A stretch of DNA of 64,000 bases, taken from NCBI GenBank assembly GCA_963855995.1, contig OY979725.1:11388383-11452382 (forward strand). Direction: 5' to 3'. Position numbers and translations under genes: made by a program. Below, piece after piece: positions 1 through 64,000 of the stretch. This DNA comes from Muricea muricata (Eukaryota; Cnidaria; Anthozoa; Malacalcyonacea; Plexauridae). The notes below the pieces were generated by a model. The model ran no database searches. It had not been told where the DNA came from and saw nothing but the letters and a program-made list of their open reading frames with translations. Each line of letters opens with the position of its first letter. Position 1 is the first letter of the stretch.

Positions 1-702
1 AGCCGTTACTATCGATGATATGCTTCACAACTTCAGAAAGCCTTTTGTCAAAAATACTTCATCAGAAATAGAGCATCAAAAATACTTTAAGGACATAATT
101 TAATTATTCACGTATGATTACTCATATATTATTTTAAGCGTAACTAGTAAGTGTCGATTAGTGTGATTCGCTTCTTATTCCAATGTACTTTTAGATATGT
201 ACTTTTATCTTTTGAATTTAATAAGGGCATTATTATTACTCCTATAAAATACTCCTAACAGTATTACTAGCAGTACGCCAGTCAGATAATTAATATGATA
301 ACGCATAATAACTGTACACAGATGTCGAGAATTAACTAAAAACAAAGAAATGTTAGTTTTCTAACACATGTATTTTGAGGGTATGATATATTAACTCTGT
401 TAATAATCCTATTGCTACTGTAATCTTAGCGTCAATTTTGAAGTCACCGCGAAGGTTAGCGCACTGATAAGCCATGTAGGACAAGTTTTCTGCTACTATG
501 TAGTGTTTACGTACAGCAAGAGGTTTTCCGCAGTTTTAACCCAAAACATACAGTGGAAAACCAAGGAGTTAATTATCGAAGGAGGTTGTGAACTACAACA
601 GGTACACACTTTATGTAAAATACTCGCTTGAATAACAGTATCATTTGCATTGCCATGGCAACTAGAAAAGCACAAGAGGGGGAGTTTACCACTAACAATA
701 GC
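1..702. repeat. Upstream copy of a tandem genomic duplication (partner 3249-3957)
   Basis: The first 700 bases match 3249-3957 almost base for base, both beginning AGCCGTTACTAT and both including the ATGGCAACTAGAAAAGC stretch (655 and 3914). The offset is about 3.25 kb. In the second copy the repeat follows directly after the 3' end of the exonuclease gene, so the window probably opens just downstream of another copy of that gene. Similarity stops at the hairpin element at 703. Confidence 0.9.
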
Positions 703-831
703 GAGCTTAAAAGATCACGCGACGCGGACGTCGATGACGACGTGAAAATGGCGTGGCATGTCCATAAATGGGCACAGCAACCATTTTCAGGGCGTCATCG
801 ACGTCCGCGTCGCGTGATCTTAAGCTGGCTC
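703..831. mobile_element. Short inverted-repeat (hairpin) element, MITE-like
   Basis: Two arms of about 30 bases, one starting GATCACGCGACGCGGACG at about 712 and the other its reverse complement ending near 822, enclose about 70 bases. The arms are unusually GC-rich for this region. The paralogous segment at 3957 lacks the element. No transposase is encoded. Confidence 0.75.
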
Positions 832-1783
832 ACATTATTAAAGACAGGTGTTTAATAACGAGAAACCGGTTGAATTCAACAGCGTTTTAACTAAACGGTA
901 GTAAAGAAGTGAAAGTATACCAGAAAATATTGTTGACGGACTGCTTGTACACTTCAAAAACACATGGCTCGTTCAATGGAAAGGTATGGAACATACTTAG
1001 TAAATCATGTTGTTGAGTAAATCAAACAATATGCAAAAATATTTTACGCTGTCTGTTTCATTTAAAATATTACGGAGTTTAAGATCGACGACACGATCAG
1101 AACTTCATCACAAGAACGATTGAGTATTTGGTACTACTGCACTAAAACAAATGTTTAGGTCCTTAAGACAGATGAAACGATGTCATATTTGCTACAAACT
1201 CGACTTTGGGAAATTTGCATCCCAGCTAGGGTTCTCAAAGTCAAGCGTTTTAAAGACGGATATCGTCCTTTCAGCTGATCAGAGGAGTTCATAAAGTTGA
1301 AATATTGATGTAAAACATTTTATTCGCTAAAACAAGCGGTGTCTGCTATGGTATACACTTATGTATCACACTGGTCGCACCAAGCTTCTCCTGTTTAAGT
1401 GCCAAGATTGGCGTTGTGTTAGAAATGACTAGATACGCAGCTGCATGATTATATTCCTTGGACAACAAATTCTAGTTGTTCAGTTTTTTCGATAAAAAAT
1501 CTATTCGTTAGGTCTATATACAAACTCTCTATATACGTTTTATATATACTGTAAGTATACAGTATTCTTGGTGGTGGTCAATCTCAACTGTATTGATGCT
1601 TATGATGTACTGAATGATTTGCATGATTCAAAGTATATAAATGTATAAACAAGGGTTTCTTTATTTTACTGTCGCCCTGCATACAACCTGTAATCGTATA
1701 GTCATCTAACGTGTACGAGCTATTCTGTTCTCATCACTAATTTGAAATAAGAAAGACAATCATGCAGTTCCTTTATTATACAG
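832..1783. other. Non-coding stretch upstream of the exonuclease exon
   Basis: No open frame with family features was found. The sequence at 1766-1783 ends in a plausible acceptor (TTATTATACAG), so the next gene may have upstream exons in this interval or to its left that I cannot identify. Confidence 0.4.
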
Positions 1784-1793
1784 TGAAGAGGTT

Positions 1794-3097
1794 ATGGTCA
1801 GCTGGGAAATGATGAGAGGTTTCTGGATTCGCTTGGCTTTTGAAATTTCAGAAGATACGGGTGCAAATGTCAAGATGTACTTAAACAAGTTTATTACCAA
1901 CAATACTGGATATTCCTTCACTATAACACAGTTGTATGACGAGCTGTTTTACATCTGTATCACAACATCCCAATGCTCTGATATCAAGCGTAAATTAGAA
2001 ATGAAGTTTAAACTCAAATTGGAAGATGTTCCTTCAAAAAACCTGCTTCCAGGAGCAGCAAAGAGGATGAAAATGTTTAAAAATGCCCATGAATTCCGAA
2101 GATTTCGTGAAAACGACTTGCCTAACTTGAACAGACCAATCACCAGGAGAAAACATAAAGCAGCATTAGAACACTTTAGCAAAGTAAAATCTGCTTTCAA
2201 TACAGAAGATCAACAATCTTTCATCGCATTTGATCTGGAGGTTTACGAGCACGACCACTCGCAAGTTCTTGAAATCGGTTACGTCATTGCTCGTTTCTTG
2301 CCTACACGACCACCCACAGATGGTGGTCTTCCCAAAGTTGAAGTGACGAGTCGAAAACATCTGATAATTGAAGAAAATCTTCACTACAAGAATAAAGATA
2401 ATGTCCCAGACAACCGAGATAGTTTTAGGTTTGGTGTATCGGAGACTTTGTCGCTGGAAGATGCAGTTGAAAGGTTGGTATTTGCATGTAACCTTTTATA
2501 CATGTTGCAAACTACAAGAATAATGCTTATTTATTGTTGTGAGGCTCGGTATTTATGCCAACCTCCCCACGAAGTGTTTTATACGTACATTGCCTTTTTT
2601 ATACCAGTTGGGAGAGAGAACCGCACATAGAATTATTTTTTAGTAACAATTTTTAAGGCAATACTTAATAGCGTCTTCTTTAGTGAATGCTAGACTAATT
2701 TATTAAAGTAAATTTATATTTAAATGCTTTAACACAACCATTGACTACCATTATTTTTATCGTTGTAAGATTTGGTGAGGATATCACAGGGTGTAACTAC
2801 ATCCTTGGCCATTCAGTGAAAAATGACGATGCCTACCTCAGGAAAATAGGCGTGGATTTGAGCGTTCTTGGTATGGAAATTTTCGACACACAGGTTATTC
2901 AAACCTACAATGAAAGTTTGAAAGAGAGTGAGAAATATTCCATGCGTAGCTTGTCGTACCTGTTGAAAGAATACAAAGTGAATTACCAGGAGAGTGACCT
3001 ACATAACGGTGGCTGTGATGCTTTCTACACTATGATGGTGTTTCTGAGACAGATGGGATACAGTGCGCAGGAAGTGAATGCCATCGTCGCATCTTAA
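1794..3097 (+). CDS. Gfd2/YDR514C-like DEDDh 3'-5' exonuclease-fold protein
   Basis: Predicted exons are 1794-2473 and 2770-3097. The phase-2 junction (donor GTTGGT, acceptor TTGTAAG) restores one frame of 335 residues. The RNase-H-like fold is visible: Exo I FDLE (D147, E149), Exo II GHSVKNDD (around 240-247), and Exo III HNGGCD with H305 and D310, the H-x4-D spacing of DEDDh enzymes. FDLEVYE and the FDTQ motif resemble the C-terminal domain of Gfd2/YDR514C proteins. All catalytic positions look intact, so nuclease activity on RNA or DNA is plausible but the substrate is unknown. The ATG at 1794 is the first in the open frame. An acceptor at 1783 leaves room for an upstream exon, so the N terminus is uncertain. 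Repeats on both sides (1-702 and 3249-3957) suggest that the gene is one unit of a tandem array. Confidence 0.8.
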
Positions 3098-3248
3098 GAT
3101 AAATATTATCATAATTTTCTCAGCAAGTATATGATTCTAACAATTTTAGTAACAAGCATGTTTCACAGACATAAGTGTAATTAACAATATTCAAGGAGCA
3201 GAAACATTATCAGCATTTCAACGTCATACAAGTGGGAGTAGGCAACAG

Positions 3249-3957
3249 AGCCGTTACTATCCATGATATGCTTCACAACTTCAGAAAGCCTTTTGTCAAA
3301 AATACTTCATCAGAAATAGAGCATCAAAAATACTTTAAGGACATAATTTAATCATTCACGTATGATTATTCATACATTATTCTAAGCGTAACTAGTAAGT
3401 GTCGATTAGTGTGATCCGCTTCTTATTCCAATGTACTTTTAGATATGTATACTTTTATCTTTTGAATTTAATAAGGGCATTATTATTACTACTATAAAAT
3501 ACTCCTAACAATATTACTAGCAGTAATGCCAGTCAGATAATCAATGTAATAAAGCATAATAACTGTACACTGATGTCGAGAATTTAAAAAAACTATAAAC
3601 AAAGAAATGTTAGTTTTCTAACACATGTATTTTGAGGATATGTTATATATTGACTCTGTTAATAATTCTATTGCTACTGTAATCTTAGCGTCAATTTTGA
3701 AGTCACCGCGAAGATTAGCGTACTGATAAGCCATGTGGGAAAGTTTTCTGCCACTATGTAGTGTTTATACGTACAGCAAGAGGTTTTCCGCAGTTTTAAC
3801 CCAAAACTACAGTGGCAAACCAAGGAGTTAATTATAGAAGGAGGTTGTGAACTACAACAGGTACACACTTTATGTAAAATACTCGCTTGAATAACAATAT
3901 CACTTGTATTGCCATGGCAACTAGAAAAGCACAAGAGGGGGAGTTTACCACTAACAA
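3249..3957. repeat. Downstream copy of the tandem duplication (partner 1-702)
   Basis: This repeats 1-702 with scattered substitutions and small indels, and lacks the hairpin found at 703-831. A short open frame after ATG 3914 (MATRKAQEGEF) is shared by both copies but ends after about 42 codons. It could be an unrecognised first exon or non-coding sequence. Confidence 0.9.
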
Positions 3958-4077
3958 TAACAAATACTGCAAAAATCTTGTAGGAATCCCACACAAAACA
4001 TCAGCAGAAACCTATAGGGTTATCGATTTTGACTAGCTAACTGTTTTACCTAAGGTCCCCTAGAAGTAATTCTCGGG

Positions 4078-5228
4078 ATGCCTGTAAAATACAGCGACAT
4101 AAAGTGGGATGCGCAGCCAGTGGTTTGGTATATAGTGTATAGAAATATAGAACTGTCTTCTGAACCAAACGTGGAGAAACCGATGATACATGAAGCTGAT
4201 GATGAAGTACAGGAAATATGCGATGAAGTAAGTAATTGTGGAAAATGATCCAAAGTCAGCAAAATGATTCTGTCACACAGTTGTCTTTTACCGTGAAAAC
4301 GATGTCTCTATAGCTTGCTCTATTTCAAGCAACATGTCCTAGAAACAATGTATGTCTCACGGTTTACCTTTACATGCAATGTTGACAAACCTGGCAGGGA
4401 AACGAATTCTGCTGATTCGCTTTGCATGAAACATGACAGCGAAAAAGCGTTTCCTAGTTTAGCAGGCAAGCTATGGTTATTTGACACAATGTTTCCTGGT
4501 CGGTTCATTGGCTAGTTAGTTCCGATGTTTCCTAGTAGGAAGAAGCATGAAAAAAATAGAGTGTAATACTATAACTGCACCCTGAGCTAACGAAATCACT
4601 TCCCATTGACACCCCAATAAACTGCATGCTTATAGGATATATAACACACAAAAATATGCATGCATGTGTTCTACCATCTTACTCTGCACGAAGACCCTTC
4701 GCTCCAAACCTCGATTGTGTTGATACTGTTTCAGCTGGGCAATGAATGATCCAATTTTTCGCGTACATTTGATTGTACTATCGGCACTGGAATCGTTAGT
4801 TCAAGATATATAGGATACGGCCTAAAAATCTTAACAAACATGAATTACAGCTATATTAGCTAATACAACCAATATTCTTCGCAGTTTAAAGAAGAGGTTG
4901 CAAGACGAATCAAAAAGCCAGTTCAAAACCTGCATGCAGAATCATTTGCAGTAAAAGTCGTTCATTCTGGAATACATTTTTATATAAAGGTAAAAAAATG
5001 GATGCATAAAATACTTCAACATGTAATATTTTTATTCCATACAGTAGAGCAGGATGTATTAATAAAATAATATTTTTTCCAAAAATATTAATGGTCTAGG
5101 CAAGCATATCAAACATGGAATGCGTTCATTTACGAGTACATCGCCCGTACAGTTACAAAGGTGAAAAACCGACCCTTGAAGCAGTAAAGCCCAACCAGGG
5201 CAAACAGAAACCAATAAACTATTTTTGA
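4078..5228 (+). CDS. Stefin-type cystatin (cysteine protease inhibitor-like), three exons
   Basis: Predicted exons are 4078-4227, 4885-4989 and 5100-5228. All junctions are phase 0 (donors GTAAGT and GTAAAA; acceptors TTCGCAG and GGTCTAG), giving 127 residues. The product resembles cystatin A/B (stefins), cytosolic inhibitors of papain-like cathepsins. The N-terminal helix region is EADDEVQEICDEFKEEV, the first hairpin loop ends HFYIK, and the C-terminal part is VHLRVHRP...INYF, matching the stefin VHLKVF...LTYF pattern. No signal peptide is visible, as expected of stefins. The QVVAG inhibitory loop is degenerate (KVVHSG), so inhibition may be weak or its specificity changed. It converges with a second stefin-domain gene at 5788-8005 that has the same phase-0 architecture, which supports common descent. 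Confidence 0.85.
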
Positions 5229-5787
5229 GGCTTTTAATGAAATGACATATTAAATTAGTATAATATTGATTACATTAACTATAGCTGGCCTAGATTTCTA
5301 TTTGTAAGATAATCAAAGCTTTATATTAGTGTACAATGTAGATAATAATAGAATTTATAAGGTTCATGATGTATCATTTTGTGGGGATATTACAACATAC
5401 AAATGCTGAAAAACTACTCTACTTGGGCCACTTTCATATAAATAATGATTAAAATATATACGGTACAACTTAGTGTATTTACTTACGGAACTGTAGAAAG
5501 ATTTTTGGGTCGATTTTTTAACGTTCTTTAACTCACGTTTCAAATATCAAAACGCTCCATTGATAAGCTTTTCCATTGCTTTTAAACTCTCACAAAACTC
5601 TTTCTATCTTTTTTAACCTATTTAATGAAATTCTAAATAATCTAAAAAATCTAGATGAAAAATGTTTAAAAATAAGGTTCTCTGCCTTATTTTTAATTAT
5701 TTTAGAATTATTAGGTAACAAATTTATAAATGAAGTAAGTTGAAATAAACAGGTTTAAAACGTTACATTCAATGTTCCGAGACCCTT
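5229..5787. other. AT-rich spacer between convergent cystatin genes
   Basis: This is the 3' space shared by the two convergent stefin genes. It is AT-rich and holds no supported gene. Confidence 0.5.
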
Positions 5788-8005
5788 TCAAAAGAATTCG
5801 ATGTTGCCATTATCCGGTTGGGCTCGTTCAAGAATGGCCTGCAAACTTGGAATGACTTTCAGCTCATTTTTATGAGTAAAAATTCTCAAATGTAGACAAT
5901 AATTCTGCCAGACGTTCACCTGTAATGAAAATAGACTTATATAATCACGGATTTCGATTGATGTTGTTTTTTCTTTCCTTTTTTTAATTTGAAAAAAGAA
6001 TAAAACATCAAAATGGAAAACTACCTTGACGTAGTAGAATATCCCCTCTTGCCCTGCCACGCGGACTTTGTAAGAGACAGCTTGGTACTTGATAAAGTCC
6101 ATTCCACACATGTATTCCACCTGATGTCGTACCTATATTATTCGAAGTTGTGTCAGTAATTCAGTCGAGTCTTGGACACGTGTGTTACTTACCTTAGAGA
6201 AATCTCAGAGTGAAAAAACACTTCACAGTCTTTCAGAGTGAAAAAATACTTCACAGTCTTTCTAAACCAAGCCAAAAATTTACAAAACATTTCTTCCTGT
6301 ATGGGATGTAATATTTACTTCATTTTTTTATCACCTATATGGCTATATAGGTGATCATATATATGGCTATAGCCCTAGCAGGGGTGCTGTAGAAAGCTCT
6401 TTTGGACAAAAAACAACGAATTCTCATTGTTGGTTCTCATTGGTCAAATAACATTTAAATGAGCCAATAAAACGCAGGTGCTACATCACCCCCTTCCCTC
6501 TATCAAACCAAACAAGTTTACATTAATACTTGTTTACCTGATCACACATTCGTTGGATAAAATCGTCGGCTTTCTTCGGTGTATCTTCATACTCCTCGTC
6601 ATCCCAAGCAGCAATGTTATAATTCAGAGAATTACGGAATCGTTGCTGATTCTGCTTTAGATTTTCAGGACTTTCAGCTCCGGGCCAAATATCATCTACA
6701 GCTTGAGAATTAGTTTCCTGGGCTTTCGTATCAGTGACTTGTTCAATATTATCAAAATACCAAGATATACCAACCGTATCACCCACTGTCGCCAGATAAT
6801 CATCTGGTGTGCCCGAGAAATTGTAGGCCGTTTCAGCGACAATAGGAATCTCTTTGTCCCAACCTTGACTGCCCTTGGTCCATTTAGAAACACCAGGAGC
6901 TTTCGTCGGAGATGAAACAGGCGATTGACTGACCATACCGGGTGATTTACTGCGAGTTGGACTGCTTGATAATGGTGACTTTGCACGTTTCATCCCTGGA
7001 GACTTACTCCGCGTGTAGGTATTATATTCCGGTGATTTACCTCGGCTGTACGTATCAATTTCCGGTGAATTACTTCGGTTTGGGCTATTGAAGACTGGAG
7101 ACTCATTTTTGGTTAGGGTATTAATAAGCGGCGACTTACTTCGTATTGGGGAAGAACCTCCTGGTGACTTACTTCGTAGAGGGGACGAAAGCCCTGGCGA
7201 TTTACTTCGTAGAGGAGACGAATACCCGGGAGATTCATTTCGCATGGGGGACGAAAGTCCTGGCGATTTACCTCGTACAGGGGACGAGAGTCCTGGGGAT
7301 TTGCTTCGTCTACTATTGACTAACGTATTGGGACGCTGGTTATTGATATTTGGTGATTTACTTCGTGACGTTTCTGCTGTTGGACTCTGGGATTTCGTTT
7401 CGAATCTCTTTACATTTTCTTGCACAGGACTTTCCGATTTTCCTTCGAGCTTTCGAACATGTTCTTTAACAGGGCTTTTGGCCTGATTTCGTTTTCTCTG
7501 TAACGTAAAGGAATAAATGAATTGCTCGGCACGTTAAGCAATTCTAGAATGCTATACACCAGTATATAGTATATTAGGATATACTGAACAAGAGATTTGT
7601 CCATAGCAGAGTAGAGATTTTCATCTAAATTTTATGACATAGCCTTATTTTTTGCAACAGTATGACTGATCACTTAATTGCACCTTGGCAAATCCAAACA
7701 GCTAAAATATTTCTTAGAAAGTGTCCATGGTCCCCGTTCAACAAAAAATCAGGCTTTTAGTACTTTTCAGTGTATGTGAAACAGGGCATTGTAGCATATA
7801 TACCAGGTGTAAAATATATGCAACAAATAACTTGAAACAAATAGGCAACATTTAAATCACAGATAAAAGATTGAAACAAACCTACCAGCCTTTCTAAATC
7901 TCTTTCCGATTGAGCTCGTCCAGTTTCTTTCATTTTTTGTCTTGAAAGGATATCCTGACTGCTCGGCTCACTTTCAAACGCGTTGTTTGTGCTGTATTTT
8001 GCCGA
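5788..8005 (-). CDS. SKSP-repeat protein with C-terminal stefin (cystatin) domain, 5' end missing
   Basis: Exons in transcript order are 8005-7886, 7497-6538, 6120-6025 and 5919-5788. All are phase 0 with good GT/AG sites (for example GTAGGT, GTAAAC, and acceptor TTTTCATTACAG), giving 435 residues. The second exon encodes about 15 degenerate repeats of the form RSKSPGLSSP, a low-complexity basic/serine-proline region likely to be disordered and phosphorylated. It is followed by an acidic segment (AAWDDEEYEDTP). The last 90 residues form a stefin domain: IQRMCDQVEYM, FIKYQAVSYKVRVAGQEG (the RVAG stretch stands at the QVVAG position), FYYVKV, LHLRIF, and a C-terminal IEFF. Ordinary stefins are about 100 residues, so the long extension is unusual. 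No start codon is assigned; the 5' exon(s) must lie above 8005. Regulation is unknown. Confidence 0.83.
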
Positions 8006-8476
8006 CTTTGCAAATGCAACATAAACAGTTAGACCATAAATAATAAATTAATATGCGCTGAGCAGTATGTAAAAACGTTTATCAAGTTATTGATTACTGT
8101 ACAGTTACATTTCATGGAAAAATGAGTGTGATATTTTTGTATATATGCAAAGCATTTATTATGACACGGATGTTGCAAATTCTTTGCATCAAGTATCAAT
8201 TTGCGAAAATCAGTTGAGTGTATAGTTGACATATACAACCTGTTATGCATATTCTAAACAATAAAGGGAAATCTCAACATCATTAAAAATATGTGCACAA
8301 TTGCCTCTCTATCCACAGAGACATTTCAATTTAGACACATTTACGCTTTAGAAACTTTCCGTGCAGACAATATTGAATGAAACACTAGGGTACAACCTAT
8401 CTGATATAGTCTTAAAGTTATTTGTGGGCATCACCACCTTAATTACATATAAATCACATAAGCTGTTGTCAGCCAC

Positions 8477-8555
8477 ATCTGTAGCTCAGTAATCAGAGCA
8501 TTGACTCCCATATATAGTAAACGCGTATAGGTTCGATTCCTGCCAGTAGACCTAG
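8477..8555 (+). repeat. tRNA-derived sequence (SINE head or tRNA pseudogene)
   Basis: An A-box-like block (TAGCTCAGTAATCAGAGCA) is followed about 45 bases later by a B box (GGTTCGATTCC), the spacing of an internal RNA polymerase III promoter. The D-arm pairs, but the acceptor and anticodon stems do not close convincingly, so a functional tRNA is unlikely. A tRNA-derived SINE is the better reading. Confidence 0.45.
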
Positions 8556-8735
8556 AGTGGATGATTTTTCTCAACATGTCTATGGATTTCACTTGAGATT
8601 AAGACACGTTCCTTGAGTAAAGAAATGGGTAGAATATATGCGGATATTTGGCGATGTTTTTGCGTTAGTAAGGACCTAATTTGAAGAGATATTTGTAGTT
8701 TCACTATGTAACTACATGGATTTGTAAACTAAAAA

Positions 8736-8842
<107 letters not shown>

Positions 8843-11284
8843 GCGTTTTTTATCTTTCTTTCCGCCCCTCCCCCCCCCTCGGGGCACAAAAAGAGGATTT
8901 AAATCTTGCTCCTGAGGTGCAACGCCATGTGATGACAGCATGATGTAAAACTTTTCTTCAGGCAAAAAACTATTCAATTAGCAAACTATGCTAGTGTTCT
9001 GGAACAGGGGAGAAGCATTTCTCCGTCCCGTTCCGGATTTCCGACCTCGTGTACATGCATGCCGAATTGATCCCCCCTCTGTGACAATTAACCACATTTG
9101 TCTTTCGAGACAAAGAATGTTACTGTTGCATATGAAACACAGTGAAAAACAGCAGGAGCGTATGAAGCCCCCTGATGTTTGTTTGCTAAACATCCTGGGC
9201 GAAGTACGCAGTTCACTGTTCGTAAATTTTTAGTACCGACGGCTATAACATCTCATGCAGACATGCTCCATTCTGAATTGCTTAAAGTGTATTACTTGAG
9301 AGTTCAATCTCCGATGAAAGGTCGTTTTTGCAGCCTACTTGATAACCACGATTCGTTGTAAAAAGCAATAAAAGGGCATAATTACTCCTTGAGAAGGAGT
9401 GAAAACTACCCCCTGCATATAAGCTACTCCGAGTTCAAAAGTTAAAGGGACCCAAACGTGAACCAAAACAACCTTTTGGAATAATTGGAACTGCTCTTCC
9501 ACAGGGTAATTTTGGCCCTTCCAAGATAATAAACAAATCTTTTTAAGGGTTGTAAAGTTCTAGAATGTACTCTTTTGAATAGCAACAACAAGGGGATTAA
9601 AAAGGCCCTTTTGAAAGGGGTGACAATAACACTTTTAAATTTACGGTGTAAACACCGTCTCGTAATATGTGAAAATGAAGAAATACATTTTCGGTGTCGA
9701 TATACAGTTATATCAACACGAGTGAAAACTGAAAAACGAGAAATTGTGTGGAAACACGACGCCCACAGGGCGGAGGGTTTTTACTAAATTTAGAGATTTC
9801 CTAATTTCCACGAGTATTGATATGTACAATATACCGATAGGAAAAAAAGGTTTATATTTCTTTTATGATATAGCAGAAAAATATACACAATTACTCCAAC
9901 GGATGGGCGATGGGAAATTTTCCGTGTTGACATACAGTTATATCAACGCAGCTTTTAACCAATTAGCGTTCAGAATTCACAAATGCTATATTGTATGTGA
10001 TATACGTGTGACAATTAACATGTTATATAATGTTCCAATAAATGATTAACATGTAACATAATGTTGCAATAGCCAAAGTAAGCTACACTGACATGGATTA
10101 GGCAATAATCGTTTTACGACAATTTTTAGAAAATGCTTTCGTATTTCCGCTATTTCGTGGTATACGTTTTGAGGATGATGGACGTACATAGATTCAACCA
10201 AATTCCTGGCAAACGTACGATCAGGATAAGTTGAACTGTGCCCACGAAATGATCGATAGGTTGAGCATGAGCAGAATGCTGGGAAGAATAACCACAGAAT
10301 GACCTATATATATTAACCAAGATGCAATTAATCACTTTAATATATTAGCTTGTACACAATTGCTTACATATAAAGGTTAATAAAATTTATTATTTTCTTG
10401 TACAAAGAAGCATTTATAGACACTTAAGCAAGGTGACAACAAAGAGACTAATTACACACAATTACTGTCGACAACAGAATTATAATACCTGCCCTACTTT
10501 GCAATGCGTGATTTTTGTGATTCAGTCGAACACGAGCTTAAATTATTTCTCTAAGTATTGTAAACATTTATAAATAAGCTGTAGTATGTGGTCTCACTGC
10601 ACTATTACAGGTTAAGAATGAAGGAGCTATAGAGAAGTTCAAGTTGTTTACACTTCAGATTCGTGGCACAGATCTCAGCACTAACAACGAATAAAGAGTT
10701 GTTGTTCCAAGATATGACATTGCCAAGTCAAGTGGCTCTTATTTGAGAATTAGTTCGCTGAAGGTCATGAGAAAACGAACACACGAGGACACATTCAATA
10801 CGGGGATTATTGCACATGGATGGCGAAAATCCAAGTGCTCACTATACGTAAATCACTCAACCACGAGGCATGTGAATGTATTCCGCTTTCTAGAGTTGCA
10901 GTTACGCACGTGGCACCCTGGGAAAGTCAAACACTCATCTTTTTCTAGATTACGTTGATGCTAGGATTTCCGGTCTTTCGACGCGAAATCATCCCAACAG
11001 GAGGCACAGTACAGACTGGCCCAACCTAGCAATTTCCTGAGCGCATGGTCAAACATTTTTACGAAGATATATGCACCAGGGTGCTTGCAATCTGCATTTC
11101 AACGTGTATATGTTAAGACGGATATTTCGAAAAAAAAATTTTTGCGACAGCTTGCATGTATATGGGGATTTTTGAAAAAACACAAGATTTCGCAACACGC
11201 CAACACAAAAAGTTTGCAAAGGTTAGGGGTTTAAAGTTGCGTTGTAGTACTATAACCCCAGGTTAAAGTTATCAACCCATCCTT

Positions 11285-11734
11285 TTAAAGTGTTTATGAA
11301 ACGAAATTTTCTGCCACAATTTTTTATTGCATTGGAAAGATCAGTTAAAATCACAGCATAACTTTTTTGATAGAATTTTTGTAACTGTCTTACTTTTCGA
11401 GATTTTATTTGATATGAAAATAACACAACCAGTGACGTCATTGAGCATAACTACTTTTCCAAAAAGCTTCATTAATAAGATACAAGATACCTGGATGTGT
11501 AGTTTTAAAACGTGTAGTTTTATTTATTTTTCATGATTATATGCTATAAAATAAGCAATCAGGACACTCATACAGTATGACGTCGGTAGTTGTGTTATTC
11601 GCATATCCTATAAAGTTCAATGTCTCGACAATGAACAGAGTTATTCTACTATATTGTTATTTCATCTGATCTTCCTAATACAATTATACTACCAACAAAA
11701 TGTTGGACAAAATTTCGCTTCATAAACACTTTAA
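11285..11734. mobile_element. MITE-like element with TTAAAGTGTTTATGAA terminal inverted repeats
   Basis: The left end TTAAAGTGTTTATGAAACG and the right end, whose reverse complement is TTAAAGTGTTTATGAAGCG, are inverted repeats of about 25 bases enclosing 450 bases without coding content. Confidence 0.7.
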
Positions 11735-12060
11735 TTTCAGGATTATATGCAAGTCTATTCATTTTAAACCAAAACAACTATTGATCCATTTCTGAAGAAA
11801 TATTTTGAAACTGCTGGAAAATTTCCCATAAATTTTACGTTAACCCAGACTTGAACTATTGAACAACCGAAGAAAATCCTGTATTTGTTACACTAACTTG
11901 CAAGGTATCGTACCAACCAGCATAAACATTAAAACATACACGGTTTACCATATTTCCATTGCATTTATATTATATAATCCCTGCTTATACAATAGTTGAA
12001 TTGTACTACATCAAATATGTACAAAACAAGTGCAACCGTGCAATACAACAAGATAATTAG

Positions 12061-12255
12061 GCCTGGTTTCCAATTAATCTCGTAACTAACGTGGACTTGT
12101 CAAGGTGACCGATGTGATTGAGTACTATTGATAAGGATTTGCACTTCATAATGACCGATTTGAAAACAACTTACAAATGAAAATATATATCCGGACAATA
12201 TTGTATCATCGAGATTGACTTTGCCACGACAGCTACGACCAAATGGAAACTAGGC
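12061..12255. mobile_element. MITE of the AGCCTAGTTTCCATTTGGTCGT family
   Basis: It begins GCCTGGTTTCCAATTAAT and ends ACGACCAAATGGAAACTAGGC, an imperfect inverted repeat. Relatives are at 18294-18752 and 26226-26405, with half-copies near 44110-44215 and 52140-52240. The internal sequence contains a GATGTGAT block shared by members. Confidence 0.65.
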
Positions 12256-12786
12256 TGCACAGATTCCTTTTTTAATCTAATGTGTTTGTTGTGTCCGTTT
12301 GTATACTTATATATATATAATTATTTTATCTATAATTTTAGTGCACTTAGCTATAAGTGTTTAAATAGAGAGAAGTGTAGCAATTAAAATACACTGAAGT
12401 GTTGATTTATGTCACCTTACATGTATTATGTTCTCTTTATGTAAGCGGTGTAACCTAAATGCCACTTTACAGACAGTTTAGTTTCTGAAAAGAAAAGAAG
12501 TTTCATCCAAGCATAGTGATTTTCCAGGTTACCACTAAATTATTCACTCATAACCAGCAATAGTTTCAAGTCAAAATGAATTGGGACACTTGTAGCTCGA
12601 GGTTCAAGCCGATATATCGATTGCTACAGATCTAAATTACTATTCCCTCTGCTCTTACCCAATCTAACGTTAATTTCCCCATCAGCACATTGCACTGACA
12701 AGGGAGTGCGACTAATTTACTTTAGAAATTAAATACATTTGAGCAATTTGTCCCAAAAAATCATTTTCTACAAATCCCGCAAGCTG

Positions 12787-13746
12787 TCAATGAACATTAT
12801 TGTTATTTACCGAAGGTGATCTCAATGTATTTTCCGTGGATAGTGTCTGTGGAGCGAGCCTGAAGGTCGAACGATGGATTGCAGGCATTTCACGTACGCC
12901 GGGGAAACTAGAGCAGCAATCGTTGGAGCACGAGCGAAAAGCATGAACACGATGAAGGTCCTCTGTCGACGCTTGTGTAGGTGTACTTTGAGGGAATGGG
13001 ACGGTGGGGTAAGGGTAGGAGGGCGAAATTAAAGGATAAAATGTAGGTGCCCATGTTGACGAAGGGTAGAAAGACGGCAGAGATATTTCATCTCGGGGGA
13101 TTCGATAGTTCCCCAAACTGCGGTAGAACAATGGTACAGAATTTTGTAGGATGTTCTTGTTGAACTTGCCACATTTGAACTGCTCGAAGTAGTTGGGATG
13201 TATGCGCCAGAAGCGTCCCTTTCCCTCAGCTGCGATCTCACCTTTAACAAAGCATTCGTGTAGAGATAGATTGTGTCGAACAGTGTTTCGCCAGCCAGGG
13301 CGGTTCGACAGGATCCCATAGAAATGTTTCTCCATATAGGTGTAGATACCGGCTAGCGTTAACTTCATCTCGGGAGATCTGAGAATGGCGGTTGCTATCA
13401 TGCCAATGTAGGACAAGCTGTTGTTATCCCTTGTGTCGTTGCCTTCCTCTACCACTTCTGTGATTGGCCTCTCGTCGCTGGGTAAACCGTCCCCGCAAGA
13501 GTCTTTCTTTTGTGTTGGTAATGCATTTTCATCGCTGCGCAGCCGTTCGTACGAGTCCTGGAAGGTCTTTAGGACATCTTGGTTTTCCAAACTCGTGCAG
13601 GTCGTAGTGTACCGGGGTACCTCGTAGGGAGAATAGCGACGAGGAGTCGGCCAGTACTTGTGTTTGCCTAGCGATTCCAGGTCGGTGTTTTTGTGCGCCA
13701 TTGTTTTTGCTATGCCGGAGTTGTACGCTTCTATAGACGAGTACAT
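12787..13746 (-). CDS. FoxQ2-like forkhead transcription factor (copy 1)
   Basis: A single-exon reading frame of 319 residues starts at ATG 13746. The forkhead winged-helix domain spans about 108-197: SLSYIGMIATAIL, the helix LAGIYTYMEKHF, recognition helix WRNTVRHNLSLHECF (about 152-166), then GKGRFWRIHPNYFEQFKCGKF. The IHP-x-Y-x-x-F-x-x-G-x-F ending is characteristic of FoxQ2. The domain is divergent: canonical PYSYIALI is SLSYIGMI. Flanks are low in complexity with proline/serine/tyrosine-rich stretches. The C terminus ends soon after a possible donor (TTCG|GTAAAT), so a further exon cannot be excluded. It is a nuclear sequence-specific regulator by family. A second divergent copy is at 31644-34003 on the opposite strand. 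Confidence 0.88.
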   Translation of the reverse strand: MYSSIEAYNSGIAKTMAHKNTDLESLGKHKYWPTPRRYSPYEVPRYTTTCTSLENQDVLKTFQDSYERLRSDENALPTQKKDSCGDGLPSDERPITEVVEEGNDTRDNNSLSYIGMIATAILRSPEMKLTLAGIYTYMEKHFYGILSNRPGWRNTVRHNLSLHECFVKGEIAAEGKGRFWRIHPNYFEQFKCGKFNKNILQNSVPLFYRSLGNYRIPRDEISLPSFYPSSTWAPTFYPLISPSYPYPTVPFPQSTPTQASTEDLHRVHAFRSCSNDCCSSFPGVREMPAIHRSTFRLAPQTLSTENTLRSPSVNNNNVH

Positions 13747-16700
13747 GTTTTAGTTTTGGAAAGCACCGTTGTTGTTTTTTTCTCTTCTTCCAAAAGATTC
13801 AGGTATATTTGCTATTAAAAGATAAACCAGCAATAGCAGTCAACAAACCTGCCGAGAAAAAGCGCCGAAATTGCACGCCATGAAAAAACAAAAATGCTAT
13901 TGACTGGAATTTAGGATTATTTTGAGGACTCATTCGTGCAAATGGTGATAAAAAGAGGTGGATAACATGAGCTCAAATCATATCATGCAAAAATTACCGA
14001 ACTGACAGTTCGACCGAATTTGAAATTCCTTACATGAGGGCAATAATCAAACTCGTTCAACAACACCCCCGTGTTGCACGGTTTTCCAAGATGGAAACTT
14101 TGAATTTTCCGCATCTTTTTATATATATACTTGGCTAGTTCTTAAGATGTGCTATGGATGATTCAGTCTTTGAAAACTGTGCCTTTACGCTGAAAATTAA
14201 ACGAGATGCACAAAGTACCCAACGATTACTGTGTATTTTATAGAAAACAGGGAAAATTGTTTATGATAGATCTTAATTCTTTATTGTTCACGTTTTTGCG
14301 CTTAAACTAAAAAGAGTGAATAGCATATGGAGACAATAAAGCCGTCCTTAATTGGCAGAGAACTGCAGGTCATGTAATGCGAGTCAAATTATTCTGAAAT
14401 GAAGACTAAGGCTTAATTAAACGACGTTTGCACATTTGTACAAATGCGGCAACTGTATATCGTTGTCATTTTTTGGTGTTCCACAATTTCAAATCTTAAC
14501 TTAGTTCTGAATAGCGAAGAGATATGTACAAAATTAAAATTTTAAGACTTTTACACGACAAGCTTCCATGCAAGGCTAAATTGGGTCCAGTTCGTTCACG
14601 ACATATTAAAACAAGAAATATCTTAGGTATTGTAAATAAAGCAAACACGTTTTCCCAATAGTAAAATTGAATTTAAAAAAAACACGAATAAATACTGGCG
14701 GCGAGTGGTAGACGGTTTGTATATTTTTAAATGAAGAAACTATTAAAACCAACGCTGTCGTATTGAAGGGCATAGAATCTTTTACGATAGAAAGTCTTTT
14801 GAACCTTAACAACGTTGCTTGTTTAAAAACATTGATTTTACGAAACTGTACACTACAAGTTTGAGATTCGCCAAACCACTGCTTAAACAAGTCATGGCAT
14901 TCCTGTTTAACATAAAATAAAATACAGCAAACTTAAAAGCACGCCCAATTTGTCCATATTTGTGGGTGACATATCTGTTCCTAAAATGTGTTCTTAAATA
15001 TTTGTTTCATCAACGCTCAATGTAGCATTTTTTGATATCAATAACATTTTGAGATAATGCACTAAAGACCGTCCTCATCGAAAGACATAATATATGTATA
15101 ACAAACCAAACTACTTGTGTTCGTTTTTTTCTCAATTCGAAAACATGTCAATTTCCTACGATATCGTATTTCTCGTTCTTTTCAGGTATAGTAACGGTTA
15201 TAATATGATTCATTTTTGCCACAAGCGACAAAACAAATATCCTAAGCGGCAAGCCTGACATTGCCTACATACGACCTCATCCTGTGCCATTCAAAAGAAA
15301 CAAATGAAACAAGCATGCACTTAAATATATAATACCCGCACAAAAACTTTGTCCTAATGTTTACATCTAAAACGTTCGAAATCCATCTCAAATGTTACAA
15401 TTAGGGGGAGAGTGTATCAAATTTACCTTTTCAAACCGTGCTGGTTTCTGAATGTTATGCTATGCGAGGAAAGATCGAGTTTTTAAAAGTTTGAAAATTT
15501 CATAAGAAAAAAAGTTTGTCGTTGTTTGCTAACCTTGCTTACAGCTACTGTGTTGTCGTTTTTTGTCAGACTCTCTTTATTAGTGATTCCCTGTTGTTGT
15601 TTTTTCTCCCACCGATTTTCTTTATTTCGCCAACTCCTCTAAACGCATGTTCTGTTAATGGTACCAGATAAGAAAGACACGGCCTTTTAACTCCGCCAAC
15701 ACAATACACTGCTCGAAATGCTTCCGTCTCGTTAATAATTCAACAGTTTAGCCTGCAATGGCGCGCGCGACTGCGAAATAGTTGATTTGCATCTTCCCCA
15801 CATTACTATATACAGCTAAGTACAAGGAATGTGTGTTTCATACATTAATCGAAAACATAACAATTTTGTTAAGTTAATAATACCAGAAGTAATTGATAGA
15901 CACGCAGCTTGTTATGTTTGCATTAGTTTTAGTGATACAGGTATTGGCATGTATACGCTATCTCTACGATAATAGCATGTTGACATGAATTAATATACAA
16001 TTTAGACGCGGTGCCGGATCCGCATGGCCGCGGCATCGACATTGGGTGATTTGCACTCGTATTTACCTCACGGCATTTTCTACGATTAGTCGCAATTAAA
16101 TTCTGTAATATTATCATAAGTTTAAAAGCTACACTCATCTTCAAACTATCCGATTTGATATCTTGATCATGCGGATCCGGTACAATCTAAACGGGGTCTT
16201 CTACACATAAAATATTTCCAACTGTATTCTAATTTAAGTTCCTTGTATTTGTATTCTAATCTGTAACAAGTGCTAACCAAGGAACAACTACAATTGTCCG
16301 CTTTTAGCACAAAGAAGTTTGCTTACTTAGATTAAGAATCAATATTTTCACACAATATCTATACGATTCACTATACTCCGAAAGCATCCTAAGAAAGCAG
16401 ACATTATACAGTAGATAACCTAAATGCATGTTCTGATAAGAAACGTGCGGATGATTATTAGTGATACTACAACAAACTCTGAACGATTTCAAACCAAGAT
16501 AAGTTTTGTTTGCTAAACTAAAGATAAGCAATTATCATACGAATAAACGTGCTTCGCTGCAGTGCCTTGATAAGTGCGTGGAGCACGCACGCTCATTCGC
16601 GTGGATTACTCGTTCGGACTCACCGAAGTGCATGAATCGTTTCAAATCTTTGCATACACGCCGAATTTAAGAATGAAAATACAAAATTAGTTTTGACGTA

Positions 16701-18293
16701 TATAGCTGCATATAACAGGCCATAAAATAAAACATGCGATGCGTTTTCGATCCATGACGATTCATAATTAAGCTCCGCCGTAAACTTAGCAGTAACTAAC
16801 TCTAAACATTGCGTAAGCTATGAAGGGGCCATTCTTCACCAAAACCTTTACCAATTTAATAAAGTACAAGTAGTAAACCTAACACACGCACTACAAGATA
16901 TGTTTCTTTGGAATATGATTGAGCTGTTTCATGTCTTATTGAGGAATCTGTTTACTTTAGACTGTAAACGAAGCAACAATACACGCAAGGAGGACAAACT
17001 TTGCTAACGATTTCACGGCAACGTCACCAGCTTAAATATGTTACAATTATTTGTTCTCTGGGAAAAACCTTATCACAAAAAAAGCTTATATGTTTATAAA
17101 CAAGTAATCGATTTAATCTTTACAACGGTAACTTATGACGTAATAATTAGATCAACTATTTTTTTATACGAAGACATTTAATTGAGCAAAATACATCATT
17201 TGTTAAGCTGCATCTATAATTTGAAACATTTGTACGTGTGTCAAATTATGCTAGGTGCCTTAATTTATGGCTAGGCTGATTAATGAACAACCGCAAATCG
17301 GTTTATTACTTTCTAGAATTAACTGCACATGTTTATGTGTAGGCGGTACAATGCGTACAAAGTATAAACAACTTGCATTTAGGGATTGCAAATAGCATAT
17401 GTGACAGAGCGGTTGTTTCAACATGGACATTTAAACTGTCCAACATGGCCACGGACACACTTCAGGCCTATTTTAAAAAAGGTTTTCATTCTGAGAAAAC
17501 ACTTCCTATAAGAACGTGGTCAACTAGTGTTGAACTAAAATGCTGACTCGTCAAAACTAATCGCACACAAACAAATTATCATTGAGAATAAATATCAATC
17601 ATGTTTATTATAAATAACACGGTGTTTATAAACATATGTATTTCTTTTATGATTTGATCTATGATTTTCTTTATTTGATATTCATTTTCTTCCCACGTTT
17701 AGAAGTTGTTAACACATGGCTTAATACTGGACAAGCTGCTAATTGTCTACGTTATTAAATATAATTATGCACGTGTCATGTCCTAGATGAAATAAACCAC
17801 GGGCTAATCAGTATAATTTTGATACCAGCTTGCACGTACTCTATTGAGTGTTGGGTTCATTGAGCTTCACGCAGCTGGCTAAAAAGCAGGTTTGGTATTG
17901 GACGCGAAGAATCAAGGCGACTCCTAACAATTGAGAGATGTTATCTGAAGACAAGGAAGCGATTTGATAATGAGTGAACCTTTTTTCCTTGCTCAGTATA
18001 TAATATACCATGAAATCACAAGCTGCCCTGAAATCACCTTCAAACTTTTACGGTAACCTATAGAGTTAAGCTAGCCCACTTACTGAACAGCCGGCCCCAG
18101 CAGAACAAAAATATCAAGTGAAACATTATTTATGCTCATTTATTCTACACTGATACTTCTAAACAGACAACAGATCAATTAAAGTTGTCGCGCACAAGTG
18201 TCGAACAGTTTATTACCAGAATGCGCATGCAGTACATCACGCTGTATGGGAACGAATGTGTTGTTATTTGACGCATTAAAACTAAGTTTCTAA

Positions 18294-18752
18294 AGCTTGG
18301 TTTCCATTTGGTCGTAACTGTCGGAGCAAAGTCACTCTCGACGATGTGATATACAGTAAAATCCGCATACCTGTTGATTTTGACTTACGGCTGAAGTGGT
18401 TCTTACGTAACTGGCACTCAGACAAAAATCAGGCCAATGAGGTTCTTATTCCCATTCAAAAACAGCTGTTATTTTGATAAAATAGAAGCGTGCACAATGT
18501 TGATACATTATGTCTTATTCTAAAATGAAGTTTTTTACAGGACCAGTCTTATTTACCAGCCTGAAGTGGTTCTTCTATTTAGGCTGCTTCATTGCGCAAA
18601 TTTCAGGCTGATGGTTCTTAACGCACTAGCTGGTTCTTTTGAGGGTTTTACTGTAGTCTGGATCTGTCTTTTCCGGATGTGTACATCGTTGTAAATACGA
18701 TATCCCATCGGTGATAATGGTCTATTAACGATGTTCACGACTAAATGGAAAC
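18294..18752. mobile_element. MITE of the TTTCCATTTGGTCGT family, interrupted by a second element
   Basis: The left end AGCTTGGTTTCCATTTGGTCG and the right end CGACTAAATGGAAACT are inverted. The internal blocks (AAAGTCACTCTCGACGATG and GGATCTGTCTTTTCC) align with the uninterrupted member at 26226-26405 once the inserted 18354-18653 element is removed. Confidence 0.75.
18354..18653. mobile_element. CAGTAAAA-ended element nested in the preceding MITE, TA target duplication
   Basis: It starts CAGTAAAATCC and ends GGGTTTTACTG, with TA on each side (18352-18353 and 18654-18655). Short CAGTAAAA termini with a TA duplication are typical of non-autonomous Tc1/mariner-type elements. Internally it holds repeated GGTTCTTA words. 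No transposase is encoded. Confidence 0.72.
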
Positions 18753-21199
18753 TGTATATAATACACCATGAAATCACAAGCTGCTCTGAAATAATGGGTT
18801 CTACTATTAAACTGCTCGAATTTCAAATAAGGCTCTAGCAACGGATAGAATTCTTGTATTAGCACATCTTTTGCCATTGCTACCATGTTGCTAAGGGTTG
18901 GTTTAACGCCCAAATTCATTCATGACGCTACAAGCATAATGCAGCAATGGCTGCAATGTAGCAATGGCTCCAATTGTAGAAATGGCTACAATTAAACGTT
19001 GAATATCGTCGCAACCTATTTCCGCGTGCAATGACGGTTTTAAGACAGAGTAATAACAAACAAGTCATCACATTGTTTGTTCATTACTCAGAAAAAGGCA
19101 CCCTTGCAAGTTCATCAGATATCATCAAGATAAAACTCTCACGCGTCTCTTCACATTTGTCGCACGAATCGGGAATGGCTTCTTCTGGCCGATGTGATTG
19201 AGTGAATGAGGTATCTGAGTATATACCTTTCCAAAAGCAATCTAATATTCGATTTATACTTTTGTGTGTTAGGCACCATTTACATACGCCAGGGGCCACT
19301 TGTTCAAAGCTGGACGAGCGCTAACCCTGGATTAAAGATTCTGTTAGTTTCACATGTGTTTATTTCAAGACGTCAGAAATAACGTTATCCCATGGTTAAC
19401 CTAACGGATTTTTTAGCAACCGGCTTCTGCGTAATTGCAGTTGGATTTCACCTGCAGGAAAATCCTCGATTCTTATGGAAGTGTGGCTGAGTTCTACCCG
19501 CACCGACAATTGATAGTACTTATAGAAGGTTGCGTGATCCACAGAGAACATAATTAACAATTGAGATATATTAATTGATTCCGATCTCTTATCTCTTTCT
19601 ATGATCTATTTCCTATTAACGCGTGCACAACGTGGTTGGTTCTTTGCATGTAAAATGTGCAAGGCCGTGTACAAAGAGCAAATTGAGACCCGCGTATGTA
19701 CAAAGAGAAAAATGATCAAACTGTCGTTGCCTAAAACAAGGTATAGTTGAAGAATAGAATAGCATCTTTTCAATCTTAAGCCTTAGAGCACGTCCACAGT
19801 TGAGAACCGCGAGCCCCACAAGTTTGCAAACTGCGGCTAAACATATATGCTGCTTTGAACACACTAACTTTGCAAGTAGATGTATCATTAATCAGATCCT
19901 ATCGAGGACGAAAATTGGTTGCTGAGGACAGGCCTTCTTCTTGCTTGATGCAACTATTGCACGATTTGTAATAACATGTGCGTTCTTTACGTAAGCACCT
20001 GCACTGATCCACCCTTTCTTTAGGAGGTCCAGTAAGGACTATTTCTCCAAGAAGAAAGGAAAATCCTCGCAAATCGCCGACGTTTAACTTCAAATGCTTT
20101 TATAGCTGCACAATGCCAAAAAACATTGGAATCTTCTCAGCATTATTCTCAAATTGCAGTCAGAGCTATATGGGCCGATTACTGCACCTACGAGACAAAA
20201 AAACAAAGTAACAACCGAGAACAAATCCCACATTTATCCGTTGTTGTGAATGTTGTCATTTTATTTGTTACTAGACTTGGTTTCAGTCGTGAGACGCACA
20301 AGGCGTTAACCGCTTGCGCCACCCGATCACTCTCAATGAAGTACGTGATTTAGAGATTCGTTCAAAAATTCAGTTTCGTCACGTGCGCGTGATACTTTAC
20401 TACCCTTACGTAATTAGCCCATCGTGTAGCAATAACAACAATTTTCGATCGGATGGCAGACAGAGCAATATATGGAGCTAATATTCAGCAGCATGGATAA
20501 AAATAGAACACACTTGACGAAAACGCAGTTCCATCGACATTTGCATTCCAAATATGAATCATCGTTATTTTTTTGGCGCAACTGTAGTGCATGCAAGGAT
20601 TTAAGGCTCTTTTTCACTAGCTCGCGAATTGGAATAAATATATCTAGAAATACAATGAATTCCCATACTTCATGAAAGTAGTCAACACCAAAGCCAGTTA
20701 GCCACTGCATGTGCGCATGCATCGACTACAATATTCACACCATAATACAGATTGAGTTTATTACTGATATTTTCGTACGTACACCAAGCGCTCGAAAGGC
20801 GTTCTTCTGCCACAATTTTATAAAAGACGTACTTTTTAGTGATTTGTACAATGCAAAACAATGGCTAAAAGCCATGCCAAGCCCCAACATTTATATATGC
20901 CCCCATTAAACCAATCCACAACAACCTCAAACAATGTCGACTTAAATTAAATAAAATCTGACCCAACATGTTGCCATACGCACCAATATTCTCATAATTC
21001 TGTCATCTTCGGTGAACGAGTTTTGAATGTTCCGACGAGACTAAGTAGATTCACAACATTCAGAGCTCATGTGCAAACTGCAGATGCAGAAATAGCTAAA
21101 CTGTGAACAGAATTATTTCGGATAGGACTTGTTCACTCGTAGTAGTACAGATACTATGTTTGTTTATGATCTATTTTATTTTCATTTAAATTTATGCAC

Positions 21200-22030
21200 A
21201 AAGTTGGGGAGCGCAAATATTACATACAGATAATATTGTAAGATTTATCAACATTTATGTGTAAATTTATGCATGAAGGTAATATTGCACTGCGTGTCAA
21301 CTGCAAAAAATATCGCATGTTAGGATAACAAAGAGACATAACACAGCCATCTGATTCGAAGAATTGTTTACCTCTTACCACAAACATGGAGTGCAAGTAT
21401 AAGGTACAAAAAGTAATATAGAAGGCAATATATGACAACAGACAAAACTTATATTTCTGGAAATGTGTTAAACGTATTGTTAGAATAACAAAGAGAGAAG
21501 ATTTACACAGCGATGTGATTTGAAGAGCTATTTACCCCTGGAACAATTATAAAAAGGAAGTGACATTGTAACATACAGATAATATCAAGATTTATCTTAT
21601 ACTTGTGCCTTTATGAGGACGATAACAGGGTGACATTACACGAATCGTCACTGATATCGCGTTTTGCCACCGATATTGTTTTTTGTCCCGCTGCCAAAAC
21701 CAACATGGCGGCGCAAGTGTGCGATAAATAGGTTATCATATTCGAGAATCGGTAATATCAGTTTTATCGCTCTCGTTACGATATCAAAATATGATACCGT
21801 CCTTCGAGCGATAAAACTGATATAACCTCATCTCTCATATGATAACGTATACTTATCAACCTACGTGTAAATTCATGAGGGCAATATATGCACTGCATAT
21901 CAAAACTTTTATAATTTTGACATTCAGAAATGTGTTAAACTATGGGTAAAATAACAAAGGAAAATATATTTAAACAACCATGTGATTTGAACAGTTGTTT
22001 ACCAGTTTATCGACAAACATGGTTATGTGT
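21200..22030. repeat. Degenerate local triplication, unit about 300-400 bp
   Basis: Shared blocks recur in order: ACATACAGATAATAT (21222, 21573), TTTATG/TTCATGxxGGxAATAT with a GCACTGC block (about 21265, 21868), GAAATGTGTTAAAC (21459, 21926), and AATAACAAAG followed by a TGTGATTTGAA-type block (about 21485, 21950). It looks like an old tandem duplication of non-coding sequence. Confidence 0.6.
21755..21823. repeat. Perfect short inverted repeat (hairpin)
   Basis: ATATCAGTTTTATCGCTC and its exact reverse complement lie about 33 bases apart within the triplicated stretch. Confidence 0.8.
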
Positions 22031-25000
22031 TTAACAAAAAACGCTGCTCCGACAATGTAAATAACTCTTGCTGGTACTTTAAGCAAACCCTCGTGGAAAA
22101 TATTATGACTTCGTGTAGCAACAGCTATTAAAATAGACTAAACATTTATAGAAGCTGATGTTTGGGGTATATTATTCTATATAGAACGATAATCCGGGGA
22201 AGGGGACTTGTTCTCTAATAAAGAATTCAAAAATTGAGCATTATATATACATGGAAAGTAACTGTAGTGGAAGCTCTTGGACTAGATCACTCTATGTTAT
22301 TGAATGAAAACTATAAATACGAAGACCAATTTTCCAATCATTGTTTTTCGTCGTTTGTTTTTGTGTGCAAGTTTTAAATTAGAAGCAGTTCAAAATTAGT
22401 TGAACAAATATACAAGCTGTGAAATGCTTGTTACAAAAAACAAGTCCAAGTTAAGAAATTTTAAACATTGTTTGAAAGTGCAGTAGTACATAGTTCAAGA
22501 AAACATGCGACTGATCATATAAGAATTAAGAAACGATATAAGACTTCTTCGATCGGGGCAACATAGCAGGTAGATTCATTAACTTCAACATTTATAATAT
22601 ATATAGCCGTATTTCCTGTAGTAAATAAGATATTTTCTTTCAGTCTTTATTCTAATCCACTCTGTCAACTTTCATTGTGGAACATTTAGATTAAACCAAC
22701 GGCAATAGCAGCAAAGAGTTCTATGACTCCTGTCATGCATGCGGGCGAATCGAACTACCAAGCGAAGGTAGGCTACGTACTGCCTTCTATATGGCAAGCG
22801 AGACAAAACTAATCACATAAGAAAAAGATCGGAGAGTACCAAACCGTACTACGGGGAATAGCTATGCATACGAAGACATAATTAATGTTTAACCACATTA
22901 ACAATAAAAACGGTTAGTTTTTCAGCCAGCTGGGCGAACCTAAAAGTAATCTTGTTAATTGATAAGCTGATTAAGATATGGTTGTTAGTTCAAACACATC
23001 TCGCAACAAGAGTTAATGGATGAATGGAAGAAGTATTTATAGAACAAAGAAGTTACATGTGAAAGAAAGGAGAATGTTTCTCAATTGTTAAAGAAGGGGA
23101 TGTTACTCCATTGAACGCATGATAGCTGAATGGAGAGAAACAAATAGATGAGAGAAAACTAGATATGGGAAGTAAAATGAGCATTGAACAGATCACAAAT
23201 GGTACACAAAATTTCAATATGTATTTACACGCCCAATTAAAAACTGCCGAAATGCAACCTCCAAGCCGCGAAAGTTTCTGTAATTTTGCATCAATTTCTA
23301 TAGCTCAGCATCGGAGTGCATAAAATTAATTTTCTAAAGAAAGAAAATGAAATTTGGGGAAGTAAAATGGACACTGAACGGATGACTAATTGTACAACGT
23401 GTACAAAGTTCAATGTTTTGCTAATGAAGGAAGGCTATATAATTTGCATTGACGTGTGAAAATGTCTATCCAGACAGACCGGCTAACATTGATACATGTT
23501 TAAATGTACAAAAGTACAAAATAAAACTGAACAAATTCACGATAGCAGAATGCAAATGACAGTAAATGAAATACACGTGATCAAATATATAAACCAAAAA
23601 ACATTCATTTAGTTGTGTTAATAACATTGAGGTACATGCATAATAATAATACATATAGATGAAAAACGTCGTTTATTAGACAAATTGATGGTAAAAGATT
23701 TCAAAGTCAAATACATCTGGCAAGGTGAACAACAAAAACACTTTGTTAAACGCTTCATATCGACAAAGAAACACAACTACCCGTCAAACGACAAACATGA
23801 AGCCATAGTTACGAAATGGAAACTGCGTATTTTGGAAATGAGCGTGTTTCGCCTCTCCGCATGGACTCAGCCACCCCATTGTGATTTTAGCAGGTACCTT
23901 TCAGCGTTCACAACAATTAACGACTTATTGCTGAAACAATGTTGTCCATACTTTTAATTGCTACATATCAAAAGCTTAATTGCAACAATACTCTTAAATG
24001 TCTGGTGTGCTTTAAAAAGGTGCATGTATGCATGTGTGCATGAAAGACTTTGGTACATGTTATTTTCAATTCCAATAAAAACAATTTAATATAAATAAAT
24101 GCACGAGTTAACCGTTGGATATAATATGTGTAAACTTGATTTTTATTTAGAGTATAAATGAGAATTTAAATGTCAATAAGGCATTATCAGCATTCATGAA
24201 TGATATACATTATATGTTATTGTGTTTTATAAAAACTCGATTAAATGCCCAGAGCTAAAGTGGTAGCGTGCTATAACTTCTCCAAGATCCAATATCACGA
24301 ATTTAAGACAGAAGCAAGAATAACATAACATGGAGTAATTAAAATGCTGTGAATTAAAAGTGCTCAATAAGCTTTATTTCACAGCATCATCAACCTATTT
24401 GCAAAGTTGTTCTAGTTTTGTATGAATTGAGAGAATGACCGACTGAAATTCCCTGATCCAGTCATTATAACGCAGACTTCAAGGAGACAAATAGCTGATA
24501 TAATGAACCAATTGTATGGTGATGGTTATAGTGCCAGCCAATTAGGCTAAAAATAAAAACAGGGGCTATTTTTGTCACAAATTGGTCATGTCGAAAACAT
24601 CGCGCGAGTTTCTTTATAACTGTTCATATTGAGAAAAAAGTACCTAAAAGCTGTTTTCAGCTGAATGGAGTGTTTATGTGTTCTCAATCCGACGTCCTAA
24701 ACTAATGACATGGCATAGTAGTATACGCTGTCTTAATTTAGCCTGCATGCAAGCCCCTTTTCTAAAGAACTTTGTCGCAGGCTAAAGTTGTTCATACGCG
24801 AAGCACCCGCGTGATATCGTTTTGGCTTGTAGTTTAATTATACCCTGTAAGATGAATAGTTTAAAGACAAGTGTGGCTCTGACATATATGATTATATTAC
24901 AGAGTTTAATAACAACTAATCATAGAAAAGGTGGAAGAGTAAATGTGACCATGTACAAACTAGCCAAATAGAATGTCATGATCACAAGAATCCGGTAACG

Positions 25001-26225
25001 TGTAAACGGAGTCTTGGCGAAGCTTGACAAAGAAAAAGTGGCTTGAAGAGAACAAATTCATCTAGCAGATGGCAAAGAGTTTGGATCTTAGTTTGGTTTT
25101 TAATTTCATAATACAAGTTAATTTCTAATTTGGACCAATAGCTAAAATTGAAAATTAATTTACAATACGCTCTACAACAGTGCACTCTCTCTCTCTATAT
25201 ATATATAAACCGAAAATCCTGTGCCCAAGTTTAGGAATTGTCATAAAGCTATTATGGTAATAACCGGAAAGGCACATTGTATTCTACGACCACCACATGA
25301 TTTATATTACCACATTAACGGTTTCGAAAGACATTTTAGGAATACCTATTAGTGAAGTCGCTTAACCAAACGATCTGTACTGGCGTGTACAAACTTGAGC
25401 ACCCCCTCTACAATTGATTAACTATGCCTCCTAATCAATTTAAGAACGGGTGCCTAAAATTTTCAAGTTAGGGGGGTGTTACCACAGTGAGGTGGTACGT
25501 TAACGGTTGGCAATGTTTCTCTGCCAGTCAATGATATTTAATGTGAGAACATCAAACAGGAAATTTTATATGCCCATTTATCTGTTGTCAAGTCCATGTC
25601 TTTGAACAATATCCCAACACCTTATTATTAAATACAATGATTGAGTAAAACATGAACAAACATCCCGAACCGTTATTTCAAAAACGGAACTCCCCCCCCC
25701 CCGGGATGATAAATTTTGTGAATATCTTCATTACACCCACAAAAACATTTCAATTTGACTTAGGAGTCGTGGGGAAAGAAATACTGACTTTGTCCGCTTT
25801 GTACAGATCTTGCCAATTTTTGCCGCTTAGCGACCGGACTATATTGTCTAAAACTGAAAACACCTTCAAAAAGGTATTGAAAGCTACAACCCATGATACA
25901 CGCAATACTCCTCATGCAGGAGCCATGGGACTCATATTTGTTTTCAAGTAGCGCAGCCGGCATACATGCAGACGCCGCTCATAATCGATCTTAAGACACT
26001 TGTCACGCCACCTTGTGGGCATTTCCATTGAATGACCTTGTTATTGTAAAGATTAAAGTACAATTTTTAATTTTCAGCAGGTTTGCAGTTTTTTTTGGAT
26101 GGAAGAACTGCAACGTACAGACGGTTGTTGTTCAAACGTTGTTTAACGTCTGAGCGAAAATCCAAAACAAAAATTCATATACAAAAGACTGCAAACCTGC
26201 AGGCAATTTGCAAAATGTACTCGAA

Positions 26226-26405
26226 GCCTAGTTTCCATTTGGTCGTAGCAAAGTCATTCTCGACAATGTGATTTAGCCTAGATCTATCTTTTCTTCTGTG
26301 AGCTGTATTCAAATTAGTCATATTACGTGTAGATCGGCGTGCATACTCTATCACATCGGTCACTTTAATATATTCACGACGTTCACAACTAAGTTGAAAC
26401 TAGGC
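26226..26405. mobile_element. Intact MITE of the GCCTAGTTTCCATTTGGTCGT family
   Basis: A 180-base element with ends GCCTAGTTTCC and GAAACTAGGC. It also has inner inverted words (CAATGTGAT and ATCACATCG). It gives the uninterrupted reference for the nested copy at 18294-18752. Confidence 0.75.
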
Positions 26406-28154
26406 TTTGATCTTTACAATAATTATAAAGACTCGTTTTGAGGGCGGCGAGTAACCAAAATCTTGTAAATATTAAGTCTGTATATAAATTTAGGTACCCT
26501 GTTAATGGAACAATGAGCTCTGTGAGGATCACCAGTCAGGTTCGGCAAAGCTTGTAAATCAAATAAATAATTTTCTCATACATTGGTTGGAGTTAATGAG
26601 TATTCTGGCGCCGGGACACTTCAGGCGCGTCTGGTTCTTACTGTCCACGCGTGCCAGTATAAATAACTACAATTTTAAAACGTGTTTCATAATTACTGTT
26701 GTTGCACTAGTGCACGCTGCTTTCCTATGACTCGTTGACTTTGAATTATGTAAATAAGTCTGCATGGATCTATATTGTTTTTCTGTCCTGCACGCATACC
26801 AGTTAGTCATAACTGATAGTGTACATCAATATTTGACACTGTCAAATCGGTCAACATGATATATGTTCGTATAGAAAAATGGAACAATCGTAAAAAGAAT
26901 ACTAGTATGAAGAAACAATAGCGGATCTTGCCTTTCCCCTCCCCCCTCCTTCCCCTCCCCAAAGAAAAAATCCCACCTCTGTTCAGATTACTTTTTTCTC
27001 AGTCGAAATTTAGTGATAAGTAGATTCCATTTCAGGTTTCCCATAGTTGGCTTAGTTGCTCAAGCATGGATGCTGCGAATCGCAAGCTATTCCAACAGGG
27101 CTGTGCTATAAGAGAATATCCGTGGAAGCAACATCTTGCTTACGAAGTGCAAAAGTATTTCTCAATAACCGTGAGAAATACATATAAATCGAATTTACCC
27201 GAAGTTTGTATTGTGCAAGCTTTGATAGAGCAAGAGGTATTTGTCTGTTTAAAGACAAAAAAGTATAAAATATAACCTAACCAGCAGAATGCAAATGACA
27301 TTAGATTTGAGATTACAAAGCTTTGCACCGATTGAGTTGCCGAATTTGCACATTTTGTACAAATTTAGCAACAGCTACTTTTGGAATAGATTGTACATTT
27401 CATACTTGCAACAGGTTGGCGCATGGGCAAACCATTGCCAAATTCGAATTTTCATCAAATGTAGTTTCGTTCTAATTCTCACTTTGCTTTTTTAAAAACA
27501 ATTCCGACCACACTGCATTCTGGTAAGGTGTGCATCCCCATCTTTTTCGCAATGCTCAATTGTAGCAGAGTCATTAATTGACATTCGTGACTGTGAGTTG
27601 TAAAATGTTTGTAATTTCAATGGTAAGGAAGATAATCTGTGTTAGAACACTTGCTGTGTGTTTGCATGTACTTTCATTTAATGCAGTTTATTTGTGTATG
27701 TTATTGTGTACTTGTAAACGTTATTATTATTCATTCTAAGTACTATTGTTACTGAGAGTGTCTCGCATGAAACTTTGAACACCCCCTTTCGCGCTCTCGC
27801 CATTTGGATAAGTCCAATTAAAGTTTGTTAAAATAAAAATAAAATAGGAGCGATAAACATACTGGTATGAAGTGAGTAGAAACTGATGACATTTCAGAGA
27901 CGATGACAAGAAATAAAAATCGTCCTACCTTTGTCAGTTTCAGCAGTGCATAATCTCCTAGCGTGATTAGCTCCATGCATCAAGAACCTGGCCTCTATAA
28001 AAGAAGTGAAAAAATATTATCGTGTTAGGACATGGTTAATTATGGAAACTAAGACGCTAAACTGAAAAACTATTATTACTATATAATCATCACGTCCAAA
28101 ACATAACCGGATTGACCATGATTGACCTGATTTAACTAAACTTATAATCTGATA

Positions 28155-28454
28155 ATTACACCCGTTTTCAAAATTACGCAAAATTATTTATGTTAGACGA
28201 TCAAACGAAGCTCAAATTGGTCAAAGTTTTAATTTTTTTCATTAGTATCAATGTATATGCTTTGTTGTTTTTTTAAATAAATGTTTTGAATGGCTTTCAA
28301 GACATTTCAGTGATAATTATTGCAAAAGTACAATTTGATATATATTTGTCTACGTTCGCCGTTGCTTTTTATAGCAGTTCGCCGGACATAAAATTAACAT
28401 TTGCAACTAAAATTATTTTTTGCCTGGTCGCGTAATTTTGAAAACGGGTGTAAT
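28155..28454. mobile_element. MITE with 25-bp perfect terminal inverted repeats
   Basis: It starts ATTACACCCGTTTTCAAAAT and ends with the exact reverse complement. It is 300 bases long with no coding capacity. Confidence 0.8.
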
Positions 28455-31400
28455 GAGTCCGAGAAGGTCGATGTCATTTGAAAAAAGTCGTTGCTTGGGA
28501 GCTATAAAAAGAAGAGTTGAAGGAGTTTTTTATACCTCCAAAACGACATTTTGCTTTGATTTTGGCGGGATTATAAATGGGATTTAGTGAAAATAGGGAA
28601 TAGCAGTAGATTACGAAGGTACTAAAATACCCAGATTCCCCCGGTAACATGTCAGATATACTTCCATATCACTTTTAAAATTCTGGCTGGCATGTTGGCT
28701 AATCATGTTGTACACTGCATATTAGCTATAGGCTTGTTTGACTCGATAATTATGTCGTGAGGGACTTGTCAAAAATTAACCGTGGGGGAGGTGGTTGGGT
28801 TAATTGAAGGAGAGGGTTATTCAAATTCACGCTTGAGCTCGAATAGTTGTTGGTTCATGGAATATACTCATGACATTCGTACGTTAAAGAAAAAATAGTG
28901 CTATATTTGTTTCAAACTTTAATTCAAGGGTCTAAAAGTTGAGAACCCTCCCCATGTTTTCACCGCCCCCCTCCCTCCCTCCCCAATGTTAATGTCCGAC
29001 AAGACCCTTAAACGTATTGTTGTTGTAAATATAACTTAGGTATAAAGAATTATACAAACATCATTTCTTCCAATTTCTTCCAGATTCAAAAACACTAATA
29101 TTTATTAGAATGAATTATATAATTAACACTCAGGCCATCATAAGAGAAATTGAACATTAACAAATACAGGCAAGTTATTTTTAATTGACATATACTTCAG
29201 AAAAAGTTGCACAACATAGAACGAGGAATGAAGAGAAGACTTCGTATTTAGGGCTTTGGTTTAAGATCGTGTTTCGACGCTCGTGCCAGACTCCTGCGTG
29301 AAAAACGAGAGCCAGCGTATCTGTGTGCAAGCTGATTGCAAGTCAGTAGAGTTTATTAATTGAGCGATAAACTGCTAAACTTATCTTTGCTAAACTTATG
29401 GGATAAAACTTGAGCAAAATCAGCGAATAATAATAACTAAAGGCTTCATTAACTTACACTGGTTAAAAAAAAGTGCATATACTTAGCTATCAGGTATCTA
29501 TCTATATTACCAGTATTATTACATTAGGGGGAGCTAATCGCAATTCTATTATAAACAACAGAAAATAGCTCACTGCTCACATCATTTAACGATAATACGT
29601 AGTAAGATGGAGCATCATAACTTTCTCGACTTGAATATTGCGCCCTTAAAGCACGAATGTGTCTAGGATATCTAATAAGCATCCCTGATGGCCACATGCA
29701 AATGAAGTCATCGTTCTAAATGCTTCAATGAGACGGACAAATTTTAAAACAAACTCGCTGTTAATGATGTGAGAAGTGGAGTTTAATTTCATCCAAAAAT
29801 TTTGTTGTTGCCGAGGTTTTTCTGCAAAAAATCGTCTTTAAACGCCTGCTGTGTAAAACACACATCGAACTTGGACGCCATTTTGTCAAGCTAATGAAGT
29901 AGTGGAGCTCTTGGTCGGTAAGAATTCAAGGAACGAATTGTTTATTTAAGTACTACGACGTGGCGAAAAACACTCATTAACTTCTCCAAACCAGTTTGAT
30001 TTGTTTTCCCCCCATTGCAGTTTTGAATGAAGCTTTGGCACGATTTCCTTGTAGCTACAAAGAAATTACCCATTGATTTTTCCCCCGTTCACGTAGGCGT
30101 ATATTTTGAAGACCTGTGCCATCGCTAGTTTATCATGGACTCGTATTTTAACCTTTCACTTATTATTCGAACCTGACCTGTACATCTTACGCTACTGTAT
30201 AGTTGTCCGAAATTGCCTCGAGTCTCGTATCCGAAGAGGGAGAACAACACACACGCCACAGGCACTCCATTGCATGAACGAGCAACTTGTTAATTATGTT
30301 TGCCGCAATTTTATGCCATGATTCCAATGTTGTCATTTGAAATCCGATGATATATGTTTTCATTTTGGATCACGATCTTTCCATGTAGCACTGCATGCAA
30401 GAATTTGGCTCAGAATTGTAGTATTATTTAGCGAGGTATTGATTTATTTTAATGCAATTTCGAGGCACGGGAATCGATTTGCAATTCAGCGCAATACTGA
30501 TCCTGCTGGACAAAAGCATACTATGACACTGGGACTGCAATAATTAACACTTATTTACTGGGCGCGAGGGAAGTTAACTGCCATTAAAACCCTTGTGATA
30601 CATCTTGTCCAGTAGAGAGTTCTTCGTTGCGCGTTGATGTATTATTTACTGCGTTTGGATTATCATTTTCGAAAGAGGTTTTTTAGTTTTAGTCTATCAA
30701 ACTCGACCAAAGCATATCGAAGACATAAGAGAGCTTCACACGCAAGTACATTGAACATTCAGCATTTGATTAAATCGGTTCCCAACTTGGAGCAATAAAT
30801 TCTATAGAACAGAATCAATCCAAATCCATCTTCCTCATCAGTCAACTTTTACTGGAGGGATATCATATCGAAAAACTAATTCCATATCAGAACGAGTCCC
30901 TTAATGAGCTATCTATCTTTTCTTTAGCTCGTCGAACTGATTCCAATATGAATGTAATATGAACAATGGAGATATTCATGACATGGATTTGCTGAACTCA
31001 TGCACGTTTCTAAAGAAACGTCCCAAGCGAAGGTAAAAACTGATTAAAAACATTGCTTCACGAGCAGAAATATTTCTCTGCGCCATTGTAGAGTGAACTC
31101 CGTGCAAGAAACTGAATTCGTTCAGCAACTAGGATTTTAAAATACTACTTGGGTCACAACATCGTTTGAAAAGTTGAACGCTCCTTAAGGTTTGATATCC
31201 AAACATTCGGTTCGCTACGCCATTTGTTATCATTATTGATCTCAAGCAACAAAAAACATTTAAACCAAATGAATTTTGATAAACTTTCGAACCCGAAGAG
31301 ACCAGGGACACTTTGAAAAGCCTTTAAATTGTTTCAATACAAGACAAGAAAAGAACTCCCCTGATGAGACAAATAACAAACAGAATATCTTCTAATTAGG

Positions 31401-31643
31401 TTACCAAGAAAGCATTGCTTTAAGTAACAGGTCCACCGAACGATTGTAACAGCGGGAAAGCCAGCACAAAAAGGTAAGGGAAATACAAAATAGTTTCACT
31501 ACAAATCGCTCTCTTAAACAGAAGACAAATCGTTGTATTGTCTCTTATACACAACGTATACATGTACGGATTGTGGACAAATAACTTTGGAAAATGTTAT
31601 TTTTTAATAGAAAACAAGTTTGGGGCAGACACCAGAAATAAAC

Positions 31644-34003
31644 ATGTATTTCCCGTTCTACAAAAGTGGAATAAGTCCGCTAGCAGACAATGACGGGGTT
31701 CCAGTCTCTCCAAACTTTCCTCAGCAAACGAATGACACAGATAAATGCAACAACGAATCATCGGTAAAGGCATCTAGTCCAAAAAAACAGAAGATAGAAG
31801 GCGATCATTTTGAACTAGTACAACAAAAATTTCTTGAACGAAATGACATGAGAAAATCGCCACTTCCTTATATCGGAATGATAGCCGAAGCTATTCATTC
31901 AAGCCCCGACAAGAAGATGGTTTTATCGGAAATATACACTTACATGGAACAGCATTACTTTCAATATCTTTCTGGAAAGCCTAGGTGGCGAAATACGGTC
32001 AGACACAACCTATCGTTTCACAAATGCTTTGTGAAATGCGAGTGTTCGCGACGAGGTAATCGCAGCCACTTTTGGAGCATTCATCCGGATTACATCGAAC
32101 AATTTAAACGCGGAAACTTCACGAAAACGCTAAGTCCACCACGAGACCAGGTGAATGTAAGCCCGTATGCACCGGAACAGCAAATGTTTCGCAGAAGTTC
32201 CAATGAGAGCCACAACAGGTTTCTCTCGAATTCAGAATACGAGAATTATCTTCATTATGATGCACTTTCTCCACCAAATGCAAACACTCTTTATCAAATT
32301 ATTCGACCATCAACAAGCGCTGTTTTACACCCGCATTGCGAGGTACGTCCATTTCCATTGGTGCAAAGCAGCTCCATAAGAGGTAATAATAATCTATATT
32401 TTCATTCCTTTCACATACATTGGCGTTAATTTTATAAAATTCACTAAGACTACAGCTAGGAGGAAAGATCCCTCGATCTTTAATAATGATAATAACAAGT
32501 CTTTATTTTGAGCAATCTCTAAACACCACATGCAGTACGTGTGCCTTTACATAATTAAATATCAAAATATCAAGTTATAAAGGAATATTTACATTATATG
32601 AAACATAGAGGGAGGAAAGAGAATTAGTTTTCCATAGAGTTTGGCTTCAGGTTAGCTGGTCAAAAGCAGGTGAACTTAACCCTGGGTTAAAGTAAAGCTC
32701 AAAGCAAATTTATTTATACAAGCTGCTTGTCTATATACTTGGAAATATTTCATCCCGAAATCATGTCTGGACTAATGGTTGTTTTGGTTTGTGAAGTGTT
32801 GTTGAAACGGAGATGTGGATCGAATACACAACGGACCTCTCCTTGCACTGGCTAAGCTATGAGAAGTTCAACTTCTGTATGCTCTGTGTTAAAGTGCCTA
32901 TGACACGAAAATTTTTATTGCATAATGAGAAAGAGCATTTAAAACTGTAGTACAAGCTCTTTTGTACTTTTCCGCTGCAACTTTTTGTTGATGAGATATT
33001 TCAGTTTGGATTTTTTGTTTTGTCGGCTAATTACGTCATACTTTGCATAATGAGGCATCAGAAAGTAGATTATAAAGTTGTTTTCCTATGAAGGGACGAC
33101 GTGCAACATTAATGAGATGCTTATGTCTGTCCTTTATCTACATATCCTTTCAATATTACGAGAATTTTGCTCATTGAAGACATAGATACCTGGTATTCAA
33201 CAACAACTCATTATGCAAAGTGTGACGTAAATTAGCATCCAAAACAAAAAATTCAAACTGAACAATCTCATCAACAAAACGTTGCAGGGCAAAAGTTTAA
33301 GAGAACTTGTATTACAGTTTTAAATACTCTTTCATATCATGTAATAAAAGTTTTGGTGTCATGGGCACTTTAAAGACAAGCTTTAGCCCTTATCGTTATA
33401 TGAATTTCCACGTAACTAAAACTGATATTGAGGCCACAATGTGCAGGTCTGCATGGGTAGGAAATTATATCATTTACGTGGATTTCATTTACGTACGTTC
33501 TGGATTTTTGTGAATTTTGGGTTCTGGATATTGAAAATTTCAAGATTTTCGTGGATTGGTAGATTTCAGTGTTCAGATATTAGAAATTCTACGATTTGCA
33601 TAGATTTCAGAGTCTGGGTATGAAATTACATGATTTTCGTAAGATTTCTTCAACGCTCCCCTCGGTGTTACGCCTGTCAGGCATCTCATATAATGCTCAT
33701 AGTCGCCATTAATTTGTTTTGGCCGCTAGTTTTGCTGAATATGTTTATCATAATTTGTGAGTTTTACTCAAAGAAAAACTATCTATCTTTTCTCGTGTTC
33801 CAGGGCAGTTTCCTAGCCACGAAGGAAGAAATCAAAGGTTTTTCCCAACTGATACAACATTACCGTCGTATCAATTTCGACATCTCATTCCAATACCATG
33901 GCAGTACCAACACGTGTCTCTGACAACACACACAAGTCACGAGGCGTATCCAGACTCGAGAATTAGTCAAACACCTCCAAACACACCAAATATGAAAAGT
34001 TAA
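31644..34003 (+). CDS. FoxQ2-like forkhead transcription factor (copy 2), two exons
   Basis: Exons 31644-32382 and 33804-34003 join in phase 1 (donor AGAG|GTAATA, acceptor TCGTGTTCCAG) to give 312 residues. The ATG at 31644 is the first methionine codon of the open frame. The forkhead domain is at about 72-160: SPLPYIGMIAEAIHSSP, LSEIYTYMEQHYF, WRNTVRHNLSFHKCF, then SHFWSIHPDYIEQFKRGNF. This is closest in pattern to copy 1 and to FoxQ2. The wing is altered (CSRRGNRSH in place of the usual xxGKGxx). The second exon supplies a P/Q/T/S-rich tail ending PPNTPNMKS. The 1.4-kb intron contains a MITE (32891-33371). The gene is divergent from typical FoxQ2 and may be a lineage-specific paralogue. Confidence 0.87.
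32891..33371. mobile_element. Long inverted-repeat MITE inside the forkhead intron
   Basis: AAAGTGCCTATGACACGAAA at the left and the matching inverted TGTCATGGGCACTTT at the right begin arms that remain similar for over 150 bases (for example CATTATGCAAAGTGTGACGT against ACGTCATACTTTGCATAATG). Confidence 0.78.
33450..33640. repeat. Degenerate tandem repeat of GATTT/TCTGGATATT words
   Basis: Variants of GGATTTCATTTACG, TTCTGGATATTGAAAATTTC and AGATATTAGAAATTCTACG recur with a period of about 45 bases in the forkhead intron. Confidence 0.5.
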
Positions 34004-34889
34004 TCAGTGCCACTGGAAGGGAGAAGGGGGATGTTAGGGGGCGGTAAAGACCTTCGCTTAACAGCAAGATATGTTTGAATTATTCAAATATATCAACTGA
34101 ATAGCTCTATGACAAAGCTTTGAGAGCACTTTATCAAACACAATTGCATTACTTGGCAATCAATTCATAAATATATTACATAAAGTACAAGCTAAATAAA
34201 TTTGAAGATGCATAAAGTCCATTCTGCACATCAGCGCTGCTCATACTAAAGGGGGACCCGCAGGTATATAAAACATTGCCCAAATTTGGCATCATTCAAC
34301 CTTTTTCTGAATTGAAACACTGGCTTTTTAGCTAGTGACTTGTGTTGTATCCCGTAATTGTAACCATTTATGAGCATGGCAAACCAGAAGTGTGGTATAT
34401 TTAGCCCACATGCGCAGCATACCATTCAAATCTTACAAATATAGGAGTCAGCAAAGCTTTGTGTACATTATCTTTGCATAACTAAAATTTATCTCAAAAT
34501 TTAATATAAATGATGACAAATGTATCCAAAGCTTAAATACAAAATATGTTCAATTTTGAAGACTAATAAACGTCATTTAATAACAAAACTTGCCTATACT
34601 GAACACTAAGAGATATAAATGAACTCAAATGAGACGAATTTAACAATATTTTTAACAAAGAAATGCAGAAGTACGAACCTTTTCTTGTTGTCTTCGAGAA
34701 AGTTCAAATTTGGTTCAAATTTCCCGCAAATTTTAAAGATGGGTCAAGTGGGAGCATGAGTACGAAAGTACGCCGACGTACACATTTTCAGCGGTTTTAT
34801 ATTCTAGTTCCAGTCCTCCCATGAAATTCTCTAAACTGACGTAGCATTCTTTTTGTTATCAATCGAACACAGATCACTAAAGTCAGAAA
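34004..34889. other. Spacer between FoxQ2-like copy 2 and SEC61B
   Basis: This interval holds the 3' region of the forkhead gene and the promoter/5' UTR of SEC61B. No other feature is supported. Confidence 0.5.
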
Positions 34890-36168
34890 ATGGTAAGTTT
34901 TAAATCGTTTTTACGAGATTAAGTATCTATAGATTACTCTGTTTCCTTTGTAGGATAGTTACATGTGTATAAAGGTTTATGAGGTCTTGTTAAAACGGTT
35001 AAAATAGCGAAGTTTAAGACAATATAAATACTGGTGTGATCATATGCCTTTATACGGTTGGTAATCGTGCCATGATATTGCTACTACTTAGTTGTTTTTT
35101 ACCAGAAACACCTATATAGATCGTCATGTTTGGTTTGTATTGTAGTTATTTGTACGCAAAGCATAGCAACACTGTTCAAATGACCAAAATATTTTTGTGT
35201 TCAAAGAGAACAAACTTGACTTTGTGATTCACAATGTTTGCATATCTGAAGTTATGGCCTATAAAGCCATACTAATTTTACGAGGGTGCTACTGGAAGCG
35301 ACTAAGCAACTCATATCTGGTCTCGAAGGGCACAGCTTACAGCCTTACACTAGAAAAGGGTAGAAAATGATTGTTCCTAAAAGAAACCATTTAAGCAAAG
35401 GCAAGAAAACCAGGACCACTTTGTCTTTACAGCATCTCAAGTTGAAACTATGGACTGTAGTAATACATACTTGTTGATATCAAGATACGTTAATTCACAG
35501 GGGGCATTGTATAACTTTATAAGATGCTAGAAATGGTTTACTTTTTAGGTTCAATCAGCATCAGCAACATCCGTTGGGGGAGGAAAATCACCATCAAAGG
35601 GTCTGGCCAAGTCCTCAAGTACTGGTGGGCAAGCCAGACAGAGAAAGGGAACATCTGGTGCTGTTACAAGGAGGCCAACTACGGCTGGTGGTGGGGGAAT
35701 GTGGAAATTTTACACCGAAGACTCACCTGGACTGAAAGTGTATGTCAGCTTCTTAGATTATCTGAATTACCATACTGGCAGATTATAATCAGGAGGTTGG
35801 GCATAGATATAGACTAGGGATACAGCTATTGTAAAAAAAAGTAGTTCAACAGTTAGATGTTTTATTGCTGCTTAAAAAGGTAACTACTGCCTTTAGTCCT
35901 CACTATACCACGATATCAGCAAGTATCTTTACAGGTTGTTTTAAATCTTCATTCTGTACAAATTTTTAACTTTTGATAGCAAATGTTTCAACCCTGGTTT
36001 TTAAATACACACTGTAAAATCTTGAGAACATAGTGGAAGAAATATGTACATTTCTGACATTGCTTTTTCCCTTTATATAGTGGTCCAGTACCTGTCCTTG
36101 TTCTGAGCCTCTTATTTATCGCCTCTGTTTTCCTGCTTCACATTTGGGGAAAGTACAACCGTGGTTGA
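34890..36168 (+). CDS. SEC61B: Protein transport protein Sec61 subunit beta
   Basis: Exons are 34890-34892 (the ATG alone, then GTAAGT), 35549-35739 and 36081-36168, giving 93 residues, close to the 96 of the human protein. Sec61 beta is the small tail-anchored subunit of the ER translocon. The disordered cytosolic part has [15 protein letters not shown] and TGGQARQRK, followed by the near-invariant [19 protein letters not shown]. The C-terminal membrane helix is [20 protein letters not shown], ending WGKYNRG. The junction at LKV splits the valine codon (phase 2, donor GTATGT). A poly(A) signal follows immediately. It is a conserved housekeeping gene and a useful anchor for the local gene models. 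Confidence 0.97.
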
Positions 36169-36171
36169 AGA

Positions 36172-36177
36172 AATAAA
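36172..36177 (+). terminator. Poly(A) signal of SEC61B
   Basis: AATAAA begins four bases after the stop codon. This is very close, but the downstream AT-rich sequence offers further signals, so the exact cleavage site is uncertain. Confidence 0.6.
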
Positions 36178-36719
36178 CCTTGATGCTTCGAGGGGGCAAC
36201 GCCAAAATATAAAAAGAAAGTCTACAAAATGAACTTCAAAATACAACATATGGACTTACTATTTAATACGCACAGTCACTCATGTTCATTGTTGTAGAAT
36301 TGTATCTTGAATTTTTTAATAAAATTATGTCTATATTATATACTATATGAAAAATATTTTACAATAAAGCAATGAATTAATATCTAGTACTATTACACTA
36401 TCAGGTAGTGAAGCATCCTATATTTTTGTGTACTAATTACCTAATATGGGTTGTCTTTTCATATACACTACCAGATATGTAATACTTTGTTTCAATTAAT
36501 AGCAACATACATCAACTGCTAACCTGCAAATGTAATTATTTAAGTATGCAAGTTTAACTCTCTTAAAGATACTCAATATCTTAATAGGTAGGACCATTTA
36601 CTGTAGTTTGCTCACCTTGGGAAACATTGTTGCAGAAACAAAATTTGCTTCCCAGCAGAACTTCCTGGGAAACAAAGGTATTTCTCAAAAAATTCAAAAA
36701 ACATTTTTACAGAACAAGC

Positions 36720-36725
36720 TTTATT
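36720..36725 (-). terminator. Poly(A) signal of MGAT1
   Basis: TTTATT on the plus strand reads AATAAA on the gene strand, about 185 bases after the stop codon. Confidence 0.6.
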
Positions 36726-36909
36726 TCTGAATGTTGCCAGTTTATCCAGATTTTCTAGCTTTGTAAGCAATGTTTTAAGACTGGTGCTAGGAGGATCTTA
36801 AAACACATCCAGGTAATTCTTCTCACACAAATTTTTCCCAGTTTTCCTGGGATAAAACATGATCATAGAACATTTGATACTTGACAGTAAATATAGTTTG
36901 CCCCAGACT

Positions 36910-39477
36910 TTATTTTTTCTGTGTAATATAAATTCTTATTCCTCTGTACATAACAGTAACAATACCATGATAGCCAGCTCGTGGCACACCAGCTTTAAAG
37001 TCCACCATCGCACCAAGTCTCGATGCAACCCTGTTGAAAGTAGACTCTGTCCAATAATTCACCCTTACTGCCACATGGTTGTCAGTTTTTCGTGCTATGA
37101 CATCTTCGATGCTAAAAACCGGCAAGCTTTCAATTTTACTAAGAAATTCTGCATCATACTTGTCTTTAGTAAGATATGATAAATCTGCATGTAAGAAATC
37201 GAATTTCTTGTCATTCAATATGATGAACTTTAGGTGCTGATCAAAGAACTGTCCTTGACTAACACCAATTCGGCCAAACGTTTTTGTTCTAGAGATCTCG
37301 GGTCTTATACAAACTCGGTCTTTTCGTTGCTCTGGTTCTCTCACCCAATCATCCCAGAATCCTGCAGGCCATTTTGGGCCAAGTTCTTGCCACATTTTTT
37401 TAGTTATCATCCAGCCAAGGCCAGGAAAGAAATCGGAGCGATACAACTTTCCATTTTCACGCGGTTCTATCAGGCCTGCCTTACCATTGTCATTCCATGC
37501 AGACACACACCATATTGACGGGTCTTTGTCCAGTAAATATCTTGTACCCAAGAAATAGTCATAAAAGTCGGGAGCTAGCAAAAGTTTATACAAAAATAGC
37601 TGGTAATGGAAGAATTTATCAAAGAGTATGGCAAAATTTATTCTTACTCTAGATATACATTTGAGTTCTATACTCCAAGCTCAGGCAACCAAGGCAAAGC
37701 AAATCACATACCTATGTCTAGATCATCTTCAACAATTAGCACTGTGTCGTAACCCATTTTGTCAAACATTTGACCCAGGGCCCACTTGAAATGCCGTGAA
37801 ATTTTGTAATACCCTGTAAAATGTCTCATGTTTGCTGGAACATCTGGTTGCGACAGATCTGGTTGCTTGATATGACGAACCTTGTCTCCAAAAGCAGAAA
37901 TTGCCTTCGATGTTTCTTGATGTCCACAGTCTTGGCTCACAACAATTGGAAATCGTGAAGCAGATGGTCGATACTTTAGTAAGCCAGTGAGTGACCTTGT
38001 AATTGCATCTGGTCTGTTACACGAAATCACTACAACTCCAATTGTATACATTGAGATATCTTGCCTGGGTATCACTGGAGATTTTATCACTAGGTTCCAA
38101 AAATAGAGATTTTAGTTAATAATTGCATCTTAGATGATGCCTTATTGTTTTACTTTGTCTAATACATAGATATCTCATATACACTAGATAGTGCATCTGT
38201 ATATTAAAAAGTGAAGCAAAAAATCTCAGCAGTATCCCCTTATAACAATAGGCAGCAGCCATAATGGTCGTTCCCACTCATCAGAAAAATGCTACACAAA
38301 ACACTATACTTCTCTGCACTAAACACTATACTTTGTTTATTAAATACTTTTTAGCTGCATAAAAGAGCATTTATTCTCAATTTTGTCCATTTCCGCAAAA
38401 CAAAATATGCAAATCATCATGCTCCGTGTCAACTCTGTGGAAACGACCAGTGCCTGCGATCCGGATTCAATTTTCTCCTGCCTGCCCACAGTGTGGGATG
38501 CACCATCTAGTGTATATGATATATCTATGGTCTAGTTGCAGACAATGTTACAAGTCAAAAGAAGAACGCTTTATAGAAACTAGAAATTAAAATTAACATA
38601 GAAGGTCCTTACCTAACTGTCGAGGTTGGAATATGCTAAAATTTTGGCATGCTACCCCCCCCCTTCATATTTTCTTAATATTAAAGATGCTCTAAAGTCT
38701 GTTTAATGTATCAATTCTGCTTGTATAAAAATTGCCCAAATTTAACATTTTCAAAACTTTTTCTGAATTGAAATTCTAGTTTATATTAATTTATGACATT
38801 AGGAAACCAGAGCAGTTTTGCATATAATATTTTACAAAATATACAAGTTCAGAATGCAAACAAAGCGTTTGCTTTGCTTTATTTATAAACATTTTGAATT
38901 TCACAGCATCTTTAAACATGTAAACAAAACAGAATGCGAATTCATTCAATTAACTACACAGTCTGATAGTCCAACATCATGCACGGATTAATAATCTCAA
39001 TAAAAATTAATAAGTGTCAACACTTGTTTTAAGTGTACCTTTTTTTTCATTACGATTTGAGACAAGAGGTTTAGACTTCTGTGTCTGTTGATGATTACTT
39101 CCCCTGGAAGGTCCCGACAACGTATCAGCACGAACTACACTTTTCATAACCCCTCTGTCCACTATCCCGTCTGAGATTCTGCGCTTCGGCGGCCGAGGTT
39201 GCTTGCGAAAAGTGTGTTTCAGCTTACCTCTTGCGAGAGGCGTATTCTGCACGGCATCCTGCTTTGTTTCGTCTTTATCGTCTGTTTCGACAGGTACATT
39301 TTTGGCTATGTTGATAAAATCAAATGTTCTTGTTGGCATGTACCGTATGTTAAAATTGTCTTCGTTTACTTCGATTTCTGGTCTAGAATGCTTCGATATT
39401 AAAACAAATAAGAGAATTAAAACCGCCACAATTAAAATGGCTATACCAGTTTTATGTTTAAGCCGTACAACCCGCAT
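36910..39477 (-). CDS. MGAT1: Alpha-1,3-mannosyl-glycoprotein 2-beta-N-acetylglucosaminyltransferase (GnT-I)
   Basis: Exons in transcript order are 39477-39039, 38089-37712 and 37574-36910. Both junctions are phase 1, giving 493 residues. The enzyme adds GlcNAc to Man5GlcNAc2 in the medial Golgi and starts hybrid and complex N-glycan synthesis. It is a type II membrane protein: short basic cytosolic end, helix TGIAILIVAVLILLFVLIS (about 10-28), then a long basic stem. The GT13 domain contains VVVISCNRP, FPIVVSQDCGH, GYYKISRHFKWALGQ, the metal/nucleotide motif VEDDLDI, WCVSAWNDNG, FFPGLGWM, FWDDW, RPEISRTKTFG, GQFFDQHLKFI and GVPRAGYHGIV. All are strongly conserved with vertebrate MGAT1. The stem is longer than in human (445 residues total). 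Confidence 0.96.
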
Positions 39478-39847
39478 TTTATTTTTATTTCGTTGAAAAA
39501 CACTATTTTAAAACTTGACACGTTTACATCATTGGCCAGCCATTTTGAATAATTTACATGTGCTTGACGGATGGGGCAGATTGGAACTTTTTGGGGGGTT
39601 GAACATTGTACAACGTCGCCAGGTTTGGAAAATTTTAACACTGGCTATGTGTTTGAAAATCTGCAATATAAAATTTTAAAGAAAGATACTACAGATCGAC
39701 AGGAAATTTATAATCTTTAATATACTGTGCTTGCAGGAAGAGATTTTTTCCACCTCTGATAAAAGAGAATACAATTCCATAAAGACATTTTCTAAATTGT
39801 AATTTCTTACAAATGCGATTACAAAAAGCATGCATCTCAGTATCTTA
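39478..39847. other. MGAT1 promoter side / JAMM-A 3' side
   Basis: This short spacer lies between two minus-strand genes. If JAMM-A splices at its possible phase-1 donor (AAAG|GTGCCC near 39971), a further exon could lie here, but none is recognised. Confidence 0.35.
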
Positions 39848-40664
39848 TTAGTAATAGTTTGCTTTCACCAGACAGGTAAAATGTAATGGTACAATGGTAA
39901 AATGAACTCTGCTGGAAATTTTTCTGAGCTTTATTTTCTTCTCTGAGGTATATAAACGGGCACCTTTCTTTTTGCTGCTCGATTTTTTGTTGGAAGATTC
40001 ATCATCCTTATTTTGCCCAGGATAAACTTCTTGACCATTCTTTATGTGATCAACAATAACATTATTGCGACGGAATGGCGATCCCTTCCCTTTTAGCACA
40101 TTCAACGTTCCGTTTTCGACTGGCTTTTTCTTGCCGCTTGCTTGAATTTCAAATAAGAATGGTCTGATATTGACTTCTAAATTTTTACCATGACCATCGA
40201 TGGTAGCAATGAACACGATGTAGCGGTGCAAACCGAGGTTTGGCATGTTACTCCAGACAGTATGCTCATCTCCTCCGCTTGGTCGAGTTAGACGGAGCCT
40301 GTGATGGGAGTGCCATTGGCCAATATTGCACAAACCATGTTTTTGTGTCAGATATTGGCCTGCCTCTCGCAAATATTCAACATCTTGGAAAAACGATACT
40401 GTGGTTCGGGAACAGTTCTTCCCCGGTCCTAGTACGAACTGGACAACAGCTGTACGACTGTCCATCCATAAGCCAAACAGGTCTCCACCAGTTTCGATAT
40501 TATCTTTTATTTCAACCCATCTCTTAATTTGAGCCAACTCGCCTTCATCGATGTAAAACTGTAAAAGGATTCGACGTACTAACTTGCTCTGTCCTTGACT
40601 CTTGCCTTTGGGCAGGTTTGTTAGAGCTTTGCCGTTGTTTTTTATTTTTGTTTTTACGAGGCAT
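39848..40664 (-). pseudogene. JAMM-A: bacterial-type JAMM/MPN+ metalloprotease-like gene with a 1-nt frameshift
   Basis: The uninterrupted frame from 40537 to 39848 covers nearly the whole JAMM domain: NIETGGDLFGLW (catalytic Glu), VVQFVLGPGKNC, GQWHSHH (metal-binding His-x-His) and PSGGDE (Ser and metal-binding Asp), then LGLHRYIVFIATI. The paralogues have FTVYINEGE immediately upstream. Here the upstream ATG (40664) frame gives a lysine/glutamine-rich start that reaches PFTV and then leaves frame at a run of four A (plus strand 40555-40558), where one base is extra relative to paralogues. This could be a true inactivating frameshift, an assembly error, or a start from an unseen exon. The tail is lysine/serine-rich. 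Divergent from JAMM-B across about 535 bases. Confidence 0.75.
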
Positions 40665-41199
40665 AATAAAGGCTATATCATCGACTAATTTCACAACAGG
40701 ATATATCCGTGCTGGATTTTTCCCAGAACTACTTCAAAATACTCGGAACTCCACGTGTCAAATTATTACCCCCTGTGTGTGATTGTTTTGTTTGACCAAA
40801 CTTTGGGACTAGGGAATAATAATACACTTGTCGAAAATCAAGCCGGAACAAGAACAATATGCTACAATTATAATTAGATAAGAACCTGTTTAGCTAACTT
40901 AAAAAATTTAGGTTCTTATACGCGGGGTTTTCCTGTAATCAATATTACTTTGTAGCATTCTAAAATTAGTCTTCGCTCAGCCAGCCGCCATTGTCATGAG
41001 CTATCAACTCTTGCATGTAAAGCAGTTGACATTCAATCTATGCGATTTTAGTAGGTTAATTTTTACAGGTAACAACATTTCTGTATACAAATACATCGAG
41101 TAAAGTGCCACAAAGTACCTAGAAATTGGTCCTGTCTCGCTCAGTCCCAGGGTTCTTGGTATCACTCCTCGGCCGCACTTTCGTTATGCAGTTACAAAG
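40665..41199. promoter_or_regulatory. Divergent promoter region of JAMM-A and JAMM-B
   Basis: This interval separates head-to-head genes. It contains TTCCCAGAA at 40720-40728, which is TTCTGGGAA on the JAMM-A strand, 56-64 bases before its ATG. It also holds AGAACCTG...AGGTTCTTA words near 40882-40918 and a GGGGTTTTCCTGTA end that resembles the CAGTAAAA-type element end. Confidence 0.5.
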
Positions 41200-41922
41200 A
41201 TGGCATTCTGGAAGTGGGTGAGTAGTGCTGTTTGGGAATACCTCGTTTTCTTAGCGCTACTTATCTACGCACTAATAGCTGACACTTTACCAACATCCTT
41301 ACAAAGTCTTATCAATAGAGTTAGGGAATCAATCTTACCCCTGAGCGATGGGAGAACATTCAAAGCATATATTTACAAAGACGAGCTGAAGAGTATTAGA
41401 AGATGGGTGCGACAGAAAGATAATATAGAAACGGGCGGTGATCTGTTTGGATTATGGTTAGACCGACATAATGCTGTGATTCAGTTTGTGTTGGGTCCTG
41501 GTAAGAACTGTCGCAGAACTAAGACGTCCTTTTACCAAGATACTGACCATCTTGCAAATGTTGGAGGTTACATTACGAAGAATCAGGGCTTATGTAACAT
41601 AGGCCAGTGGCACTCCCATCACAGGCTACGATTACCTTGCCCTAGCGATGGCGATGAAGACACAGTGTGGAACAATATGCCTGCCCTAGGAATGGAACGA
41701 TACATCGTGTTCATTGCAACAATTAGCGACATTGATAAGGTTGACGTCAATTGCTTTCTGTTTGAAATTGAAAATGAAAAGAAGCTTTCGGTTTTACAAG
41801 GAGAAATTTGCGAGTTTGGTGAGGACTCCCCGGTACAAATGTCTCGAGAGTTAACTAACTTGGTAGAATCAGGAAAGGAAATCGAGGACAACACTGATGC
41901 TGTTTTTTTGGACGTGGATTAG
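41200..41922 (+). CDS. JAMM-B: membrane-anchored bacterial-type JAMM metalloprotease-like protein
   Basis: A single exon of 240 residues. The N terminus has a hydrophobic helix (EYLVFLALLIYALIA, about 13-27) without a clear cleavage site, so a signal anchor is likely. The JAMM domain spans about 53-205: ETGG with E77, FVLGPGKNC (about 96-104), H138-S-H140, S149 and D152. The H-x-H-x8-S-x2-D spacing is one residue longer than in classical JAMM (x7) and is shared by every paralogue here. All predicted zinc ligands and the general base are present, so the enzyme should be competent as an isopeptidase on ubiquitin or a ubiquitin-like modifier. Substrate is unknown. The TGGxLxG, GPG and WHSHx combination matches bacterial JAB proteins. 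A poly(A) signal (AATAAA, 42032) follows. Confidence 0.88.
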   Translation: MAFWKWVSSAVWEYLVFLALLIYALIADTLPTSLQSLINRVRESILPLSDGRTFKAYIYKDELKSIRRWVRQKDNIETGGDLFGLWLDRHNAVIQFVLGPGKNCRRTKTSFYQDTDHLANVGGYITKNQGLCNIGQWHSHHRLRLPCPSDGDEDTVWNNMPALGMERYIVFIATISDIDKVDVNCFLFEIENEKKLSVLQGEICEFGEDSPVQMSRELTNLVESGKEIEDNTDAVFLDVD

Positions 41923-42670
41923 AGAAAACATTGTTATTTTCGCTGTGATAGCGTGTACAATATATAGCATTGTGTATACCTTTGCGTATAATGCAGTAGT
42001 GTCTATGTAATATTATAAATCGAATTATATTAATAAACAGGGTACAAGTTGAATTTTGTGCTTTTTTTATGTCAGTGCAAGGTGTTTATTTCTCTTTCGT
42101 TTTCATTTTTTAAAACTTGCTTAGCAATGCATCAATGCAGTTTCCGGCGATATATCAGTTTCAAATAATAACAAACAAATTAATTTCCATTAAGAAATGA
42201 AAGGAAAAATGCAATAATGCACTTCCGCTTATCCTGCATTTACGTAACCATATTCCTGGAACACTATATATATTCAACGAAATGAAACATCGTATCATGA
42301 ACGATGTTCGTTCACGAGAATTTGTTTATTATAAAGAAGTTTGCTTGATGCTGATAAAATTATCAGTCATAAACAAGGATCATATGACAGTCATAACTGA
42401 AATGAAGGATAGCCATTCGGGTCAAAGATCATGCAGCACTTCCAAGTATACAAATAACAATTTCCGGGAATTAAAAAGTCGCATTTACGTGGAAAACTAG
42501 TACTCAGTAAATGAAAGTAAAACAGCACTATTGCCACATTCGAATTCTGGGAAATAGATGCTGAAACAAGTTCTTGGAAAACGAACATCAACATGACAGT
42601 CAATTTGTGACAGCAAATAAAGTAAAACGAAACAAGGCGGTGCACTGCGCCTATTTCGTGTTGTACTAGC
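41923..42670. promoter_or_regulatory. JAMM-B 3' end and JAMM-C upstream region
   Basis: AATAAA at 42032-42037 probably ends JAMM-B. Upstream of JAMM-C lie TTCTGGGAA (42545-42553), a second TTCTTGGAA about 20 bases further on, and AAAACGAAAC, which resembles part of an IRF-type element. Functional assignment is inference. Confidence 0.45.
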
Positions 42671-45500
42671 ATGGCCGGTTCTTGCCATCAACAGGAGTTT
42701 ACTGTGTACATAAACGAAGGAGAGAAACATCAGATCGAGGAATGGGTAAAAAAATGGCCAAATACTGAAACGGGAGGAGATCTGTTTGGAGCATGGAAAG
42801 ATGATCATACCGCTGTGGTTCAATTTGTGTTGGGGCCGGGGAAGGAATGTCGCCGAACAGGCGCATCGTTTTACCAAGATGTAGACTATCTTCGAGATGC
42901 TGGTAGCTACCTCACACAGCAACATGGTTTGTGCAACATTGGGCAATGGCACTCTCATCATCAGCTCGGTTTAACTCGACCAAGTGGAGGAGATGAAAAC
43001 ACTGTATGGAGTAACATGCCTAAGCTTGGTTTGAATCGATATATTGTGTTTATTGCTACGATTACGGGCGGCTCTCGATCATATTATCCCTATAACTATG
43101 GCGATTATTACAGAAGTTCCAGCAACGAAGACCTAGAGGTACATATAAATCCATATCTCTTTGAGATCAAGTATGGGCGAAGAATGGACGTGTTGCCAGG
43201 TTCGTTTAAATACATGAAATACAATTCGCCGTTTCGTTTGAATGAAGCTATTATTAACCAAGTAAGAATTAGGGCTGAGGTTACGAACCTTGTCAAGTAC
43301 TACGAAATTCCAGTGGAAACGAGCCAGAAAAGGCTACGTGAAGGAAACGAAATAGAAGTTGCAGAGCCTAAGACCAAATCGAAACCAAAAGTAAATGAGG
43401 AAGGTAAGTTCAAGCGTTCTCTTCAGCTCCTCATGTAAAACCTCAATATAAATTGCGTCATAATACGCAAGTTGGTAGTAAAAGTAAACGGAAAACGTAT
43501 CAGTTCTCGATTGAAATAGTCGAATTAATCTTAAATTTATATAAGTTCTTAAATGAAGTACCTTATTGTATCATTTTAACATTTCCGCATTGTTTCGATT
43601 GACTAAAACAGCTGGCAACTTTTTTAAAACTTTTTTTACCGCGTGGAGAGCAGGGGGGGGGGGGAGGCGGGGAGCGTAAAGAATAGGAGAAGAGGCAAAT
43701 CATAGACAAAGAAGAGATTGTTTGGAAACTTACTCAACTCATTCACTGCCTAGGTGTCTTTAAAGTTTAGCTCTTTGATCGTTACGTGCTTACCGTAATA
43801 TTTGCTTGGTTATTAACTACACAGCAAAAAATGAACAACCTGTTCTGGCCTGATGAAAACAGCATTGAACAATGTTTTGCTGCCCACATTGTTCAAGGTT
43901 GTCAACAATATTGTTCAACATTGTTACACCTGATTGCAGGCTAGTTCAGGCTCAACAACTTTTTTCAGTATTTTTGACAGCATTGAACAATGTTGGCAGC
44001 AAAACCTTGTTCTAGCCTGTTTTCATCAGCCCAGAACAGGTTGTTCATTTTTGGCTGTGTACTACAATCAGTCATAAATTATATAGGCCTACATAGACCA
44101 CTTAGCCGAGCTAAGTGTGTCATCTGTGACTTTGAAATATATGACATCGTTTAGAACGACTTTGCTACGACAGTTGCGACCAACTAGAAACTATAGGCTT
44201 TGAAAGGGTAATAACTAAGAACGCCTTTTACAGATTTTTCATATCCAGCTTCAATCGAGAGAATTTCAGCTGAAACACACGAGCAGTCCGCCATCTTGGA
44301 TTTCAGGAACCTGCATGTTTACGTCACAAGTGGGATCACGTGACATTTAGTTATTGACAAGCAACGATCGGAACGAAACAGAAACTCGTTTCAGAAACTG
44401 GTTTCTATTTGCTGATTGATATCACATATTAATTAAAATCATTTTGGCCAACTAATGTTTGTCACTTACTTTCCTACCTGAATTTTTCAAGGTTTATCGG
44501 CCTTATCCCACTTATGACGGCATGAAATGAGCTCAAAAATTTATCCAAGATGGCTGACAGCTGACATGTTTGAGTCCAAATGTCTCAAGATAGATATGAG
44601 AAAGGTGTAACACGCTTTGTCGGTTATCCCAAAAGCTCCTTCAATTCAGCAAAGAATACCCTTTAAAGTATCCAAATCATGTACGTTATTACCTGTGGGT
44701 AAATCTAAAAGTTAGTGGGTACTTGCACCACGTTGATTATACTATTATATATGATAATGATCTTTCAATACCTGAATGAGACAAGCAGAAATTCAAGATA
44801 CTTACCATCCACTACAAAAAATCCACGATTATAGAAAAGGTGGCAGATGTACACTTCTCACTAATGCATTGCGGTCAAAAATTTAAAAAAAACCGAATGG
44901 ATGTTTTTTGAACGATATGCGTAAGGCAGCAGGCCAATTTGTTAATTGTGCTAAAATTACTCATCATTACATGATATTGTGTCATTCAGTAATTGTGTTA
45001 TTCAGTAATTTCTACTTGACGTTAACAATGCATTCTGGGAAAATGTGCATGTCACCATCTTTTCTATAATCGTGGATTGAAACGGGAATAAAAACTACAT
45101 CGAGTATCTTCATTGTTTCTTAGTATCTTTCCCAAGCAGTGGTTTTCTTTATGCATGTAGAAAAATAAATTTATAATACTTTTAAGCGTTGTTTTTATAG
45201 CAGGTTGACTGCTAGTATTTAACACTTGTTTTTAAAAAATTAAGTTTTCATTTTAACAGGAGAATATTCGGAGCGAACTGAAGATGCAGAGCATGACAGT
45301 GATGTTAGTGATCAAAATGAACAAAGTGGACAGTCGAAAATCCAACTGGAACGTGTTGCCAATGATGATGTTTCAGATGAAGAGCGTGTCGTCAGTCCGA
45401 CAACAGATGAAGAAGAATCCAAACAAAAACAACCTGAGACTACGGCCACAGTGAACGACAAAATATCAACAAGCGAAGGAGATAGAATCGAACAAGAAAG
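42671..45500. repeat. Segmental duplication, copy 1 (partner 51100-53570)
   Basis: Exon 1, intron 1 and the beginning of exon 2 match 51100-53570 closely, including intronic sequence (for example both introns carry GATTATxxTATTATATAT). Homology begins at the ATG and not before it. Copy 1 carries an extra insertion (about 43790-44095) that holds a MITE. The duplication is recent enough that non-coding sequence still aligns. Confidence 0.9.
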
Positions 45501-46736
45501 TTTAAAGAGCAAAACAGAAAAAGAAAATGTCATCATTACAAGTGACAATAACAAAGATGAAGTAAAATCTGATACTGGTGGCGGTATCCAAGACGAAAAG
45601 AAAGACCAGCCAAATAATCCACAAGAAAACGATTCTGACAACCATCTGCTTGCAGAAGATGGCCCGGATGACAAGAGTAAGTCCAAGTCAACAACATCAT
45701 ATCAAGATCCCAAATTAAAACAAGATGGAAACAACGATGACGACGACAATGGTACAGTGTTTGCATGCGAGAGTTCCGTAAAGGACACTGACGAACATCT
45801 ACGGGAAACTTCACAGACTGACTTGGACATACACAGAACTCATGGTGAATCTGACGCAAGTGTCGTGCATCTTGGTTATGGTTCAGTAGAAGAACAGAAT
45901 GGACTATCAAGTATTGCGCATGGAAATTTCGACCGCAATTTGACAAATGATACAAAGCTCACCACCATGGAAAGGCAAGAAGAGCAACACCAATCTGATA
46001 CTACGAACACGAATGGCATCCAAGCGTCAAATAGCGATACACAGCAAGACATTGAACAGGACCCTTCCCAAAATAACTCAGGAAGAATGCACGAAAATGA
46101 AACAGATCAAGGTAAAGCTGGTGACACTGACGATCAACGCGAACATTCAAGTATTCGGAATGAAGATGGTGAAAATGACTTCAAATACGACTCAGATAAA
46201 AGATGCAAAGGTATAACCGCTGCAGTTAACGGGGGACTGAATAATGCCGCCAATGGTTCTGATAAAGAAATCATGCCGAAGATTGAAGATCAGAACACAA
46301 ATGAAACAAATAGGGAATCGACAGTTAAAGGTAATGTTACACAAATGTAAAAGAAAATCCATACCTTACTGAAAACCCTTACTTTACCCAAGATTTGAAA
46401 GACCATAACCATGACGCTATATTTAATTTAGATCCAAAGGATAACCTTCTTGAAGATATGGAAGTTGACAACTTGAATCCTTCTTCAGAAGATAAAGATA
46501 CAGATTTCAATGAAGATCTTGGTATACAAGAGCATACAGAGGATCGAAGCCAAAACAGCATGATGACGTTACCAAATACGATAAGCGATACAGCTGTTAA
46601 AGCGACGGAGGGACTCGAAGAACAGAGTGAACAGCCAATACAAATGTCAGAAACCCTTGAGTTGGAAGAGGTAGATGAGATATTTAATAGTATTACAAAC
46701 GAATTTAAGCCACGGTCAAACGAGGATGAGAGTTAA
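42671..46736 (+). CDS. JAMM-C: JAMM domain with long acidic tail (isoform ending in exon 3a)
   Basis: Exons are 42671-43403, 45260-46330 and 46393-46736. All junctions are phase 1 (donors GTAAGT and GTAATG; acceptors TTTTAACAG and TTTACCCAAG), giving 715 residues. Exon 1 encodes the JAMM domain: FTVYINEGE, ETGG with E33, FVLGPGKEC, H94-S-H96, S105, D108, and SPFRLNEAI. A glycine/tyrosine/serine loop (GGSRSYYPYNYGDYY) is inserted after VFIATI. The domain looks catalytically complete. Exons 2-3a encode a hydrophilic Asp/Glu/Asn/Gln-rich region, probably disordered. The 62-base second intron is short but restores frame exactly. AATAAA at 46880 could end this isoform. An alternative last exon is at 47334-49204. 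Exon 1, intron 1 and the start of exon 2 are duplicated in JAMM-D. Confidence 0.85.
43818..44061. mobile_element. MITE in JAMM-C intron 1, absent from the JAMM-D copy
   Basis: The 244-base element has ends TACACAGCAAAAAATGAACA and the inverted TGTTCATTTTTGGCTGTGTA, about 45 bases of arm, with inner TTGAACAATGTT words. JAMM-D intron 1 passes from GATCGTTACGTATAGACTG straight on, so the insertion postdates the duplication or was lost in the other copy. Confidence 0.82.
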
Positions 46737-47333
46737 TGTGAGTTGATATTCTCACTCGCGCTTGACTACCAATAACTAGTACGAATTTTCAGGTGACAAT
46801 CTCATTGGTCAAGATTTACTGTTCTCTGAAGTGATAGTCACTGGCAAGTGGCTATAGCTTTTTTGCTTTTTTATACAGCAATAAATTTTAAGTGAATTGT
46901 GTTGTTTCTTACTTGCAAACGTCTGAAATTTATACTACAACAATTAGTTGCCTCAGGCTCGGTGATTACAAGACTATATTTATTTCCTCTTCGGCTCATT
47001 GAATATAGGCTTGTAATCACCTCGCCTTCGGCGACTATCAATAATCATCAACTTTTATCAACTTGAGCCAGTTCAAATTTTGAGAGTTGTTTTGAACAGT
47101 TGCATGAGAGTTTAACTTGTAAACAATTATAAAACGATTATTTTAAGAATAAAGTGCAAAAAAGTTTAGTCGGAATTTGGGTAAATATGATAATCTTTGT
47201 AGATTATTAAAATAGTAGATTTCAATTTAACTCATATCTTCGTTTGACTTGGGGCACGACACACAAGAGTCTTGTGTAAAACTCCGCTTCTCAGGTCTCA
47301 TCAACTCTCATTCTCCTTTGACCTAGGCTTCAG
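46737..47333. other. Intron between JAMM-C alternative terminal exons
   Basis: The interval contains a poly(A) signal (46880-46885) and a palindromic segment (GGTGATTACAAG ... CTTGTAATCACC, about 46960-47020). It ends with a pyrimidine-rich acceptor region (CTCCTTTGACCTAGGCTTCAG) that is also conserved before 56975. Confidence 0.55.
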
Positions 47334-49204
47334 AAACAACAACAGTTATTGACAACAACGATAATAAAATAATGTCGCAAGAAGAGCTGAATGAAAGCGA
47401 CAAGAAACAGAGCTTCGATGAAGGTTCGCATTCCATCACAAAACTTGATGGACATTTAAAAAACGACCATGCAAACAATGACGACGCCATAGCAAATGCC
47501 TCAGATCCAGAGGAGACCTTTGATAAGACACGACGTGAAAATATGGACGTCGAAGACCAGAATTCTTCTGCACAAAGTAAAGCAACGGGTATTGATAGAA
47601 GACGTGGTACAGATGAGGATACAGAGGATCAAAACAGTATGAAGAAGAACAGTATGAGAAGCGATGCAGCGGTTAAACCGATGGAGGGATTCGAAGAACA
47701 GAGCGACCAACCAATACAAAAGTCCGAAAACCAGTCAAAAACACCCGAGTGGGGAGAGGTAGACGACATATTCAAAACAATTACAAAAGAATTAGAAACA
47801 TCAGACGTTGATAACAACAAAAGTAATAACAATGGTGATTTAATTGCAAAGCAAGAATCTTCAGTGATAAATGACCGTAGAGAGAATGTATGTAAAAACA
47901 TTATGGACGCCCAGACAGATGATATTCTCACGAATTCCCCGCCGAGTCCAGCAACTGAAGGGAACGATGGTTCAAATAAGGAAGGAAATGAATTTCTTCA
48001 TGGTGTAGATGCAGAAGATCAAGATTTGAAAGGCATGACAACATTGCAAAATGTGAGAAGTGGTATAACCACGGTTGAACATAAAAAGAGACTGGAAAAG
48101 AAGAGTGAACACATTCAAAAGTCAGAAAATCAACCAAAAACGCCTGAGTGGGGAGAAATATTAAATGGTATATTCAACGAAAACATAGATAATCTGACGA
48201 TTATCCAACCGAGTGCAGCAACTGGTGGGACTGGTCAGTCAAATAAGAAAACAGATGAAGAAGACCCGCCAAGCAATACAGCAGGTTTAATCGATGAAGA
48301 GAATTTTGGAAAAAAGATCACAAAGAATGGTAGAGATGACGTTTACAAGACTTCAGAGTCCAGTACAGCAGTAGCAAGTCGTTCCCGCAGCATTTTTGAT
48401 CCATTTCCACAGAAACTGTTTGACGACGGTTGTCATTCATCTGACGATAAAGTACCCAATGCGGAAGCGGTGGAAACTGCGGTTGTGGAATCGATTATGC
48501 CCGAAAGTACCCAGCAGTTGGAAAGTAGCAATGATAAGGAAAACATTCAAGAGCAAGGACAGAAGGAAAAGGTAACAAAGAAATTGGAAGAAAAGCAAGA
48601 TACTATTGAAGTTAAAGACGATGCCAAAAATGTTAATCCAAAAGAAATAGCTGGCCAATCTAAACAAGCTAATGATAGTATGGATGTCATAAAAGAACTG
48701 GGAAGTGACGGTGGTCAAGCGGAGGAAAACGACAAGAAAGAAACATCGAAAGAGAAAAACAAGGAAGAAAACATCAATAAAGTTGGAAAATCACAGAAAG
48801 ATGAAGGTAATGATGGTTGTTTCCCTTTTTTGACTAAAAGAAAGAAAAGACGGAAATCAAAAGCCAAAGAAAAGAGAGATGAAAGTGATGATAGAAAGGA
48901 AAGGAAAGAAATCAAAAGTCAAAAGAAAGGAAAGAAATCAAAAGCCAAAGAAAAGAAAGATGAAAGTGATGATGGAAAAGAATGGAAAGAAATCAAAAGT
49001 GAAAAGAAAGGAAAGAAATCAAAAGCCAAAGAAAAGAAAGAAGAAAGTGATGATGGAAAAGGAAGCAAAGGAATCGAAAGTCAAAAGAAAGGAAAGAAAT
49101 CAAAAACCAAAGAAAAGAAAGATGAAACTGATGATGGAAAAAAAGGGAAAGAAAACAAAAGTGAAAAGAAAGGAAAGAAATCAAAAGCCAACAAAAAGAA
49201 CTGA
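47334..49204 (+). CDS. JAMM-C alternative 3' exon (3b): acidic, repetitive, lysine-rich tail
   Basis: The exon is open in the phase needed to join exon 2 (46330), giving an isoform of 1224 residues. It encodes a charged, probably disordered region. A block of about 40 residues (QPIQKSENQSKTPEWGEVDD) occurs twice inside it and in weaker form in exon 3a (QPIQMSETLELEEVDE), so exons 3a and 3b arose by internal duplication. A lone hydrophobic patch, GCFPFLTKRKKRR, precedes the lysine repeats at the end. No catalytic domain is visible. That the exon belongs to JAMM-C is inferred from phase, position and the homologous arrangement at JAMM-D (56975-57540). Confidence 0.65.
48855..49195 (+). repeat. 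In-frame 81-bp tandem repeat coding a 27-residue lysine-rich unit
   Basis: Four to five copies of KSKAKEKKDESDDGKEWKEI-type units with the period GKKSKAKEKK. The period is a multiple of three, so copy-number change keeps the frame. Confidence 0.88.
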
Positions 49205-49314
49205 TAGTTATGAATGTCAAAAGGGAAGAACAAAAATAGAAATACATTAATACTGAAAATCGTCTAAGCATTTTCACGTCGTAAGAAACAACAATGAAAG
49301 GTCAGAAACATAAT

Positions 49315-49438
49315 AGAGAGATTTAGCAAAATGGGAGGTGAAAATGGCGTGGTCTCATCCACACATGGAAATATGACGCCATTTCCACCCCATTTCCACG
49401 TCGACTTTGACGCCGCGTCGTGTTTGCTAAATCTCTCT
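49315..49438. mobile_element. Short MITE with AGAGAGATTTAGCA inverted ends
   Basis: The left end AGAGAGATTTAGCA and the right end TGCTAAATCTCTCT are inverted. The interior shares GTGAAAATGGCGTGG with the hairpin at 703-831, suggesting the same family. Confidence 0.75.
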
Positions 49439-49526
49439 ACTATGTACTCTAAATAGCACAGTAAGTAATATGGTACGTACAAACAATGATGGTCAACATT
49501 TTGTAGTATATCACAGTATTATACAA

Positions 49527-49770
49527 CAGGGGCCGGTTATTCGAAGCCCGTTTAGCTTAAACAGCGGTTAAGCTCAAAATAGAAACCAAGTTTATATATT
49601 CATTCAACAACCAAACTAAACGTTTTGAACCTTAATAGAATGATTATGCTTACAACTACATATTTACTGCAAAATATTTAAGTTAACTGTTTAACGAGTG
49701 ATGTAAGAGTGTTATTTAATTTTGACTTACCACCGTTTACGCTAAACGGGCTTCGAACAACTGGCCCCTG
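49527..49770. mobile_element. MITE with CAGGGGCC ends and 5-bp target duplication TACAA
   Basis: The ends CAGGGGCCGGTT and AACTGGCCCCTG are inverted, followed inward by CGAAGCCCGTTTAGC and its inverse. TACAA precedes (49522-49526) and follows (49771-49775) the element. Half-related GGGGCCACTTGTTC sequence occurs at 19291. Confidence 0.85.
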
Positions 49771-50152
49771 TACAATGTACAATACAATGCAATAACTTTA
49801 TTTAAAGTGGTTTCAACACCTAGCCTGTAGGCTACTTTACTGGATATCCACTAATAAACAATACGCTGCATGCTAACATATGATATAGTTACATATTTGC
49901 AGCTGCTATAATTAAGCTTTAATAAGACAATACTAATTTAGACTAGACTTGATGTAGTATTTGATTATTGGACAATATAGATACAGACGAATAATTGTCG
50001 CGTTGGATGTAGACGATAGCTGAAAAAGAATACGAGTTATTTAGAAATAAGGTTTCGAAAGAAACGAAAATAACAAATTTTTTGCCGGTATGGAAATGGT
50101 CATGACTTTGTGCAATAATTGAGTTATAATTGAGATGTATTCACTATTTTCA

Positions 50153-50381
50153 CTAAATCCCATGATGCAATGTGCGTGCATTGTGTGGGGTACCAAATCC
50201 TACCAAAATCAAAACAAAATGTCGTTGCTTATGAGCTACAAAAAGCTCGAAGCTTTAAAAAAAGTTAAAAGAAAAAAGGAGTTGAAAAAGCTCTTTATAG
50301 CTCCAGAGCAACGACAATTTGTTTTGATTTTGACAGGACTTGGCGCCCTAAGCAATGCACGCGCAGCACTATGGGATTTAG
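50153..50381. mobile_element. Long-arm inverted-repeat element
   Basis: CTAAATCCCATGATGC at the left pairs with the inverted GCACTATGGGATTTAG. The arms stay similar through AAAATCAAAACAAAATGTCG. A one-arm relative is at about 28488-28590. Confidence 0.78.
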
Positions 50382-51004
50382 CCTAAAAAGCTCGCCTCAA
50401 TTGACTTTGTAACAGTCAAGTGCAAATTAAATCCGATGGGAGATTTATAACACATCTATGTTATACTTACTCTTCTTGCATGGAATAATACACATATCAC
50501 ACAAATGCTAAAAAATGTAGCATTGTCATTTTAAGGTTAACTAGGTAGATTCAAAGCATCCTTGCACTGATAAATTTGTTAGTAATAATTATGCTAATTC
50601 ATAATTCAGTTAGGTTAATGAATATAATATTTGAACAATGTTATGTATGATTAATGTAGAGCGAAATAGAAATAAAGCAACAACTTTAATTGCTTAGTTT
50701 GTTTTTTTTTGTTTATTTAATTCACCAGTACGAAATAGAGCGAAAACCTGAACAAGTTCTGCAACTTAATGGACAGCCAAGTATTTTTTATTTTTGCCGT
50801 GATCTGGTCTAATCCAACATACGGGGAGTTTCTGCACAGAGCAGTTAAGGTAGTTTTTAACAAACCCGGTTAACAGACTTTTGACGTTCTTAGTAAAGGC
50901 TTGATTTACAGCATTCAGGAAAAAGCCTTCGCTTGAACTACAGAAACATATAGTTCCGTACCCCACCCACGCATTCCGATCCACAGTCCGTGTGCGTATA
51001 CATA

Positions 51005-51013
51005 TTCTGGGAA
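51005..51013 (+). promoter_or_regulatory. TTCTGGGAA palindrome upstream of JAMM-D
   Basis: The site lies 87 bases before the ATG. The same 9-mer is upstream of JAMM-A (40720-40728, reverse), JAMM-C (42545-42553) and JAMM-E (58850-58858). TTCNNNGAA is the STAT-type consensus; alternatively it resembles the TTCCCAG core of ZNF143-type sites. It also occurs in intron 1 of JAMM-C and JAMM-D (45033, 53074). Confidence 0.45.
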
Positions 51014-51099
51014 AACCACTTCCTGGTAATGCATACAAATATTATAACTCTTGAAAATAAATAAAAAAACGCAGTTCGCCATTGCTATATGAGCAAACA

Positions 51100-53570
51100 A
51101 TGGCCGCTTCTCGCCATCAACAGAGGTTTACTGTGTACATAAACGAAGGAGAGAAACATCAGATCGAGGAATGGGTAAAAATATGGCCAAATACTCAAAC
51201 GGGAGGAGATCTGTTTGGAGCATTGATTGATGATCATACGGCTGTGGTTCAATTTGTGTTGGGGCCGGGGAGGGATTGTCGCCGAACAGGCGCATCGTTT
51301 TACCAAAATGTCGACTATCTTCGAGATGCTGGTAGCTACCTCACACAGCAACATGGTTTGTGCAACATTGGGGAATGGCACTCTCATCATCAGCTCGGTT
51401 TAACTCGACCAAGTGGAGGAGATGAAAACACTGTATGGAGTAACATGCCTAAGCTTGGTTTGAATCGATTTATTGTGTTTATTGCTACCATTACGGGTGG
51501 CTCTCGATCATATTATCCCTATAACTATGGCGATTATTACGGAAGTTCCAGCAACGAAAACCTAAAGGTACATATAAATCCATATCTCTTTGAGATCAAA
51601 AATGGACGCAGAATGGGCGTGTTGCACGGTTCGTTTAAATACATGAAATACAACTCGCCGTTTCGTTTGAATGAAGCTATTACTAACAAAGTAACAATTG
51701 GAGCTGAGGTTATGAACTCTGTCAAGGACTACGAAATTCAAGTGGAAACGAGCCAGAAAAGGCTACGTGAAGGAAACGAAATAGAAGCTGTAAAGCCTAA
51801 GACCAAATCGAAACCAAAAGTAAATGAGGAAGGTAAGTTCAAGCGTTCTCTGCAGCTCCTCATGTAAAACCTCAACATAAATTGCGTCACGAGACGCAAG
51901 TTGGTAATAGAAGTAAACGGAAAACGTATCAGCTCTTATCTGAAATAGTCGAATTAATCATAAACTTAGATAAGCTCCTAAATGAAGTATCGTTTAACAT
52001 TTCCGCATTTTTTAAAGCGGTTTTTTATCGCGGGGAGGGGGGGGGGATGAATAGGAGAAGAGGCAAATCACAGTCAAAAGAAGAGATTGTTTGGAAACGC
52101 ACTCAACTTACTCATCTCTTTGATCGTTACGTATAGACTGCTTAGTCGAGCTAAGTGTGTTATCTGTGACTTCGACTATATCACATCGTTAAGAATGACT
52201 TTGGTACGACAGTTATGACCAAATAGAAACTATAGGCTTTTAAAGTGTAATAACTAACAACGCCTTTTACAGATTTTTCATATCTAGCTTCACTCGAGAG
52301 AATTTCAGCTGAAGCACACGAGCAGTCCGCCATCTTGGATTTTCAAGAACATGCATGTTTACGTCACAAGTGGGATCACGTGACATTTAGTTATTGACAA
52401 GCAACGATCAGAACGAATCAGAAATTCGTTTCAGAAACTCGTTCTATTTGCTACTAGATATCACATATTGAGTAAAAGCATTTTGGTCAAATGTTTGTTC
52501 CTTACTTTCTTACGAGTAATTTTTCGAGGCTTATCTCACTTATGACGTCATGTAATGAACTCAAAAATGTATCCAAGATAGCGGACAGCTGACATGTTTG
52601 AATCCAAATGTCTCGAGAGTCAAGCGAGATATGCAAGGAAAAATCTGTAACATGCTTTGTCAGTTATCCCAAAAGCTCCTTCAATTCAGCAAAGAATACC
52701 CTTTAAAGTTTCCAAATCATGTACGTTATTACCTAATGGGTAAATCTAAAAGTTAGTGGTTACTTGCACCACGTTGATTATAATATTATATATCAATATA
52801 TGATAATGATCTTTCAATACAGGAATGAGACAAGCAGAAATTCAAGATACTGTCCATCCACCACAAAAAATCCACGATTATGGAAAAGGTGGCAGATGTA
52901 CATTTCCCACTAATGCATTGCGGTCAAAAATCTGAACAAAACGAATGGATGTTTGTTGAACGTAAGACAGGAGGCCAATTTGCTAATTGTGCTAAAATTA
53001 CTCATCATTAAATAATATTGTGTAATTCAGTAATTGTGTTATTCAGTAATTTCTACTTGATGTAGGCAATGCATTCTGGGAAAATGTACATGCCACCATC
53101 TTTTCTATAATCGTGGATTGAGACGGGAATAAAAACTACATCGAGTTTCTTCAATGTTTGTTAGTATCTTCCCCAAGCAGTGATTTTCTTCACGCATGTT
53201 GAAAAAAAAATTATAATACTTTTACGCGTTGTTTTCATTGCGGGTAGACTGCTAGTATTTAACACTTGTTTTTGAAAAATTAAGTTTTCATTTTAACAGG
53301 AGAATATTCGGAGCGAACTGAAGATGCAGAGCATGATAGCAATGTTAGTGGTCAAAATGAACAAAATGGACAGTCGAAAACTCAACTGGGACGTGTTGCC
53401 AATGATGATGCTCCACATGAAGAGCGTGTCGTCAATCTGACAACAAATGAAGAAGAATCCAAAGAAACACAACCTGAGACTGCGGGTACAGTGAACGACA
53501 AAATATCAACAAGCGAAGGAGATGGAATCGAACAAGAAAGTTTAAAGGGAAAAACAGAAAAAGAGAATGT
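51100..53570. repeat. Segmental duplication, copy 2 (partner 42671-45500)
   Basis: See 42671-45500. After the first part of exon 2 the two copies diverge: JAMM-D continues toward a RING domain that JAMM-C lacks. Confidence 0.9.
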
Positions 53571-56011
53571 CATCCTTATATATACAAGCGACAATTTACC
53601 AGACATCCACCAGCCAAGTACTCTACAAGAAGATCGTTCTCACATTAATGGTCAGGCAGAAGGTAAATCGGTTGACCCAACACTCGCAACACATGAAAAC
53701 GAGGGAGCAGCTGATGAAGACATGAACATGGATACCGGTGCATCCTCAACAGGCAACATACCGAAAGAAAATGAACAAGACCGTTCTTCCAATAACTCCA
53801 ATAGCGAAGTTTCAAACACTGATGAGAAGGACAAAGGCCAACTTAAAGAAGACGTTGTAACACCAGCTGATGACGATTTGCAATACGATCAAGGCACGCA
53901 GTCAAGTACTCAACACGATGTTCCCACTGAGAATCTGCAAGAAACTTCACAGACTTCAGAAAAACATGAAAATAACGAAGATGAAGTAACATTTGATACT
54001 GGTGATGTTATCCAAGAGGAAAAAAGAACACAAACAGATTGTCTTGATAAAGAGGAGCAGGCAGAGAATCAAAATCAGAAAAGACAGGATATACCAAGCT
54101 TATTTAAGTGCTCAATTTGCTTGAAAACATCTGACGACCCACGTACACTGCATTGTCTGCATTCCTTTTGCAAAAAATGTTTAGAGAATTTCGTGGCTGG
54201 AAACCGCGAGGATAAACTACGCTGTCCTGCATGCCGTTGTCAGTTCACGGTCAATAAAGAAGGTAACTACTACTTTCACTTTACAATATTTATTATAAAG
54301 TTATTTATATGCCCGACGATGAAATATATATAGAACTAAATAAATTCACAAGCTATTTAGGTGAATAAACCAGGCTTAACGATGGTGAGATATTATGTTT
54401 TATTATATGGCTTTGAAGAATCCTGCATTCTGATTGGTCGACGTGCGGTCCGTAAAAACCGTATTAGGACCGTGGTCCGTAAATTTCCGTATTCGGATCG
54501 GGCTTTTTCCCAGTGTTTTTAATCGCACTTTTTATTGCTTGAAATATACTTATTAACGAAATTAATGTTTTACTGATATGTTTGAAAACTTTATGTTTAA
54601 AAATTAAAGTTTGACTTTTTTGTATTCTAATTAACGAAACCACGATCGACGACATTTAAGTGCAAAATGCCACACTAACTCAGAAAATGACTGCGAGCCA
54701 TATAATAAACAGTTTATTGACCTTGCTTGTTTGGTCTGTACCGTGAAATATCGGACTTCGGTTTTTTTACTAAAAAACCTTAGTCCGATAGGCCTATTTC
54801 ACGGTACAAACCTCACGCTCGGTCAATAATCCTTTAAATACATCGGCTTGTGGAATTATCACCCCCAACTACTAAATATGCTGGGGCTGCTAGATGACAC
54901 CAGGGATATTGAACTCGTATGCGATAAAAACTGACTTGCCAAACTTTAATATGGGTTTTACCCGTTTACATGTTTAAAATGGGGTTTTTTTTAAAAAAAA
55001 TTTTGTGGACAGGGCTATTCAATTTTCGTATAACCGACCTCAGGGAAAGAATTCTTTCAGTGGATGTACCATATCCTAATATATAAATATTATTTCATAG
55101 GAGCGACAGGGATGACTAAGAACCATTTCATCTGTAGTATGGTCGAAGTGTTGTCCATACAACATCAACATAAATGTATCCCTTGCTCTCATTGTCAACA
55201 AACATCTGCAGGTCGTTGTGTAACATGTGAACTCTTCATGTGTGAGAAATGTATACAGTCGCACAATGGATACCTTGGATTTAAAGATCACGTTGTCCTG
55301 ACAGTGGAAGAACTATCAAAGCCCGAGAATCAATCGAAGATAAAGAAAATCTCGAAATGTCAAGAACATCCGGAGAAAAAAGTTGAGTATTACTGCGAGA
55401 TATGCGACGAATTGTTGTGCAGTTATTGTAGGCATTGTGTTGATGACAAACAACATAAATTTTCGCGTCTTGAAGAAGCCGCACAAAATAAACGAAAGGA
55501 TCTAAAGACAAATCGTGAAATCTTGGAGAAAAGCGTTGCGGTGAGTGAACAAGAAACGATTATTTTAAAAGAAAATCGTAAAACAATAGATTACAACTTT
55601 GATGAAGCACAGAGTGTTATAAATGAAAGAAAAGAACATTTGTTAAGTAAACTCGAGGAAAAATTGCGAGAGAAGACAAATTCCATGATAGACGACGCAC
55701 GGAGAGTCTGTGAACGTAAAACAAGGAATATCGACACGAGTATCGAGGAAAGAGAAATGTTTTCGAGTCGTATGAAATCTTCTACGGATATGGTTCGTAG
55801 TTTGCTTGAAAATGGAAATGATGAAGAAATTGTTCGTTCTTGTCAGTTCGTTCAAGAAAATGTTAATGGCGCAAAGGAAACTCGCGAATCACTTGCTGAA
55901 GATTGTGTTGTTCTGTCTTGGAGTTCTGATGAAATTGACACCATGCTTCTCGCAGAGATTAAAGATATTATAGAAGATAAAGGTACCGTAGCCATACACG
56001 CATCACTATAG
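51100..56011 (+). CDS. JAMM-D: JAMM-TRIM fusion (JAMM, acidic linker, RING, two B-boxes, coiled coil)
   Basis: Exons are 51100-51832, 53300-54262 and 55101-56011. Both junctions are phase 1 (donors GAAG|GTAAGT and GAAG|GTAACT; acceptors TTTTAACAG and ATTTCATAG), giving 868 residues. Residues 10-215 are the JAMM domain with H94-S-H96, S105 and D108 kept, but the catalytic glutamate is glutamine (Q33, codon CAA; GAA in JAMM-C). Residues about 245-510 are an acidic, disordered linker. Residues 515-556 form a C3HC4 RING (CSIC, C530-x-H532, CKKC, CPAC). Residues about 590-630 are a B-box 1-like finger, about 645-690 a B-box 2 (CQEH, CEIC, CSYC, H-x2-H region), then a coiled coil to about 800. No SPRY or NHL domain follows. 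This is a TRIM-class E3 architecture joined to a deubiquitinase fold that is probably inactive and may bind a ubiquitin-like modifier. Confidence 0.83.
54736..54818. repeat. Hairpin in JAMM-D intron 2
   Basis: TGTACCGTGAAATATCGGAC and an imperfect inverse ending GCCTATTTCACGGTACA flank a T/A-rich loop. It is probably the remnant of a foldback element that begins around 54410 (CTGATTGGTCGACGTGCGGT). Confidence 0.6.
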
Positions 56012-56974
56012 CTAATTTCTGTTAGAAAATTGTATACTTCATAATGGTAATAACACACTGTAGTACCCTTCTTTAAACCAGTATACTGTACGTAGAGTTA
56101 AATTATTTCATACTTTTTTTAAAGATGAGTTGGAGAAAAGAAGAAAGCACCATGCCGGAGCAGGTCAAAGTGAAGTAAAATATCTGTTATTCATTATGTC
56201 ACTATCTATAAAGATCGCGCTGAAATTTATAATTAAGGGGATTTCGTTGCATATGGGGGATTTCGTTAAATGATTTGTTTGGTTTGTGGCCAGATGAGAG
56301 AATATAGGCACCATTCAACGATTTTCGGTCAGGTTGGGATCGTCGACTATCATTTGCTTCATCAAATCTCATCAATTTGAGGTGGTTTACATTTTGATGC
56401 GAGTTTTTCATAGAAATAATGGACATAGAAATGCGTACATCCATCTTTTCTCAGAAAAAATTTGTCACCACAAAATGGCGGATTTCGAAGGGCATTTATC
56501 TCCTGTAACTCCGTGCGGTCATGAGCTTATTGCATCCAATATGGCAGATTTTGAAGGGCACATTCAGCAAAAAGTGGAGATATGATTTGGTACGGATTCT
56601 GTATCTATTATTTCTATGGAGTTTTAGCTCCTTTGAACATCCATGAGAGTTGCATCAGAGATAAATTTTTAATTGACTATAAAACGTTCATCATTAGAAA
56701 GAAATACATAATAAACGAGAAAGCGTTTATTACGGGCGTATAAAATACCTAAAAGTGGGTTGGACAAACAATTAAGGCACTAACCACAATTTTAACACAC
56801 ACTTTAAGGTGTTTTGTATGCTGGTGGTAAACAATTTTGAGTTAATTACATTTCTTCTCAAACAAACTTCGTTTCAACCTCACCCTTATTTGACTAGGCA
56901 TAAGAGTCTCATGAAAACTTCCGCTTCTCATCTCTCGTTAATTCTCATTCTCGTTTTGACCTAGGCTTTAAAAG
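56012..56974. other. JAMM-D 3' region
   Basis: AATAAA at 56710-56715 may end the TRIM-type transcript. The stretch at 56870-56970 resembles 47240-47330, including a GAAAACTTCCGCTTCTCA-type block and GACCTAGGCTT, marking the conserved approach to the alternative terminal exon. A short GATGGCGGATTTC-type duplication lies near 56475-56565. Confidence 0.5.
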
Positions 56975-57540
56975 CACAAGTCAATGATAACAACGAATGT
57001 CAATTAATCTCACAAGGCGACAATGATGATTTAATTAGAAGTCAACGAGAAGATCCAGTGACGAATGGCCATAGAGAGTCTGTATACAAGACAACGACAG
57101 GCAACAATATGACAACTTACCAGTCAAATCCAGCAGCTGAAGGGAATGAGCGTCGCTGTGAAGAGGTAGGTGACAAATTCAATTATGCATTACAAGAAAG
57201 AACGACTAGTTTAATTACAAGGCTAGAAAGAGATGATTTAAAGAAAAAAAGGGGGACCGAGGATTCACGCATGACTAAGATGGACGCTCGGACAGAAAGT
57301 TTGACAACTTCGCAGCCGAGTACAAAAGTGACCCAGGCTGAAACGAATGCTCTGGGAAGGCGTTACCCAACATATCGCCTATATACACAACAATCGAATA
57401 GCAGCATTTTCAATCCATGTTCAACTGATAAAGAGCGATGTGAGTCCATCGATCGAATAAAAACGAAATCAAAAAAGAAAAGCGCAAAGACGGAAAAACG
57501 GAAAACCAAGAAAGGAAAAAAAAGCAAAGAAGAATACTGA
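56975..57540 (+). CDS. JAMM-D alternative 3' exon: lysine-rich tail, homologous to JAMM-C exon 3b
   Basis: The exon is open in the phase required to follow exon 2 (54262), adding 188 residues and bypassing the B-box/coiled-coil exon. Its acceptor is AGGCTTTAAAAG. Its start (QVNDNNE) parallels exon 3b of JAMM-C (TVIDNND), and it ends in a lysine-rich tail (KKSAKTEKRKTKKGKKSK) matching the end of 3b, which is much longer. A JAMM-RING-lysine-tail isoform is therefore possible. AATAAA is at 57924. No known domain. Confidence 0.55.
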
Positions 57541-58984
57541 ATTTACCGTTAGACATAAACATAACATAACATAATTAAAACTGTTTATTAAGTACGTTAA
57601 CGGGTATTAATGGATATGTATTGAAAGTAAACACTGTGATATGTATGAACAGGAAATTCAATGCTGATAAAATAACGATTAACATTTTTAGGTTATCAGT
57701 ATGATACATAAAAATACTGACCGAGACTTGCATGTAAGATGACACTCTGATATATGAGAACAATTTAAAGTAGACTTGATGTGAAATTATTATAATGATT
57801 ATTGGAGAAAAAAAATATGGATGACTCACAGCCGCGCGTTGCATGCGTCGAATATATATATTTAACGGGAAATGTAGCAAAGCCAAAAAACAAAACCAAC
57901 TACTTTGCTGCCATTAGACCAGAAATAAAAGTGGGTTTGTGTGATATTTAAGTCATTTTTAGACGATTTTGCTATATATACTTGAAAAACGTTTGTCGTT
58001 ATCGACTTTTTTGCAAGCAGTAAAATGTCCAGTAAAAGTTAAGCCTGGTTTTCAGTTGTCCCAACTGCCGCAGCATTCATAGACGGATTCTTTTGTGAGA
58101 TTTGTTCATATTAGTCATTACTAAGGTTGATACTCATCACACAGTTCATTTTTTCTCTGTCTTGCTTTTTAACCGAAAGTGTATCTCTTAATGTTATATC
58201 ATATTAAACATTGACTTTAACACTAAATGTTTATGCGAATGAGTGTTTAACAAATCAGGTATATGTTAATATATAGTCTTTGGATAGTACAAATGTCACA
58301 CAAAATGCCCAAAGTCGTATTTTTGTTATTCTAGGGTTAAGTTATATATGGGTGGATTTCGACGCATCCCAGTGTATTAATAATCTAGTTTGTGATAAAT
58401 GAAAACTTTGTTATGTTGATGAGTATAATGATTCAACAATGAAATGTCTAATGTAATAGACTGAAATACAAATAAAGTAATAACTTCAATTGCTTATCCC
58501 AGTTTAGTTTTGTTGATCTAACTCACGAGTAAGGGATGGCAGAAATTAAATGCCTCAACAAGGTAATTCAATTGAGAAAATATCCTAGAGTTGGTCAACT
58601 TTTCTGCAGCTACTGCATGTTCTATAAAGTTTAGTATCTCTTAATCTCGGCAGACCAATCCCATGTGCAGCATTTTTTGTATCTGGCAAATTAGTGCTCC
58701 CAAGATTATTGACAACACATACTTTCCGCGTTTCGAGTAAAGGCTTGATTTGTAAGGCTCAGAGAAAAGCCTTCGCTTGAAAACCTGTTTCATTTTTAGG
58801 TAATCCGCAATCCCGCCCACGCAAAACCGCATCCCGCGTGCGTTTCTAATTCTGGGAAAAACCCTTCCCGGTAATGTTTGCATCATAATTCTTAAAATCA
58901 AAGAAAACAGCAAGAGCAATTTCATGCCTTGAGTCTGCTGAACAATTACTGCCATTCACTATTGCTTAAGAAAATAACATCGAT
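57541..58984. promoter_or_regulatory. Spacer with the JAMM-E promoter
   Basis: The end (58739-58890) resembles the JAMM-D upstream region. TTCTGGGAA is at 58850-58858, 127 bases before the JAMM-E ATG. A half-copy of the GCCTGGTTT MITE family begins near 58043. No gene is seen. Confidence 0.5.
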
Positions 58985-61900
58985 ATGGGTTTCAAAGTTT
59001 ACATCAACGAAGGCGAAAGATATCAAATACGTGACTGGGTATTGAATGACAAAGTTCAAAATGTAGAAACCGGCGGAGACCTGTTTGGATTATGGCTCGA
59101 CGAGCAAACAGCTGTCGTTCAGTTCGTGCTAGGCCCCGGTGAAAATTGTCGTCGGACAGCGACATCTTTTTTCCAGGTAAGTTTTCTATTCTCTCAGCAA
59201 TGCCTGGTTAGAAGAGCGTGTTTTGTTTCCTCTAGAAGATTGCTGTTCAACCTGCGCGTGGACGAGGACTATGAGCCAGATTTACATGACGCTTTTAGAG
59301 AATTATTAAAAGTTTATGTTGCTTCATATCAGAATCGCGAAAATTGTATAATGCATGAACTTGGACTGGTAAACACGCATAAAGAATAAAACATAATTCA
59401 AAGATTCGCATCTTGAAACTCCGGCACGGATTAAAACAAGACGAGAATGAGTTTGTGATATTTCGATTTTAAACAAAATCATCGTCAGACAAACTAAATT
59501 CTAAAATTATAATATAATACATGATCACGTGTTACAAAGAAATTTGTCGGTAAGAGTCTGCTTACTGGGCAGGGAAAGGTGTAAGAAGTGTTAGAAAGCG
59601 ATTAAGAGAACAGGATTAGCTCTTCACTGGCTTTGAGGCCAGATTTAAGAGAAGGGAAAGGAACTTTATGTATAGAGCTTCAAGGAATAAGAGAAAGTTT
59701 TAGGGTCGAGATGCATGTAAAGGTTTCTGTAGGAGTTTTATTATCATCACGTGCACGACGTAGGCTGATGATATGTTCATTATGTTGCACGTACCCACAG
59801 TTGTTGAAGTGTCGTCCAATCGCACTTTTGTCTGGTTTGTTACGTTCGGAGAGTCGTTTCTGTGTGCATCGTTAAGTTTGGCCAATGTAGGATTTCCAAC
59901 AGCCTTGAAAGTTACTTCATATACAATTTTAGACTTTTGGAATTTTGTCTTTCTTGGGCAAGAAATACGACAATTTTTTGGTGTTGTAAATGACGATAAA
60001 ATTAACCGAAAGATTTAGATTACGCTGTAGTTTCTTTAGGCATTTCTTGTCTAAACTTTCTCCTTGACTCCTAAAGTCATGGACACTACATGCTACATTC
60101 CTCTAGTATTACCATAATATTAGCACACACTTTTAGGCTTTAGTCGTGGGAACGAAGCAATGTTATTCTAGTAGAAAATTATCAGTATTAAGTCCATGCT
60201 ATAATAATTTAGTCTCCCCCGCCCTCAATAAGTTTGCTTGTGGATAATGACGGCGCAAGTCTCTCAATCAAATTCGAAGAGACTTGTTAGAGGAATTTGA
60301 GCTTTTTTAAAGGAATTTTCTTGCCAATTAAGGGACCGTTCATTATTTATTAGACGGAGGGGGATGGGTGATTTTCATATTGACACAACTTAAAATTTTA
60401 GGTCCCCAGATTGGTTAGCAACATATTCTAAGCCCCCCCCCCCCCTCCCCCTTCGAAGATTAACTGATAATATTTGTGAATAGAAAGTACCTTAAATAAT
60501 AGAAAGTATTTAAAAAAGGCATTTCTCCACGAGGCAGCTACTCTGCCACTGCAAGCTGTTGTCACAGCTAGAGATGTGAACAAGCACAAAGGCAACAATG
60601 AAGCATTCTGTAGTCAATATAGTGACAATGATTAAGGTCCCTTCCATATTCATGTTTGAACGGATTGACCCCCCCCCCCACTCCTTCCTGAAAATTTCAG
60701 ATCCCCCCATTTTATCACCCGTCCCCTCCCCTCCCATATATAATGAACCGTCCTTAATTTGCAATGGCTTTGACAAACTCTTTAAAACTCTATTATAAAC
60801 ATTATGACCTAAAAATGAATTCAAACGAACATCTCATCCAGTTCTAGATTACAGATTAGTGAATATTGTTTTAAGCAATCAAATGAGGAAGGGTCAAACA
60901 AATTTTAAGAAATCCCACTTAAATTAAGAGTTGTTGATGAAAGCCGTCCCCCTTCAACCTTCAACTCAAATAAAATTACAATCAACTGTATATGCAGTGT
61001 TTGTTTTTTAATTTTAACAGGACGTGGACTACCTGCGTGAAGCTGGAACGTATTTGACTGAAAAACATGGCCTTTGCAATATAGGCCAGTGGCATTCTCA
61101 TCATAGAATTAATCTATTCGAACCAAGTGCGGGAGATGAGGACACTGTATGGAGTAACATGCCGAAGTTGGGTTTGGATAGATATATTGTTTTTATTGCA
61201 AATATAATTGATATAGACAATGTTACAATTGAATGTTTTTTGTTTCAAACAAATACGTCAACGCCTCGGGTTAAACATGGAAAAATTCGGGATCTTCACG
61301 GAAACAGTCCATTACGTTTGAACGAAACCATTTTGCAGCACATTCACAGAGGAGCTGAGAGCTTTAATCATATAACAATATTTAGCGAGGCGAAGAAGCA
61401 CAAACGTGGCAAGGGAGTGAGCAAAAATCGCGATGTCAATACAGATAATGGTATGAGAACTGACTTCGCTAATTACACAGGACGTGGTTCCAGCAAACAA
61501 GAAGTAGATAGAAACCATGGTAAAGAGTTGGTTAAGGTAAAAAGCTTTGAACTACCTGTTTCCAACACCGGTACTACACTGAGAAGTCCTGATAACTTTG
61601 GGAACAAAACTTTAACCGATCAAGCATCAAGAAGCAGCTATCAACAATTTACAAGTGATTTAAATCACACTGTCTTCAAGGCAAGTATAAACAGAGTTAA
61701 CAGCCCTACAGAGCCGAATTTTACGTTAACGAAGAGAGAAGATGAAGCACAACATGCCTACCCGAATTTGCCTAGCCATTTTCACGAATCAGATAATCGC
61801 CAAAAATTAGAACCAACACGCAATACATTTGTACAAGCTCATGTAAATACTAAAAGACCGCGCAGTGGCCAGAAATGTCCTCACATACAAGCACAGGTGG

Positions 61901-62184
61901 TGATCACACAACAACCTATAAACAGACGAAGCTTTTATGATAATCTTCCTGAAACAAATCTAACACCAATGGATGTAGACAAAATTCAAACAACTGATCA
62001 TGGGGATGAAACAACCACGCCAGATACTCCCTCGGGAACAATACATGAAAAAGATGTACCGTCGGTAGATGAAGACGATGACGGTACGGGTTGGTTATGT
62101 TGGTGCTTTAGCAAGATGACGATAAGTGGCTGCACAACATATTCCTGCAGCAATGTTAAAACTTCCCAATGTAACAATCGATAG
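58985..62184 (+). CDS. JAMM-E: JAMM metalloprotease-like protein with long hydrophilic and Cys-rich tail
   Basis: Exons are 58985-59176 and 61021-62184. The junction is phase 0 (CAG|GTAAGT; TTTTAACAG|GAC), giving 451 residues. The intron interrupts the JAMM domain itself after SFFQ, unlike the other paralogues, where the domain is in one exon. Catalytic residues are complete: E28 (ETGG), H89-S-H91, S100, D103. The conserved extension HGNSPLRLNETILQHI follows. From about residue 170 the tail is basic/polar and probably disordered. The last 35 residues are cysteine-rich (GWLCWCFSKMTISGCTTYSC), a possible lipidation or metal-binding end. A deconjugase role is likely; substrate unknown. Convergent with the E2-like gene 1 kb downstream. 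Poly(A) signal at 62648. Confidence 0.87.
59430..60060 (-). mobile_element. Decayed Penelope-like element fragment (GIY-YIG endonuclease end) in JAMM-E intron
   Basis: Read on the minus strand from about 60050 downward, conceptual translation gives FLPKKDKIPKSKIVYEV, then SYIGQT (stop) R, QKRLSER, PDKSAIGRHFNNCGYV and EHIISLRRA. This is the GIY-YIG pattern found at the C terminus of Penelope-like retroelements, broken by stops and a frameshift. The reverse transcriptase part was not seen. Confidence 0.7.
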
Positions 62185-63206
62185 CACACACCACATTGCA
62201 TAGAGCATTACAATATGCATAATTTACATTTAGTAGTAGTGATATTGATGGGTAGGAAGGAATCCTGCCTCTCATTATTGGGTATATGTATATGATATAA
62301 CAAAATACCCCACAAACCTGCCGCCACAGTCTATTTCATCCATGGAGATTGAAACAGAATTTAGTGATAAGTCTTTGAGGTGTCCTTTGTGACTATATAT
62401 CGTTTCTGTGTCTATACGTCATTGAGCACTTCTTAAAACGAAACTCTTTCATGGTTATGTATAATATACAATCAAATATTTTAAAAGTGTTCTTACATAT
62501 ATGTCTTTCTATAGGAATGGATATTTTTACAAGACTTATTCCAGTTATAACCAAATATAATGATATTCACGGCAATCACTATGTTTGCTAAGCAAAAACT
62601 AATTTGATGCCAGCTTGACATTAGTACCATTTCGAAAAGAATATATGAATAAATGTAAGTGTGCGATTCAATTTATAGTTACTCGCACCATCGACTATTA
62701 CCCACATGGATGAGATTGCCAGGGGGAGGGGGTGCAAATTAGGGGTGGGGTAAGGGTGTTACGCCCCCAAAATTTCAAATATTGCTGAAAGTCGGTTCTA
62801 AAAATAATTGTGGAAGTACAAAAAGTTAGTGATTAAACAGGCAACAATTGCAATTTTCTTCTAAAAATAACAAATTTGCAAAGATTCTAGCGGAAATCAA
62901 TGCTCAAATCATGGGAAATGGCCTTTCCAGAGCTCAAGGTCCAGAGCCCTCGAACCTCCCATAAAGCTCGATTATGTGTTAGCTAGCAACCCCACAATCA
63001 CAAGCGTACACAATTAAGAAGTCGGTTCCAGAAGATCGCTACAGTCTACATGACATGAAGACTTACCTAAATACATAAGCAAGTACATAGAAAAGCGAAA
63101 CCAAATCAGCATTGCAAAGTTCCAGTCATGATTATCTAAGCAATTATGTAAAATAATTAATTCTTTTCAATGCTACAACTGTATATAAAGCAATAAAATA
63201 TTGATG
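62185..63206. other. Convergent spacer between JAMM-E and the E2-like gene
   Basis: Contains AATAAA at 62648 and a G-rich run near 62718. No gene is supported. Confidence 0.5.
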
Positions 63207-63638
63207 TTATTGATTGATTTGCATATCTCGTAAGAAATTATCCAGTGGCTTCGAAGTTCGAAGATGTGCTTCGTACGCCTCTAGCCATAAACGTCCCTTC
63301 AACAATACTTGATATAAGGTATTTTCAGAGCTCCAATTTGATACACGGTAATGGCAAATACGCACAAAGCCATCCCGTCGTTTCAGCGTATGAGTTTGGC
63401 CATTGTTTTCCCAGTTCGGCATTGGTTTCGGAGACTGTGCTACAACCATGTCTGGCACGCTGTTCGGGAAATCATCTGCCAAATAGACTCGTAAACAATA
63501 TTCATTATCGTTGTTTGTTGTCATTCGTACTTCCACTTTCGTTTGCCCTTGAAGCCATGTTACTTTGCCAGGGAAGTACGTGTTCAGTATGTCACGTTCA
63601 ACCAAGATTCGGTGAAGTTGGACACGAGTCCAAGGCAT
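63207..63638 (-). CDS. Bacterial-type E2 (UBC-fold) ubiquitin-conjugating-like enzyme
   Basis: A single exon of 143 residues, about the size of a minimal UBC domain. The order of elements fits an E2: N-terminal helix (MPWTRVQLHRILVERDIL), beta strands with YCLRVYLADDFPNSVPDMVV in the place of the usual YPFxPPxV segment, H83 at the HPN position, then GFVRICHY with C95 as the candidate catalytic cysteine, and NWSSENTL matching the WSPxxTI segment after it. The C-terminal helix WLEAYEAHLRTSKPLDNFL is typical of E2 proteins in bacterial ubiquitin-like operons and not of eukaryotic E2s. It would carry a thioester-linked modifier from an E1. The neighbouring JAMM cluster and RING domain suggest a shared pathway. 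No intron, consistent with transfer from a prokaryote. Confidence 0.85.
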   Translation of the reverse strand: MPWTRVQLHRILVERDILNTYFPGKVTWLQGQTKVEVRMTTNNDNEYCLRVYLADDFPNSVPDMVVAQSPKPMPNWENNGQTHTLKRRDGFVRICHYRVSNWSSENTLYQVLLKGRLWLEAYEAHLRTSKPLDNFLRDMQINQ

Positions 63639-64000
63639 TTTAGATTAGAAGCAGAAGCATACGTAACATTGTTGACTACATATTCCCGCGAAACGTACAC
63701 AGTTCGGCCACTTTCGGGTCGCTAAGCTTTGAGCGGAAGTGAAATTGCTAGACATCTATAGACGTCAGTTTAAGCAGGGGGACTGGTTCGCGCACAGAAA
63801 TATAGAGGAGAAAATTCGAGAGAAGATGAAAGAAAGGCCTAAGTAAGCAAACGAATGGACGATAACTGACGCAATTCAAAATTATTAAAAATCTAACCAT
63901 GATGTTTAAATAAAAATGCATCAGTGCGCATGTATCTTCTAATGCGTCACTGGCGTGCGTTTGTCTATCTGGTCTGGTCTGTTCATGTGAATATATACTG
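63639..64000. promoter_or_regulatory. Upstream region of the E2-like gene
   Basis: TTCCCGCGAA (TTC-N4-GAA) is at about 63684, roughly 50 bases before the E2 ATG. No further gene begins before the window ends. Confidence 0.35.

Follow-up and report, generated by a model that had tools for sequence, protein, structure and literature searches.

Known systems and the present locus

In type II CBASS, an E1, an E2 and a JAB protein form one pathway whose substrate is the tail of a protein, with no classical ubiquitin-like modifier (PMC10097602). Bil operons (BilA-D, with an ISG15-like modifier) have separate E2, JAB and E1 genes, and BilD combines an inactive and an active adenylation domain with a Cys domain, according to PMC11354881. 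Among the operon types 6a-6e of Iyer et al. 2006, type 6d, for which cyanobacteria are listed, contains separate genes for a JAB, an E1, an E2 and a small protein; according to PMC1779556, the small protein is a beta-grasp protein with a conserved C-terminal Gly and the JAB has an N-terminal domain. Bub operons are mentioned in PMC13373217 as a further bacterial ubiquitination-like family. The bacterial cassette described below may be identical with Bub operons. These operons were reportedly defined by Ye et al. 2026 and Gong et al. 2025.

Transfers of immune components from bacteria to eukaryotes have mostly been described for single proteins. The amoeba TIR genes of a 2026 preprint are stated to lie in a locus without another component of a bacterial operon (PMC13142454).

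The window analysed here is a stretch of 64,000 nucleotides of the Muricea muricata genome, for which a ubiquitin-like module had originally been predicted that an animal would have acquired from prokaryotes. This prediction is supported, and more strongly than the window alone could show: the missing E1 has been located, and the animal E1, E2 and JAMM genes are nested within bacterial trees. Most likely, judging from the sequence comparisons, the animal acquired a complete bacterial conjugation cassette, which was then domesticated; unlike the single-protein transfers, this would have brought in an E1, an E2, an isopeptidase and their small partner protein, which are still linked. The overall explanation, comprising cassette transfer, domestication, conjugation of the small partner and a purpose in defence, is given a probability of about two in three. 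A literature search, with most subscription papers outside its scope, found no title or abstract describing such an animal cassette.

The closest counterpart is the cyanobacterial cassette (Hormoscilla, Microcoleus, Prochloron and others; loci L050-L059 except L052), which has the same four proteins and motifs as the animal, with identities of up to 57% for E1, 44-52% for E2 and 40-48% for JAMM. One animal JAMM (L042, E 4.7e-6) even has the domain with which the cyanobacterial JAB ends C-terminally. In the animal, by contrast, E1 is split into exons, E2 and JAMM are present in dozens of copies, including a poly-JAMM ORF on contig C6, and CaaX-like or hydrophobic ends have been added. The predicted likeness to type II CBASS and Bil was borne out in part: one branch of the bacterial cassette is joined to CBASS genes, being followed by a CD-NTase and a Cap4-like nuclease, but the cassette as such belongs neither to Bil nor to type II CBASS in its standard form. 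Whereas Cap2 of type II CBASS is an E2-E1 fusion, the animal and bacterial cassettes have separate E2 and E1 ORFs; the cyanobacterial and animal versions also carry a protein of about 66 aa, here labelled SMALL, no CD-NTase was found beside the cyanobacterial cassettes or noticed among the animal ORFs that were read, and the cassette E2 matches no PADLOC model. Unlike Bil, the cassette E1s that were scanned have one ThiF match and no second. A Pfam search found no beta-grasp ubiquitin-like protein in the cassette. In contrast to type 6d, the bacterial SMALL proteins examined terminate in GFF followed by 0-5 residues, and the additional domain of the JABs in cyanobacteria is C-terminal.

Genes in the window

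The prediction of five JAMM genes and one E2-like gene agrees with the ORFs and, for four of the JAMMs, with Prok-JAB profiles (Table 1); the fifth, J5, is interrupted by an intron (GTAAGT...AACAG). The JAMM motif is retained in J1-J3; in J4 it reads QTGGDLFG, where Gln replaces the catalytic Glu. J4 is thus possibly inactive, and not all five JAMMs of the window look active. The C terminus of J5 exon 2 is long, acidic or of low complexity, and contains Cys. J3 shares 34.7% identity with the JAB of a Bradyrhizobium (E 1e-11).

Table 1. Features of the window (positions counted from its first letter).
Feature	Position	Strand	Remarks
JAMM gene J1 (L027)	39848..40672	-	bacterial cassette-type JAB; ETGG..WHSHH..SGGD retained
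JAMM gene J2 (L036)	41104..41922	+	motif retained; N-terminal segment hydrophobic SAVWEYLVFLALLIYALIA
JAMM gene J3 (L024)	42626..43438	+	motif retained
Acidic ORF, duplicated copy of TRIM-like gene	45244..46350	+	about 8.04 kb upstream
JAMM gene J4 (L025)	51061..51867	+	recent J3 copy; JAMM-motif Glu to Gln
RING-bearing ORF, TRIM-like gene between J4 and J5	53284..54333	+	not derived from bacterial cassette
B-box/coiled-coil ORF, same TRIM-like gene	55034..56011	+	
JAMM gene J5, coding exon 1	58970..59176	+	ORF start, Met inside; end SFFQ/GTAAGT
JAMM gene J5, coding exon 2	61021..62184	+	AACAG before exon; WHSHH present
E2-like gene, 143 aa	63207..63638	-	HTL..RICHY motif

For the four single-ORF JAMMs, Prok-JAB was the sole Pfam family at E <0.01, each score falling under the Pfam curated cut-off; PADLOC JAB models matched at E 2.8e-11 to 1.1e-13, and the NCBIfam match was 6A-MBL cap2_3, far under its cut-off. 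The two pieces of J5 had no match in Pfam. The only other Pfam family seen for the window JAMM ORFs, DUF3873, was at chance level. The window E2 by itself matched nothing in Pfam, PADLOC, NCBIfam or PDB. For a cyanobacterial E2 relative, UQ_con reached only E 0.066, and this relative and the family profiles matched RWD/UBC-fold proteins weakly, with a best E of about 0.002.

The UBC/RWD and JAMM folds are common to bacteria and eukaryotes, and diverged canonical animal UBE2 and JAMM genes could in principle look bacterial. Unless the trees mislead seriously, the chance of this is negligible, as neither UQ_con nor a eukaryotic JAB/MPN Pfam family was matched by the window ORFs at E up to 1, the animal proteins are 48-57% identical to bacterial proteins that are encoded together in one operon, and the animal copies are nested within bacteria in trees built from animal and bacterial rows.

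The JAMM genes are not free of unrelated neighbours, contrary to what had been stated, as the RING and B-box ORFs of a TRIM-like gene intervene. The RING-bearing ORF could possibly serve as an E3. A duplicated unit of about 8 kb contains TRIM-like ORFs alongside JAMMs; its acidic ORF has neither a RING nor another detected domain. This joint duplication, together with the finding that the two closest relatives of the B-box ORF in the genome (73% and 50%) are additional copies from this region, would fit a rewiring of the bacterial genes to ordinary ubiquitin, the host E1 charging the E2s, TRIM-like proteins acting as E3s and the JAMMs as deubiquitinases. Such a rewiring is very unlikely: the animal retains a dedicated E1 with invariant residues, two Cys pairs and 57% identity, and TRIM genes are common in the genome (74 matches), so that their closeness to the JAMMs may be chance.

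E1 and SMALL genes beyond the window

Although no E1 or modifier is visible in the window, as the prediction had noted, an E1 and a candidate modifier, SMALL, lie just outside, about 34-38 kb past its end. The suggested genome search for a non-canonical E1 located it some 34-36 kb past the window (C10:11487464-11488876, E 2.1e-42). The gene has three predicted exons with GT-AG borders and encodes 452 aa; its product is 57% identical to a Spirulina (cyanobacterial) E1 and retains the invariant cassette residues and both Cys pairs. It appears to be single-copy, as only one E1 gene was found. A further JAMM, E1 and SMALL occur inside 6 kb on contig C10, and the window E2 opens a tandem E2 array running past the window (C10:11451592-11464386).

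The donor-like relatives of these genes belong to bacteria that in some cases (Prochloron didemni, Hormoscilla) come, according to their records, from marine invertebrates, which raises the question of contamination or symbiont DNA. Such an origin is highly improbable given the long contigs (C10 has 13.9 Mb), the TRIM-like gene and ORFs read as forkhead-like in the window, its even GC content (0.35-0.40), the GT-AG introns in E1 and J5, and the dispersal of copies on C3, C6, C8, C10, C11 and C14.

The bacterial cassette and phylogeny

The bacterial relatives are encoded in a cassette of JAB (JAMM), E2, often SMALL, and E1. Of 50 bacterial loci, 46 have JAB, E2 and E1 together, and contig ends truncate the remaining four. 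The animal likewise has a separate E2 with H..C-H..W and WxEAYExH, a JAB of the ETGGDLFG/WHSHH family and a ThiF-type E1 near other cassette genes. The best plasmid match of the animal E1, E2 and JAMM is in each case the same Bradyrhizobium operon; for E1 it scores 162 bits, while the organism ranked next reaches 89. Scanning bacterial genomes with the JAMM alignment found relatives. The E2 alignment yielded none there, as the one peptide pattern used with it suited the animal copies only; among viral contigs it gave four pattern matches and no relative, and phages gave no match. The JAMM alignment has 25 invariant columns across 11 rows, Bradyrhizobium included, and those of the E2 alignment (35 rows) include R9, E13, H82, C94, W101, K113, W117, E119 and H124.

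Phylogenies of animal and bacterial sequences placed the animal E1, E2 and JAMM copies inside bacterial diversity; quick trees have SH-aLRT support only. Two E1 trees used 43 and 42 of the 46 E1-bearing bacterial loci, with short, frameshifted and long-branch rows excluded. In the second, the animal falls into a group with Actinoplanes and nine cyanobacteria at a support of 98/93, and a position as sister to the cyanobacteria alone was not rejected by the AU test (p 0.19). The 18 animal E2s (of 20 loci, with 47 of 48 bacterial loci) form one clade within bacteria and are 50-52% identical to several cyanobacterial E2s. The JAMM tree drew on 50 bacterial loci, on 15 of the 20 animal loci and on four window genes; in it, 19 animal JAMMs form one clade (98), joined by cyanobacteria and Actinoplanes at 91, with a warning of long branches meeting. 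E1 and JAMM share one set of bacterial neighbours, made up of cyanobacteria and Actinoplanes. The homology of all four proteins, their linkage, the introns of E1 and J5 and the nested trees are the grounds on which transfer and domestication are proposed.

SMALL and the proposed working of the pathway

The animal SMALL ORF was found by a model of five cyanobacterial sequences only, at E 8e-13 among 5,623 ORFs. There are about four copies, as a lower bound; three of them lie on C11 among E2 genes, far from E1. Against the model without animal sequence one C11 copy scored 6e-5 and another just 0.071, the better C11 scores being owed to a model that included animal sequence as well as to a very small search set. 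A fifth candidate (C10:10616785, E 0.0027) was discarded, as it was missing from the matches of the SMALL profile. SMALL proteins had no match in Pfam, including beta-grasp families, and their C-terminal Gly is not fixed in bacteria, two points that weigh against the proposal below.

SMALL occurs in 25 of the 50 bacterial loci, CD-NTase in nine and both in none; it looks as if SMALL had replaced the protein whose tail is used by Cap2-type enzymes, although the Fisher P of 0.0016 is not independent evidence because the exclusion follows clades. We infer that SMALL, a short conserved protein of bacterial cassettes, is the conjugated tag; if the pathway is active, it would be a candidate for a new kind of tag.

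An active cassette of bacterial origin could also work with SMALL as an E1 subunit or docking domain, the conjugated tail coming from E1 itself or a host protein. Three cyanobacteria (L054, L055, L059) have SMALL fused in frame with the N-terminal end of E1, which fits this as well, and by eye, unscored, Bradyrhizobium-type E1s appear to open with a SMALL-like stretch. Some bacterial E1s end in DDGFFG or DDNFFG, which suggests a resemblance to the SMALL tail; many others lack such an end. In the CBASS-joined branch, the tail would be supplied by the CD-NTase. The tandem SMALL units of L063 and L079, however, resemble polyubiquitin-like precursors, and the C11 copies sit apart from E1, so that a role as E1 part is considered unlikely.

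In the proposed scenario a four-gene cassette (JAB isopeptidase, E2, SMALL and E1), closest to the cyanobacterial versions, entered an ancestor of the animal. As far as found, E1 has remained a single gene there; E2 and JAMM have gained copies both in tandem and on several contigs, and SMALL has increased to about four. With SMALL as the tag, a JAMM would trim its C-terminal tail, which E1 would then adenylate and pass to the Cys of one among many E2s; the E2 would attach SMALL to targets, and JAMMs would undo the attachment. This putative order of events is that of ubiquitin and of type II CBASS Cap2/Cap3. Defence against invading microbes is the weakest step of the proposal, suggested by the joining of bacterial kin to CBASS genes. 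Whether the animal runs a second complete conjugation system from bacteria, with a tag outside the beta-grasp relatives of ubiquitin and a role in immunity or symbiont control, is tentative, the odds lying somewhat against it; if true, a whole bacterial conjugation operon would have been domesticated in a metazoan, with a tag family not described before. An active pathway would mean that an animal can acquire a complete post-translational tagging pathway and then diversify it, like ubiquitin in early eukaryotes.

Expansion and selection in the animal genome

At least 41 E2 and at least 52 JAMM exon matches are present, in tandem and across the six contigs named above. Of eight E2 clusters, two have a JAMM cluster at a distance of 10 kb or less, against 0.010 expected genome-wide (P 6e-5); the linkage is weaker when clusters are placed within their own contigs (P 0.005, or 0.02 at 50 kb). 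Chance proximity was rejected, the linkage within contigs being modest. The test used 34 start points from the 41 E2 matches, hand-listed after merging of pieces, and 49 of the 52 JAMM matches, with contigs other than C10 set to 20 Mb.

The E2 Cys is present in 20 of 20 loci and the complete JAMM motif in 15 of 20. Certain copies look decayed, with stops in three of 20 E2 matches and Gln or Gly for Glu in three of 20 JAMMs. The E2 paralogues, with dN/dS of 0.07-0.18 (four pairs), look to be under purifying selection; dS was unusable for the window E2 versus L004. JAMM values were 0.21-0.78 (four pairs). Part of the pathway may act at membranes, since many E2 and JAMM variants have CaaX-like ends or hydrophobic segments. 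The whole-genome Pfam search gave two Prok-JAB matches, one cassette JAMM and one read as MYSM1-like.

Gene content of the window

The window occupies C10:11388383-11452382 in a 453-Mb assembly of 74 contigs, and its GC content is uniform (0.35-0.40). One eroded match to the GFP family, with DsRed-type red fluorescent proteins and chromoproteins as its best PDB relatives, is consistent with a coral-like animal, though no proof of it; a cnidarian was the original suggestion. Reading of the open reading frames (ORFs) located all five JAMM genes (J1-J5) and the E2-like gene where the original prediction had placed them, J5 being composed of two exons with clean splice sites. The accompanying claim that no unrelated gene lies between the JAMM genes did not hold, since RING and B-box TRIM-like ORFs were found among them. 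A unit of about 8 kb, containing J3 together with the adjoining TRIM-like gene, has been duplicated, with 90-95% identity in the blocks found; the TRIM-like gene products are possible E3 partners. The closest relatives of the B-box part of the window TRIM-like gene are likewise in this region, at C10:11466133 (73%) and C10:11480654 (50%). ORFs at 12787-13749 (minus strand) and 31611-32429 (plus strand) of the window presumably encode forkhead-domain-like proteins.

Identification of a bacterial-type E1

The same Bradyrhizobium operon was the top plasmid match for both animal E2 and animal JAMM (E 1e-11 each). The operon carries JAB, E2 and E1 (ThiF) genes along with a TIR gene and genes for a truncated CD-NTase and a Cap4-like SAVED nuclease. 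When its E1 was used as a query, a single strong site was found in the animal genome, at C10:11487464-11488876 (E 2.1e-42, 44% identity). The non-canonical E1 sought in this genome is thus present outside the window but within the JAMM/E2 region, adjoining a JAMM at C10:11485051-11485500. The next-best genome matches (28% and 26%) we take to be the canonical MOCS3 and UBA2. The predicted animal E1 has 452 aa encoded by three exons with GT-AG borders, of which the first junction, placed by homology, is less sure, and it shares the two Cys pairs and the N-terminal region with cyanobacterial E1s. Searched against plasmids, it again matched the Bradyrhizobium operon best (162 bits; next organism 89).

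Bacterial cassettes and the small protein

When the JAMM alignment was searched against bacterial genomes, 48 loci emerged, the best being cyanobacterial with 40-48% identity. Inclusion of the Bradyrhizobium plasmid and of a single viral contig raises this to 50 loci, of which 46 contain JAB, E2 and E1 together, the other four stopping at contig ends. Cap4-like genes were found at 14 loci, and the branch bearing them is a CBASS form with E1 and E2 as separate genes. An NTPase gene, presumably STAND-like, is located near seven of the nine cyanobacterial-type loci (L050, L051, L053, L055, L057, L058 and L059), mostly upstream of the cassette on the opposite strand, and could encode a putative sensor.

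Cyanobacterial cassettes carry an extra gene of 65-69 aa, termed SMALL, which either sits between the E2 and E1 genes or, at L054, L055 and L059, is fused N-terminally to E1. The main rival to the reading of SMALL as a tag is that it is a subunit of E1. A model built from five cyanobacterial sequences, run against 5,623 ORFs from the animal loci, detected SMALL at C10:11490511-11490726 (E 8e-13), some 2 kb beyond the animal E1, and a second one in the C11 E2 array (E 6e-5); genome search added a further C11 copy. A candidate for the modifier reported as missing from the window is therefore located outside it. With the animal sequence included in the model, SMALL was detected at half of the bacterial loci (25 of 50, E < 1e-3), with two tandem units each at L063 and L079. 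In an alignment of 17 rows Leu, Phe, Pro, Thr, Pro, Gly and Phe are invariant (LxFxPxT..P..GF). A CD-NTase was recognised next to at least 9 of the 50 loci (ORFs of at least 120 aa, first three neighbours) and never co-occurred with SMALL (Fisher P 0.0016, uncorrected for kinship). The E1s of L054, L055, L059 and L066 end in FFG-type tails (DDGFFG, DDNFFG, AAFFGG) resembling those of SMALL, which are absent from many other E1s.

Phylogenetic position and origin

In agreement with the prokaryotic ancestry originally proposed, animal E1, E2 and JAMM are each nested among bacterial sequences. The animal E1 groups with nine cyanobacteria and Actinoplanes (98/93) within bacterial nodes of 100/98, and rooting on two canonical E1s from this animal left its placement unchanged. 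The 19 animal JAMM rows form one clade (98), joined to the same cyanobacteria and Actinoplanes as E1 (91). The 18 animal E2 rows also form one clade (95), inside a clade (99) holding 28 bacterial rows, and no nearest bacterial group was singled out in this tree. What fits these sequence relationships best is a putative single acquisition of the cassette, with the donor fixed no closer than cyanobacteria-like. One cyanobacterial MAG locus (L089) groups with the Bradyrhizobium type instead.

Comparison with described systems and possible function

Among the bacterial operon types 6a-6e of Iyer et al. 2006, type 6d is closest in content to the cassette, but its small protein is described as a beta-grasp with a terminal Gly (PMC1779556). 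Bil, as described (PMC11354881), is set apart by an E1 unlike that of the cassette. No report of a JAB-E2-(SMALL)-E1 cassette in an animal was found within the literature searched.

In type II CBASS, Cap2 captures a cGAS-like enzyme by its C-terminal Gly, as a thioester, and attaches the enzyme to lysines, and Cap3 cleaves it off again (PMC10097602). By analogy, the SMALL tail would be activated by E1, SMALL would be carried and joined to targets by E2, and JAMM would trim and later remove it. An LFG close to the end is common to the nine CD-NTases found next to Bradyrhizobium-type cassettes, and SMALL has a GF in a similar place, but in both the last residues vary, which is compatible with a trimming step or else counts against the CBASS analogy. 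The weakest step is an immune role of the animal cassette, which may be suggested because of the bacterial neighbours, namely the Cap4-like genes and the presumed STAND-like NTPase.

Expansion and conservation in the animal genome

Genome search gave 41 E2 and 52 JAMM matches, these being exon matches and lower bounds. On C6 about 3 kb separates the end of the E2 array from the JAMM cluster. After merging into eight E2 and eight JAMM clusters, two of the eight E2 clusters have a JAMM cluster no more than 10 kb away, against 0.010 expected genome-wide (P 6e-5), and three have one no more than 150 kb away (P 1e-5); restricting placement to the same contig gave P values of 0.005 (10 kb), 0.02 (50 kb) and 0.009 (150 kb).

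Features of the animal genome and of bacterial cassettes
Feature	Location or loci	Remarks
E2 arrays	C10:11451592-11464386; C11:2412694-2449128; C6:3283930-3288903	genome search
Further single E2 sites	C10, C14	genome search
JAMM clusters	C10:11428416-11542681; C6:3291462-3327626; C10:9583204-9625352; also C3, C8	genome search
Further single JAMM sites	C10	genome search
TRIM-like RING/B-box genes duplicated alongside JAMM genes	window 53284-56011, 45244-49204	
CaaX-like E2 paralogues	L005, L006, L007, L008, L012, L015, L017, L022	ends CLLF, CSLC, CLLC, CASQ, CVVL
Cassette branch followed by Cap4-like SAVED nuclease, often CD-NTase	L080, L084-L086, L088-L095, L097, L023	

The E2 Cys motif is intact in all 20 loci, three of these matches containing stops. 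The JAMM motif is complete in 15 of 20; Gln or Gly replaces Glu in three, among them J4 with Gln, and the remaining two are incomplete exons lacking that stretch. Four E2 pairs gave dN/dS ratios of 0.07-0.18, and four JAMM pairs ratios of 0.21-0.78. Eight of the 20 E2s, from at least three lineages, have a CaaX-like end (Cys four residues from the end), which suggests that they may be lipid-anchored. A strongly hydrophobic segment occurs in 4 of 20 JAMM ORFs, and one JAMM (L042) retains the C-terminal domain of cyanobacterial JABs (E 4.7e-6).

Some copies have unusual architectures. Three tandem JAMM domains with acidic linkers at C6:3324195-3327803 (L026, L028, L029) share one open frame of 1768 aa, a poly-JAMM protein. 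At C14:2419242-2420042 a 318-aa open frame has two E2-like stretches with about 32% identity to the window E2, and at C10:280724 (L021) the 425-aa frame that includes an E2 ends in a long proline-rich stretch of low complexity.
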